DNA of 64,000 nucleotides from Paramacrobiotus metropolitanus (lineage: Eukaryota; Tardigrada; Eutardigrada; Parachela; Macrobiotidae). The notes under the pieces are model-generated. The model saw nothing but the letters and a program-made list of their open reading frames with translations, did no database searches and was not told where the DNA came from. The stretch is from NCBI RefSeq assembly GCF_019649055.1, contig NW_026570288.1, positions 310,001 through 374,000 of the forward strand, in the 5' to 3' direction. A program made the position numbers and the translations under genes. Shown piece after piece: positions 1-64,000 of this stretch (within the stretch, counting starts at the first letter, position 1; the number at the start of each line of letters is the position of its first letter).

Positions 1-3000
1 CGCTGGTCTCTCATTCGAGCAATGAATGGTCTAAAATATTATAAGCATAAACGTTAGCACTTTCCAAATCAGGTACTTCTCTGATTGCTCATTATGCAAC
101 GTACTTTGGTATGATTTCGGCTAAAAGATCATCGACTCTCCGTCGCTCGGATAACAGTTCCACGGTGCGTCGCGCCACGATATCCTCCAGATTTTCCGCG
201 TGTCTTTGTAGTCCATGAAGGAGATTATCAACGACGGTGCCTTTGGGTCGAAATCGTTCGAGTTTCTGGTAGAGTGCTTTGATTGTTGGCCGCTCCAAAG
301 GGTTGTCCCGGAAGCACAACTTGAGTGTCTCCCGCACATCGGAAAGAAACATTTTGTTGTTGATTTTGAACATATCTAAAATTATCAGGTCGTTACACAC
401 TTCACATAATAGGCTTGCAAATAAATGCTAAGTAGTATTTGTAATATTATTTACCCAGAAACAGTTCCTCGCCAGATTCCAGATGCTTTCCTCGGAGAAT
501 CTCCAGAATGACTTTGCCCAAGCAATATATGTCGTCCGGTTTGGAAACAAAAGCCACACTCCCAATTTTGCTGGTCTTCGTGCACTGGTTGATCAGTAAA
601 ATCGATGTGACGTCACATAGCTTAGCCGTAAAGCGGTTATCCAAGATAACCGTAGCGGTTGATAAACTGCCATGTGCTTCGACATTCGAATTAAGGTGAA
701 TATATCGCAATCCCTGCAAGTTGTATGTATAATGCAGGGAATTAGGATTCTGCTAAAGATAATAATGGTTTATGTTCGACATACCAGGATGACATTGTAC
801 ATGAAGTGCACTTTAATCGATTCTTCCGACATGACGGCATCGTTGGAAAACGCACTCCGGAGGCTCCCTCTGCCTCCTTCCCAAATGATGCAAAACAGGT
901 GACTTTGGCTCGCTAATCCGCGAAACTGGCCAACATTGTCATGGCGCATATCTCGGAGCTGCAATTATTGATTTAACGTATATTAAAATGTTTAGTTTCT
1001 GGTTACAATGATTGCTGTTCTGCATTGCTATTTTTCGGAAATCTGCCCAACCAGCTGCTCTATTGCGATTACACATAGAAACATTTTAAGTATCGTAAAG
1101 TGTCGCTTTATAAAGAGCCTATAAATAACATAACAACGATAGCCTGACCATAACCCTATTTTTAATGACGTTGATCACCTGTCTGAGGATCTTCAACGTG
1201 GGATTATTGAACTCAGCGGTGGGATCCAGAGCTTCAACGGTTTCCATCCGTACGAGCACTCTGTCACCGAGATACAGCGCCAACTGTAAAGATTCTTTGG
1301 GATCTGCTACCAGCATATCGGTTGGCAGTAAAACACTGTCATAAGCAAGCTTCCACCATTTCCCTTCGTTCCGCACAGAAATCCATTTCCTATAAGAAAG
1401 ATCACGATCATTGCATTAAATGTAACTGTGTACGCCATCCAGCTAGGTTGCAACAGATCGGTACATAAAAGTAATGGATGCCGCCACAATGCAAAAGCAT
1501 CCAAGGAGACCACCGCAAATGGAGCCAATGATCGTTGGCAGCAAATCTATAACCGGAAAGATTCGTTTCTTAGAATAATCGGGTAAATGTTTCTACGCTC
1601 GATCGATCTACTGTGAGAATCTACCTTGACTTTGAAGGCAGCGATCGCGCAGGAAGCCGCATTTAGGTTGATTCAGGGGCGGACCAGTTGGATCGAACCA
1701 TTGATCGGCCAGCGCGGATGTTTTGGAAAAATTCTGCGCTACGGGATCATAGAACCATGCCGGCTGTGTAAAAACACAGAATTTTATAACGTAATATATG
1801 CAAATGTAATGCTCGCAAAAAATATACTGTACCTCAAAATTGCGGCTTGTTACGTTAAGCTTCAAGAAGATCGTATTGGCTAGTCGCATTCCATTGGACG
1901 CTATGACAACGCGACGGAGATCACTTGGGAATTCCCGGTTGATGACTGCGTCGTGGAACTGCTGGCTTGTTAAGTTTTCCAGCGGGACCGTACTGCTGTT
2001 GAGCGCAATCGCCACCGAAAAGATCATTTCGGGAATGGTCAATGTGAGTTCGCTGTACTGCAAATTTCAACCCAAAGTAACATTTTTTGCCATTGTCTAC
2101 CGTTTTATTTATGGACAACTTAACGACTTACTTTGTCTTCAGCTGTGAATGGGTGTTTGTAGGTTTTATTGGCAATATCGGCCGCAGCGTCGATCAACCA
2201 CGAAAGGGCTTTAAAATCCGGGATTTCAAAAGTCAACACGACAAGCCTTTTGTACGCTTCGAACGTTACCTACCCAGAACAATGAATCAGAAAATCCCAC
2301 ATACGACGGTACTTCGTAATTCTTGCGAACTTACGTTGTCATTCGGGAGACCGGTATCCACAACCAACGGGAGATGTCCGAATCCTTGTAGAGTTAATGT
2401 AAAGATGTATATCTGCAAATAATGGCTGATTACCGATATGGCAGCCGCCGATATCTAACGCTTTAACACCGTTCTTCGTTCTTAACACCGCGCTTTAACA
2501 CCGTTCTGCATGTGGAGAAAAATTATCATGCTCTCTAGAAAACAAGCGTGACGAATTTTAAAAGCGTAAGGAGAGCGTGTTAATATTAAATGCATTATGA
2601 GTACTTACGTACATATTCGCTGTTGATCATGTCCAATTGGCTGGCCATCAGCTAGACAAGCCAAACAAACAATTCAGCCTCATGAATTCTTGGTTACTGC
2701 TTGGGAAGTAAACCAAAAATCACACCCATAATACCATGATTTTCCGCACCTCATCCGCTCGTGTCAGTAGAATAATAACTGCAATAAAAATCGTTAATAT
2801 CCGAATATTTTTAATGTTGCCAGCGTTGCTGTATTAGCAAAGTTATTGAACTTGCCAGGACAACCCCTTACTTCGGCTTTGCGATCGAGCACGTAGCAAT
2901 CTGGGCCGATAATCGTCATCGAACGTCGAGTCATAGCGCTCAAAATACACTTGAAAACCATCAGCTACCGTCAAATACTTGGGGAAATGCTGACAGTGTG

Positions 3001-4052
3001 AGCTAATAAATGTGGCCACTGCGGCGTTCTTCGAAAGTGTATCGCAAAAAATGGTCACCGTACGCCAGCCGTACCGGCGCATCATGGCTCTGGTGGCTGG
3101 AACATGTCCACCCGTGCCGCGCGAACTAAAGGACAAGAAGGTGGGGAAGCGCTGCCGGTTGGCAAAGGTCGGATCCCAGATTGTGCTAAGCAGTTATAAC
3201 ATTTTTAATTGGATAACTACTTTGTACCTAAATTCTCCGTGACACTACCTAATTTCGATTATTACAAATAATAGCTATGACTTCCAGTGTTTTGTTTTTG
3301 TTTTTCGAGTGGTTGTGACTAGTACTGACTACTGCCTGATAAATCGAAAGTTTTTTTTTTTAATATCAACACATTCGTAGAAGCTGAATTAGAAAACGGC
3401 CAAGTTATACGTTAACGACCATTACAGCGTTAATTTCAAAATTCCGTTTACGGCTTTGCTAGAGAAGAAGCGCTAGTTGTACAGTACTGTAGTATGCTTG
3501 TTTCTGCAAACTTTACTTACCTGCTGATTACCGGGACATCCTTTTCTAAAAAGATGAACCCATGTTCGAGCAAGTAACAGCAAATTGCGCGGTGGTTTTA
3601 TGATGCAGTCTGTATTACTGGCCTTAACACGCACCTCGAGCCAAATCCGCTAAAGGTACAACTTCTAAGTTGCAGCCTGACAAAACGATACCACAAAAGT
3701 GAAGAAAACGTAGATGCGGTGAAAGTTTTAGCTTTTTACCTGGGGTGAATAGGATCGTTAACCCACTGAACCTTTCCAGTATTTGGTAGATTTTGCCGGT
3801 TATTGCCGGCATCGCCGCGGTGGTATCTCCGCAAGCCGGCAAGTTAGGCTCAAACACCGCCTGCATCGTCACATTGGCAAACGTTTCCGGGAAACGTTTC
3901 TTGCAAATGGCAAAGGAAGCATCAAAATATGGCATCAGTGCAAAGTATCCATATAAAGGACTTTCACCCAATATTACAATAAGGAAGTTGACCTTTGACT
4001 GGCAAACAGGCGCACAAAATGCACAAACTATCCAGACGTTCTTTAATCGCAT
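1..4052 (-). CDS. Receptor guanylate cyclase, copy 1 (3' end outside window)
   Basis: This is a multi-exon receptor-type guanylate cyclase truncated by the left edge. Exon 1 (about 3740-4052) encodes a signal peptide (MRLKNVWIVCAF...) and the start of the ANF-type ligand-binding region. Small exons follow at about 3635-3677 and 3523-3547, then a large one at about 2860-3180 containing the family block YGWRTVTIFCD. Further ligand-binding exons run to about 1640. The membrane exon is about 1445-1553 (LLPTIIGSICGG...). The kinase-homology domain occupies about 1170-1390 (KWWKL), 780-960 (MRHDNVGQF, IWEGGRGSLRS) and 450-719. The dimerisation coil is 92-380, ending LLAEIIPK. It lacks a kinase HRD motif, as the family does. 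The exons matching the last two ligand-binding exons before the stalk, separate in the paralogues, are fused here (about 1830-2063). The cyclase domain lies beyond position 1, so its catalytic state is unknown. The ligand is unknown. Confidence 0.9.
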
Positions 4053-5252
4053 TTTCCGAGATTGTCGTTCTTCTGTAGCGTTAACGACTAAGGTGCTGCT
4101 GAGCTGTCACCCATTTTGTACAGGAAAAACAAACCGCTACATGCACTTAAAACTCTACAAGGAAATCGAAAGAATCGCAGATCGAACATATGTTGGCAAC
4201 CCATTTTCTGGCTATGACTTTCTGGGCAAGATTAGTCGGCTTAAAAGTTGACACGCGACTGATACCAACAACTAATCCAAGTATGGATTTTTTGGATGTT
4301 TGTTGATTTAAATGCGTTGTAATGCGTGTATTGACTTTCGGCTGAACAGTAACCTGATAGGCTATCATTATGCATTTTTGACCGCTTCCTCCTGCTAAGT
4401 AACCGTGGAGGTTATTTAGCAAAACAAACAGTAAACTGCCGACATTAAAAAAGGCCAATTTGTAAAAAGCAGACAATTAAACTATTAAAAAGGTGTCTCG
4501 ATAATATCAGTTAACAAAAGTACCCAGCCATCATCACAAAGGGGCACTCCATAGTAAAATGCGGAAAACAGTCGTGGGGTTATTTATTTTCCGTACGTAA
4601 TATTACCTGAGTACATTGCTAGCACAGCCACTCGAACATATCGTGTCAATATTTCGGGCAGTCGCTATCGTTAGCGATCGCGTGGTTGTTTTAAGAGTAA
4701 CCGGTGCATGACATGGCAGATTCGCAACGTTTTCCGCTTGTCTATTCACGATAACGTTTATGAAGTACGACGTTTTGATCGGCAGGCGACGTGTTTGTAT
4801 AACGAAACTTCGAAATTTAACACTTCTTTCTCTTTGACCTTTGCTTTCCTTCTGTAGCTAAACGACCGATGCGGAGTTACATAATGCACCCGGGTTTCTT
4901 GGGTAAAGTTATGCCGAAGATAATCGATCATTTATTAACCTCGTAATCTTATCAGATCTACTCAGTAGACTTATCCCCGCATATTATGCGTACAGACCGT
5001 ATTTAAAAAAACAGTGCTTTTTCTCATAAAGTTTACAAAAGAAATTAGGCCAATTAATATAACTGAACAAAGGTCCTTTTGCGTGAAACTCATTTTTAGC
5101 TTACAAACAGCTGATACAGCTAATATAAAAACTTTCATCTGAAAATCATTTAAATCAGAACCATTTTGTGCATGCTTTTGCGTAATTTGACAACCTGTCA
5201 CAGCATTCTACGGATTTACAACTCAACTCATTCCAGTATTCGGAAAGTAAAG
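4053..5252. other. Intergenic, copy 2 to copy 1
   Basis: About 1.2 kb separates the 3' end of receptor cyclase copy 2 from the start codon of copy 1. It should hold the copy 1 promoter. I see no convincing coding exon, RNA gene or long repeat in it. Confidence 0.5.
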
Positions 5253-8200
5253 TTACATGTGCGTGGCGACAACACCTAGCAGCCAAAACGTCTCGCAGAG
5301 ACCTTTTCCCTGGAATCAACAATGCCTGCAGTCAAAGTTTGTCAAAAGAAATCAGTTGAACTGAACACCGGTACCTTCACATCAATAATACCCCGTGGTT
5401 GGAAAATATGCTCCGGTTTTCTTGCCAAAGCCTGTTTGGTTTCCAGGCTTATGTGAATCTTGGAGCCTAATATAGCCGTCTGTTTAATAATTTCTTCTTT
5501 AGCCAAAATATTAACTACCGTACCTTCTCCGTGGCTTTCCATTCTGCTGGCGGTATTCATAGTATCACCGAAACTACAATCAAATCCAAAGCAACTCTTT
5601 ACAAAATTAAAACCCGTAATGTAAGTATCGCTCTAATTACAGGCAATAACGTGGCATCCTGACACCTACGATCCCCGCAGCAATCGGCCCTGCAAAGTTT
5701 AAATACTTGTATTTCGTAATTGCCGACATAAAATACTCTACTATATATCTACAGTAATGTTTTACCAGTGTGGATGCCGATTCTGATTGGTAGATGCGTT
5801 GGCGAATTACACGTTGAATACTTTTCCATTACACGCAAGGCCAATGTGGCAATTTCATGGGCATGCCTATCGTTTCTCACTGGAGCACCACTTGCGACCT
5901 TTAACCGTTCACGAACAATCACATTTGCAACTGCCACCAATAAAATGAACACGTTACAGATCAAAGCGTACCACGTAGCCGTCCTTGATAGTTTCCACTT
6001 TATACACATCCAAATCATACAAGTGTTTATCCACCGACGTGTACAGGTGGTTGAGAAAGCGACCAACTTCCATTGGCGAAGTGGTCCTGCAGAACTGATC
6101 GAAACCCACCATACTGCTAAAGTATATGGTGACTGATTCGAAGGTCTCCGCATGTATTTGCAGTTTGTTGCGCAGAGCGGGGACCAAAGACCTGACACGA
6201 AAAATCTTTACCTTTACTGAATGAAACACCTGACAGTAACAGCGAGGATAAGTTTGCCCTTACGCTGGAATAATTTCAGCGAGTAGGTCATCCACTTTCT
6301 TGCTTTCCGACAGTAATTCAGCAGTGCGAATGCGAACAATGTCTTCCAGACGATCAGCGTGTTTTTGGAGGCGGTTGAGCAAGCTCTCCACCACATTTCC
6401 CGTCGGCTGATACGGTTCTAATTCGTTAACAACCTCGGCTATCGATGGTCGTGAGTCCGTATCAACGGAGCAGCACCACTGCAGAACATGGCGAATCTTC
6501 AGTTGAAAAATGGGATCGCGATACTGAATCGTATCTGTAACAGTTTATTCAATACAGCTCCCAATCTTTGTGTCAAATGGCAACGAAAACTGACCGATTT
6601 GCAAAGGTAGCAAGTTATTCGGCTTGACAGTATGACCCAACATAATCTCGCAGATAACGACACCCAGAGCAAAAATATCGGATTCTTGGGAACCACTGGG
6701 CGCGGCCTGGTCACGATGGCTGGAGCGTCGCCGAATCAGATGCATTATGACGCTGTCGCGTTTGGTTATTGCTCGCGACAGAACCGCCGAGCCGATATCG
6801 TTAATTTTGGCCACGAAGCGACTGTCAATGATTATGGTTTGGCTGGAAAGGCTGCCGTGCACTAATAACGGCGTTCTTTTGTGGATATAGTGTAAACCCT
6901 GTAAGACGTTGCAGTCTAGTTGCTGAAGTCGGGAAATAGTAGAAGATTGTGATAACGATACGACGTACCGCAATGATATTGAAAATGAGAAATAATTGGA
7001 TGGTTCCGTCGTTGATGATGGCTTCGTTTTGGAAAAGAGACTGCAGTGTTTCCCGTCCACCTTCCCAGACAATGTGACTGGACACTTCCAATAGAAGCAG
7101 CCCATAAAATTGTCCTATATTTTTGTGCCGCATTTCGCTCAACTGCAAGGTCAGTATTTTTTCCCAACGTGTTAATGTAGTGAATTTAAGCAGACGGCAC
7201 ACCAACCGTTAAGAGCGTTTTGCGCGCAAAAGAGGACAGCTCAACTTCGGTCAGCCGAATATGCACCGTGCGCATCCATACTGGTTGGTTTTTGTATCGA
7301 CCCATTTGTATACCGACGTGACCGCTCGTGCGGCGCTGGTTGCGGGGGAGTTGAATGTGTTCGGATTGCAGCAGCCATCTGGTATTTTTTTGCGATTGGT
7401 TAAGATGTCTCCTAGAAATGTAAAAGGTTAAGATTACTATCGTATTAAAGTAATCTTTCTTACACTTCGACGTACAGGTGTTTTTTCGCAGATACTGTAC
7501 ATGTATTTTATGGTACCATTTACGCATTTGTTACGGTACTCTGTACGACATTTACATCAACCTGCTTATTTCGTTTAGTTTTAGATTCTGTTTCTCTTTG
7601 TAAACTTTGATTACTTACGTGTACAAAATTACCGATACAATCACAATGGCGCACACGCCAATGATTCCCAAGACTGAGCCAATGATGATGGTCCGCGTTC
7701 CTGAAATTCGGCTTGTATGTTCTGCAGTTGCGGATGAGAACGCTTTTTGTGTTTCAGTTTACCGCGGTCCATAACAAAGCAGTTGGAAACTCGATATCCG
7801 CAGATTGGCTTATTCAGGGGCTGATTCGCTGTGTCGCCCCAGTTACCAGCCAGAATCGAGGTCTCACCAATTTCTTGGTTTTTTGCATCGTATGCCCATG
7901 CTGGCTGAATGGTCAACCGTCAAAGTGTAAACTTGTATGTAAAGAATGTGAAGTCTTTGAATGTATTTGTATTTACCTGAAATTCTTGACTAACTGGGTT
8001 GAGTTTATAAAACACCGAATCCACCAAGCGCATTCCCAGCGGTCCCATTACAACTTGCCGTAAGACACCATTATCAAAGGTGCAATTTACGAAGAGGTTC
8101 AGAAAATCATTATAGGACAGCGCACTCAGCGGAATGGATGATTCATTCAGAGCCTTTCGGAAAAAAACCGGGTCAGATAAGCGGAATGAGTGAAGGTATC

Positions 8201-9917
8201 GATCGTTGCTCCAGGAATCTACCTTTCCGACGGACAAGATCATTTCCGGAATGGCCATGGCGATCTCATTGTGCTGCCAAGAATTTGTTGATAACATGGT
8301 AGAAAAAACGCCCGCATAGTTCCGTTTCACGGGCTTACTAATTCATCGTATCCGTAAGTGAAGTTGTAGCTGCTGTCGGCTTTCACAGCAACAGCGTGCA
8401 GGAAGTCCGCTGCGGACTCGTAATCAATGGGGGTAAAGGTCACCTTAATGACATACTTGTAAGCTTGCCGGATGATCTAAAAACAAAAGTCCTTGGTGCT
8501 TTTTTGGATGATTACATAACACAGTCCAACAACCTCCTGTTCACAAGTGTTACAAAACAGTCGGTTATGCAACAAGAAAAGGAAGCAGCTGATAATGAAG
8601 TATAAAAAAGCACAATTTTGACGAGCAAACACCGCAAGTACTGTACCGTATCATCATCGTCTCCAACATTAACATCAAGCGGAAGGTATCCCACGCCCTG
8701 GTTGCACATGGGATGGATATAAACCTGATTTACACGCAAACTATTTTGTGAATTCCGTTTAACTAACGGAAAAATGATGTCTTACAAATTCACTACGTGT
8801 CATGTTTAGGGCATGTGCAGTAACCTGAAAGCAAAGAAAACTCTCCAACATAAAATTATCAAACGGGTGCGTTTTTTTTATTACCATTAATTTCCGCATT
8901 TGATCAGCCCGAGTAAATATGATGTAAACTGAAAACCGTAAAGGTTCAGTTACAATCTTTCGCTATCCGAGTAGGTACCGTGTACGAACAGCACACTTAC
9001 TGCGTGATTGGCTTTTAGCACGCAACAGTCGCGGAGTATAATCAGGATCCTTACTGGAATCATAATTTTCAACGTACAACTCGTATCCATTGGCGGCCGT
9101 GAGGACCGCTTGTAATCCGCGGCAGTTTGCTCCGATGAAACCCGATAGCGTCGTATAATTGCTGATCGCATCGCAGAATAGCGTGACCGTGGTCCAGAGG
9201 TAGTGGCGGAGAAAGGCCCGGATAGCCGGTACCTGATTACCTTGACTGGTTCCCCCGAATCCGACGACTGTTGAGTAGCGCCGGCGGTCGGTGAAGATAA
9301 CATCCGTCGATAGACTGTTTGGCAACAAACGCACGTTCTATGGTTTATCGATCGGCACTTATATTACGCGTCTGTTTACCTGGCGAGTAGCGGAACCTTG
9401 ACCTCTAGATTGGCCAGCAGAAAAAAGGTTGATTTTTCCGCGCAATTACGTAAAGTACACTGTGCAATGTAATTCTGTAACAATCTACTTACCACGAGCG
9501 AAATCTCCAAGAATAATCATTTCTGGACTACAACCTAGAAATTCTGTTTGATTACGGTAATTAATCGCCATCGACCAAAACTGACTTTTCGCGGAAAGCC
9601 CTACCATGGGACAGCAAAATTGTAAGTCCCTCCATTTCTTGCAGTGCTTTATAAACTCGGCCGAGAAGTTCTGGCATTTCGTCTCCCGAAATCTTGCAGT
9701 CCGTGTTTCCAGGTTTGTAAACAGGAATGCGAGTTAAATTACCAAAGATGGCTGGGTATCTTTGAGCTGCGATGTCAAATGCGGCGTCGTAATATGGCAT
9801 AGCAGCGTAGTATCCAGATAGCCGGTTTTCACCGATAATAACCGTTATGAAATTCAACGCCCGGCATCCGGTCAACACCGTAACAATACCCAAAATCCGG
9901 AAGACGATATTACGCAT
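5253..9917 (-). CDS. Receptor guanylate cyclase, copy 2
   Basis: This is a complete multi-exon receptor guanylate cyclase with single-pass topology. The start at 9917 gives a signal peptide (MRNIVFRILGIVTVLTG...) followed by the ligand-binding block GYYAAMPYYDAAF. Ligand-binding exons continue at about 8970-9310 and down to 7750. The membrane exon is about 7617-7700. Kinase-homology exons lie at about 7190-7410 (NQSQKNTRW region), 6960-7160 (WEGGRETLQS) and 6560-6905 (HGSLSS). The dimerisation coil is about 6260-6535. Cyclase exons run from 6220 to 5400: [28 protein letters not shown], then [12 protein letters not shown]. The last exon (5253-5309) encodes GKGLCETFWLL and ends in TAA; the acceptor CAG precedes GGAAAAGG. 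The first metal Asp is Ser (codon at 6113-6115). Catalysis is therefore doubtful, although the fold is intact. Confidence 0.92.
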
Positions 9918-11257
9918 TTCCTCACAACGATTGGGGATTAATCACCCCGTATTATTTGGAATAAGTAAATAAGATAAACAGTATAATTGTGCAAGTGAAG
10001 TCATGCAAACTTCGGGAAAGACTTCAAAATCAGCTGCGCACGTTGGCTAGTAAATATTGAACAGAATACAAAGTATATCAGTTTTTGTTGAATCGACTGT
10101 CATGCAAGCAGCGCGCAGACAAGCGACACGAGAGAAACGTTTCTAAAAACTAAAGATGTTGCATTATCGGGCGGTATCGATGTGTCAGCTAATGAATCCC
10201 GTCAGGCAAGCAACAGATCGTCCATACATTTCATATCGGTTCTCGTAACTCTACGGCGGGAAATGAGCCATCGATCGACCCACCTTAGGCTATGAAAAAA
10301 ACCACGTCCGAGTTTTTATAGATGATTTCCCGTACGTCTATTCAAACATCTGCTGCGCCATCCCGATAATTAACAGGATGCAACCGGGATAATATGGATG
10401 CAGGCGGGAATTTATTGAACATTTGATTTCATTTTTACAGCGGGAAACGCCCAGTGTATGTTACTGCGTACTGATCGGCAGCGCCTACAACAAGAGTTGT
10501 TATACCGTAAGGCGTAAAAGAGGATACCGAGATACATTTGCAGCTTTCCGTTTTCTGGTCAAGGCCGCAGCAATTCATAGTAACCGACAAGGATAACGCG
10601 ATTACTACTGTACGTAGTTGCAATTGGCACAAGATATTATTCCTGTAATGGCAGCGATTATTTCTGTGGCGAAATTTGAGCTGTACCTAGGCGAAATGAG
10701 CGCATTTTTGCAATTTTACCGACGAGAACGGAGACCAACTGGTGTCCGGTATTAATTAGAGTCATCACTCCGTTGGCCTTTAAAAGCAGCCAATAGTTTG
10801 CATTGTTTAATCTAATTAACAATTGTAAACGTGGGCGTTATTCCATGCCGGTATGCCTCTGGTGTCGAGTAGTATTCTTAATGATGTTGCATCACACACG
10901 TTTAAATAAGATTGAATTTGACACGGCTGCAACCAGCGAGGAATAGGATTGATGTTGCATAAAAAAGGACTTGAAATACAGTGCTATCATTATTAGGTCA
11001 CTCGATATTTATACGTCCTTCATCCAGCATCTTGCTGACCCTGAACACGCACGTTTTTACCTTAGCTTTGTCGAAGTGTCAGAATAACTAAACATACACA
11101 AAATTAAATGTTTAGTTAAACATACACAAAATGTTTAGTTATTTTACAGAATAACTAAACATACACAAAATTTTTTAATCACCATGGTTTCAAATACAAC
11201 ATTATTTATGCAAAAACAAAGATATGACTGATAGTTTCTTGATGAATGTGCAGTTTG
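9918..11257. other. Intergenic, copy 3 to copy 2
   Basis: About 1.3 kb lies upstream of copy 2. It contains the short A/T-rich repeat cluster at 11081-11172 and a 65-codon open frame at 10435-10632 that I do not accept as a gene. Nothing else was recognised. Confidence 0.45.
11081..11172. repeat. Short interspersed direct/inverted repeat cluster
   Basis: A 25-bp unit beginning AGAATAACTAAACATACAC occurs at 11081-11105 and again at 11148-11172. A shortened copy (TAAACATACACAAAAT) lies at 11117-11132, with inverted ATGTTTAGTT stretches between. It sits just 3' of receptor cyclase copy 3. No known element was recognised. Confidence 0.7.
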
Positions 11258-14200
11258 CTAAACTCTGGCTTTGAGCCAGAACGTTTCCATAAGGCCTTTG
11301 CCCTGTAAACACCGTCGACTGTCAAAAAGAAACAATAAACACATTGCAGTTACTTTCTCGCTACCTTGATCTGGGATATTCCGCGGCTTTCCAGATGGAA
11401 TTCCGGTGCAGCGCCGAGTAATAGTTTTGTATCGGGACTAACGTGTATCATCGAGCCTGAAAAGCATTGTAGAAGCTAAAACATACAGAGTACTTTTTAC
11501 AGGTTTTCTGGGTACGACTGTGTACGTCATGTACGCAGTATATGATCAGATTGTTTTGTATTCATACAGAGTATGTACATAATTTGCACAATAAACCAAC
11601 TTACCCTCTCCGTGACTTTCCATACGACTTGCCGTATTCATGGCATCTCCAAATCTGCCAAGTTACAAAAAAACAGTCGTACATTTGCGGTTAATATACT
11701 ACAAGTATGTAGTAAACATTCCAACAACGAGCGCTTTCTATTCCTTTGAGCTTTACGAATCGACAGATACGTACAAGCAATATCGCGGCATTTTTACGCC
11801 AACAAATCCCGCTGCTATGGGCCCTGCGACACAAAAAAATAAATGTTTCAGTTGTAAGCCACAAGTGTACGGTATTTTCTTTTCACGCCCACCACTGTGA
11901 ATACCCATACGAATGGGCAAGTGGACCTTGAATTTCGTCGTTGTACACATATGCAGAATGGACAGCGCCATACGAGCAATCTCAAGCGCATGCTGGTCCC
12001 CATTGCGAATGGGGATACCGCTCACCACCTGTATAAAGGTCACTTTAGCTTTAAGGCTCTAAATCGTGCGGAAAGGGTCAATATCTCTTACCACATATCC
12101 ATCCTTTATTGTCTCAACTTTGTACACATCAAAAGCTGAAATCTGCTTGTCGAGAGCGGTGTACAATTCGTTGAGGAACTGTCCAACTTCTAATGGTGTT
12201 TGGGATTTGCAGAACTGATCGAATCCCAACATACTGCTGAAGTAGAGCGTCACACAGCTGAAGGTCTCCGCCGGAACCGGGACCTTGTTTCGTAACGAAG
12301 ACACTAGAGACCTGCCACAAATCGCTGCTGACTTCAGGTAGATGCTAAATAAGTACATTCAAGACTTACGGAGGTATTATTTCTGCTAACAACAGATCGA
12401 CCTTCCTTTGTTCCATCATTAGTTCTTCGGTCCGGTGTATTACAGTGGTCTCTAACTGATCCGCGTATTTTTCTAACCGACTGACTAAGCTACTGACCAC
12501 TGTACCACGCGGCTGATAGTCGCTGACGCGAGCTAGAATGTTCCAGATGGTTGGGCGCGCTTTGGGGTACACGGAGCAACACTGCTCAATTATAGACTTA
12601 ATTTCCAAGTGAAATTCTCCGACTGTCTTTATGGCATCTGAACAACCAAACTGAATTCGTATTTTTTCGTATGGAAGTCAGAAATTCCCGGCTTACCGAG
12701 TTGATAATCCTTGTCCGTTGCTACAATTTTTTCCTTTATTATTTCGTACAAAACGATACCGAGGCAGAATATATCCGCCTCAACGGTACCCACCACATGT
12801 GCTGAATTTTGGAAGAATTTAGCGTTCTCGTATTCTGGTGGCTGAACAACCGCTATGTCCACAAGATGGACATGCTTCTCCAGTACAAAGTGCGTTAATT
12901 TGGTAGTGGCGATATCGCAGATTTTGACTGTAAATCGACTATCTAAAATGACGGTTAGACTCGAGAGATTGCCGTGTTTTCGGAACGGTGTGTGATGGTG
13001 AATGTAGTTGACGCCCTGCAAAAAGACAAGAAATGCGACACCTTCAGAGCAAGCAGTGCCGGTAAGGTTAGCTTAAGTCCATGCAGTACCCGTAGTATGT
13101 TGAAGATCAGAAACAGCTGTACAGTTTTGTCCGGCATGACCGTTTCATTGGTTAAGAATGAGCGGAGCGTCCCCCGACCACCCTCCCAGATTACACAGAT
13201 GGCTTCATCCCAGAACACAACGCCGTAGAAACGGGCAATATTGTCATGCCTTAGCGTTCGCATCTACATCGAACCCATAGCGGACAGTGTAGACCAAAGT
13301 TGAATACGAATGATACGAAGCGTACTTGAGCAAAGACTTTCTGCGTGCTGGACTGATCCAACAGATCCGTCTCGTGTCCACTATGCGCCGTTTCATCATC
13401 ATCGTGATGGATGTACTTGCTGTGGACGCAGCGCAACCAAACCGGTTCATTGTTGTATCTCGCCATATGGATGCTGTTCCCGCAGGTATTGGACGGATGT
13501 ACCAGCATCTCCAGTAAATGCGTATTGAGATACCACCAGTTTGGTTGTTTGGTTTTGGATTTGCTGTGATGAACCCATTTTGTTACTTTTGTCATATGCT
13601 ACCTATAGTACAGGAAATAAACTTCGAAACTTTGCAGATTACGGTACACTGTACACACATGTAGTAGACAGCTGTTCCCATGAGAATACAAAACAGGGCG
13701 ATTATTCCGGATATGGCTCCAACAAATATTGGATTAAGCGCTGCAAAGGAGCAAATGTCAATGTGAGCCGGGAAAGCTATATCATATGCAACCACTGACT
13801 GATTTTGACAACACCACAGCGGTCGTTTCTATAACCGCACTTCGGGAGATTCAGCGGAGGTTCAGATGCACCATTCCATTCGTCTGCTAGTGGGGACGTC
13901 TTCAGTATAGCCTGAGCACGAGCTTTGAAGCGCCACGCCGGCTGCAAAAAAAAATAAATACGCTTTCGCAGCGCAAGTGTATTAAGTTTGATTAGATAGA
14001 CATTGTACGAGTACATAGCAAAACCAACCTCAAATTGTCTAGTTGTCGTATTCAGTCGTAAAAATATGGTGTCACCTAATCGCATACCACTTGGTCCAAT
14101 GTCCACAGTACGCATGGATTCATGGTAAAATGTCCGATTGTAAAACAAGTTTAGGAAGCCTTGAACGCTCATTTCATCCAATGAAATGGCTGATTCGTTC

Positions 14201-16096
14201 AAGGCCTAAAAGCAGGCTGAGTTAGCTAGTACATTTCGTATTGTGCATGTACCCAGTCATCCAAACCAAAATCACTTACCTTTGCTACCGAAAGAATCAT
14301 TTCTGGGATCGATAGCACGAGCTCGTTATGCTGTAGTAGAAAATCATCGTAAATACAATTTTTTTCAAACACTTAGTTACATTTCATTGCAGTTACGTAT
14401 CTATAATAACTGTTAAGCAACATACCGTTTCGTCGAAAGTGTACGTATGACTGTACACGGCTTTTGCAGTTTCCCTAACTTTTTTCATAAACGGCTCAAT
14501 CTTTTCGTATTGAGGAAGGACAAAAGTCATTGCGACGATATATTTGTACGCTTCGAAAATCACCTGGAAATACGATTACATGACGTAATCACCTGGTCGT
14601 AAAAGCCGATCCATAATGGATATTGCGAGTAGAAAACTAAACTAAAAAAAAAGTAGCGCTTACATCGTCATCAGCGCTTCCCATATCCACTACGAGCGGT
14701 AAATAGTCCGGCCCTTGATTAGGTATGGAATGAATGAATACCTGCAATTCATGCACAACGCAATTACAACAATTCCCTCGTGCATTATCCTCACATTAAT
14801 AAATTCACGCTGCAGTGCTTACGTATTCGCTGTTGGTCATGTTCAGTCTGTAAGCAACGAGCTGCAATTGCAATCAATAATCCACAGCAACAATTTTAAG
14901 AATGACGTTAAAATGGCTTACCATCATTTTCCGAAGTTCATCAGCCCGAGTGAGAATAATCATCACTAAAATTTTATAATTTAGAAAAGCTGGTAAGCAA
15001 GGCACGAGTACCGTTAGGTCAAGGTAAAAACCTACTTACCCCTGCTTTGTGATTTGGCGCGTTGCAATCTGACCTCGTAATCGGGATTCGACCGGGAATC
15101 ATAGCTTTCCAAGTAGAACTCATAACCCGAATTACCGGATAACAATGGCTTCAGTGAGCGACAGTAGATCCCGAGAAAAGCGGAAATCGGCGGATACAGC
15201 GTAATGTCGTCGCAGAACACCGTTACCGTTCTCCAGTTGTAATATTTCAAGAACGCCACGGTGGCCGGTGCCTGACTACCCAGGCTTGTTGGGGCAAATG
15301 ACAGAACTGTCGGATAGCGCTTCTTAATGGCCAGCCGAGCGTCCACCCCGGTACTATTCCATAAAAAGTGAGATCGATCTTCTCGAGCTCCAAATAGAGC
15401 ATGGTTTTGAACTGTACATACCTCATCAGCAACGGCACATTGACTTCTACAAATTACATGTTCAAGCAGCACGCACATAATGAGATAGTTTAAGGATATG
15501 ATCATTCAGTTCACCTCGGGCAAAGTCTCCAAGTGTCATCATCTCCAGACTGCATCCTGAAAATTTATTGCTCTTTCGCGTTCATATACGTAATTCTCAA
15601 GGCCGATAGTCTCATAGTTATTATGAAAATACAATGCTTAAGCAACTATGTTAGCAAAATAGCCGAATATACAAAAGTTGGCCATTTTATAGGGTTTTTA
15701 AGTAAGTATTGCTAATAAACAAATGTTTGGCTTAAAGTTGCGTCTATTTACTGTTTATTACACATGCGCAAAAGAAACTGTACCGGATGACATCATTAGG
15801 GGAAATCCCTGGATATTTTGTAGTAAATCGTAAATTTCCCCCGTAACCGCATACATCGCCGACGCAGCATCTCCACAATCTGGTAGTCCCGGTTTATGAA
15901 AAACCTGTCGGGTGTAGTTGACAAACAGTGCTGGATATGCTTCCGCAACCATTTGCAGAGCAACATCAAAGTACGGCAGGGCTGCATAGTAACCGTATAA
16001 CGGATTATCGCCGATGGACACAATGATGATATTCAGACTGCTGGACTGTTGTACCACACCCGTAACCACGCAGACCGTTATGAATCTTGCGAACAT
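11258..16096 (-). CDS. Receptor guanylate cyclase, copy 3
   Basis: This is a complete receptor guanylate cyclase of about 22 exons. I chose the ATG at 16096 ([13 protein letters not shown]...) because it opens a signal peptide; an in-frame ATG at 16228 would add 44 polar residues. Exon 1 ends at a GTACAG donor near 15800. Ligand-binding exons include about 15050-15345 ([13 protein letters not shown]) and 13950-14205. The membrane exon is about 13640-13740. The juxtamembrane and kinase-homology exons are about 13330-13590 ([12 protein letters not shown]), 13075-13260 ([10 protein letters not shown]) and 12660-13020 ([10 protein letters not shown]). The coil is 12370-12605. Cyclase exons are 12090-12320 ([18 protein letters not shown]), 11890-12025, a short MPRYC exon near 11800-11830, and 11600-11650 ([13 protein letters not shown]). 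The last exon encodes [14 protein letters not shown] and stops at 11258-11260. The first metal-binding Asp is Ser (12233-12235). Confidence 0.92.
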
Positions 16097-17006
16097 TTTC
16101 CTGTCGACAGAAATATCTGCGCTTATCGAGGATGGCTTAACATGTGACCGCATAGCCGACAGTCTGTATACCCAGCTGCTAACAAGCTCTGGGGAGGTTA
16201 TGAAAGTGTATCCTCTCTTCCGACGCAATTACGTGAGTTGTTTGATTAGTATGCATCGGAAATTATATTTACCAGTTCCGACGAGAAATACAGTGACATC
16301 CTTAACAGAGACTGTACGCGCATATTTGAACTGTTCACGCTATGAAATAATGTCAAAGCAGTCCTGTTGCTTATATAACCGTTGTGATAAAGCTACTAAC
16401 GATAAGGTATGTACAAGACTCAAGGAGTCTATGGACAAAACAGCGGAATTTTGAAACAGTACAGTTGCATGAGTTTTGTCGCAGAAATAAGGCTTTTCTG
16501 CACATAAAGCCGCTATAAAGCGTAAAACACTCAAGACTTGAAAGCGCATTAAATGACGTTTTCGGAGCTGATGAAGTGTTGTGCTGGCATTCAATGGACG
16601 TAAACTGTGTGGGGATATCCAAAATTTGTAATGCCGGTTATGCTATATATAACACACTCTGGGATAAATAAATCAAACCTCTCACTGACAGCAAAGCCAG
16701 GCGCGCAATCCACCAACGGATATTGAGGAAACGCGCAAACTGTTTAATAATTTAATAACTGCACACATTTGCACTTCAAGCCCATTCATGAGTAATGTAA
16801 CGTAACAGTTATCAGAGATATCTATCAAGTTATTAACTTTATTAACGTAACTTACGTAAGCAATGTAAGCAGTTAGCAGAGACATCTATCGAGTTATTAA
16901 ACTTTATTACTGCATGCAATGCAGTCAATGACCTGCATTAACGCAAGACTACAAGGGCTCTTCAAGTAGAAACGTTTTCCAGTGGAAAACGTAAAATGGC
17001 AGACAA
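16097..17006. other. Intergenic, copy 4 to copy 3
   Basis: About 0.9 kb. It holds a tandem duplication (16806-16909), a 10-bp-arm palindrome with a one-base centre (about 16970-16990) and, on the minus strand, a TATATATAG string near 16640, about 540 bp upstream of the copy 3 start codon. No gene is visible. Confidence 0.5.
16806..16909. repeat. Imperfect tandem duplication (about 64-bp period)
   Basis: A block of about 40 bp at 16806-16845 recurs at 16870-16909 with a few substitutions. Both contain CAGTTA, CAGAGA, ATCTATC and GTTATTAA in the same order. It lies about 100 bp 3' of receptor cyclase copy 4. Confidence 0.75.
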
Positions 17007-20000
17007 TTAAATTACAGCGCTTCTTGCCGGCTTGAGCCAGTATGTATCAATCCATCCTTTTCCCTGAAATGTAAATTTTAAGTAGTATTACGCGAATGCA
17101 TATTTTGTTATATTGATGGCCTTTTCCCAATAAAGGATTTAGATAGTGTACATTCACCAGGGTTACCCGTACGGTTCATTTGGATGCTACACTGTTACTT
17201 ATTACCTTGACGTTGATCTGTCCACGTGGTTCAAGGAAAAATTCCCCATTCGTTTCCAGTAGACGCTTTGTGTCAGGGCTTACATGGATTTTTCTCTCTG
17301 CGCGAAACCAGATCCATGAAAAGAAATCGTAGCGAAACATAATGTGTCGTATATTTGACAATTCACCCTCTCCGTGACTTTCCATTCTACTGGCTGTGTT
17401 GATGGTGTCCCCAAAACTGCATCACGTAAAATCTCGTTTAGATAAACATTTGACATTTCGTAAACATTGGCGAAACTGGACTGCTTCTTAGTAAATAGTT
17501 AAAATACTGACATGCAATAACGGGGCATCAAAAGTCCAACAAAACCCGCAGCTACCGGTCCTACAAAAATCTCATGTCATACACGTCTCCAAATTCTGCT
17601 TTTCGGAACAATAAGAATTACCACTATGAATGCCGATTCTGATTGGAAGATATGTTTTAAGATTATCCGTTGTGCAGTTGCGTAAGACGCGGAGCGCCAG
17701 GGACGCTATCTGGTTGCAGTGTGCGTTATCGTTCCTGATTGGAACCCCGCTGGCAACCTGTGCTCGCAACGAAAAAGCGATTTCTATAGGTCGGTAACGA
17801 AAGTACCGAGTTTTAGTTAACCTACGACGTAACCGTCTTTGATGGTCTCCACTTTGTATACGTCGAACGGGACAATCTGATTATCCACAAACGTGTACAG
17901 CTCATTGAGAAAGGTGCACACTTCGAAGGGTGTCCGGGATTTGCAGAAGACGTCGAAGCCCACCATACTGCTAAAGTATAACGTCAAGCAGTCGTACGAT
18001 TCCGGAGGCACGAGGATCTTATTCCGCAGTGAAGAAACTAATGATCTAAAACGTAAAGTAACGATGATAATCCGTGAAATAAACTTAAGGAAGGACAACG
18101 GTCATTACGGTGGGATCATTTCGGCCAGAAGCAGGTCAACTTTCTTCCGTTCTAGTAAAAGCTCCTCGGTGCGGTGCGCAACCGTCTGCTCCAGATGTTC
18201 GGCATGCTTTTCAAGGCGGTTAATCAAACTACCGACAACTGTGCCACTCGGCTGGTATTTGCCCAACGTATTCATAATACTCCTGACGGTCGGTCGGACA
18301 ATGGGATCAACGGCGCAACACTGACCAATCACGTTGCGAGCTTGCGTTTGTAGTGGAGTCGTTACTTTCATGCTCTCTAATAATCAAAAAAATGTTAGCA
18401 ACGTTATTTTTTTTTTACATAGCCACATTCCGGCTTGCTGAGTTCAACTTGTTGCAGTAAAAGAAGCCGGTTACTTTACCAAGTTGAATTTCTTTGGCCG
18501 AGATCACCGCATGTCCACGTAATATCTCAAAGAAAATTACTCCGAGGGAGTAAACATCCGCCTCCTGGGAAGCACTACCAGACTGTCCTTCGGGAGCTAC
18601 AACCACATCTCCACCGTTAATGTCGACCTCTCTTCTGGCCGTCATTCGCAAGAGTTTGGCAGTGATATCGCAGATTTTTGCCGTAAAGCGATCATCCAAA
18701 ATCACGCTGAGACTGGAAAGACTGCCGTGCTTTCGGAAAGGCGTCCTGTTATGAATGTAATTGAGGCCCTACAAACAGCCATGTATTGACAAATAGTCAT
18801 GTATTTGCCAAACTTGGATATGCAGCACTTCTACATATATACGTCATTAAGGAGCTGTTTTTACCGTTAAAATGTTGAACAGGAAATAGGTTTGTATCGC
18901 ACTATCCGCGATGATTGTTTCGTGGGCGAAAATGGAGCGCAGCGTGCCACGACCGGCTTCCCATACGACACACATGGTTTTCTCCAGAAAACCGATCCCA
19001 TAAAAAGTCGCAATGCAGTCATTGTGCAGGGCTTTAATCTGCATAATTACAATATATGCACATGACATCGCTTTCACCAGCTTTGCGCCAACTGTGTGCA
19101 TTTCATGGAACAACGTCCAGTCTTGAAACAGTACTCGTATTGTTCTGGTGTACCTGAGCGAGACATTTCCGTAGAGCTGCATTAGAAACCAGTTCGTCCT
19201 CTCGCACTCCACTGTCGGGAATCAGACGTAGCCATGCCGGTTCGCCTTGATATTTGCCCACCTCAATGACATCGCATTTTGATGCTGGGCTTGGCAGCTC
19301 CAGTAGGTTTGCATCCAACAGCCACCAATTGGATTGATCGTTATAAGCGGATCGCTTTCTACAACCGAGACACAGTGTCATCAAGCAACGCACGACAACA
19401 GATCAGTGAGATCACCAAAGAAATCCTTTTTCTCACATGCAGTAGATCGAAATTCCAATCAGGATAGCGGAAACAGCAATTATACCACACAAAGCGCCAA
19501 CGATTATAGGCATGATGTCTGCAACATTCAATAATCAGGCACTAGAGGAAGTTGATGCGTCATGCACCATGTCGTCAATACCGGCGTCAGTTGTGCAGCG
19601 GTCATTCCGATATCCGCAAGCCGGACGGTTTAACGGTGGGGCGTAATTGCCGTTCCATTCATCCGCCAAGTGGGACAGTTTTGTAAAGACGCGGGTAACG
19701 GCATCGTAATGCCATGCAATCTGCAGAACAAAATTGCAATCAGGTTAAAACACAATTATTCACACCATACGAAACAGGAACCAATCTCTCTTCTTTTATG
19801 GGTATATTATTAGATCCACTTGTCAATGACCAATATATAGTACCGTATTTGTAATACACCGTATGGAAAATTGTTTTACCTCCAACATCGGTTTTACTCC
19901 TATCGCAAAGGTCAAGAAGAAATTGATGAGAAATTGTTTACTTTACTGACATCCTTTTAACTGCATAATATTAATTTTTGCAAAAGGCAACAACAGATGC

Positions 20001-22345
20001 AGTCATCATGTCATGCAAGAATTACATCGTTGATATACTGTACAAAAAAACTGCGATTGTATATACTCGTATAATATATATAAACTTTCGAGTCTGATAT
20101 CTATAAAACAAATTTCAGAAACTACTTTTTTATGCCTGAGATGCGAGGTGTTCATTAGTTACCTCGAACGTCCTGCTCGTCGTATTCAAGCGCGAATAGA
20201 AAGTATCACATAGCCGCATTCCCACGGGACTGAACACAACAGATCGAAAATCACCAATATCGAATCGCTTGCTCAGAAACAAATTGAGGAATCCCTTGGG
20301 TTCCATGCCGCTGATCGGCGTCGCGGATTCGTTAATTGCCTGGAAAAGTGCATTGAGACAATGAGTAAATTTGCATGTGCAGACGTTTCTGTTCAACCAG
20401 TTTAATACCTTTGCCATAGAGAAGATCATCTCGGGAATGGCTTGGGTGATTTCATTGCGCTGCAGAAACATCCGCGTAAATATCGGTGCAAATTGTAGAA
20501 CCAGGCAACCTCAGACTGCTGACCTTTTCATTGTAATCGTAGGTGTAATTATAGACGTTCCTTGCCCGTTTGTTCACGATGTCCATGTAGGACTGTATGC
20601 GACCGTAGTCGGGCAAGACGAAGGTCAAGGCGATCAGCTGTTTATAGGCGTTGAAGATTATCTAACAATTACTCGTCGATAATTGATTACGCTGGATGTC
20701 GATGACCTTGGTGTGATCGATTACCTGATCGTCAGGCGATCCCGTATCGACTTCCAGTGGGATATAATCAGGTCCTTGGTTTGGTACCGCGTGAATGTAT
20801 ACCTGCGCAGTTCAAACGATTATCAGCCAGAAAACCTTAGCGTATGACAGTGCAGTTCTTTTACTTACATATTCGCTGTTTGTCATATTCAGCTTGTGTG
20901 CAATAATCTGAAAAATTATAGACCAAAACAAATCAATTTCCATTGCCGAACAAAGTTTCTAAATGTAACGGTACTATAACCAAAATTAACCAAAATTTAC
21001 CATAATTTTCCGTAATTCGTCCGCTCTAGTCAGAATGATTATCACTGCAAAATATGAATACTTCGTATGAAAATTTAGACATAGAACTATAAAAATATAG
21101 AAACTTTGACGAAGATTTGTTTGTTTAAAATAACGACGATGAGATTTTAACCAACCTCTGCTCTGCGACTTTGCTCGCTTTAATCTTGCTTCGTAACCGG
21201 GATCAGTTTTCGAATCGTAGCTTTCCAGATAGAATTCATAGCCGGCATTGCCGCTGAGCATCGGCCTGAGTGTGCGGCACAGAGTACCCAGAAAGGCACT
21301 GGCCGGCGGATGTAGAATGAGATCATCGCAAAATAACGTGACAGTGCTCCATTTATAATATTTCAGCAGGGAAATGGTGGCTGGTGCCTGGTTGCCTTGG
21401 CTTGTGGATCCGAATCCCAGAAATGTAGGGTACCGTTGCCGATTCACAAACCTTCCATCAGTTGATGTGCTGCAGTCGACAATCTTACAACTGAATATTC
21501 TCAACTTAATAAAATCTGCACCACAATAAAACCTTACCTGGCAAATAGCGGCACGTTTACCTCTGTAACAAAGAATTCATGTACGTACATAGTTTTGATG
21601 AACAACTACAGCAATTTTGTACAGGCGTCTACGATAATACGTGGTAGATCACAAAACTGAAATAAGGCCAAACAGTTTTAATTTGGATAATTTTGATTAT
21701 TGTCCATTAACACAGACAATTATATAAAAGTATTGGTTTTTACCGAATAAGCAGCAAAGCAGTTTATCGACGCCATTTCGGTGTGCGCCCAAACTTATTA
21801 AGTGTGCCACCAAAGACATCGGCTTACGACGTGTATTACTGCGGACATTCATGCATATTTTATTTTAGATTTGCCTCGAATTTAACCCAACTGATTGTAC
21901 CTCGGGAAAAATCAGCAAGAGTCAGCATTTCGGGACTGCAGCCTGAAACAATCCGCAAAAATGAACTGTAATATTATTTTACTAATAGCATCCGGACACT
22001 GCCGTATTTAGCACATTTACCCGGCGACATGAGAATAGGAAATCCGTCTGTTTTCTGCAGAAGATCGTAGATATCTCCGGTTGTGGCGTACATCTCCGCT
22101 GCAGCGTCCAAACAGTCCCGCAATCCTGGTTTGTGAAATACCTGTACGGTATGATTGCGGAAAATATCGGGATACATGGAGGCAGCCTTCTGAAATGCCA
22201 CTTCGTAATGCGGCCATGAAGCATAGAATCCATACAGCGGGTTGTCGCCGATGGTCACCACGATGAAGGTCAAACGGCGACTGCTTATACCACTTAGCAA
22301 AATCAGCAAAACTGTGACAGTAAGTATGGAGATTCCGCATTTCAT
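17007..22345 (-). CDS. Receptor guanylate cyclase, copy 4
   Basis: This is the cleanest copy and shows about 22 exons. The start at 22345 ([18 protein letters not shown]) gives a strong signal peptide. Exon 1 ends at 22021 with a GTAAAT donor. Next come [14 protein letters not shown] (about 21900-21941), NVPLFAR (about 21540), a large ligand-binding exon (about 21155-21478, [13 protein letters not shown]), then exons down to about 19560. The membrane exon (about 19436-19525) reads [14 protein letters not shown]. Kinase-homology exons are about 19160-19370 ([12 protein letters not shown]), 18865-19045 ([10 protein letters not shown]) and 18470-18770 (KHGSLSS). The coil is 18105-18371. Cyclase exons run from 18045 to 17210 with [47 protein letters not shown]. 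The final exon encodes [13 protein letters not shown] and stops at 17007-17009. Ser replaces the first metal Asp (17967-17969). It is most similar to copy 5. Confidence 0.93.
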
Positions 22346-24367
22346 TGAGCCGACGATGGCAACAAATTCCGATTCTCGTTCGACACGACAAGCGGCCTTT
22401 GAGCAAACGAAGCAAGTGGTATTGTATGTGAACAGTGTTATAAAATAAACTGTTATTGACAACCGGTATCGCACGGGAGCAGGAAGTAATTATCACGACC
22501 ACTCGGGATACTGCAACTAAATAACCCAAGAGAACGCTTCCGAATACAAGCGTTTATCAGCTGGGAGGAGCCGGTATTAGTGGCACATGCGTGAGCGCAC
22601 GGAATGGACATTCGATATCTTTATATATAAGATACAATCAGGAATCAAATAAATACCGCCCAGCGTATTCCGTACCTGGATGCGCAAACTACTGTATCCC
22701 TTAAAGTCTTATTTACTCAGCGTATATTATCCGGTATCGATTTGTACTGCCGCGCCAAATGTACGAGTAATAACAACAACAACATACGCTCTGTAATTGT
22801 TGCTATCAATACAACTGTCGGATTTGCGAGAAGCATCGGATCTGATAAAAGTGATAAAAGTGATCTGACCCAAACTGATAAAAAGTGGATCATTATCAGA
22901 GTCTGCAGAATTTCACCGTGGTCAATGAAGTGATAAAAATAGGGATCATGTAGTGTATGATTAAATGCGACGACGTAGAAGGCCGGCAGGAATGCTTGCC
23001 GATATTCTTTTATAACAAATTAATTTTGACGCGACGGCAAAGAATTTAAAAATGACTGTAGAACTAGTAAATTAAAAATTAACTGGAATTAAAAATAAGC
23101 ATATTATGCTGTTTATGGAGAAAAAGGCTGATCTTTACAGAAATGAAGTAAAACTGCAAGAGCGAATCTGCTCATATTTCAGTGATATATATACCTATAT
23201 ATTCATTGATCGTCAAAGAAATGGATGCGTCAAATTATCCCATTTGCAGGTTCGTGCATTGCTGCCACAATGTGCTTTGGTGCCACAACGATATTGGTGC
23301 CATATAAACATGTATGTTTGTGCACAGCGTCAAGCTGAATAATACGGAAGATACAATTTGCCAGTAAACCAAGTGGTACACTAAAGTGACTAAACAGTCC
23401 ACGTTAAATATATTATTGATATTGAGATCCACTTTGGGGTATAGCGTGATGGTACTTTTCATTTTCAAAACATCTGTTATTAACGGTGCCCAATGCTTCT
23501 TTTCCAAAATGTCGTGCGCCATTCTATAAGTATTTATTTAGCTCTGTTTGAACCTGGTATTTGTGGAGCACTTGATTGTGACTAGACCAGCTTCATGGAA
23601 AGCTACACTAGAAGTATGTGATCAGCCGAGGTCAGATGAATTTTCCCAGCTTGCTAGAATATTGGCTACAAGAACTACTGTACATACAAGAGAACCTCAT
23701 TGCGGGTACCTTTATCATCTAACATTTAGCTTTTTATGTACAGATTTTATATACTCGTTAGCATGGTGGACAGTATATAAATCTACAAACGGTTTCTGTT
23801 GATGAAATCTGCAACTATAATCAAAGGTCATGCTGCCCATGTAAATAAAACACCCAAGGCTCATGTAATTGAATAGTTAAGGCAAAAAGCTTAACTGCAC
23901 GAATGGCCACAAAAAATCAGAGTGATAAGGGCAGTAAGAATCTTTGTGGTGTTGTCTTTTCGATTGACAAGAGGTAAAGAGCTACTCTAGGCTTTCACAA
24001 GGCCTTTACGTCCAATCTTTGAAAATAATAAGGTATTCATTGATAAAAAAGTGTGTATGAACATCTTAAAAATTTCTATTAAACGCGAAGAGTTTTAGCT
24101 ATGCCGCGTAGTACGTACATAAACTGTTTCAGCGGAACATCTATAATTTTAAACCATTCAAGAAAAATTGCTGCAAAATTTAATAAACGGAAGCAAGGAA
24201 ACAACAAAGTTTATTAGCCCTGAGGATGAAATTGCACACCAAAGAGAAAACAAATGCACTTTATTACTGCTTAAACACTGCCTCAAGCTCGAGCACCTTA
24301 CACTACAGAAACAGTCTTTGCGATACAGAACTGCACCAAAAGATACAGCACATTGCTTCCGCTAAAG
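22346..24367. other. Intergenic with candidate copy 4 promoter
   Basis: This 2.0 kb contains, on the minus strand, a TATATAAAG string (about 22620-22632) some 280 bp upstream of the copy 4 start codon. Short TGATAAAA repetitions occur at about 22842-22890. Several open frames of 60-95 codons here show no family features or plausible splice context, and I do not call a gene. Confidence 0.4.
22618..22634 (-). promoter_or_regulatory. Possible TATA box for receptor cyclase copy 4
   Basis: The minus strand reads CTTATATATAAAGATA, a good TATA-box match. It lies about 275-290 bp upstream of the chosen ATG, so a transcription start near 22590 would leave a 5' leader of about 240 bases. Only the string and its position support this. 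Confidence 0.3.
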
Positions 24368-25545
24368 ATGATCGCCACATCGCATCTATTTGTGTGCATA
24401 GTAATTGCGGAATCGCACGGTGAGTAAGGTACGATATTTACTTTACCGGCAAGGTTATTTAAACTCTACTAAAGCCAATATTTACAATCCGTTCGTAATA
24501 ATTTTCCATCATTATTGTCAGTTTTTTTAACGCTTGTACTTTGTAGTTGTCGTTGGTGCGCTACATGATAGGACAGTTCCAAAATATGAAACAGAATGTG
24601 AGAACTCGAAGAATCCCCCTCCCAAAGCAGAAGGCTTTACCAGCATAGAAATACTGCCTTTTCGCACGGACCGAGTAACCGCGGACGAATGCCACTTATG
24701 GCACGAAATGGACTGTGGAAACGGCCAGAAAAGTTACTGCTACGGACCATCCGGCATATCCAGCACGTATTTCACTATGGACTGTGTATGGGGCGGCACA
24801 AGATCAGCCATGGCCGTGTTCGCACGAAATATTAGCAAGGTTAGTCCGCAGCGCGCGATCTTTGTGGAAATGGTCGAGAGAAACGACACGGAGGACCCCG
24901 TCCACCCGGATGTCTTCCAGCCAATCCACAAACAGCTCATCAGGAATCGAAGAATGCGTGACTTCGCCCATCACGGCGAAGTTATTTGATATTGGATTGG
25001 TGCCTAGTCTGGTCGCGTTGAACGTTTATTCCTGTAGGGATTTGATAATTAAGCGGCATCATTTTTCCCGCATGATGAATGCACGGATGATCGTTTTCAC
25101 GGTGACCACCATCCGGGACATGGAACCCTACAGTTTTACCGACCTACCGAATTTGCAAAGCCTGTCGCTGGAAGACAGACTCCTGCACCGGGTGAATCAT
25201 GTTCGGGCAGAACCCTGTACATCGCGCAAACGGTCACCCGATTATTGTATCACTGATCAGGATATTGGCGCGGTCCAGCGTCTGTATTGCGACTGTTCCT
25301 TGGCGTGGTATCGGAATTTCCTCAAACGGAAACCGTATTTGACGCAGTCACGGAAAGAGGGCGAAGTGTTCATTATTGGTAATTATTTGAGCGAAGAATT
25401 TGAAGGTATCCCCAGGTCACAACAGTCGCATAATGTTTACAACGCGAATTGTGGCCAGCAGTTAACTTCGAATCTGGTGATGTTTAAATACGTAGTAACC
25501 TCTGACAACACTTCCTGCTATAACGTAAATTGCAAACTTGTTTAG
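24368..25545 (+). CDS. Secreted leucine-rich-repeat-like protein (two or three exons, or frameshifted)
   Basis: Exon 1 (24368-24419) encodes MIATSHLFVCIVIAESH, a signal peptide, and ends at a GTGAGT donor. The acceptor TTTGTAG at 24546 restores phase (codon G|TT). Exon 2 is a cysteine-containing ectodomain (YETECENSKNPPP, CHLWHEMDC). The downstream part, in another frame, has LRR-like segments (LVPSLVALNVYS, FTDLPNLQSLSLED) and a capping-like YCDCSLAWYRNFL, ending at TAG 25543-25545. The two frames join cleanly if 24841-24943 (GTTAGT...CATCAG, 103 bp) is an intron, giving ISKGIEECVT. However, that stretch also reads as plausible protein (DPVHPDVFQPIHKQL), so a frameshift near 24935 in a decaying gene is the alternative. 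No membrane anchor follows, so the product is likely secreted. Its binding partner is unknown. Confidence 0.65.
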
Positions 25546-25752
25546 TTTATCTTATCTTTTGGAAGAACATTTGCGTACATATACCCTACGTTTATCAATT
25601 CAATGTACTACATTATTATTATTTTTTATTATTATTATTCATCGTGGAGCAGGTAGCCCATTTCCGGCTAGGGTGACATTCTAGCTGGGATTTTAAACCT
25701 GGCCAAATAGCAAAATCGAAAAGTACGAGTGCAGATAGACAGAAAAGACGTC

Positions 25753-27099
25753 CTAAACAAAATTGACACGGTTCAAAGCTTGCTTAAAGGCACCAACTGT
25801 ATGAATATGGAACAGATCAGAAAAATTAGAATCAACAAAAAATGTCCACAATTTATTAAGTTTCCAAGCAAAGGTCGTCTCGCCAACTTTCTTCTTCGCT
25901 ACCGCCTTGATCAGGATGCGGTTTCTACTCCGAAGGTTGTACGGCTTTATACGGTCATCAAATTCCACCATCTCAGAGATGTACTGCGGCACATGGAATT
26001 TTTCCGGATGTTTGATCTTGTATAACCATATCGCTTCCTTTTGTTTCCATCTCGTGAAGAGCGGTAAGATCCCATGTTGGTTCATGAACGATTCCGTGGG
26101 TATCTTTGCGTAGTTTGCAGCCGCTCGGACACCGTTACGATGCATCGCGGCCAATTTATCACGCAAGCGCACAGATGCCCCGCTCCACACTGTAGAGCAG
26201 TAGTCCAGATGCGACTGAACAAAGGCATAGAAAAGCGCAATGCGTTGGGATGTTGGCAGGCCGACTTTAACACGATTTAACAGTGATATACCGTACCGAA
26301 CATTCTTCTGGACCTTTTTAACATGGTCAGCCCAACTGAGATGTTCATCCAGTATCACTCCAAGATGTTTCACTGACTTTTCTGGAAGTAATTTATGACC
26401 GTTCAGCATTACGCTTACGTTGGTTTCGCGATTATGCGCTGAACTTATTAGTAACAAATTCGATTTTTTCTCGTTGACGAACAACCGGTTGGAATTAAGC
26501 CACTCACAGACTGCCGGTAGTGCTTCAGTTAGATCTTTTGCTGCGTCCGCTTTCGTGTTAGCAACAGCATAGCAGATGGTGTCGTCAGCAAAGCTTTCTA
26601 AATGCACGTTTGGTAGCCTCAGTTTCAGTAGGGCATTAATGTAAATTGTAAATAAAATGGGACCAAGTATAGACCCTTGCGGAACGCCTGCCCAAACATG
26701 TTCCCACGAAGAGAACTTCATGCCATGACGTACACGTTGCGAGCGGCCGGTCAGATACGAGTAAAACCATTTTAACGCTGAAGACTTTACTCCTATATCA
26801 CGGAGTGTCTCCAACAGAGTCAAATGGCACACTGACGGAAAAGCTCTTTTCAAATCAAGAAAAACAACTGCAACACACTTCTTGCTATCGACAGCCTTTT
26901 TCCATGTCTCCGTCACTTTTAACAATAACGTTTCACATGAATGGCCGTTACGGAAACCGGATTGGTTAGGTGCAAGAATGCCTTCTTTTTTCAAAAATTT
27001 GTTCAGCTGCAGTTGGGCGCATTTTTCAAACAATTTTGACAAATTACACAAAAGTGAAATAGGACGAAATTCATCCGGTGTTGTTGGATGAACAGTTTT
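25753..27099 (-). pseudogene. Retrotransposon reverse transcriptase
   Basis: The frame contains the RT palm motifs: LNKFLKKEG, NQSGFRNGHSCET, VVFLDLKRAFPSV (motif A), GVPQGSILGPILFTIYIN (motif B) and SFADDT (motif C, catalytic DD kept). NEKKSNLLLIS and a thumb/C-terminal region follow (HLGVILDEHLSW, SHLDYCSTVW). This arrangement matches CR1/jockey-group elements. It is open for about 430 codons, so decay is recent apart from the break upstream. It is out of frame with the endonuclease part. The C-terminal region ends LNRVNFV before the stop at 25753. Confidence 0.88.
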
Positions 27100-28631
27100 T
27101 TGGTAAAGCGATTACTTCCGCCAATTTGAAAATTGACGGGAAGACATTTTTTTTTGAAACACTGGTTTATGAGATGGGTTATGGGCTCGACCAGTATAGG
27201 GGAAATTTCCAGCAAGAGTTTATGTGGTATACCTTTCGGTCCCGCACATTTTCTCTTACTTAAGATTTTCCCAAACATTTCAGCAACCACGTCTGGAGTA
27301 AGCTGATCAAATTCAAATGTCGCCGTATCAGCCTCCTTCGGGATGACAGCCACGGGGTGCCGTTTACCGTGCTCCCCCATTGTAGCGAAATGTTTGTTTA
27401 AATTATTTAAATCGAAGTCCAGATTACCATTTTCGTTGTTCTTTCCTCGCAAACGGTTAATTTCGCGCCACATTATTTTTGAATTTTGTACATTTTGTTC
27501 GAAATAGATTCGCTTAGCGTTCTTAATCTCCGTAAATAATTCTCGCTTCAAGTTCTTAAATTGTTGACAATTGCCTTGATACTCAGAGGCACTTTTCGAC
27601 AACTTCTTCCGCTTGTATGCGAGATTTTTATTTTTTATCAGACGTTTAATGCGACCGTTAATCCAAGGTGCACTGCTATTCGAGGCTCTTTTCGATCGTA
27701 ACGGATAGCACCTGTTAATTATTTCAGCTAAACCACCAACAAATTTTGAAACTTCATCATCGACGTCCGGATAATCAACGTAATTAACGTAATTCTTTGT
27801 AAAATCAAAAACTTGACTTTTGAAAGACTGAAAATTAGTCGCTTTCCAATCACGAAAGTAAATCACTCTGTGCTCCGGTTGTTTGCACTGAAAAGCGGAG
27901 ACCGTTTTGCACAGCATATGATCTGAACAACTTACATCTGACGGTTGGCACGACACGTATGAATTCTTAGGACTGCACAATATTACGTCAATCTTAGTGG
28001 ATGTAGTGCTTAAGGTATTATCAGATTGTCTCAAGCGATGTGCTACCCGAGTGTGTCCGATTACCTTATCTTCGAAGGAAAATTCATCTACAAAATCGCT
28101 GTACAATTTGACATAGGGGCTTGAGGAACCAGGGGAGGAATCGATGTTCAGATCCCCCATGATTATATGATCGCTGCCCGGATATTTTAACAGTACTTCC
28201 CGCAAATGATTGAACAACGCTTTGGTTTCGACAGAATTCGAATCAGGCTGACGATACACGGTCCCAATAATAATTTTGCGATGAGAAACAGTGAGTCGTA
28301 ACCACAGACATTCAAATCCCTTAGAACGAAACTTCAGCTCGACACGCTCAGCCGTTATATGTTGAGGTACGTAGCATAGAATCCCACCACCGCGTGTTTT
28401 ACCATGAATATCAGGTCGATCGCTACGAAATAAACAGTATCCGGGAATGGAAAACAACTGATCAGAATCCGAAGGACGGAGATGAGTTTCAGTGACAGCG
28501 AAAAACTTCGAAACATTGTCATCAATGCAAAGATAATTTGACAGTAAATCAAGCTTATGATAATTATCATAGGGCAGCCCCTGGATGTTGAGATGGTGAA
28601 ACTCCATAGGAGAGTTTTTTGCCGACGGCAT
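27100..28631 (-). pseudogene. Retrotransposon endonuclease and RT N-terminus
   Basis: The ORF opens with MPSAKNSPMEFHHLNIQGL and shows the apurinic-like endonuclease motifs in order: VTETHLRPSD, GGGILCYV, GTVYRQPDS, IIMGDLNID, KIDVILCS and SCSDHML. A linker follows with a basic stretch (RIKRLIKNKNLAYKRKK). The RT N-terminal region then begins (KCAGPKGIPHKLLLEIS, LINQCFKKKCLP). The frame then fails near 27100-27125. The expected continuation is spread over the other two frames, first a short AEVIALPK segment, then the RT frame at PDEFRPISLL. Two small indels are therefore implied, one beside a T/A homopolymer. As it stands the element cannot make one endonuclease-RT polypeptide, barring sequencing error. 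Confidence 0.85.
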
Positions 28632-28850
28632 GTTAAAGGCTCAACACAGCGTTTAATGTCATATATCAGAAGAACAAGCAAAAAATTTTACGTATTCTAG
28701 TGCCAAAATGGAGCAAGAAATATGAAAAGTGAAAGCTTAAAGTAAGATTAATAAGCACTTTTATAATAAGCGCGTCTTTATCGCCTCAGAGGAAAAAACG
28801 GATAAAGGACGGATCTTGCCACTTTTGTTTTACCTATTATTGCAATGTAC

Positions 28851-29112
28851 ACAGGTACTTGTGGCTTGTGCAAAAGGATACTCGACAAATGAATCTGGAG
28901 AAATATAAAATTGGCGGTAGATTAATTACGCGTTTGTGGAACACTCGCACCGCTGAAGAACTGAATTTATTAGCACTGGATTCGGTAATGCTTTTAACAA
29001 CTTCAATATTTTGCGAAACCGATTGCTTATTTTCCGGCATCCCTCGTTTTAGTCAGTCGCTTATTCAAAAACAAAATTTCTACGAGTAGTAGAGGAAGAT
29101 GTGCAGTAGTAA
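28851..29112. other. Short gap, retroelement to copy 5
   Basis: About 260 bp between the candidate 5' edge of the retrotransposon and the last exon of receptor cyclase copy 5. Nothing recognised. Confidence 0.4.
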
Positions 29113-32100
29113 CTACTCAGTTGCGCCTTCTGGTGGCTTGAGCCAGTACGTATCAATCCAACCTTTTCCCTAAAACAGCAATCGCCACCATAAATTATTG
29201 ACGAAAATTTTAAGATTACGAAATTATATACCTTAATAACGTATATGTCAAAATTAATATCGCAGTTGAAAGGAATCTTTCTGGTACTGAGTGATTTGAT
29301 TACCTTAACATTAATTAATCCTCGTGGTTGTAAAAAATAATCCGGACTGTTCTCCAACAATTGTTTTGTATCAGGGCTGACATGGATCATACTTGCTGTA
29401 AAAATGAGCTTGCAATAATAAACATCGACAACGGCCACCACTTTCGAAATTTGAAGAACAATAACATCATTTTGATTACTCTTACAAGCATAATATGATG
29501 ACCATCTAATTGTAACCGACATGTTTTAAAAACCCTTAGCGATCCCAATAAACTTTGTAGCGCTTTAAGCAGTCGGTTCCCGATGGTCATTAAATTTTTA
29601 AGGTATCAGATTCGGTATACCAACACAAGTTTACGATGCTACTCAACAACTCTACTATGCAGCAAATTAAGCCCACCCACCTTCTCCATGGCTTTCCATG
29701 CGGCTAGCCGTATTGATTGTATCACCGAATCTGCAGCGGAACAGAATCGTTGCTGAAAACAACTCACCACCAAAACCAGACGAAGGTAAACTTCTCTTAG
29801 CCACTCTTACATGCAATAGCGCGGCATCAGCAGCCCGACGAAACCAGCAGCCACTGGTCCTGCAAGAACTGAACGTTATTTCGTGCCGGACTGAGACTTC
29901 CACAGCAAATTACCGCTATGAATGCCTATCCTGATGGGCAAGTATGTTTTCAGGTTGTCAGCCGAACAGTTCCTCAAAACCCGCAAAGCTAACGAGGCTA
30001 TCTCGCTGGAATGCTGTTTGTCATTCCTTATGGGGACACCACTAGCGACCTGGAATGATAAGAATGACATGGTGATAAAGGTCAGTTTTCTGGCATAAGT
30101 GAGTGACATACGACATATCCGTCCTTGATCGTCTCCACTTTGTACACATCAAACGCGACAACTTGCTGGTCAACAAAGGTGTACAGCTCGTTCAGGAAGG
30201 TACACACTTCAAACGGCGATTTTGCTTTGCAGAAAATATCGAATCCGACCATACTGCTAAAGTACAAGGTTACGCAATCATACGCTTCCGGTGGAACGAC
30301 GACTTTGTTTCTCAAAGCGGGAACCAACGATCTGGAAAACTAGGGGTGTAAAATTCGAGTAAAGCGTATTTGTTACAGTAAATACACTAATTATTACGGA
30401 GGAATGATTTCGGCCAGGAGGAGGTCGACTTTCTTCCGCTCCAGTAATAATTCTTCCGTTCGATGCAGGACAGTTTGCTCCAGATGATCGGCATGCTTTT
30501 CCAGACGAGCAAGCAGACTGCCCACCACATTTCCCCGGGGCTGGAATTTACTGAGACTGTTGACGATATTTTTAACACTGGGTCGCGATGCCGGTTCCAC
30601 GGCGCAGCACTGCTCGATCGTCTGGCGAATTTGTTTTTGCAGTGGTGTTGTGGCCTTTACCCTGTCTGAAATAATTTTTTGTAAACTTGCAACTTCGCTT
30701 ACTTTGTGGACCGAAAACACATCATGTAAACAAACCTAATTGGATTTCTTTTGCAGAAATAATGGCATGACCGCGAGTTATCTCAAACAGAATAATTCCA
30801 AGTGAGTACACGTCTGCTTCCTGAGATTCTGGGAAACCAGCGCTTTTTTGCGCTTCTGGCGCGAGAACAACATCAGGGTCGGCCAACGAGACATCTTTCT
30901 TGGTGGCTATGCGAAGAAATTTTGCAGTGGCAATATCGCAGATTTTCGCGGAAAAACGACTATCAAGTATCACAGTCAAGTTGGAAAGGTTTCCATGTTT
31001 GCGGAAAGCGCTTCTATGGATGTAATGCAACCCCTGCAGATGTGCGTGTTTGGAGATTAACAAGCAAGCAATGTTTTTGATTACCTTGCAAAAAAAAAAT
31101 CAGTTTACCGTCAGTACGTTGAAAACAAAATATGTCTGTATGGCGGTGTCGGAGATAATGCTCTCGTGGGCGAACACTAAGCGCAGGGTGCCGCGTCCTC
31201 CTTCCCATAAGACACACAGCGTTTTATCCAGGAATGCCACTCCAGTGAACCGTGCAACATTTTCGTGGTGCAGCAATCTCGCCTAAGAATTTCATTAAAT
31301 ACCAGTATATTAGCACTATAAAGGCGTGAAAGGATATTCGTTCAAGGGAGACATTATGTACGCGTAAACAATAAGCATAATTACTTACTTGAGAAAAGTG
31401 CTTCCTAACGGCGGTATTCGTTGTAAGATCGTCTTCTCGAATACCGGTGTCCGACACTAGCCGTGCCCAAACAGCATCATTATTGTATTTGCCGACGATG
31501 ACTCCAGCTGTTTTCGACGACGCAGCTGGGAATTCCAATAAATTCCCGTCCAGTAGCCACCAGTTGGATTGATCCATATTGGCTGATCGTTTGCTAATTG
31601 AAAGCGTTTACTTCATCGAGGAGTTTTACTTCGACGAACCGGTAAGCATTTTGCGTTGCTCTTACATGCAGTATATCGAAATTCCGATCGACAAAACAGC
31701 AACAACAACGACGCCACACACCGCTCCAACGATTATCGGCATCAGATCTGTTAATAACAGCGCAATAAACCGGTACAATAATAAGCAGATACTTCTGATG
31801 TTACCAATAAATTACGAACTGAGCGTACAAAAAACTAAAATAATACAAAACTTGCGGCATTCGTCGTGTACCGGTGTGCCGCAAAACAAGATTTTTTGCA
31901 TAAAAAAATTAAATTAAATGCCACAAAGAAACGCTAAATTATCACAATAGCCTGTCAGTATGAATTACCGGTGTCCAAGTTGCAGCGATCGTTACGATAT
32001 CCACAAATCGGAAGATTCAGCGGTGGAGCATAATTTCCGTTCCATTCATCGGCCAGTGGTGACAGCTTCGAAACGACCGTTGTGCTGGCGTTATAATGCC

Positions 32101-34495
32101 AGGCTAGCTACATAGAAAGGTCATAAGTTACACGAACAAAGATGTGTTCTCCACAAGCTACCTCGAAGCGCCGGCTGGTAACGTTTAGTCGAGAATAGTA
32201 CGTGTCGCACAAACGCATACCAACCGGTCCGATGACAACTGGTCGGAAGTCGCCGATATCAAACCTCCGATTCAAAAACAGATTAAGAAATCCGCGGGTG
32301 TCAATATCGCTGATCGGCGTCCTTGACTCGTTTAACGCCTACGTGAAACACATTTTTCAGAAGTAATTATTTACGAATGTGGGTCGATAAACTGAATAAT
32401 TCACCTTCGATATGGAGAAGATCATTTCTGGAATTGCTTGGGTAATTTCGTTGTGCTAAAATGCACCAGTTATAAAAGATCGATAGATTTAGTATTTATT
32501 AATAATTATTACTTTCTTAGATTTATGTCCACGTTAGTTTTCTTACCACGTCATTAAAATCATAAGACATATTGTACCGCTTTTCGGCGGTCTTGGTAAC
32601 AGCATTCATATAAGTTTGTATGCGGTCGTATTGCGGAAGGACAAAGGTCATGGCTATTAAATATTTGTAGGCTTCGAAAACCACCTGAAAATTCACACAA
32701 AATGATTCAGCACATATAAATGGCATTGTCACATTGACAAACTCTGTAGTCTGTACTGCGTTACCTTGTCATCAGGCGTTCCCATATCGACGTCTAAAGG
32801 AATATAATCCGGACCTTGGTTGGGAATTGCATTAATAAAGACCTGAAGGAAGGATAAAATATCGATGCAGTTTCCTTTCACTCAAACACAGCTGAATGTC
32901 GATCTCCAGGAAACCTTCTTACATATTCACTGTTGGTCATGTTCAGCTTGTACGCGATAGCCTACAACAAACATCTGGAATCGATAAACAGCTTATCGAT
33001 AACAAAAACCTGCGGCTTAATCTACAACACTCCTTTTTATGTTTTATTTTTCTTATAAAAACATTAATTTACCATTATTTTACGGAGCTCGTCGGATCTT
33101 GTCAAAATAATGATCACTATAATTCAAAAGCAGGGTGAACTCAATTAAGTAAATAGAATATTGTGTGATTTCCCTGAATACCGCGGCTTTGTGATTTGGC
33201 ACGCAATAACCGGGCTTCGTAGCCGGGATCGGTTTTGGAATCGTAGCTTTCAAAGTAAAACTCGTAGCCGGCGTTCCCTGTCAGCATTGGTCGTAAGGAA
33301 CGGCAATACGTTCCCAAAAGGCCCCCGCTGGCGGATGCATACTAAGGTCATCGCAGAATAACGTCAGAGTATTCCATTTATAGTATTTTAAGAAGGCAAT
33401 CGTCGCCGGGGCTTGGCTGCCTTGATTAGTTGAGCCGAAGGTTAGGAAGGTTGGGTAGCGCTTTCGATTGACAAATTTCGCATCGGTGGACGTGCTGAAA
33501 TGTGAAATTATATGTTTTACTGTGGCGGAGGATCTGGATTTCATTATATTAAGTGCAATTACCTGGCTAATAACGGCACGTTTATCTCTGAAATAAGATG
33601 GATCTGATATAAATCTTAAACGTCAACATGTACATTTAGGCACATGCAAAATAAGAAAGCACTCAAATAGCCAACCCAGGCACGCGACTTTTTCTGTGCG
33701 CTCCTATTTAATGCAGCACGTAAAGCAAGTAAAACGCACTCCCAAAAATTAGTAATTAATAAAGTGGGTTATAACTGTAGCAAAATTTCACCTCGTGCGA
33801 AATCCGCCAGGGCCAACATTTCCGGACTGCAGCCTGCAATAGAATAAATTACAAAAAAATCATAGTCATTCAAAATGCATATGAAAATTATGCTCATATT
33901 TATAGATGTTTTGGTAATTGAGCTATACACTTTAATATTGCTTATTTTCTTAGTACTGTGTAAAACACAGATATAACGCGATTCCGCGCCTTGAGGCAAA
34001 TATTTCCCAAATCTTATATGAACTTATCTGCATGAGACGTTTGACTATCCCGTTATATGTAGGTACGAGTATAGATGAAAAATGCTCTCAAGCAGAATTT
34101 GCATAAGAAAGTCCGATGTTCGCTAGTTCTGTTCAGTTACTTACGCATTAATATACACTGTATGTACCTGGCGACATTAGAATGGAAAAACCATCCGTTT
34201 TTTGCAGTAGATCGTAGATCTCCCCAGTTGTACCGTACATTTCGGACGCGGCATCCAAACAATCCTGAAGGTACGGCTTATGGAAGACCTGTCGGGTGAA
34301 ATTGCGAAACACATCCGGATACGTTCGGGAGGCAATGCCAAAAGCTACATCGTAATGCGGCAGTGCGGCATAATATCCGTATAACGGATTATCACCCAGT
34401 GTCACTATGATGAAATTTAATTGCCGGGAAAAAGCGTTCCGTATACAGTTATGCAGCAGTATTAAGGCCAAATAATTTCGGTAATACAGTTGCAT
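29113..34495 (-). CDS. Receptor guanylate cyclase, copy 5 (one apparent frameshift)
   Basis: The full exon set is present. The start at 34495 (MQLYYRNYLALILLHN...) opens a signal peptide and the ligand-binding region ([14 protein letters not shown]). Small exons lie at about 33785-33835 (CSPEMLALADFARG) and 33565. A large exon spans 33185-33505 ([13 protein letters not shown]). The membrane exon is about 31661-31745 (DLMPIIVGAVCG). Kinase-homology exons are about 31390-31570 (SNWWLLDGNLLE), 31110-31285 and 30730-31035. The coil is 30394-30660. Cyclase exons run 30335-29660 ([41 protein letters not shown]). The last exon ([18 protein letters not shown]) stops at 29113-29115. In the large exon the frame shifts after GAF (about 33315-33319): compared with copy 4, one base is missing before TGGGAACG, and the expected GTYCRSLRPML continues in the next frame. 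This is either a real pseudogenising deletion or an assembly error. Confidence 0.88.
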
Positions 34496-36525
34496 CGCAT
34501 TTGCGTCTTTTTAATCTACCACAAGATATCCTCCATCGTACAATAGTATGATTAAAAAAAACGCGATTTGTTCGGGATGACCTGGATTGCTGTATCAGCA
34601 GTTTATCTCGATAATCCGATATTCAAATAACAAACAGAATAAATCCCGTTAGAAAGTGTGAAGGTCACCGGCACAAGGGGATATTAGCCTGATGTGTTTC
34701 ACCTACAGGAAATACAACTATGAAGCGTTCAGTTTCCGGCACGAAAGCTGCCGATCTATAGAAAGGAACAGCAGAACCAACGCTCCATAGACGGGAATAA
34801 TCGATACGGTGTGTTGGTAATTACGTGGACATCAATATTTCGGTGGGACGCGCAACTGAACACATCTACCGATTATTATCGGATCAATTAGGAATTTCGA
34901 CTGTTTTATCTCTTTTATGTGCGTTGACATCGATTTTTGTTCAGGCTAATTGTATCTATCTTTCACCGCTTCCTTATTTAAATCCTTTTTTCGACCCATC
35001 AACGGTTAATCCAGCACGCCAGAGAATTGTGGAGTGACAGGAAATGGCGTGTGTTTGTGCATTGGTATTTGTATGCGTAGGCGTTGGCATTTGATGCCAG
35101 TTACAGCGTTTGTAAAGGGCATGCTAAAATTGCAAAAGTTTTAAAATTGCAAATTGCTAAAATTATACAAAAGTGCGCAGCAAAAAATGTTTGAGAACAA
35201 CTACTACGGTATTTGTATAGTTCGTACCAAAATTTTGCTAAATTGGTGGTTGCAACTATTGTAACTATTATACCCATTTTATACAAAGCCCAGTACATGG
35301 CAATATACCAGTATTTTTAACTTGTGAGTCTGTAGTACTTAATTAAACAAGCAACAAAAGCGCTGCAGTAAGTAAAATTGCGCATTTTGAAGCTAAATGT
35401 ATAGATAAGTAGAAGTACAAGTACACTTTATATGGGCTTAATGCATACTGCACTGTAGAATTAGCCCTGAATACAATAACATGTACATCAACGTATCTGT
35501 ACTACGTAATTACTATAATATGCACATCAGTACATGAGCTATAAATTAATGTACTCGCGAATTATCAGAAATATTAATGTGATTGTACAGTAAAACTTTG
35601 TAGCATATTGCAGAGAAAACTTCTATACACTTGATGTTTATGTAGATACCGATTTATACCGATTAATAGTCAGCGTATTAGTTACAGTGTTATTAGCAAC
35701 AACTATAAGGGGCGAAAGTAAACGCGTTCCACCGTTCCCCTGTACTGCTGCCGTCACCCGCCTGGAGTGTCACGTTACGGCAATACATATGGTTAAATCT
35801 GGCGCGGTACATAAGCGCCATGTTCAGCCACAACGTCAAACTCCAGGCGAGTGACGGCAGCAGTACAGGGAACGGTGGAACACGTTTACTTTTGCCCCCT
35901 ATATTTTTTGAAAGTTTTTACAACAAACTAAGCACACATATCGCTAAAAACGCTTATAACAATTACTGTGGAGAAGGCGGTGAAACGTCAGCATGATGTC
36001 ATAAACAAATCGGCGGTAAATCAGCTTTGATAGCCATCTGAAATCCGCTGCGTCATGCCGTTGTCACTCGCCGAACCGGTGCACGGTGCATGGGAACCGA
36101 TGACTCATATAACTGACGGGTACAAAATCGATGATACACAGGCGTGATGCAATGCAGCGTTGCTATTTCGACGGTATGGTATACTTAAAATACACGCTCT
36201 CTATGTTTATGGGTACATTTTGTACATACTGTACGCTCTAGATTAATCCATCACATTTCTGTGTCCGCTCTGGTCAGAACTATGATCTCATACCCGTTAT
36301 CGTTTCCCTGAAAATGTAGCCTATGAAACGTTTATCAGCTGCTTTTGTTATTTAATCCATTTATATTGTACGTGATGGGACTTGCTCTGCTTCTTTTCTT
36401 ATCATTATCGTGCTGCTTCGCATATAACTATTCGTCGAGGCACATTTGTCACATTTCATTATAAATCTCAACTACTCTGATCTTCACTGCTTTAATTAGT
36501 GACGGATTTACTTACTGATTGTAAA
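34496..36525. other. Divergent intergenic, copy 5 to nucleotidyltransferase gene
   Basis: About 2.0 kb between two divergently transcribed genes. It contains the foldback MITE at 35706-35901. The rest is A/T-rich with no convincing exon. Confidence 0.5.
35706..35901. mobile_element. Foldback MITE with about 63-bp terminal inverted repeats
   Basis: The left arm (about 35706-35768) and right arm (about 35840-35901) are near-perfect reverse complements with a handful of mismatches. They begin TAAGGGGC and TAGGGGGC respectively and share AAAGTAAACG, GTTCCACCGTTCC and GTACTGCTGCCGTCAC. The arms are flanked by TA on both sides (35704-35705, 35902-35903), consistent with a TA target duplication of Tc1/mariner type. 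The 70-bp centre contains a smaller hairpin (TGGCGC/GCGCCA). No coding capacity. Confidence 0.85.
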
Positions 36526-37551
36526 ATGGGCGGCAACGCCTTCAAGAAGGTCGTCGCTAAGCGTATGCAGCGCGAGCGTTACGAACAAATCAAACAGGAA
36601 ATTTTACTAATCCTCTCGGGATATTATCCGCGCGTGGCAGTTCCTTTTGAGAAACCGGAAAAATTCGATCACGGCGATCTGGACGTCATCTGTCTCCTGG
36701 AACCCGACCGCGCCCCGTTCGATCCCGTCATCGCGTTAAACAGCCAGGAATGTATCGTCAACGGGAAAGTGACATCGTTCGAATACAAGGAACACCAGAT
36801 CGACATGATCTTCGTGCATTCCGAGGAGGAATTTGATTTCGCCAAGCTGTTCCTGTCGTACGGCGATGTCGGGATGATTCTGGGGATGTTGTGTAAATCC
36901 AACGGTTTATTGATGGGGCATGATCGGTTTCGTATTTTAACACCGGAACCCTGTGTCGGAGAGAAACTGTTTTTAACCAGTAATGTGTGGAAAACACTGG
37001 AGTTTTTGGGATTGGATAAAAATATATGGCTCAATGGATTCACAAAGCTCCCGGAGATCTTTGCCTGGATAGCTACTTCCCGGTTCTTTCGACCGGGAAT
37101 TTTCTACCGGGACAATATGAATAAGGAACGACGATATCGCGATCGAGACCGACCGATGTTTAACGAGTTTGTCACGTATTGCGCGGTGACTGAATTTTCG
37201 GACGAGGTTAAGAAACGTGAACGCAGAAACCCGGAAGAAGCCTTCGCGGAAGCGGTTACTTTCTTCGGGCGAGAGCAAAAGTGGGCGAAGATGGTAAAAC
37301 GCGGCCGGATGCATTTGGAAGTAAAGAGGAAGTTTAACGGGAATTTGGTGGCGGAGTGGACCGGTCTTAGCGGGAAAGAGCTGGGTGCGGTCATGGTGCT
37401 TCTTAAGGAGAATTATCCACAGGAACATCTTGTTAATTTGAGCGAAGAGGAGATCAAGAGCGTGGTGATGCGGTTGGCGGTGCACCAGATTTGTAGGAGC
37501 CCGCTAATTGAGGAGTCAGATCGCGAAGTGGAAAATAACTATGTGGAATAA
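36526..37551 (+). CDS. Intronless nucleotidyltransferase-fold protein
   Basis: This is a single uninterrupted ORF of 341 codons from the ATG at 36526 (MGGNAFKKVVAKRM) to TAA at 37549-37551. The motif order suggests a polymerase-beta-type nucleotidyltransferase: an N-terminal GG, then HGDLDVICLLE (the DxD metal pair, about residues 50-60) and HQIDMIFV (the third carboxylate, about residue 93). The middle holds LFLSYGDVGMILGMLCKSNGLLMG. The basic C-terminal half contains GREQKWAKMVKRGRMHLEVKRKF and WTGLSGKELGAVM. There is no signal peptide or membrane segment, so it is probably cytosolic. The substrate is unknown. It differs from its neighbours in having no introns. From memory, unverified, fungi encode hypothetical proteins starting MGGxAF with a GDxDV motif, so horizontal transfer or a retrocopy is possible. 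Confidence 0.8.
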   Translation: MGGNAFKKVVAKRMQRERYEQIKQEILLILSGYYPRVAVPFEKPEKFDHGDLDVICLLEPDRAPFDPVIALNSQECIVNGKVTSFEYKEHQIDMIFVHSEEEFDFAKLFLSYGDVGMILGMLCKSNGLLMGHDRFRILTPEPCVGEKLFLTSNVWKTLEFLGLDKNIWLNGFTKLPEIFAWIATSRFFRPGIFYRDNMNKERRYRDRDRPMFNEFVTYCAVTEFSDEVKKRERRNPEEAFAEAVTFFGREQKWAKMVKRGRMHLEVKRKFNGNLVAEWTGLSGKELGAVMVLLKENYPQEHLVNLSEEEIKSVVMRLAVHQICRSPLIEESDREVENNYVE

Positions 37552-38075
37552 CTACACTGTATTACTAATGAAACTAGGCGAAACGATGACGAAGCGATTT
37601 CAACGCGATTCTTCGATACTGATCAAAAGCGGCTGAAAAAAATCCACAGTGGCTCCAGTTCCACAGGTGTGTTACTATGACTAATTGAATCAAGAACTGG
37701 ATACAGCACTTCCGGGAAACAAATAACCGAAGGAGGTTTGCAAATTTTTCTGCTCTGAAAATATAAATTAGTGTTTTAGTGTTCTATACCCTTCCACAGT
37801 GTTCCAGTAAGTACGGTACATGATGTTTACAATTGCAGTGCTGACCGACTTCTAACGACTGTGCTTTTATTATGTTTTTTGATTACTCGTGTCCAGTTGT
37901 CTTTCTTCGAAGGTCATCTGCTGTGATTTCTGTGATCTTTTTCGCGAATTCGCACAACTGTCTCTTGTATGGTTTAATTAAATACCCGTTTCTAACGATT
38001 TTAAGGCAGTGTTTTGAAGTCTAAGCCGAGCATTATAATGAAGCTATAAGCAGTGAAAAATCCACAGATTTTCAA
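37552..38075. other. Convergent intergenic
   Basis: About 520 bp between the 3' ends of the nucleotidyltransferase gene (plus) and chitinase A (minus). It presumably holds both polyadenylation regions. No gene or notable repeat seen. Confidence 0.5.
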
Positions 38076-40311
38076 TTATACATATCTATAATCAACACAC
38101 CCTTCGCATTCACAAAACCTCTTCCCCGATCCACAGTACCCCAGCTTTCCACAGCAATACCCATCCGCATTACTCGGATCACAAGTGGCGACCTCTCCAT
38201 CAATCAGTGGAGCCGACGGTCCACATCGTCCCACATTCTTCGGTTCTTTCTCCCACGTCCACCATTTTCTAGTGCCTTCCAGCTGCTTTTCCGTGTACCG
38301 GAATGCCGGGTTCTCCTTGAAATCGACACATCCCTCGCACCCACAGAAATCTGGTCCGGTTCCACACATACCCTTATCGGAGCAGCAGTGGGCCTTGGAG
38401 TTATCCGGATTACAGATGGCGCTCGTTCCGTTGATTTTCGGCGAATCCAATCCGCAGCGACCAAAGTGCTTGTGCTCAGAGGTAAACCAGGCAGCTTCTG
38501 TCACCGTCGGCGCCACCGCATTTTTCAGAATTTCACTGGGATTTGTTCGATAGTCCACACAGTCGGGACATTCGCACACTTCTGCGCCTGATCCACAATG
38601 CCCGTCGCTTCCGCAACACGCGTGCTCGGCATCCAGCGAGTCACAAACCGGGTACACTCCGTTAATCAGCGGCGCGGAGACCCCGCATAAACCGAAGTTG
38701 CTGGTGTCGTACGACCACCATCGCGGTTCGTAGCAGCGATATTCAGGAACCTTGAAGGACGTAACCGAGGAACTGCTCCCGCAGATGTCGGTTTTCCGTA
38801 TGGCTTTCAACATTGACAACGCGTCGTCATCGTAGTCGATAGCCCACATCATAACCCCGCCCAATCCCGCAGCCACGACATAATCCACCTTGGCCTGCGC
38901 GCTCTGCGGCGATTCATAACCCACATACGTCATATTCTCTTCGTAGAACGCATAAGGAGCCATGACCTTATCGTTGAATGCCGTGATGTAGCCTTTATCT
39001 AAGTAATTCGGCTTAAATTTGTACCACGGAATGTCGTTCTCCTGCAACACATCTGTGTCCATCTGGCGCCATATTGGATCGGAATTGTTGACGGGTGTCG
39101 GGTTGACGGGTGTCCAGAAGCGGCCGTATAGCGGAATGCCGACCACCAGTTTATTCCAGTTTTTAATGGTGCAAGCGTACTGTTCCATCGTGTAGTGCAC
39201 GTTTTGGCGGTAATATCCAGCTGGTCCGCTAAAGAACAGCGGGGACGGGGGACCGGCCTTGCGTCCTTCCGTGTTGTTTACCAACGGGAGGAAGTAGTCA
39301 TACGTCATGACGTTGACCCAGTCCAGGGCGTCGCCGTCGAAGAGGCGTTTCAGGTCGAAACCTTTTGATGTATCGAGAGCCGGTGCTGCATAAAACCAAT
39401 AAATGTAATATGCAGCGATATTCGGGAACCGTGCAAGTGACGATTTGCAAATGGAATTATAATAATTTTGTCGCACGTACTGCTACCCAGTTAATTAAAG
39501 ATGCATACTACCCTAAACCATAATTTATAAATAAGAAAAAAAAAGATAGTTAATTAATGTTGTTATTAATATTTAATGAAAAAATGTACCTGCATATGTA
39601 AGGATGTACCGTGGGCGGTTCAGTTCCGAGCTCCAAAAATCCAAGTGATCCCTGATTCGACGGACAAAAAGTACAAAAATCCATCGATCGCCAACGTGCT
39701 CTCCAGGAAATTCCCAGTCGAGATCCAATCCGTCCAAATTATATTTGATCAGCATCTGCTTCAAATTCGTCAGGAACGTCTGAAAGGCCTCTTCATTGCG
39801 GGCGATGCCGTCAAAGTAGATACGGTTGACCCATCCGCCCACAGCCACCATGAGTTTAGGATAAGCGTCTTTTCCGCGTAAATTTATCAGCTTTTGGAGG
39901 CGCGCTTCGGATGCGTTGGTAAACCACATGGTTCCGTTGGATGACATGTCGGGAAAGGCGTAGTAAATGTGGGTGACGTAGCTCATCATGTCCTTGGTCA
40001 TCTCGCGGCTGCCCCAAGATGTGTAGTAAGCCACGACTCTCCGATGGCATTGCTCGTCCGATGTATGAGCCGAACCTTAAAACAGATAGTCAACTGCTAC
40101 AGAGCAGGTTTTTTTTAAAAAGTACCAAAGGTATTCCTTTAAAGCAGACCTAAGGTATTCCTTTAGCCAGTTGTTAAATAGCCTGTTTGGAAGCACTGCA
40201 TAATAGTGATCTTCAAACCTTACCTCGCGATACTAGCGCGGATGAAACGCTTCGATGCTGGACGAGTATTACGAAGACGCAGGATAATAAATAGAAGGTT
40301 GATAGGGCCAT
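38076..40311 (-). CDS. Secreted GH18 chitinase with three Cys-rich hevein-like repeats (chitinase A)
   Basis: Three exons. Exon 1 (40224-40311) encodes a signal peptide (MALSTFYLLSCVFVILV...) with a GTAAGG donor; phase 1 continues correctly into exon 2 (about 39588-40073). Exon 2 begins the GH18 barrel: RRVVAYYTSWG, VAVGGW, and the intact catalytic DxxDxDxE as DGLDLDWEFP. Exon 3 (38076 to about 39390) carries DWVNVMTYDY, LVVGIPLYGR and GGVMMWAIDYDDD. Three repeats of about 60 residues follow, each with W, CG.xAP, a CC pair, a CG.G block and C.C..CVDY or CVDF. They resemble hevein/ChtBD1 modules. The predicted activity is extracellular hydrolysis of chitin, with the repeats aiding binding; this is inferred from the family. 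It ends CVDYRYV. It is paralogous to chitinase B in the same orientation. Confidence 0.93.
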
Positions 40312-41412
40312 GGCTGATGCTGCCGTTCTGCCCGTTTGACGCAAAAAGTCCCGTTTAACGGGTGTTTAAACTGTTGTTCATTTATTAAACGTGTAACTCC
40401 ACAAGAAAATATTTACATGCCACAGCATGCCGCAACGCGGCCCTTATGTATGGAGATTTCATCGCTCGCAGCAACAATTCTTAAACTCTTAATTTGATTA
40501 ACACAAATGTTGATGACAAGAAGAGGCTATGAACTGTACCGGCACTTACCGTAATCCGGCGATGTAATTGTTCGATTACGCAGCATAATCCGTGGCGCAG
40601 GCAGTAACAAAGAAAGTATCGTTTGCATTCGGCCATTTACACTTAGCCCGTGAACGGCCGGTAATTATGCGCCGGTGCCTGGGTGCTAAGCGGAAGTCTG
40701 ATCATCGTCTCGCACGTTTCTAGCATCTGGTGGCAGTTTTTGCTTAGGGTTAGTCGGCTTCTTTAGAATTGCCTGTATTTACAGCACTACCGGCTCCTTA
40801 GGCGTATTAGCGTTGCATCCAACATGATTATTCAAAGTCGTCAGCTGTGCTGTGCGTGAGAATCTGAATATGGTGTTCCAAACAAAAATAAGCTGAATAG
40901 CAAATATTCCAGAAATGACCAAGCTGTCTACTACGAAATATGTTAAATAGTCTGTCTGATTCCTAACAAAAAAACTAAAAGGCTGAATAGTAAAGGTTCT
41001 ATAAATAACCGAACTGTCTGCTATGAAATCCAAAAAATTAATTGCTATGACATTTCGCCGCACTCAAATTCGACACGGGATTCCAGAAGTTACGAATATA
41101 CGGAATTAAATGGCCGACAGGTGGTGTCATGCTTGGTTTTCTCAGCAACTGATGGTGTGCGACTGTATTCTAGTGCTCATGTCTGCAGTTGATTCTTACT
41201 TCTTAGTGCCTCGGTACTACGGCTACTCATTGCAAACGACTATAAAACGACAAAAGCAGACCTTGGACAGGGCAATAAAAAATATGTGGTGTTTTGCTGT
41301 GTTCTCGCGTAAATATAATTCTTTTTAAACGTACCGATGACAATAATCAGTCCTTTCCTGTTATCAATTGCATATTTGACACTTAACAAACGTATTGATT
41401 GTTTGTGTGGCG

Positions 41413-41863
41413 TAGGGTTGAAATCACAATTTCAAACATTTCACATTTCAAGCTTCAAATCAAATCATTTCAAATTCAAACGAGGGTCCGTTTGAAATGT
41501 GATTTGAAATGTGAAAATTTGAAATTATGAAACCACGTGAAATGCGTTTGAAACGATTTGAAATGGAAGAAAATTTTCTTTAAAGTATTATTTAATTACT
41601 TTTGAGTGGAGAAAACCATGAAATCTGCTTAAAAGTTCTTACAATAAAGTGAAATTGTTGATAAAATCAGTGAAAAAACTGTTGTTGTTAACCATTCCGT
41701 TAATATCCCTGTTTATACCAGGAAAAATTTTTCGAAATATCCGAATAAAAAATTAATAAAATAATTCATTTTTAAATTTCAAATTTCAAATCATTTCATT
41801 TCAAATCAATTTCATTTCAAATCATTTCAAAAAAGACCAAGAGTCGTTTGAATTTCAACCCTA
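41413..41863. mobile_element. hAT-like MITE with 8-bp target-site duplication
   Basis: Perfect 12-bp terminal inverted repeats TAGGGTTGAAAT (41413-41424) and ATTTCAACCCTA (41852-41863) are flanked by the identical 8-mer GTGTGGCG (41405-41412 and 41864-41871). An 8-bp duplication and a TAGGG-type terminus are hallmarks of hAT superfamily insertions. The subterminal regions are packed with the octamer TTTCAAAT and its complement. Most of the 451 bp is A/T-rich and non-coding. It is a non-autonomous element; the mobilising transposase is not in this window. Confidence 0.9.
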
Positions 41864-43109
41864 GTGTGGCGTGCCGTATATGCACGAGTATTACAGACAG
41901 ACTGATGTCGAAATCGCGAAATTCGTCTATTCATTTGGCATTTGTCTAATTAAACTAGAAAATCAATATTATTTCAAGGTCACGTTCTTTCGGTTAAACA
42001 GTACGTATTTAGCACAAAACACATTTGGAAAGAATAAAAAAAATTGCGGTTGACGGGCAAACTTGTGCTTGCTGTACACAGCAAAAAAAATACGGTATTG
42101 TGGCTGACACATATCACGTGTTATCAAACGTACTAAGAAATCTGCCGAAATAAATATCAACAACATGAAAACTTCCAATAGGGATATTATCAGAAGGAAT
42201 GCAGTTAACCGATGCAATAGATTCTTGTGAATATGCTGCAGAGAACGATCAAAAAAAGAGCCGTCGGATTGTTTGTCACGATTCAGGATAGAAATCGCAT
42301 TTAAATACGTACTCGTATCGGAAGATTCGAAATGCCAGGACAATGTGGCAGTTGTGGTTAAGTAACGATTTCCAGATGACGGGATCCGGTGCATGAATTA
42401 CCCATGCTGATTTTGCTTTGTCGATTATTTTGCCATACGTATGGAAGTACTAAGTAATATTCATCCAACAGAATACAAATATATTTTTTCCCTTGTACAA
42501 TCACCCATAAATTTCACGCAAACGGATTATGGTAATACGATGAACGGCCGGATTTGTAAGTACGCTCCGGCTGTAACACAAAATTATTCGTCGACTGGAT
42601 AGCTATATTATATGTACGTATTGTAGGCTGAATCCTTTAACTGCCGTCAACAGTTGACGACAGAACAACACTATCATGATTCTATATTTCCGTATTCCTT
42701 ACACCACATCTTTGTCACAGAGGGATCCTTTCGAGTCGCCATCCTGTACGCCGTGGCCGCCGCGCTGTCCACTTGCCTTCAAATTACTGGTAAACTACGA
42801 GTACTGTCCTTAAATAATTATAAGCAATTAACACTGCGGTCCAGCATTTTGTTTTCTCGACGCACCATAATTGTTTTCGTGATAATTGCGTTTCGTCATA
42901 ATTTCAGTCGTACATATTTACTGTTGCGCTACAGTACCAACTTGTTCCCGACTTGTATATATTTTTTTTCAGCCATAATCTTATCGTTGCTTTCACATGT
43001 TTGTGCGAGCAGCCCTTGGCACAGTATAATGCGTAGGCTGGCACAGACTGTAAATTCAGTTATTTTAATTCGGGTGACATATCTTTTGTTATTATTTATC
43101 AACGAAATA

Positions 43110-43187
43110 AATTAAAAAAGAGCTCAATTAAAAAAAAATAAAATTAAGAGCTCAATTAAAAAAAGAGCTCAATTAAAAAAAAAATTA
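43110..43187. repeat. AAGAGCTCAATTAAAA short tandem repeat
   Basis: Three copies of AGAGCTCAATTAAAA are spaced by A-rich runs of variable length. It is a low-complexity minisatellite-like tract with no coding content. Confidence 0.75.
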
Positions 43188-43327
43188 ATATTCTTATAAT
43201 TGATTCCTTCTTTTTCTTGTCATTTAATTTTCGGTTTGCGTTTAGTGTTTATCTCGACATACATTTATTTAATTATGTCGTTCGGCCGCAGAGGTTTATT
43301 GTAAAGTTAGCGAATTAATATGTCGAC

Positions 43328-43400
43328 ATTAGTTTAGTTTAGTTTATTCAAGAACAGACAAACCCTGAGGCACTTGCTAGTCTGGTCAGATAATAATAAG
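43328..43400 (-). repeat. Possible 3' tail of a second non-LTR element
   Basis: The minus strand reads CTCAGGGTTTGTCTGTTC, then TTGAATAAAC and a (TAAAC)n run. An AATAAA signal followed by a short tandem tail is typical of non-LTR 3' ends. The upstream minus-strand sequence (about 43400-43680) shows no recognisable RT, so at most a stub remains. Confidence 0.4.
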
Positions 43401-43906
43401 AATAACAAATAAAAAAACAACATTCAGATGGCAGAACAGTCGAGGTAACATAATATTACAGAAGGTTATTTGAACGTAAAGTAGCCAGGTAAAGTTCAAT
43501 AGAGCCACAACCGAACACCTCTTCCCCACGTAGTTTTTTAGTCTTACCATCAACAATTTTAGTAACATATTGGTTTATGAGTACGATCAAACATATTGGC
43601 GTAATTGGCATTCGAACAATGTCTGAAAAGACTTGTAAATAATTAAGTTGTAGGCACAAATCTTGAACGCGTAATGTTAACTGCGTAATGTCTACTCTAT
43701 AACAGGTATTTTAGTAACTGGGATAATTAGTCATATTTAAATATACCTTGACTGAACAATTATGTCATTACTCGTTGCGCTCCTGAATGTGTTGCCCGCT
43801 TATCAAAATAAATTTAAACTTATTAACTTTGCTGATATGATATCAAATACGTTAACACGGATCCTACAGGAACACGCACACGGCAACCTCGTTCTGACGC
43901 GATTGA

Positions 43907-44221
43907 CGCTGGCGCGCGCCAGCGGCCGGTATAGGACAGACCGGTGATCAGGCCCTGGGCCTGTTCACCGGCCTGCCCTACACCGGCACCGCTTTTCTTC
44001 GGCGCAATACCAGCCGCCACCTGGCCAGTCGCTCTACTCCAGCCTGTCGCACAGCCACGCCCGTCGGCTACAACCCCTCTCTGCCTGATACAACCCCTCT
44101 CTGCCTCAAGATGACAACCTCCGTCCGGTCCTCCTGGCCACTTCCGCCCACCTGCTCATCCCGCTGTCCGACTACATTCAGAACCCCGTTCTGAATGTAG
44201 CCTGACAGCGGGATGAGCAGG
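43907..44221. repeat. GC-rich island with three long hairpins
   Basis: An 18-bp perfect palindrome (43907-43924) directly precedes a hairpin with 30-bp arms and a one-base centre (43926-43955 / 43957-43986, about four mismatches). Further on is a hairpin of about 71 bp (44151-44221) with arms CCTGCTCATCCCGCTGTC and CTACATTCAGAAC either side of a short mismatch. A tandem pair of ACAACCCCTCTCTGCCT lies between (about 44070-44105). The block is clearly more GC-rich than its A/T-rich surroundings. I cannot assign it to a known element. Confidence 0.7.
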
Positions 44222-45131
44222 AAATGAGCAGATATTGATGGACAGAGTGGGGTAATCAGAGATTCATCTCAGCTGGGACGACGGGAGCGGACAGTGTACT
44301 GGAAGCCCGAGTTGTTTCGAGGCCCATCAGGAGTCTAACAGTCGTAACCGGGCTTTGTTATTTCTCTATCTGTACGTAGGTGCACTTTGTGATGGTATTC
44401 ATGGTCTACATGCTTACGTCGAGATCTAAGTTTGCCGGAATAATATTGACGAATTTCTGCTTTTGTCTGAGCGCATGCTAACATCCAGTGTCACCCATGC
44501 CGTATTAACAACATTTTTGTGGAACGATGGATTTGTAGGTTTCGCCGGTAGTGGCTTACAAAAAGCTCCGTATGATACACACGGGTGGGCGCATGTCTGT
44601 TTATGTAAATTCTCTTTCGGCGCGGACTGATAACGTCTGAGCAGTTATACATATCATTTTTTTTAAATTATACGGCTGCAAATTTGCGTTGTCTGTTAAG
44701 AGAACATTTGCGAACATACAAGAGCGCAGGTTTCCGAACATTTTTTTCAAAACTTTTCGCAATATACAGCTGTGTTAATATTCTAGCAAAATTTTGTACG
44801 TTTAAAAGTCATTTTGAAACCGGATATTAACGAACAAAGAAATTTCGAAATCGTGCGATCGTTTACCGCATATGCCGTACTACCTATACATTCACGGCAT
44901 TCATAATAATATATTTTGAGGACTATGTACCGGGAATATCAGTCATGATTGTATCATTAACGATGTGTTACTAGTTACTACTTCTTTAATACATGCAAAT
45001 CAGCAAACATTGTGCCACCACAACACTCGAAATTCACACCGATATTTATACATATACAACTCTGTACGTATTACAAAGTAGCACGCAATAAATTAAAATT
45101 TTCGGTATAAGTATTTTTTACTCAATAAAAA

Positions 45132-47449
45132 TCACAGAAACCGATAATCTACACATCCTTCGCAATCACAAAACTTCTCCCCAGACCCGCAATACCCAAA
45201 CGCCCCACAACAGTACCCCTTCTCACTTTTCGGATCACAACCGGCCACCTCCCCATCGATTCGGGGCGCTAACAGTCCACACCGTCCCACATGCTCCGAT
45301 CCGTTCTCCCATGTCCACCACTTTCTAATCTCCGCCCGCTGTTTACTGTACCGGAACGCCGGGTTCTCTCTAAAATTAACACAGCCCTCGCAATCACAAT
45401 ACTCTAGTCCCGTTCCACACCGTCCTTTATCCGAGCAGCAGTACGCTTTCTCATTATCCGGATTGCAGATAGCCGGCGTTCCGTTGATCAACGGGGCATT
45501 TACTCCGCATCGTCCAAAATATTTCAGATCGGACGTAAACCACTGAACTTCATTCACGCTCGGTGCTTTACTATTTTTCAGTATCTTTTCTGGATGCCGA
45601 CCGTAATCAACACAGTCGGGACAATCACAAAACGCTTTTCCCGTTCCACACCGCCCTTCGCTTCCACAGCAGGAATGCGCAACATCCAGGGAATCGCACA
45701 CCGGATACAGTCCGTTCAACAGCGGTGCCGCAACCCCGCACAATCCAAATTTATTTATATTTTCCTTAGACCAAGACCACCATCTTGGTTCGTAACACCG
45801 ATACTCCGGAACTTTGAACGCTTCGGTTGATTGCGCACAAATGTCAGTTTTCCGTATGGCTTTCAGCATGGACAGTGTGTCATCGTCGTAGTCAATAGTC
45901 CACATCATAACCCCACCAAGTCCCGCAGCGGCAGCGTACTCCACTTTGGCACTGGCACTCTCCGGCGATTCATACCCAACATACGTTTGGTTCTTCGCGT
46001 ACCATGCATACGCTCCCATGACCTTATCGTTATACCCCGGAACGTAGCCGTTATCCAGGTATTTCTCTTTCATATCGTACCAGGGAATGTGATTCTCCAG
46101 AAGGATATCCTCGTTCATCTCGCGCCAAATGGGATCTGAGTCATTCAGCGGTGTCGGATTGACGTCGGTCCAGTAGCGACCGTATAACGGAATCCCGACG
46201 ACCAGTTTATTCCAATCTTTGACGGCGCAGGCGTACTTTTCCATCGTCCAGTGGACGTTCCACCGGTAATAGTTCGCAGGACCGTTGAAAAACAGCGGCG
46301 CCGGTGGACCGGTGCGGCGCCCGGCGCTGCTGTTGACCCAGGGACCGAAGTAGTCGTAGGTCATCACGTTGATCCAGTCGAGAGCGTCCGTGTCGAATAG
46401 ACGTTGCAGGTCGAAGCCTTTCATCGTATCGCCTGCGGGTCCTAACACCGGTAACTCATTCAACAACAAGTTTTACCAAAAACACTTAAACGATTGTTTA
46501 CGCTATCCATCATTCACAGAACGGCCTGTTTTTTGTTTTTCTCTTAATGAATCGCTTAATCAAATTTTACCTGCGTACGTCAGTAGGTATCGTTGGTGTC
46601 CCGATTCCGCACTCCACATATCCAGATAATCCCTTATCTTCCGAATAAACAGTATAAACAACCATTTATCATCGGGATGATCGCCGGGAAACTCCCAGTC
46701 AACGTCGATCCCGTCCAGTTTATATCGAAGTACAATCTCTTTCAAGTTCGAAATAAATGCATGGAAAGCCTCACCCGACCTGGAAAGATTGGTAAAATAT
46801 TCCCGATTATCCCATCCACCGATAGCCACCGTAATCTTTGGATAACGATGCTCTCCACGTAAATTCATCAGGTTGTTAAAGCGAATATCGGATCCGTTGG
46901 CGAACCACAGGCTACCGTTGGAGGACATGGATGGGAATGAGTAGATGATGTGGGTGACATAACTCATCATCTCTCTGGTGATTTCGCGTTTGCCCCATGA
47001 GGTGTAGTAGGCGACGACTCTGCGGTTACAGCGTTCATCCGATTGCTGATCGGTCGCTATAGTAAAGTCGACGACCAAACACTTTGAGCGTTATGCAATG
47101 TAATTGACAGACAGAATAGTTGTATCTATAGATAATTGTTACCAAAATTATTGCAATAACTGTTTAGAACGGCAGATTGGCAATAGATTCTGCTGTATAC
47201 GGTAATACGGTATCATATCACTAACAACAAATGTATACGAGAATGACGGCTTATCAGCTAAAATACGACACGGTTTCAATGTGACTATGGGACAAAAATT
47301 TCTGTTACTGTCACATCGAAGAGGGTAACGTGATATCGCGCTTGTCAAAGTACATTGCTCTTACCTCGCGACACGCCGGCTAAAACCACTTGGTACTGAA
47401 AGAATATCAAGACGATTAATCCTGCCAACTTATAGCAGGACATAGTCAT
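45132..47449 (-). CDS. Secreted GH18 chitinase with three Cys-rich hevein-like repeats (chitinase B)
   Basis: This is a paralogue of chitinase A with the same three-exon structure. Exon 1 (about 47365-47449) encodes a signal peptide (MTMSCYKLAGLIVLIFFQ) and ends at the donor CGAG|GTAAGA, the same place and phase as in A. Exon 2 (about 46574-47061) has RRVVAYYTSWGKRE, VAIGGWDN and the intact catalytic DGIDVDWEFP. Exon 3 (45132 to about 46442) has DWINVMTYDYFGPW, VVGIPLYGRYW and GGVMMWTIDYDDD. Three Cys-rich repeats follow, ending CVDYRFL. All catalytic acidic residues are kept, so it is probably active on chitin outside the cell. Exon 1 sequence has diverged far more than the catalytic domain. 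The 4.8 kb between the pair suggests an old tandem duplication later filled with transposon debris. Confidence 0.93.
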
Positions 47450-48101
47450 AGTTTCGGCAGAAACTTTCTGCTGACAATTAATTATGCTCCTTTGTACTGT
47501 GTTCAGTTATAATACTTATCGTTAATGCCGTTTGTTGCAGGCACACAGCGTTAGTTACATGCGCAAAATGTGAATGACTACACATGCTGCTTGCAAATAT
47601 AATGTAGCGTACCGTAATTAACCAATTAAGTTAATGTTTTGATTGCTTGGAGCGGCAACCATTAATGCCGTATTAAGAGCAAAAAGCCGCCAACAGAATC
47701 CAGTCTGGTTTTCAGTAAATAATACTAAGTACATCGCCTGCTGTTCACATGCCGGTAACTTGGTAAAGCCGTGAATCACAACCGGAAAGAAGAAAATATT
47801 TTGCAGACAATTCTGCAGTTCATTGGTATTTACCGCAAACCAAATAAACAGTTTGTTTTAAGCAACAGCCTCGCTTGCGCAGACTTCTTCAGGCAGGAAT
47901 ACATCGCAGCCAAAACACCACTCGAAAACTTTACTTACTTGTCAAAGCTCATTGTCACAAATATTACTAAATTGCCGGTTCTATCACAACCGAAAATAAA
48001 AATACATAATTTGTTTTTTTGTCGTATTACACATACAACGCTATCAACATCGGTGCAACAGTATTAAGAAAAATGCATTTTTTTCTTATTGCTGTGGCTA
48101 G
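47450..48101. other. Intergenic, copy 6 to chitinase B
   Basis: About 650 bp containing the chitinase B promoter and the 3' flank of receptor cyclase copy 6. No repeat or gene recognised. Confidence 0.45.
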
Positions 48102-51100
48102 TTACGATTCTTGTACAAGCCAAAATGTTTCCACTTGCCCTTTTCCCTAAAAACAAACACAAAACAAAAAATAAGAATATGGTAAAGCTATGGTGCATTA
48201 TCTTTCTTTTATACGTTACCGAGGCGCAACGACAACTGACCTTCACTGTGATAATTCCTCTGGAAGACAGTACAAAACGTGGATGACGCTTAAGAAGCTT
48301 AGCCGTTTCTTCACTAATGTGAATTTTTAAAGCTGCAAAAACCGTTATTCTCTAAAGCGCACAAGCCGCAAACTCAAAAATGCGAAAACGTACTTTCGCC
48401 ATGGCTTTCCATGCGACTGGCAGTGTTCATGGTGTCACCAAACCTACATCCAAAGTATCTGTAATTTCTGTTAACGGGCAAATAAATGACAAACACATTA
48501 TTCAGTTTGTAATTAACATACAGGCAATATCTCGGCATTTTCAGCCCGACAAATCCTGCAGCAATGGGACCTGCAGCGAAACCGTTCAGTTCCTACAAAG
48601 TCAGTTAGAATGGCGCAGACCTGGGCAGTTATGGAAAATGCAACCACCGTTAGAGTTACGAGTTACAGGTAGCGTGCGAGTTACGCTACGAATTACGCTG
48701 TTTATGCAAGTAAAACCGAGTTTCGAGTTATACCGCGAGTTACGCTACCATACACAATGTATACAAATTTTGGGCGAGTTACGTTAGAGTAAAGTTTTTT
48801 GGGTAGCGAGTTACGCTGCAGAGTTACGTTAAAACTCGATAACTCGTGTTAAGTTATAGAGTTAAGTTATAACTGCCCAGGTCTGGGACTCAATGGCGTA
48901 AGAAACTGGAAAGAAAATCTAACCTGTGTGTATTCCAATGCGTATCGGCAGAAACTTTTTAAGACTCTCAGGTGTGCAGTTCCTTAAAATCCTTAATGCC
49001 ACCGCTGCGATCTCGGTCGCATGGTGATCATAATTCCGTATAGGTACGCCGCTCGCCACCACGTACCCATCCTTAATCGTCTCTACTTTATACACGTCGA
49101 ACGTCAGCAGCTGACTGTCCATAAACGTGTACAGATCGTTGAGAAAATTCTGGGCATCGATCGGTGCCGATGAACTGCAGAACACATCGAATCCCACCAT
49201 ACTACTGAACATGATGGTCACTGAGTCGTACGTCTCCGGTGGAACAAGGACCTTGTTTCGCAAACTCGGAACCAGGGACCTTTAAACATACCGTCCAATT
49301 TTATACTGCTCTTTACGCATTATGGGTTGCCAGCAAATGTTGCCTTACGGTGGAATAACTTCGCCGAGGAGTGCGTCGACCTTGGCCCGTTCGCTGAGCA
49401 GCTCCTGGGTTCGCACGGCCACGATGTTCTCTAGATTTTCCGCGTGCTGCTCCAGTCGGTTCAGCAGGCTGCTAACAATTGTGCCACCCGGTCGATATTT
49501 TCCCAGCTTTGCCATAACCGCCTTCAGGGTCGGTCGCGATCGCGCGTTCAGTAAACAGCATTCACTGATGACCTTTCCGAGCTGGTCTTGGAAAGGGGAC
49601 TTAGAAAAGCCTTGCTGTGTCTGCAAAAAGAGTAGTTTTGTACACATAAGGTCCTTGTTTATACAGCCTAGAGTAGTGGCCTTTTTTCATGCGCACTATA
49701 AAACTGCCAAGGCTGGCTTTGATTTCGTATTGTGCAACACTTTCGTTTGGTTGATTGCAGTCTTTATTCCATCAGCTGCATGTCTTACTAAATTTCAGTA
49801 GATCATCGGGCGTTGCTTTAACTCCATTGCAAATCTCGATGAGAAGCACGCCCAATGCGTACAAATCGGCTTCCTTTGAGCCACAAAATTCGGGATTATC
49901 ATTTTCCGGTGGCATTAGGACATCGGTTTTGGAGAGCCGGCTGCTCTTGGATACCGATTGCATTACGACGATGGAAGCGACATCGACTAACTTGGCAGTG
50001 AAACGACTATCCAGCACAACGCATAAGCTAGATAGGCTTCCATGGAAGAACGCTGATGATGCATCATGGATATAAGCCAAACCCTACAAATTCTTGGATG
50101 GTAAATCTGCTACGAAAGCGATAAAATTTCGAAGTTTACCGTAAGGACGTTGAAAATAAAGAACAGTTGGACAGCTGCGTCCGATACTATAGTTTCACTG
50201 GAGAATAAACTCCGCATTGTCCTCCGACCGGCTTCCCACACGATGGACAGCTTCTGCTTGGCAAGATGGAGGCCCACAAAATGTCCGACATTATCGTGGC
50301 GCAGTAAGCGCAACTGTAACGAAACTGTGTCGGCTGCGTAGAATACAACGCAATGGCTTTTCTTATTTCCTCTGTCATTAACTGACGCACCTGAGCAAGA
50401 TGAACTCGTAAGGGATGATTAGCTAGTAAATCATTTTGTGTTATGAAAACTGGTTCGCTGCGCATCCAAACGATTTCCCCTCCCAGTTTCGCCATGGATA
50501 TTACGGAATCGTATTTTGGTATCAAACTGTCTTCTTTTCTTGTTGTACTGATGTTTTTTGAAAAGGGAAATTGCAGAGCTTCGCCTTCCAAATGCCACCA
50601 ATTGCTTAAGTCGATTGGTCCGCGACGAAGTCTGAAATCATGTCAATAACAAATTATAGCAAAATGACAGACCGACACGTGCAGCGCGTGAATCGTCAGT
50701 AAAACGCCAATGTGGTTCGATATTGCACAAGGCAAAGTAGGCCGTTGTAGAGCCAGTCGATGACCTTTTGCATTTTAAAGGTCAATAAAATCCGTGTTTG
50801 CGTAATGTTTGTCGGCCACTTACACAAAACCGAAGACATAACCGAATCCAGCTGCACACACAATTAGGATCCCGCAGATGCAACCAATAATGATGCTTCG
50901 CATGTCTGCCGAATAGTCCATAAAATGTCATTCCACAGGCAGTTTACCGTTGTTTCTGTAGGCGATCAAGCGGACATTAAATTTACCGTTTTGTTCTGAC
51001 TGGCACCGGTCGTGCCGGTATCCACAGGTGGGCTCGTTAGCCGGTGCTGCATAGACACCGTTCCATTCATCCGCCAGGATCGATGTCTTGCTGATGATTT

Positions 51101-54100
51101 TCGATGGAAAGTCGTAATACCAAGCCGGCTATGAGAGGCATCTAATTTGATGACTTGCATAAAATTATGCAAGAGAAAAGCAAGCACGTACCTCAAATTG
51201 TCGGGTCGTGGTGTTTAGACGCGAATAAATTGTATTGGACATCCGCATCCCATCCGAGCCGATCATTAAGCGCCGGATACCGGTTTCAAAACTCTTGTTG
51301 AGAAACGCTTGTCGAAAGTGTTTGGTAGTCATTCGGTCCACTGGAAGCGCTGATTCACTGAGCACCTATTATGAAACGTATATACGTATGTTTCATATTT
51401 TATTATGTAATCTCTTGTATTTAAATTTGTCCTGCTGCGAATACCGTGACGCCTCTATTTTTACTATATTACTAAAGTTTATTTGGTGTAGTTAAGTGTA
51501 AAAGCGGGGTAAGAGTTGAAGAGCGGACGGGTAAATATTCGTTTTCTGTGTAAAACAAAATAAACACTTAAGTGTTGTATCAGCAATTAATTAATTTTGG
51601 GTTCTCATACGTTTCGCAGTAATGTCACAGTACACGCTTTACGCTTTGCAAGTTCCATTTGTAGGGATGTCATTCTTTACACAGCTGTTATATACGGGTA
51701 CATGGGAAATACAACGTTACGGCCCGGGCAACCCGTACAAATTCTACTAGGAAGATTATGTTGTCATTATCCTCACCGTTCCAATAGCATAGATCAGTTC
51801 CGGTATCGCCAACGTTATTTCATTGTTCTGCGAAAGACAACCCACAGATTTACAGCAAATTCATCGCCGACCGGAAATGATGCGGCATTACTTTCTCATC
51901 CAGGCTGTAGGGATGGGAGTAGTTGCGCTCTGCATCCCGGGCCACCGTCTCGATAAACGGGGACAATTTGTTATAGTCAGGCAGGTGGAAACTCATCGTA
52001 ACCAGATGTTTGTAAGCTTGGAAGACAATCTGCCCAACAATCAGGTTTTTACGCTCATCAGTGTGGTATATACATATGTGTACAAATAAATGCAATAATC
52101 AGCGGCTGTATTGACGCGTACGTCATCGTCAGGAGCGCCGGTATCGATTGTCAAGGGCAGATATTCTGGGCCTTGTATCGGAATTGTGTGAAGGAACACC
52201 TTAAAACCAACAACCAATCAATGGCAATACAAAAATTGTCCCAGTAACTTATTTTGCAAACACTACCAAAGCCTCTTCTATAGAATACAAAATAGGTATT
52301 TTATAGGCTTTGCACCAACCCGACAAATATAGGCTAACTTGCTGACCCTTCTTAAAGCGATTCAAATTAAACAGCATTGCTTTATATTTATTATGGTTAA
52401 TTGACTATTGCTTGTAGTATATATGCCAGCCGATACTTTTAAATTTCCAATGAAAGTAAGGCGCCAGCACAGCATTATCAATAGCATCGCGAAATGCGGC
52501 GTGTTATGATTTTACGCTTTCTATCCTTGTTTTGTGAGGATGTCACTGCCGACCGACTTACAAATTCGTCCTTCGCCATTCCAAGTTTGTGGGCTGTTAT
52601 CTGGAACGCAGCACAAATTATACAAATGAAAATGGATGAAATTTTGTTGTTCGGGATTAACAAGTTTTCTATCTGTAATGTATATATGCAATACGTCTCA
52701 GAAATTAAAGACGATATTCGAAAAAACGATAGAATAAAAAATTAAAAAATAATATCGCTTGACAGTACAATTTGAGACTGATAGGCGTAATATAAGAACT
52801 TGCCATTATTTTTCGCAATTCATCTGCGCGGGTCAACAGAATTATCACTGCAAGCCAAAAACAAAGAATGAACCTAATGTGAATTATAATGTTAATTAGT
52901 ATTCAAATAAATCCCTGCCTCGGCTTTGTGATCGGGCTCTTCGCAAACGTGCTTCGTAGTCGGGATTCGATCTGGAATCGTAGCTCTCCATGTAGAACTC
53001 GAATTCGCCGGGGACCGAAAACAGCGTCTTCATGGCGCGACAGTTGGCCGACAAGAACGCCGCGATACTGGTGTATTTCAGCAGATCATCGCAGAACAAC
53101 GTCAGTGTCTTCCATCTGTAGTACCTGAGGAACGCTCGCGCCGCCGCCGCGTGCGCCCCCTGCCCCACCGCGCCAAAGGTCAACATGGTAGGATAGCGTT
53201 TCCGGTTGGCGAACATGGGATCGGCTGATGTGCTGTCGATAGATCCATAATTTATTACCGTGGATCCGCAGTCAATTAAACGTTTGCGTGATCTTGTACC
53301 TTGCCAAAAGAGGGACATCAATTTCTGTAAATACATAATGTTGTCTGTAATATCATGCCGGGATTGATGTCGGTAATTTGTGCAGTACAAAGTCAATGCG
53401 CCGGTAAATAAGTTATCTGTACCTCGTGCCAGATCCCCGAGCGGCATCAGTTCCGGACTGCAACCTATAAAATAGCATGATTACAATGTTCCTTGAATTT
53501 CCGCGAAGTTTCAAGTTTCAAAGATACATACATGTAATATGGAAACGTAAATAATTGCCTGCATAATTTAACGTATCACGTAAGCGAGTCATCCGGGATT
53601 TCGATTGATTACAGCTTTACTAGTCGGCTTATTTGTGTGCAAGTGCATCTGGGGACAGGAAACAGCCACCGAAAAAAACACCATTAAGCCATAAACAGCG
53701 TAATTCATAAAAACCGCCAAGTTGCTTACAATAATTTGACTGTATTCATGCTATAGAAAGTTTCAGCAGATGTTTTCATCGTGTACCTGCTTTGGAACTT
53801 CAGTTCTTAAAAAAATAATTTCATTAGGACAAAATAGTGTGCCTTTGCGTGACCCTGCTCAAAATGAACTTTAAAACCAAAACTTCTATTTATACACCAA
53901 TCATGTTTGGTCTAATTTGAAATTTATTTTTTTCATTTCAGTGTGCGAGAGAAATTGCAGGAATTAATGTTGCAACTGCTAATCTTAAGACATTCACCAA
54001 ACGGAATTTTCCCGGGAAGTACTCGTATCATCCGTCTGGTAACTTAATCGCTCTTCCGCCACGTGTACTTATGTTGCCACCTGATTCGAGTGTATTGCTA

Positions 54101-54753
54101 TCAAGTGTATTGTGTGCAGGTGGAGAAGTAAATAATAATAAAGTAGTAGCAATTTTGAAGGCGTTCCACAAGAACTACGAAATAAACCAACGCTAACGAA
54201 TTCGCCTGATGAGAGAACTGTACGAAAAGACATACCGACGTATGCATATAATATCTTGCTCCTAAAAACGGAAACTATGAAACCATCTGCAAATTTTTTA
54301 TGGATACAGAGAAGGCGACAGTCAAGCAGACTTGAAGTCCCTTTGTGTCTGCTGCACAAGAATTCTTGTATCGTAAAAATAATAATGAAATTGGAGGAAC
54401 ACTTAAGCGGGTAACATTGCGCCGTTTGTTACATTTGCTAGTTGACCTGGCGAGAGAAGCATAGTGAAGCCATCGGTCCTCATAACGGCATCATAAATCT
54501 CGCCCGTCACCGCGAACATTTCCGCCGCCGCATCGGGACACGCCGGAAGACCGGGTTTGTGGAAGATCTGCTTGGAGTAGTTGCTGAAAACGCGGGGATA
54601 GCGCTCCTCCGCCACGTGCAGTGCGCCGTCAAAATACGGTGCCGCGGCATAATACCCATACGACGGATTATCACCAATGGTAATAATGATTAAATTCACA
54701 GGCGCGGCTTGGATGCCGGTAAATCCAGTTATAACAATTATACTTAATAACAT
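48102..54753 (-). CDS. Receptor guanylate cyclase, copy 6
   Basis: This is the largest and most divergent copy and is complete. The ATG at 54753 opens a signal peptide ([18 protein letters not shown]); an in-frame ATG at 54855 would add 34 residues. Exon 1 ends near 54450 and intron 1 is about 1 kb. Ligand-binding exons include about 52915-53235 ([13 protein letters not shown]), 51850-52030 and 51195-51365. The membrane exon is about 50820-50905 ([15 protein letters not shown]). Kinase-homology exons are about 50400-50640 ([12 protein letters not shown]), 50140-50315 and 49795-50085. The coil is 49345-49620. The first two cyclase exons of the paralogues are fused here (48920-49280, FSSMVGFD through [10 protein letters not shown]). 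Short exons carry MPRYCL and [13 protein letters not shown]. The last exon (48102-48146) encodes [14 protein letters not shown]. Ser replaces the first metal Asp (49201-49203). A MITE lies in the following intron. Confidence 0.92.
48616..48885. mobile_element. MITE in an intron of receptor cyclase copy 6
   Basis: A perfect 17-bp terminal inverted repeat, CAGACCTGGGCAGTTAT (48616-48632) and its complement (48869-48885), bounds 270 bp filled with degenerate GAGTTACG/GTTACGCT repeats. The CAG-G-TGGGCA terminus resembles hAT families. The adjacent 8-mers are not identical; AATGGCG recurs on both sides but six bases away on the right. It lies between the [10 protein letters not shown] and MPRYC exons and does not disrupt coding. 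Confidence 0.8.
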
Positions 54754-54796
54754 ATTGTGAGGGCAGTTGCCGCGTGGCCAACTCTGGCCAGCGGCG

Positions 54797-54807
54797 AATA
54801 TATAAGC
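54797..54807 (-). promoter_or_regulatory. Possible TATA box for receptor cyclase copy 6
   Basis: The minus strand reads CTTATATATTC about 45-55 bp upstream of the ATG at 54753. If used, it would give a very short 5' leader. Evidence is the string and position only. Confidence 0.25.
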
Positions 54808-55341
54808 GCGACAGTAACCTGCGATATCGCATGTGCAGGTGTATTTTACACCCAAATATCATCCCCTTTCACCGGAAACATAAGGATTCTGAATGTAAAA
54901 GAACCGCATTGTCCATCTGCAAATAAAATCGAAAGATTAGCCAGCATTATGCTGAAATTTTGAGGCAAAGTTTACTGGCGGTTACGTTTAGCGGCGGAAT
55001 ACTTCAGCGGTATTAAACGCCACATTTCGAAATATTATTGATTTGTTGGAAGGAGATATACTGTACATTTTATATGTATCCCTCTCTTACTAGCATCTCC
55101 ACTTTCGATTAACCGATATCGATATATGCCGCTGCGGTTCCGGTGCGTCAAGGTAGCCGGCAGTTACCCGAACAAAGCTCGTACTTTGTACCAAAGAAAA
55201 AGCCACTTTACCAATTACGTAAAGGCAGTTGATGCCGCATTGGATATAATTATGTTCCCCAGTGCGAAAATTTTCTAACAAATTAGGCTAGTTGCGGCAC
55301 AGAGAATGGAAGCTACAAATTAAGGCGTAAACGTTACAGTG

Positions 55342-55362
55342 CTGTACGTCACTGACGTACAG
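55342..55362. promoter_or_regulatory. Palindrome containing TGACGT half-sites
   Basis: CTGTACGTCA and TGACGTACAG are perfect 10-bp arms around a single C. The TGACGT cores resemble CREB/ATF half-sites. It lies about 590 bp upstream of the copy 6 start and 1.3 kb from the gene on the other strand. Function is unproven. Confidence 0.35.
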
Positions 55363-55892
55363 TACTGTAATTTGCAGTTGATAAAGGCAGTTCATTTTAT
55401 CTGGTATAATCATACTGTAGATGCAGATGTTTACGCACATTGTGCAGACAAATGGTGTAAGTCTTTAAAAAACTTTAGCAGCCACGAATATCTATATGAT
55501 ACATAGTTCAGTATTCGCAGTAAAATATTCTACTTTAATAATAAATGATATAAATAGTAGATATTTATAAATATAAAACTATTTTTCACATCCCACATTT
55601 GCAGTTTGACAATACCAGTAATGATTTCACAGTATGTATGAGTAATGATCATAATTATTATACACAAAAGCAAAAAAACACTGTTTTCAAAACTTTTTGT
55701 TGCAGATAAACTGCAGAAACGCAGCAGTGTGCACAGTCCTTCGATAGTAACTAGTAAGTACAAATATATTTTAATAGGCAATAGCCGTCAAAGTAACAAG
55801 AAGTGCAAGCGCAGGCCCACTACGTCACTGTTAAAATTTTAAGTACAGTACAAATTATTCAGCGCAGTACAATACATGCTTTTGTTCACCAA

Positions 55893-55920
55893 GCAAGCGA
55901 GCGAAGCGAGCTTGCGTTTT
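55893..55920. repeat. GAGCGAAGCGAG hairpin with T-run
   Basis: GCAAGC (55893-55898) pairs with GCTTGC (55910-55915) around an 11-base loop, followed shortly by a run of five Ts. It is a compact G/C-rich stem in A/T-rich surroundings. It could be a small repeat unit or a terminator-like structure. No RNA gene is evident. Confidence 0.4.
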
Positions 55921-56684
55921 TATATAATGGAAGTTAGCATACGGTGTATTGAGTGCAAAATTGAGGTAATGATTACGCATTGTATTAATTAAGCTATAAC
56001 CTTCTGCAAGCAGGTAACACCGACCTTGATCGTTTTATTATTTTTCGTAAAATGTACATATTATAATTATCGTGTTGAAATACAGCAATTCGTTCACTAC
56101 GTATGTACATATGACTTAATCTTCCTGGATTTGTACTTATTTACGACAAACTGCATTGTTTGCCAGTGCTTAGAATTCAAGATTCTGACAAGCTAAGCGG
56201 GATGATATAACTGCGACCACTGTAAGTACTGTCATATCGTCTGCATTGTAAAAAAGTACAAGTACTCGTATATGATCGACAGGCAGGATCATAACATATT
56301 GCAGTCACAATTGCATCGTTTTTGTCAGCACAATAGTACAGTTTGCTGGAGGCCACGAACTCTACCGCGTACGGTACAATATCATCTCTTCGCTTTCCCA
56401 CGATGTGTACATCAAAGAGATGTAATTAAGCGTGTTTGACACTAAAGTTTTATGGTCATTTTTGATGATTTTCTGCAGTCTTCCGATTATACTGCACATG
56501 ACACGGAAGCGGTGAAGGCCAATCCATCATTGTAATAAAATAAAAGCGTTGAACATGATTAGTGACGATGCAACATCACGGAGATGCTGCAACTCTCTTC
56601 GCAATCGTGTAATTATTTTCAATCACAGCGTTTACTGTGATTAATTTCGCCGGTTAACGCATCATTTTTTCTCTATTTATTATA

Positions 56685-59113
56685 ATGCGTTTATTGTGGG
56701 AAATATTATTAATTTTTAATGTATTAATTATTCCCCGGTTTGTGGAATGTCAGGGGACCTTCGGTGGGTTCGGTGGTGAAGTGTTAGCCACCCATACCGG
56801 CGGTTTATCCCGTCCCGTCGGCGCGCGTGCCCCCGGTGCTCTGCAGATTCCCAACGGCATCGCCGATGACCTCGTCAGCCCGAAATTCAACACGGACGCC
56901 CCACCAGTGAATGCAGGAGCCGCCCGGCCGGCACCGGCTCCGCCCGCCGGTGGCGGCGCGCCAGTGTCCCCGTTCAACGTGGCCAATGAGCAGCCGGCGG
57001 AAATGCCGATTATGCCTAACTTGCCTAACCAGTTCAATCAGTTCCGGTCAGTACAGCCTGGGCAGCAGTTCGGTAATCAGTTTACATCCGGTGCGCAGGG
57101 TAATTCGCTAGCGGATTCCGGCCACTTTGGATCGGGATACGGCGGGGATAATGATGGAGGACATGGCATGCCCAATGCCGGGTATGGAGGGTATCCGGGA
57201 CGAGGAGGACTGAGTGGATACTGGGAGCCGGGAGTGCATCCGGTGCCCTTGGCAATGCAGGGATGGGGCTTGTGTAAGTTATGCCCAGTAATACTTAATA
57301 GCTACGTAACTAAACAATACTAAACACGATCACATATAGATATGAGATACTTACGTACAGTGGTATAGGTCAATTGCATTTGGGTAACCGATGCGCGTCG
57401 GGTAACGGAGAAACGGGTAAAAATCTGTCCATGACTCAGCGAAAAAAATATCGTCCAATCGTAAGGCGAGTACGCTTCCGTGCCAAGAAAGAAATTGAAC
57501 AACGGAAAAACTGAAGTGGAACTGAAAAATCTGTTTTTGATGCTTTAATGCGGTAAAACGTCAAAAAAGTTGATTCTGAGTTTAGAAGTGTCAATCTGGG
57601 TCGCTGGATGCACTTTTGGTTCAAAAAACAAAAATTTTGTTGATCTGGGCAGGAGAGTTACGAGTTACTCGTAGTTTGGGTAACGGTTGCGCTTCGACGT
57701 CGAAGCGCAACGGTTACGCGGACGGGTAAACTGAAAACCCATCCCAGAATTCTGGTTTACCAATCAAATCGTTTACCTGCTTACGCGCCGTGACGTCATG
57801 TTTTTTTACCCGACTGCCGCTTGCGCGTCGCGTAATGCTTACACAGAGCAATTGACCTATGCCAGTAATGGGCAATAACTTTCACGTCCTCTGGTATGAT
57901 GTAAAAATTCAATAATTTCTAATCGTATTGATACGTACATAAGTTAGTTAAGTACACATTCAGCGCATTCATACGAATCTAAAAAACATAAGTGCATGTT
58001 TCCCATTTCGGCAATTAAAATTACAAAATTCAGATTGTGCGATAATTTCCGCGTTCTACTTCCACAGAGAAGCAAATTTATTATGGAAATTGTGAAGCGA
58101 TTATTTCGATACTTCTATATGTATATAACACTTTATATTTCAATACTGAGTTCGTAATGATAATTGTTAACTGTATTCACCTTATAATTCTGCTAAAGAA
58201 GATTTGTAATAACATCCTAATACCGTAATACGAGTATCCACATGTAGGCATAAGTCGAACCCCGCAGATTAGTGTTGTTTATCATTTTTATAATTACTGT
58301 GCATAAATCAATTCAACATAGTTATGCGCATACCTGCAGTAGTTAAGCACTGCAGGCGCGGAAATAATTTCACATAAATTTATTTTACACCGTAGTAGCG
58401 GTCCGAGTAAAGATCAGTTCAGCGCACTGTACGGAACTACCTAGTATCGGGTACATGTTTAACTGCTGATTTGTGCTAATTGCCTAATTGCAGTCATACC
58501 CCGGCCACCAGTGGAAATCACGACACCCACCACAACCGTCCCAACCACAACGACCACCGCTCGCCCCACCACCACTACACCGCGCCCCGCGACACCGGCA
58601 CCCACCCCAGCTCCCGTACCGACCCCCGCGCCCACTCTCGCTCCCACCCCGGCACCCACCACTACAACAACCACCACCCCGCGACCAACGGTTCCCACGA
58701 CCACCATGCCGTACAACGCCTACGCCTACGGCAACTACAACATGGGCACGTACCCGTCGGTGAACTACCCGTCCTACAGCGCCCCCGCCCCGGCCAACTA
58801 CCAGTCCTACTCCTCGGGAGCCACGCGCAACGTTCCGCAGTTCTTCATGATGAACGGGCACCGGGTGATGCTGACCCCGGTGGAGGAGGGCGGGGCCAAT
58901 AAAGAGGCGGGGGTGATCACTGCGCCCGGCGTGCAGGTAGACGTCAGTGTCCGTACCCCGACGGTGTGCACGCCCCGGTTGTCCAGTACGGCCAAGGGAA
59001 TTTGTGTATCGGAAGCGCAGTTGCAGGTTACTTGTTCCAACATGATTATTTCCAATTCGGATGGGTGTACGGATAATCAGTTTTGCTGTTTCTCGGATAG
59101 TAACATGCAGTAA
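56685..59113 (+). CDS. Secreted Gly/Pro/Thr-rich protein with Cys-rich C-terminus
   Basis: Two exons in compatible phase: 56685-57273 (donor T|GTAAGT) and 58494-59113 (acceptor CAG). They give 402 residues with the junction codon T|TC (Phe). The start MRLLWEILLIFNVLIIP is a signal peptide. Exon 1 encodes a Pro/Ala segment (PARPAPAPPAGGGAP), a Gln/Asn/Phe-rich part and a Gly/Tyr-rich part (GYGGDNDGGHG). Exon 2 begins with a Pro/Thr tract (TTTTARPTTTTPRP, PAPTPAPVPTP) of the kind that is O-glycosylated. A Tyr-rich region follows (YNAYAYGNYN), then a compact domain of about 50 residues with six cysteines (VCTPRLS, GICVSE, VTCSNMI, GCTDNQFCCF). The composition suggests a cuticular or extracellular-matrix protein. 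The C-terminal Cys domain was not identified. The intron carries a MITE-like element. Confidence 0.82.
57361..57864. mobile_element. MITE-like element in the intron of the GPT-rich gene
   Basis: A 17-bp terminal inverted repeat, TGGTATAGGTCAATTGC (57361-57377) against the complement of 57848-57864 (16 of 17 match), bounds 504 bp. Inside is a perfect 26-bp palindrome (57686-57711) centred on GACGTC, with GGGTAACG-like repeats towards both ends. It shares the GAGTTACG and GGGTAAC flavour with the MITE at 48616-48885. No clear target duplication was found. Confidence 0.7.
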
Positions 59114-59740
59114 CCTGATGGCATTGGTGTATGTTTAAGTTTTTGGTTGACTAGGAACGTGAACAGCTCTTATGTACGCGAATACTGGGGCTGACGTTTG
59201 TTTCCAATGTGCACAAACTATAAACATTACTGATTTGATAACCTAATTCGAGACATAGCAAGGATCACATGAGAGGCGGTATTTTGTGGAAAATAGATTA
59301 ATCTGAGTTAATTTGTTCCGCATAGAGACGGATTTAAAGTGGACCAAACGTTTTATTCATGAAGATAATTTTTGTTTACTGTGAACTATACGAGTACTGT
59401 TTATTTTGCGGTTTTTCTTTGCGTAAGACTTTCGCTACTTTACGTAACGCTAACGACTCCAGGTACGCCGCGTTCTTTTAACACCATGGAACGTTTTCTC
59501 AACGCGGAAATTATCTGCGCAATTCCAGTGCCGTATTTCGAATTACGACATGAACCGTAACTGGATTATTGTAAAAAGGGAAATGTGATCAATCACTCAA
59601 CTGCAAAAATACAGACATGAACTGACAAAAAATACTGACGAAAAAGAGCGCTACTTTTAGAAAGATCTAACACATCACTAAGAACTTCCCCCGTAAGCAC
59701 AAAGAAACGCTAAGAAACAAAGCACTAAGAAGAGCGATCG
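59114..59740. other. Convergent intergenic
   Basis: About 630 bp between the ends of two convergent genes. Nothing recognised. Confidence 0.45.
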
Positions 59741-61773
59741 CTACGTCTTAAGAGGGAAGCATTGGGGGAACACAAAACGACGAACTTCCCCTACAGATAC
59801 AGCATATGAGTCACCAACAAGTGAAAAGGAAGATCTCCGGAAACGCTTAAGGCGCTCCCGGTCTCCCCTCAGCATTTCATCCATCTTCCGCTTGTTAATG
59901 GTCAGCTGCAGTTGCATAAAATCCACAGTATATTCCCGGCCGGCGACGCTCACGGTATGGCGGCCAGCGCGCTGTTGACCATAAGTCGCTTTCTGGAAAG
60001 CACCGTCAATGTAGACAGACACTGGTTGGCCCCGCTTCAGAATATGAATGAACAGTCTGGATGGGCGAAGCGAACTGTCCCACCGGCGCCGCCATCTTCA
60101 GACCCGCTGGCACACTGGCATCCACCTTATCATTACCGACAACCGCGGCCGGATGCCACACGCAGGATGAAGACCTTTTCGTCGGCTGGGTGAATCCGAT
60201 CACCGTTCCACTCTTCAACCCGGACGTGATAGGTGACATATTCCCGGGGCGCCGCGGGGAACTTCAGTTCTTTGATTGCACCATGTTTGTACAGGTAAAG
60301 CTTGTACACTTCGTCGGGATGCAGGAGACCACTCTACATGGAAACAGCACAGTCGTTACGCCCTGTGGAAAGTTAATTTAGCGGAGTACAAATCCGACAA
60401 ACAACTGAAGATGAGTATGTGTACCACATGTTATCACATTCTGTAGCCAAAAGATTTATGTACATTAGAGTAAAACCGTTTGTACGCGCAAGATTCCCAA
60501 AGTCTCATGATCTTTTTCAGATTCTGCACAAGAACACAGTTCACTATGAAGATCGTATTTACAGCGAACCAGAGCAGCACCATTTTTTTCAAATTTTAAA
60601 ATGAAATTTAAAAGTCTGAAACACATTTTAAAAGTTTGAAAAATATGCTATAACTGTGGTTTAGACCGTGCAGCAATTTAACTTCAACTCTCAACATAAT
60701 TTTGCAGGAGCTTGACCTTTTCCGCAGCGGCGTAGATGACATTTTCCTCCGCCGACAGTGTATCCCGTCGCAGAAGCATCTCCAGCGTGTCCCGTCCGAT
60801 TTCGGTGAACTGCTCCGACTGGAACACGGCCACACTGGACTCATCCACCACATCCAGGCACATTTCCTCCATCCAGTCACAATCGGGCGCCCAACGCAAT
60901 ATCTACACAGAACTGCACAATGACAACCGACAGCTCATGACAGAGACTGTTACTGATTATCGGACACCAGACTATTACTGATTACCAGACGCCAGCTACC
61001 AAGCGTACATAAGAAATTGAGCTATAAGCCATTGAAATGTACACGGCACGGCATAACAACTGAGTACTACTCTAAACTTATTTTCTGAAACAATGTTGCA
61101 AATTTTACTTTTAGGTAGTATTTTTAATTTTACCTACAGACTCACATTTTCCAAAAGTAACAGGCAGTTAGTGGGCTTGATTTCCTCGATGACGAAGCTT
61201 GTGCAGCTGTCCGCCAGCCACGGCAAGTCATACTTGTCCGCGCAGTACAGCGTCTGCAGAACGTTTTCCGGCTTGAGATTCTCCGCGGAATCAGTGTAGA
61301 TGTAGCTGAAAATGAAGGAAGCATAGTTCGCCCAGTGTACCTAATAACACGCCGTAGCAGCTGCCACTGCAACTTGCTATCGCATCGCACTGACAGGCCC
61401 GCGTTTTTAACGCTGACTTACCAGAGCATGTTAGCGAAGGCTTCAGGAAGGATTTCCGGAATTTGGATGACGTCCACATCGCTTTTGGCCAAGCTCCCGT
61501 GAAACATGGCATAGAAGACATCGCTGCTGATGCTCAGAGCGAACCTGCAATGTAGCACAATCACGCCACGACAGGAAAGTGAGCCGTAACCTTTTGCTCA
61601 GCACGGCGCACGCACTTGTGGGCTCGGAAGATCTGCTCGGCGCCATGATCGCGGCCCACAGAGAAGTTAATGTCGCACAGCTCCCCGTTGGCCAGAACAC
61701 ACTTCATCCGACTGGCGATGTGTTGCACTGTGCCGCGACGTTCTGCATTGGTAAACGAAGGTTCGTCAGACAT
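59741..61773 (-). CDS. BTB/POZ-BACK domain protein
   Basis: The start at 61773 (MSDEPSFTNAERRG) leads into a BTB domain: CDINFSVGRDHGAEQIFRAHK, then across a short intron (CACAA|GTGCGT...GCAG|G) FALSISSDVFYAMFHGSL. PEAFANMLC joins YIYTDSAENLKPENV in the next exon (about 61143-61308), ending LADSCTSFVIEEI. The exon at about 60715-60900 begins the BACK domain (RWAPDCDWMEEMCLD, NVIYAAAEK). A following exon (about 60130-60335) has SGLLHPDEVYKLYL, then REYVTYHVRVEEWNG. The last exon (59741 to about 60055) has KRGQPVSVYIDGAF and ends PLKT. The part of BACK between 60350 and 60710 could not be resolved. The layout is like BTBD2/BTBD6 substrate adaptors of Cullin-3 ligases, but I do not see a clear PHR domain at the C-terminus. 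The Cul3 role is a family inference. Confidence 0.82.
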
Positions 61774-62828
61774 GATTTTTTTAAATTGCACAAATCTCGC
61801 GAAATCTAATGGACGAGACGAAAGTTACTGTACATTCACAGGCTCTGCCTGTAGTCTACAAATCAAAATTAGAGCCAGCTGGAGCGAAAAAATCGAAATT
61901 TAAAACGGTAAACAGTAGCAAAAAAACATTACTCCCAAAATGTCAGACAATTTAAAAAGGTTGAAGGTTTAAACAGAAAATTCGAAAAATCTGACTGAAC
62001 TGTTCTCGCCAGATGAAATCCCGACTTTTCTCAGCCGACGCCAATCTGACAGCCGTTTAGCTGTTTACCAGTTTAAGCTGTTCAGTTTTAAGTTTTTAAC
62101 CATTAATTTTAAGCTGTTTAACCAAACGTATGTACCTACTGATAGGTGTGTACGTCTTCTAGTACAGTACTACGTACCATACAATACCGTACTTTATACT
62201 GGTTATAACTAAATTTATTAGTAAAATTGTTATAAAATTATAAAGACTTAACAGTTAGTCGTACTTTTATACTGGTTGGTACTGTACTTATTGTACTTAC
62301 TTTGATAATTTGATACCATGTTAACTGAACCGGATTTTTTATTACAGCACGGATGTTGTTTGAGCCTTGAACTGCGATTCCATTAATTTTGTAAACAGAC
62401 AGAATACATTCATTTACACTGCAATACCAACAGTTGAACCAAGCGCTCTTTGACGGGCGATCCATTTTTGTGACGCGTGGCATCCCGAGATCTTACTGGT
62501 CAGTTCTTACTTTAGTAATGCAAACATCCCCTGCTTTGCATTCGAATATGTATTAAACTGCTTGTAAAAACCGCATCTAACTGAAAAAATTCAGTTATAA
62601 CTTCCCCTTCTCCCTTTCTGTTATTCGACCGTCTGTGAATGTACAGTTCTGTGTACATGTGTTACGATGTGTACAGTACCTCCCGGATCAGCAGTACTGC
62701 CAGTAAGTATGTACATGGGAACTTTAATTCATTTATTTTTCTGCTTACACATCACGACATAATCATCCCACAACCGCATGTACAAATTTGTTTAATCTTA
62801 ACTTTAAGGATGACCGGATTTCACTGCT
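61774..62828. other. Intergenic, acyltransferase to BTB gene
   Basis: About 1.05 kb, A/T-rich with many GTAC-containing strings. It holds the presumed BTB gene promoter. No exon or repeat element recognised. Confidence 0.45.
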
Positions 62829-64000
62829 TTACTCAATAAAGAAGAGCTTCGAGGCCGCATAACCGCAGTGCTCTTTGTGCGTTTCGAAAAGATCGAGCAG
62901 TCTGTCCAAGTAATGCCGGTGCAGTAAGTCAATTTCCGCCTAAAATTAATCGTCTTGTATTATTAAGTTACTCGAGAGAAATTTTAAAATCAAAAACTAA
63001 GTACTTGTCTTAACTGCCCAAAACAGACAAGTGTTACGTCGCAAAAATTCGCTGTGATACAGCAAAGACTTTCTCAGTCGTCAGTCTTGCCTGAGACGGA
63101 TCTGACTTTTGTTCAGTAGGTATGGAAGCTCCGACCACCATGGTTATGGGTTTTCGAAAGGGCATCAGTCCAGCGCCCTTCGTAAATAATCCTTTTCCAA
63201 TTACAAACAGCAGACATCCTCCAAAGTGTTTCTGGATAAACCGCTGGACCTTGTAGACAACGGAGCCTCGCGGGAAGGCCAACCGGTAGATGTCGTTCTC
63301 ACCGAAAATAAATACGGGAACCAGGTGCGCCCTGCAACACAGTTTACTGTATCCATTTTACCAAAGCTTACAAATAAATCTTAATTCTACAATTCAGAAT
63401 GTACTTGCCCGTGTTGAATCGCCGTTCTGATGAAGCCTAAAACCGTCACGGCATAGTTATACACGAACTAATGAACATGTACAACAGAAGTCCTGGCTTC
63501 GCACCTTTTCGGTTGCGAAGCACCAGTTTGTAGTCCTTCGAATCAATCTCGAAGACTTCCTTGCCCCCGCCCACCACAATAGCCACCGCCGATCCGGCAC
63601 CGCGATTTAGCAGATAGTCAATACTCTTTCGGCTGACGTCACAGGTCCCAAACGATAACGCGTACTCGCGCAGCAACGGGATCTGGAAGACGGTCTTCAG
63701 CGCCAACAACCGCACATCGATATCGGGGAACAGATTTCGGAACCCCAAAGCCTCGGTATGGAAAGTGCACAGCGCTCCCAGTGCCAGACTGGCGCCATGC
63801 GGATGCACACCCATCACGTACTTGCCGCCGGGATCCAGATCCGCGGTCTTGATGATGTGGATAGGGAAGTAGTCGCGGAAATGATTCCATACGGATAATG
63901 AACATAACCAGCGTAATGGACGTCCGCCACGGGAGCTGCAGTTCCAGTCGTAGCAATACCAGATGCCGTACAGAACGGTAATCCAGCGGAGGGGAGTAAA
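62829..64000 (-). CDS. DGAT2/MOGAT-family acyltransferase (5' end outside window)
   Basis: This transfers an acyl group from acyl-CoA to a (mono- or di-)acylglycerol at the ER, by family. The first visible exon (63505 to beyond 64000) contains the diagnostic HPHG motif (VMGVHPHGA), RNLFPDIDVRLL and VVGGGKEVFE. A 28-bp exon (63409-63436) gives RKG|FIRTAIQH; its donor is GC (GG|GCAAGT). The next exon (63091-63331) has GAHLVPVFIFGEND and MPFRKPITMVVGASIP. The last exon (62829-62939) encodes AEIDLLHRHYLDRLLDL and ends KLFFIE. Its acceptor joins best to a second GC donor (CAG|GCAAGA), since a GT donor further on would insert extra residues. The N-terminal membrane hairpin would lie beyond the right edge. 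Motifs are intact. DGAT2 versus MOGAT cannot be settled here. Confidence 0.92.

Follow-up and report, generated by a model that had tools for sequence, protein, structure and literature searches.

The window, a stretch of 64,000 nucleotides from the tardigrade Paramacrobiotus metropolitanus, contains, as read from its gene models, a section of a longer tandem row of genes for transmembrane receptor guanylyl cyclases (rGCs). Five of its genes yield receptor models free of stop codons, 967–1001 aa in length (Table 1). The ectodomain is of the ANF-receptor type, with a Pfam match in copy 2 (PF01094, E 2.3e-14, above its cut-off) and homologous exons in copies 1, 3, 4 and 5 as well as in a partial sixth copy. 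It is followed by a single transmembrane (TM) segment, a kinase-homology domain (PF07714 in copy 2, E 2.1e-14) and a signalling-helix linker, with the hydrophobic segment and linker judged by eye on the gene models, and then by a C-terminal class III cyclase domain (PF00211 in copy 2, E 1.4e-53; match to NPR1 in copy 4, E 1.6e-56). The models of copies 4 and 5 each contain one join that is not GT-AG, which in copy 4 is the apparent frame break. The sixth gene, at the left edge and left unmentioned by the original prediction for this DNA, is receptor L006; its cyclase exons lie to the left of the window, and its metal exon, which spans the edge (C68:309808-310014), reads FSSMVGFD there too.

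Table 1. Receptor guanylyl cyclase genes of the window and the motifs of their cyclase domains
Feature	Position	Strand	Details
Receptor guanylyl cyclase copy 1	5274..9917	minus	21 modelled exons, 994 aa, no stop (gene model; conserved exons)
Copy 1 cyclase domain	5274..6191	minus	metal exon 5972-6191 (motif and codon reading, gene model)
Copy 1 motifs	6098-6121; 5998 downwards; 5643-5657; 5534-5572	minus	FSSMVGFD (Ser codon AGT 6113-6115); VETIKDGY; MPRYC; 13-residue motif
Receptor guanylyl cyclase copy 2	11273..16096	minus	21 exons, 1001 aa; ANF_receptor, kinase homology and cyclase domains (gene model, Pfam)
Copy 2 FSSMLGFD	12218..12241	minus	Ser codon AGT 12233-12235
Receptor guanylyl cyclase copy 3	17034..22345	minus	21 exons, 990 aa (gene model)
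Copy 3 FSSMVGFD	17952..17975	minus	Ser codon AGT 17967-17969
Receptor guanylyl cyclase copy 4	29131..34420	minus	967 aa model; start codon unmodelled; ectodomain with an apparent frame break near 33320
Copy 4 FSSMVGFD	30238..30261	minus	Ser codon AGT 30253-30255; aligned to solved NPR1
Receptor guanylyl cyclase copy 5	48241..54753	minus	19 exons, 972 aa; last exon unmodelled; one non-GT-AG join in the ectodomain
Copy 5 FSSMVGFD	49186..49209	minus	Ser codon AGT 49201-49203
Sixth, partial copy	1..4106 (exon-bearing frames about 95-4106)	minus	ectodomain, TM, kinase-homology and linker exons

All five window genes read FSSM(V/L)GFD and VETIKDGY, with a 13-residue and an 11-residue motif likewise present in each, and the first metal Asp is replaced in every copy by a Ser with the codon AGT. 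Direct reading thus bears out what the original prediction had described, namely FSSM(V/L)GFD, KVETIKDGY and an AGT codon at five positions. That prediction had also proposed aligning the domain with NPR1. The alignment of copy 4 with NPR1 of solved structures runs gap-free through both metal motifs. In it the Ser sits opposite the Asp of FSDIVGFT and the GFD Asp opposite the Thr of that motif, which rules out an alignment slip as the source of the Ser. All five copies retain the second Asp, the Glu and Cys that read guanine (E and C below) and the catalytic Asn and Arg (N and R below). In the window copies the Gly preceding the second Asp is Lys (KVETIKDGY), a change on which the original prediction was silent, and the Arg of IR(I/M)GIH is taken by inference as the counterpart of soluble guanylyl cyclase (GC) alpha R574. 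A structure model of a 120-aa exon piece (mean pLDDT 63.8) was too weak for side-chain placement and was left unused.

A search for relatives carrying FSSMVGFD, also suggested at the outset, places the window genes in one 14-row clade (the FSS clade) of a large rGC family. The first metal Asp is Ser in 14/14 rows, and the Ser, the relocated Asp, the Lys, the second Asp and the following Gly show no variation across the clade. A change from Asp (GAY) to Ser (AGY) takes two base changes; 12 clade members encode the Ser as AGT and the other 2 as AGC, which fits a single origin. Between the five window copies synonymous sites have reached saturation, the cyclase domains of copies 3 and 4 differ by a dN of 0.10, and exon dN/dS was finite in only two of six pairs (0.07 and 0.06). 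Purifying selection on the cyclase domain is supported by these sequence comparisons. The expectation of an old, shared and selected change agrees with the codon distribution, the saturated synonymous sites and the low dN, while the dN/dS comparison advised along with it gave readable dN but, due to the saturation, ratios that were unreadable for nearly all pairs.

The order in which the two Asp positions changed can be approached through receptors outside the clade. The Asp at the Thr position is also found in receptors with an intact first Asp (L008, L010 and L078). When L008 and L011 were constrained to group with the FSS clade, the likelihood was 23 units above that of the free tree (p-AU 0.827, which is not proof); this FSS14+L008+L011 clade was defined after tree inspection, and the free quick tree had placed L008 and L011 elsewhere. 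Since the same Asp occurs alongside an intact first Asp, and since the likelihood is better with L008 in the FSS clade, the relocated Asp probably arose before the first Asp was lost.

Beyond the view of the original prediction, metal-site erosion recurs many times in this very large family, and the FSS change is a single instance of it. Genome-wide, 150 metal exons were read (144 distinct), with five near-identical exon groups in the assembly. The guanine-reading Glu is retained in 150/150, and the first Asp is absent from 55/150. Among these first-Asp-lost rows, E is kept in 55/55, C in 52/55, and N and R in 50/51 of those scored; of the 52 that could be scored for C as well as N and R, 48 keep the full set of E, C, N and R, or 48/51 without the unreliable L063. 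The exon bearing N and R was unreadable in 23/145 rows. Of the 122 scored rows, 55 retain the complete set of D, D, E, C, N and R, and for that reason heterodimers need not be a rule of the family.

A mirror class of eight receptors retains intact (F/Y)SDIV.FT and VETIGD(A/C)Y, and has lost both N and R in seven cases and N alone in one (L070). One of these alpha-like receptors, L098, has PF01094 matches about 6 kb upstream on the same strand, and another, L105, has Thr and Lys at the Asn/Arg positions. N/R loss is found in 8/20 rows with canonical metal motifs versus 1/104 other rows (Fisher P 9e-7), where the grouping into canonical and other was picked post hoc and the independent events are few; after near-identical copies were merged, the counts are 8/19 versus 1/103. 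When rows are grouped simply by presence or loss of the first Asp, the difference is not significant (8/73 versus 1/51, P 0.08). L063, for which no acceptor site was seen, and L013, which shows an apparent frame break, were left out of the final counts as unreliable, and before this exclusion the counts stood at 9/70 versus 2/52 (P 0.11); L193, the near-identical twin of L013, retains N and R. On the tree, N/R loss amounts to only about 5 changes, and a kinship-aware pairs test of complementary loss, with 2 supported pairs and 5 in all, had no power. Of 145 rows, 122 of them scored for N/R, 10 are strictly complete and 8 alpha-like, and these are the candidate metal-bearing partners that the genome offers.

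Because the E, C, N and R kept in the FSS set are the set of the soluble GC beta subunit, and are kept beside a broken metal site in all five copies, we favour, at somewhat better than even confidence, the reading that the cyclase domain of the window receptors is a beta-type half-site in need of a metal-bearing partner subunit. A pseudocyclase partner, one of the roles first put forward, is thereby rated the likeliest, the retained residues being those that one soluble GC subunit gives. The mirror class in the same genome, the purifying selection and the split-site rGCs known from other organisms speak for it as well. An FSS homodimer would be unable to build a normal two-metal site. Pairing of an FSS receptor would instead run through its linker and cyclase domain, and the partner, a complete receptor or an alpha-type one without Asn/Arg, would still have the two metal Asps. 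The mixed dimer would have one working site, to which the partner would bring the metals and the FSS subunit its E, C, N and R, and a second, dead pseudo-site with the conserved Ser/Asp/Lys set, in which the Lys-Asp pair may replace the metal and exclude nucleotide. The ectodomain ligand would then gate cGMP output at the single site, and, as with the D379A mutant of RGC1 in its dimer with NeoR, emptying of the pseudo-site may increase activity. Against a half-site, retention of Asn/Arg could be partly structural, and the second Asp and the Arg of IR(I/M)GIH are still present in the window copies, so that erosion of the alpha half is incomplete. The non-significant split by the first Asp, the post hoc grouping and the small number of N/R changes on the tree count against it too.

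In a true pseudocyclase, for which we see a minor but real chance, there would be no site with any partner, and the domain would serve as a scaffold, decoy or dominant-negative subunit. Loss of the first Asp and the Lys in place of the Gly before the second Asp fit this, as does the change from Thr to Asp, which should place a negative charge at the expected seat of the triphosphate. The best tree has 15 changes at the first Asp, 3 of them forced by well-supported branches, as expected if catalysis is often dispensable. However, a catalysis-free domain has no evident need of the E, C, N and R that first-Asp-lost rows keep almost throughout. The metal-free pseudo-site could alternatively be a nucleotide sensor, a role that the original prediction had named for GTP, binding GTP or another nucleotide and regulating the receptor or its partner. 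The base-reading residues are retained, the pseudo-site residues are invariant across the 14 rows, and the non-catalytic site of NeoR/RGC1 is described as appearing to regulate the catalytic one (PMC12264004). In the same account, however, removal of the metal Asp is argued to end nucleotide binding, the opposite of a sensor, and an Asp at the phosphate loop should repel the triphosphate; we regard a sensor as improbable.

The original prediction had also allowed for an enzyme using the relocated Asp. Such an active homodimer, in which that Asp, or manganese, substitutes for the lost one, could draw on the Asp five residues on in 14/14 clade members and on the kept second Asp. Yet the relocated Asp coexists with the first Asp in L008, L010 and L078 and probably preceded its loss, and a different residue occupies its position in 39/55 first-Asp-lost rows. 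This speaks against the proposal, which we consider very improbable. Lowest of all we place decaying gene copies or assembly error. The apparent frame break in copy 4, the loss of Arg and a Tyr in L021 and the five near-identical exon groups could be read in this way, but 14 divergent copies share four motif substitutions (Ser, Asp, Lys and Gly) in stop-free metal exons. A pseudogene or assembly artefact is likewise disfavoured by the stop-free gene models and the saturated synonymous sites.

The half-site reading can be extended, by analogy and only tentatively, to a system like that of insect odorant receptors and their co-receptor, in which dozens of diversified, metal-less 'tuning' receptors would share a few metal-bearing, Asn/Arg-less 'co-receptor' cyclases, the FSS clade being one such tuning class, in whose dead site an Asp-Lys pair takes the place of the metal. 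We think this extension doubtful; if true, cGMP would come from mixed dimers only and the ectodomain repertoire would be free to expand. The split-site principle itself is already known from ODR-1/DAF-11, soluble GC and NeoR, while the scale and the two-sided erosion appear new. Among the tardigrade papers listed in a literature search with little coverage of subscription journals, none described a large rGC repertoire, and the word 'cyclase' was not found in PMC11191345. The present counts indicate such a repertoire. Obligate heterodimeric rGCs have so far rested mainly on one nematode pair, and one animal in which candidates for either half occur naturally in large numbers makes the split-site idea directly testable by mixing domains.

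Among known systems, NPR1 (GC-A, atrial natriuretic peptide receptor 1) has the domain order of the window receptors and is the solved sequence closest to copy 4. Unlike them, it has the metal motifs FSDIVGFT and VETIGDAY. The transmembrane adenylyl cyclases resemble the proposed dimer in that the metals come from C1 and the base and Asn/Arg contacts from C2, which has lost the metal Asps, but they carry both halves in one polypeptide and are adenine-specific. Soluble GC alpha1/beta1, in contrast to the FSS receptors, is cytosolic and haem-regulated. The first site of its beta1 subunit reads FSG..GFN. As described for soluble GC, alpha gives D486/D530, beta gives E473, C541, N548 and R552 beside the metal-bearing alpha, and each catalytic-domain homodimer is inactive; the corresponding adenylyl cyclase C2 residues are listed as K938, D1018, N1025 and R1029 (PMC3591389). 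The FSS domain has this beta-type set.

Mammalian rGCs are described as acting as homodimers (PMC8045692). In Caenorhabditis elegans, by contrast, ODR-1 and DAF-11 are presented as receptor-type GCs that form an obligate heterodimer, the GTP-binding or Mg-binding residues missing from one being proposed to complement those missing from the other, with essential catalytic residues coming from each (PMC5225109), and with their intracellular domains the response was restored only when both were expressed (PMC8045692). Compared by its published description, this system is one gene pair in a family of 27 (PMC5225109), whereas in the tardigrade 55/150 exons are without the first metal Asp and there is a distinct N/R-less class. 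The NeoR/RGC1 rhodopsin guanylyl cyclase of chytrid fungi differs from the window receptors in being a light receptor and in that RGC1 naturally retains its metal Asps. It is nevertheless reported as a heterodimer with one catalytic site, in which NeoR gives the metals and is without the Asn/Arg motif, having Thr and Lys (T455, K459) as in tardigrade L105, and in which the RGC1 D379A mutant, resembling the FSS state, raises the activity of the dimer ninefold (PMC12264004).

The original prediction had read FSSM(V/L)GFD in all five receptor guanylyl cyclase (rGC) copies in the window, with a Ser encoded by AGT in place of the first metal Asp of FSDIVGFT. The motif is present at 5/5 of the positions named and AGT was read in 5/5 copies, and since the copy 4 domain aligns with NPR1, whose structure is solved, without a gap across both metal motifs (E 1.6e-56), the first metal position was correctly placed and is indeed Ser. 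The spliced models of the window rGCs have 19–22 exons and encode 967–1001 aa with zero stops; copy 2, whose exons are common to the remaining window copies, carries the Pfam domains ANF_receptor, kinase-like and Guanylate_cyc. The apparent frame break of copy 4 falls within an ectodomain exon and may reflect a pseudogene, an allele or an assembly error.

Receptor genes and other elements in the window
Feature	Position	Strand	Remarks
rGC copy 1	5274-9917	minus	spliced model
rGC copy 2	11273-16096	minus	spliced model
rGC copy 3	17034-22345	minus	spliced model
rGC copy 4	29131-34420	minus	spliced model, start missing; apparent frame break near 33320
rGC copy 5	48241-54753	minus	spliced model without last exon; one non-GT-AG join
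Sixth rGC, most of gene	about 1-4106	minus	continues past left window edge
Reverse transcriptase and adjoining endonuclease-like ORF	25753-28631	minus	PF00078, E 3.1e-29; endonuclease matches under cut-off
Glycosyl hydrolase family 18 (chitinase-like) ORF	38076-39476	minus	
Glycosyl hydrolase family 18 (chitinase-like) ORF	45132-46469	minus	

The reverse transcriptase belongs to a LINE-like retroelement that separates copies 3 and 4. Both chitinase-like ORFs, the C-terminal chitin-binding matches of which are weak and under cut-off, sit between copies 4 and 5.

The cyclase domain is under purifying selection. The copy 3/copy 4 pair has a cyclase-domain dN of 0.10 and the nine remaining pairs have values of 0.24–0.32, below the ectodomain value in 10/10 window pairs; synonymous sites are saturated in all ten whole-gene pairs, and exon ratios were finite in two of the six pairs among the matched metal exons L001, L003, L004 and L005 (0.07 and 0.06).

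The window is positions 310001-374000 of contig C68 in a 169.8 Mb assembly of 533 contigs, which a tardigrade CAHS protein matches at E 3e-69 and 20 times in total. This assembly was searched with the copy 1 metal exon, which encodes both metal motifs, and because 150 matches of 329 candidates were scored, a sample biased to the query's relatives, the rGC family is probably larger than the 150 exons listed. All 150 were read (145 first, five more later), and they form 144 clusters at 97% nucleotide identity, so that this 170 Mb animal genome holds 144 or more different metal exons of receptor cyclases. They tend to occur in groups, as on contigs C6, C10, C68, C72, C74, C81 and C87. The guanine-reading Glu is kept in 150/150 listed exons; 95 have Asp at the first metal position and the other 55 have Ser, Ala, His, Tyr, Glu, Ile, Thr, Lys, Gly or Arg there. 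Canonical FSDIVGFT occurs in 17 of the 145 rows read first. Six rows (L034, L030, L058, L137, L027 and L028, with L027 and L034 near-identical) retain the first Asp and have Ser, Ala or Glu for the second, that of VETIGDAY, which is another way to a broken metal site; Asn and Arg are present in all five that are readable. Four others (L085, L140, L040 and L110) replace the guanine-reading Cys with Val or Ser (PHYV, PKYS), a possible alteration of base preference.

In a tree of the listed rows (94 columns, trait columns masked, 62 of 141 inner branches open), the FSS(M/L).GFD receptors form a single group of 14 rows (support 90), within which the 12 FSSM rows are grouped at support 95. Eleven of the 14 lie on C68 in uniform orientation over a ∼220 kb span; one is on C169, and two FSSLTGFD rows are on C123 and C19. 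Members of this FSS clade also have Asp for the Thr of GFT and Lys for the Gly before the second Asp, and these two changes occur jointly in 16/145 rows (Asp without Lys in three, Lys without Asp in three), a co-occurrence mostly due to kinship. Two rows, L008 (FSDLVGFD, VETIKDSY) and L011 (FSTLVGFD, IETIKDSY), were placed outside the clade by the free tree; forcing them into it, a group named post hoc, raised the likelihood by 23.3 units over the free tree (p-AU 0.827). If L008 and L011 do belong with the clade, Thr-to-Asp and Gly-to-Lys would have preceded the loss of the first Asp.

Downstream, Cys was readable in 136/145 rows and Asn/Arg in 122/145, those of L063 and L013 being later dropped as unreliable. 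First-Asp-lost receptors keep Glu in 55/55, Cys in 52/55 and both Asn and Arg in 50/51, the sole exception being L021, where Arg is lost. Eight receptors with intact metal motifs show the reverse loss, seven of both residues (Asn,Arg to Q,K in L019, L043 and L052; A,K in L073; V,K in L098; V,Q in L102; T,K in L105) and L070 of Asn only. With four readable later-read rows added, Asn/Arg loss is found in 8/20 canonical-metal rows versus 1/104 others (Fisher P 9e-7, for a split picked after viewing the table), or 8/19 versus 1/103 with near-copies collapsed. Division by the first Asp alone gives 8/73 versus 1/51 (P 0.08), the loss represents ∼5 changes on the tree, a kinship-aware pairs test has no power, and 55/122 scored rows retain all six catalytic residues; together with the post hoc split, this makes the mirror pattern suggestive rather than established. 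The residue content and the clade are directly supported, as are purifying selection and the existence of candidate partners in the genome.

Text searches of literature largely outside subscription journals listed no paper about expanded rGC families or lost metal sites in tardigrades. In the available parts of two papers, a 2006 family survey includes tardigrades only in an EST search, with no nematode-type hits (PMC1435932), and the word 'cyclase' appears a single time in the Hypsibius/Ramazzottius genome paper, where it refers to adenylate cyclase (PMC5531438). Both split-site cyclases and heterodimeric rGCs have precedents; metal-site erosion on such a scale, the coexistence of the two half-site classes within a single animal and the novel invariant dead-site residues appear to be undescribed.

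Class III cyclase active sites are shared, one subunit supplying the metal Asps and the other the base-reading and transition-state residues. Given the beta set of residues in FSS receptors and the precedents in soluble GC, NeoR/RGC1 and C. elegans, we lean slightly towards FSS receptors being beta-type subunits that would require a metal-bearing partner, with pairing and activity inferred; the Lys-Asp pair may stand in for the metal. In soluble GC, D486/D530 come from alpha and E473, C541, N548 and R552 from beta, and neither catalytic domain is active as a homodimer (PMC3591389); the FSS domain matches the beta residue set and the tardigrade receptors lacking Asn/Arg match the alpha set. In C. 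elegans, ODR-1 and DAF-11 are an obligate heterodimer to which each partner contributes essential catalytic residues (PMC5225109), and their intracellular domains gave back a response only when expressed together; the review describing this also gives hints of homodimer action (PMC8045692). In fungal NeoR/RGC1, the metals come from NeoR, itself without Asn/Arg, and removal of the first Asp of RGC1 brings a ninefold gain in activity (PMC12264004). RGC1 engineered in this way resembles the natural state of FSS receptors.
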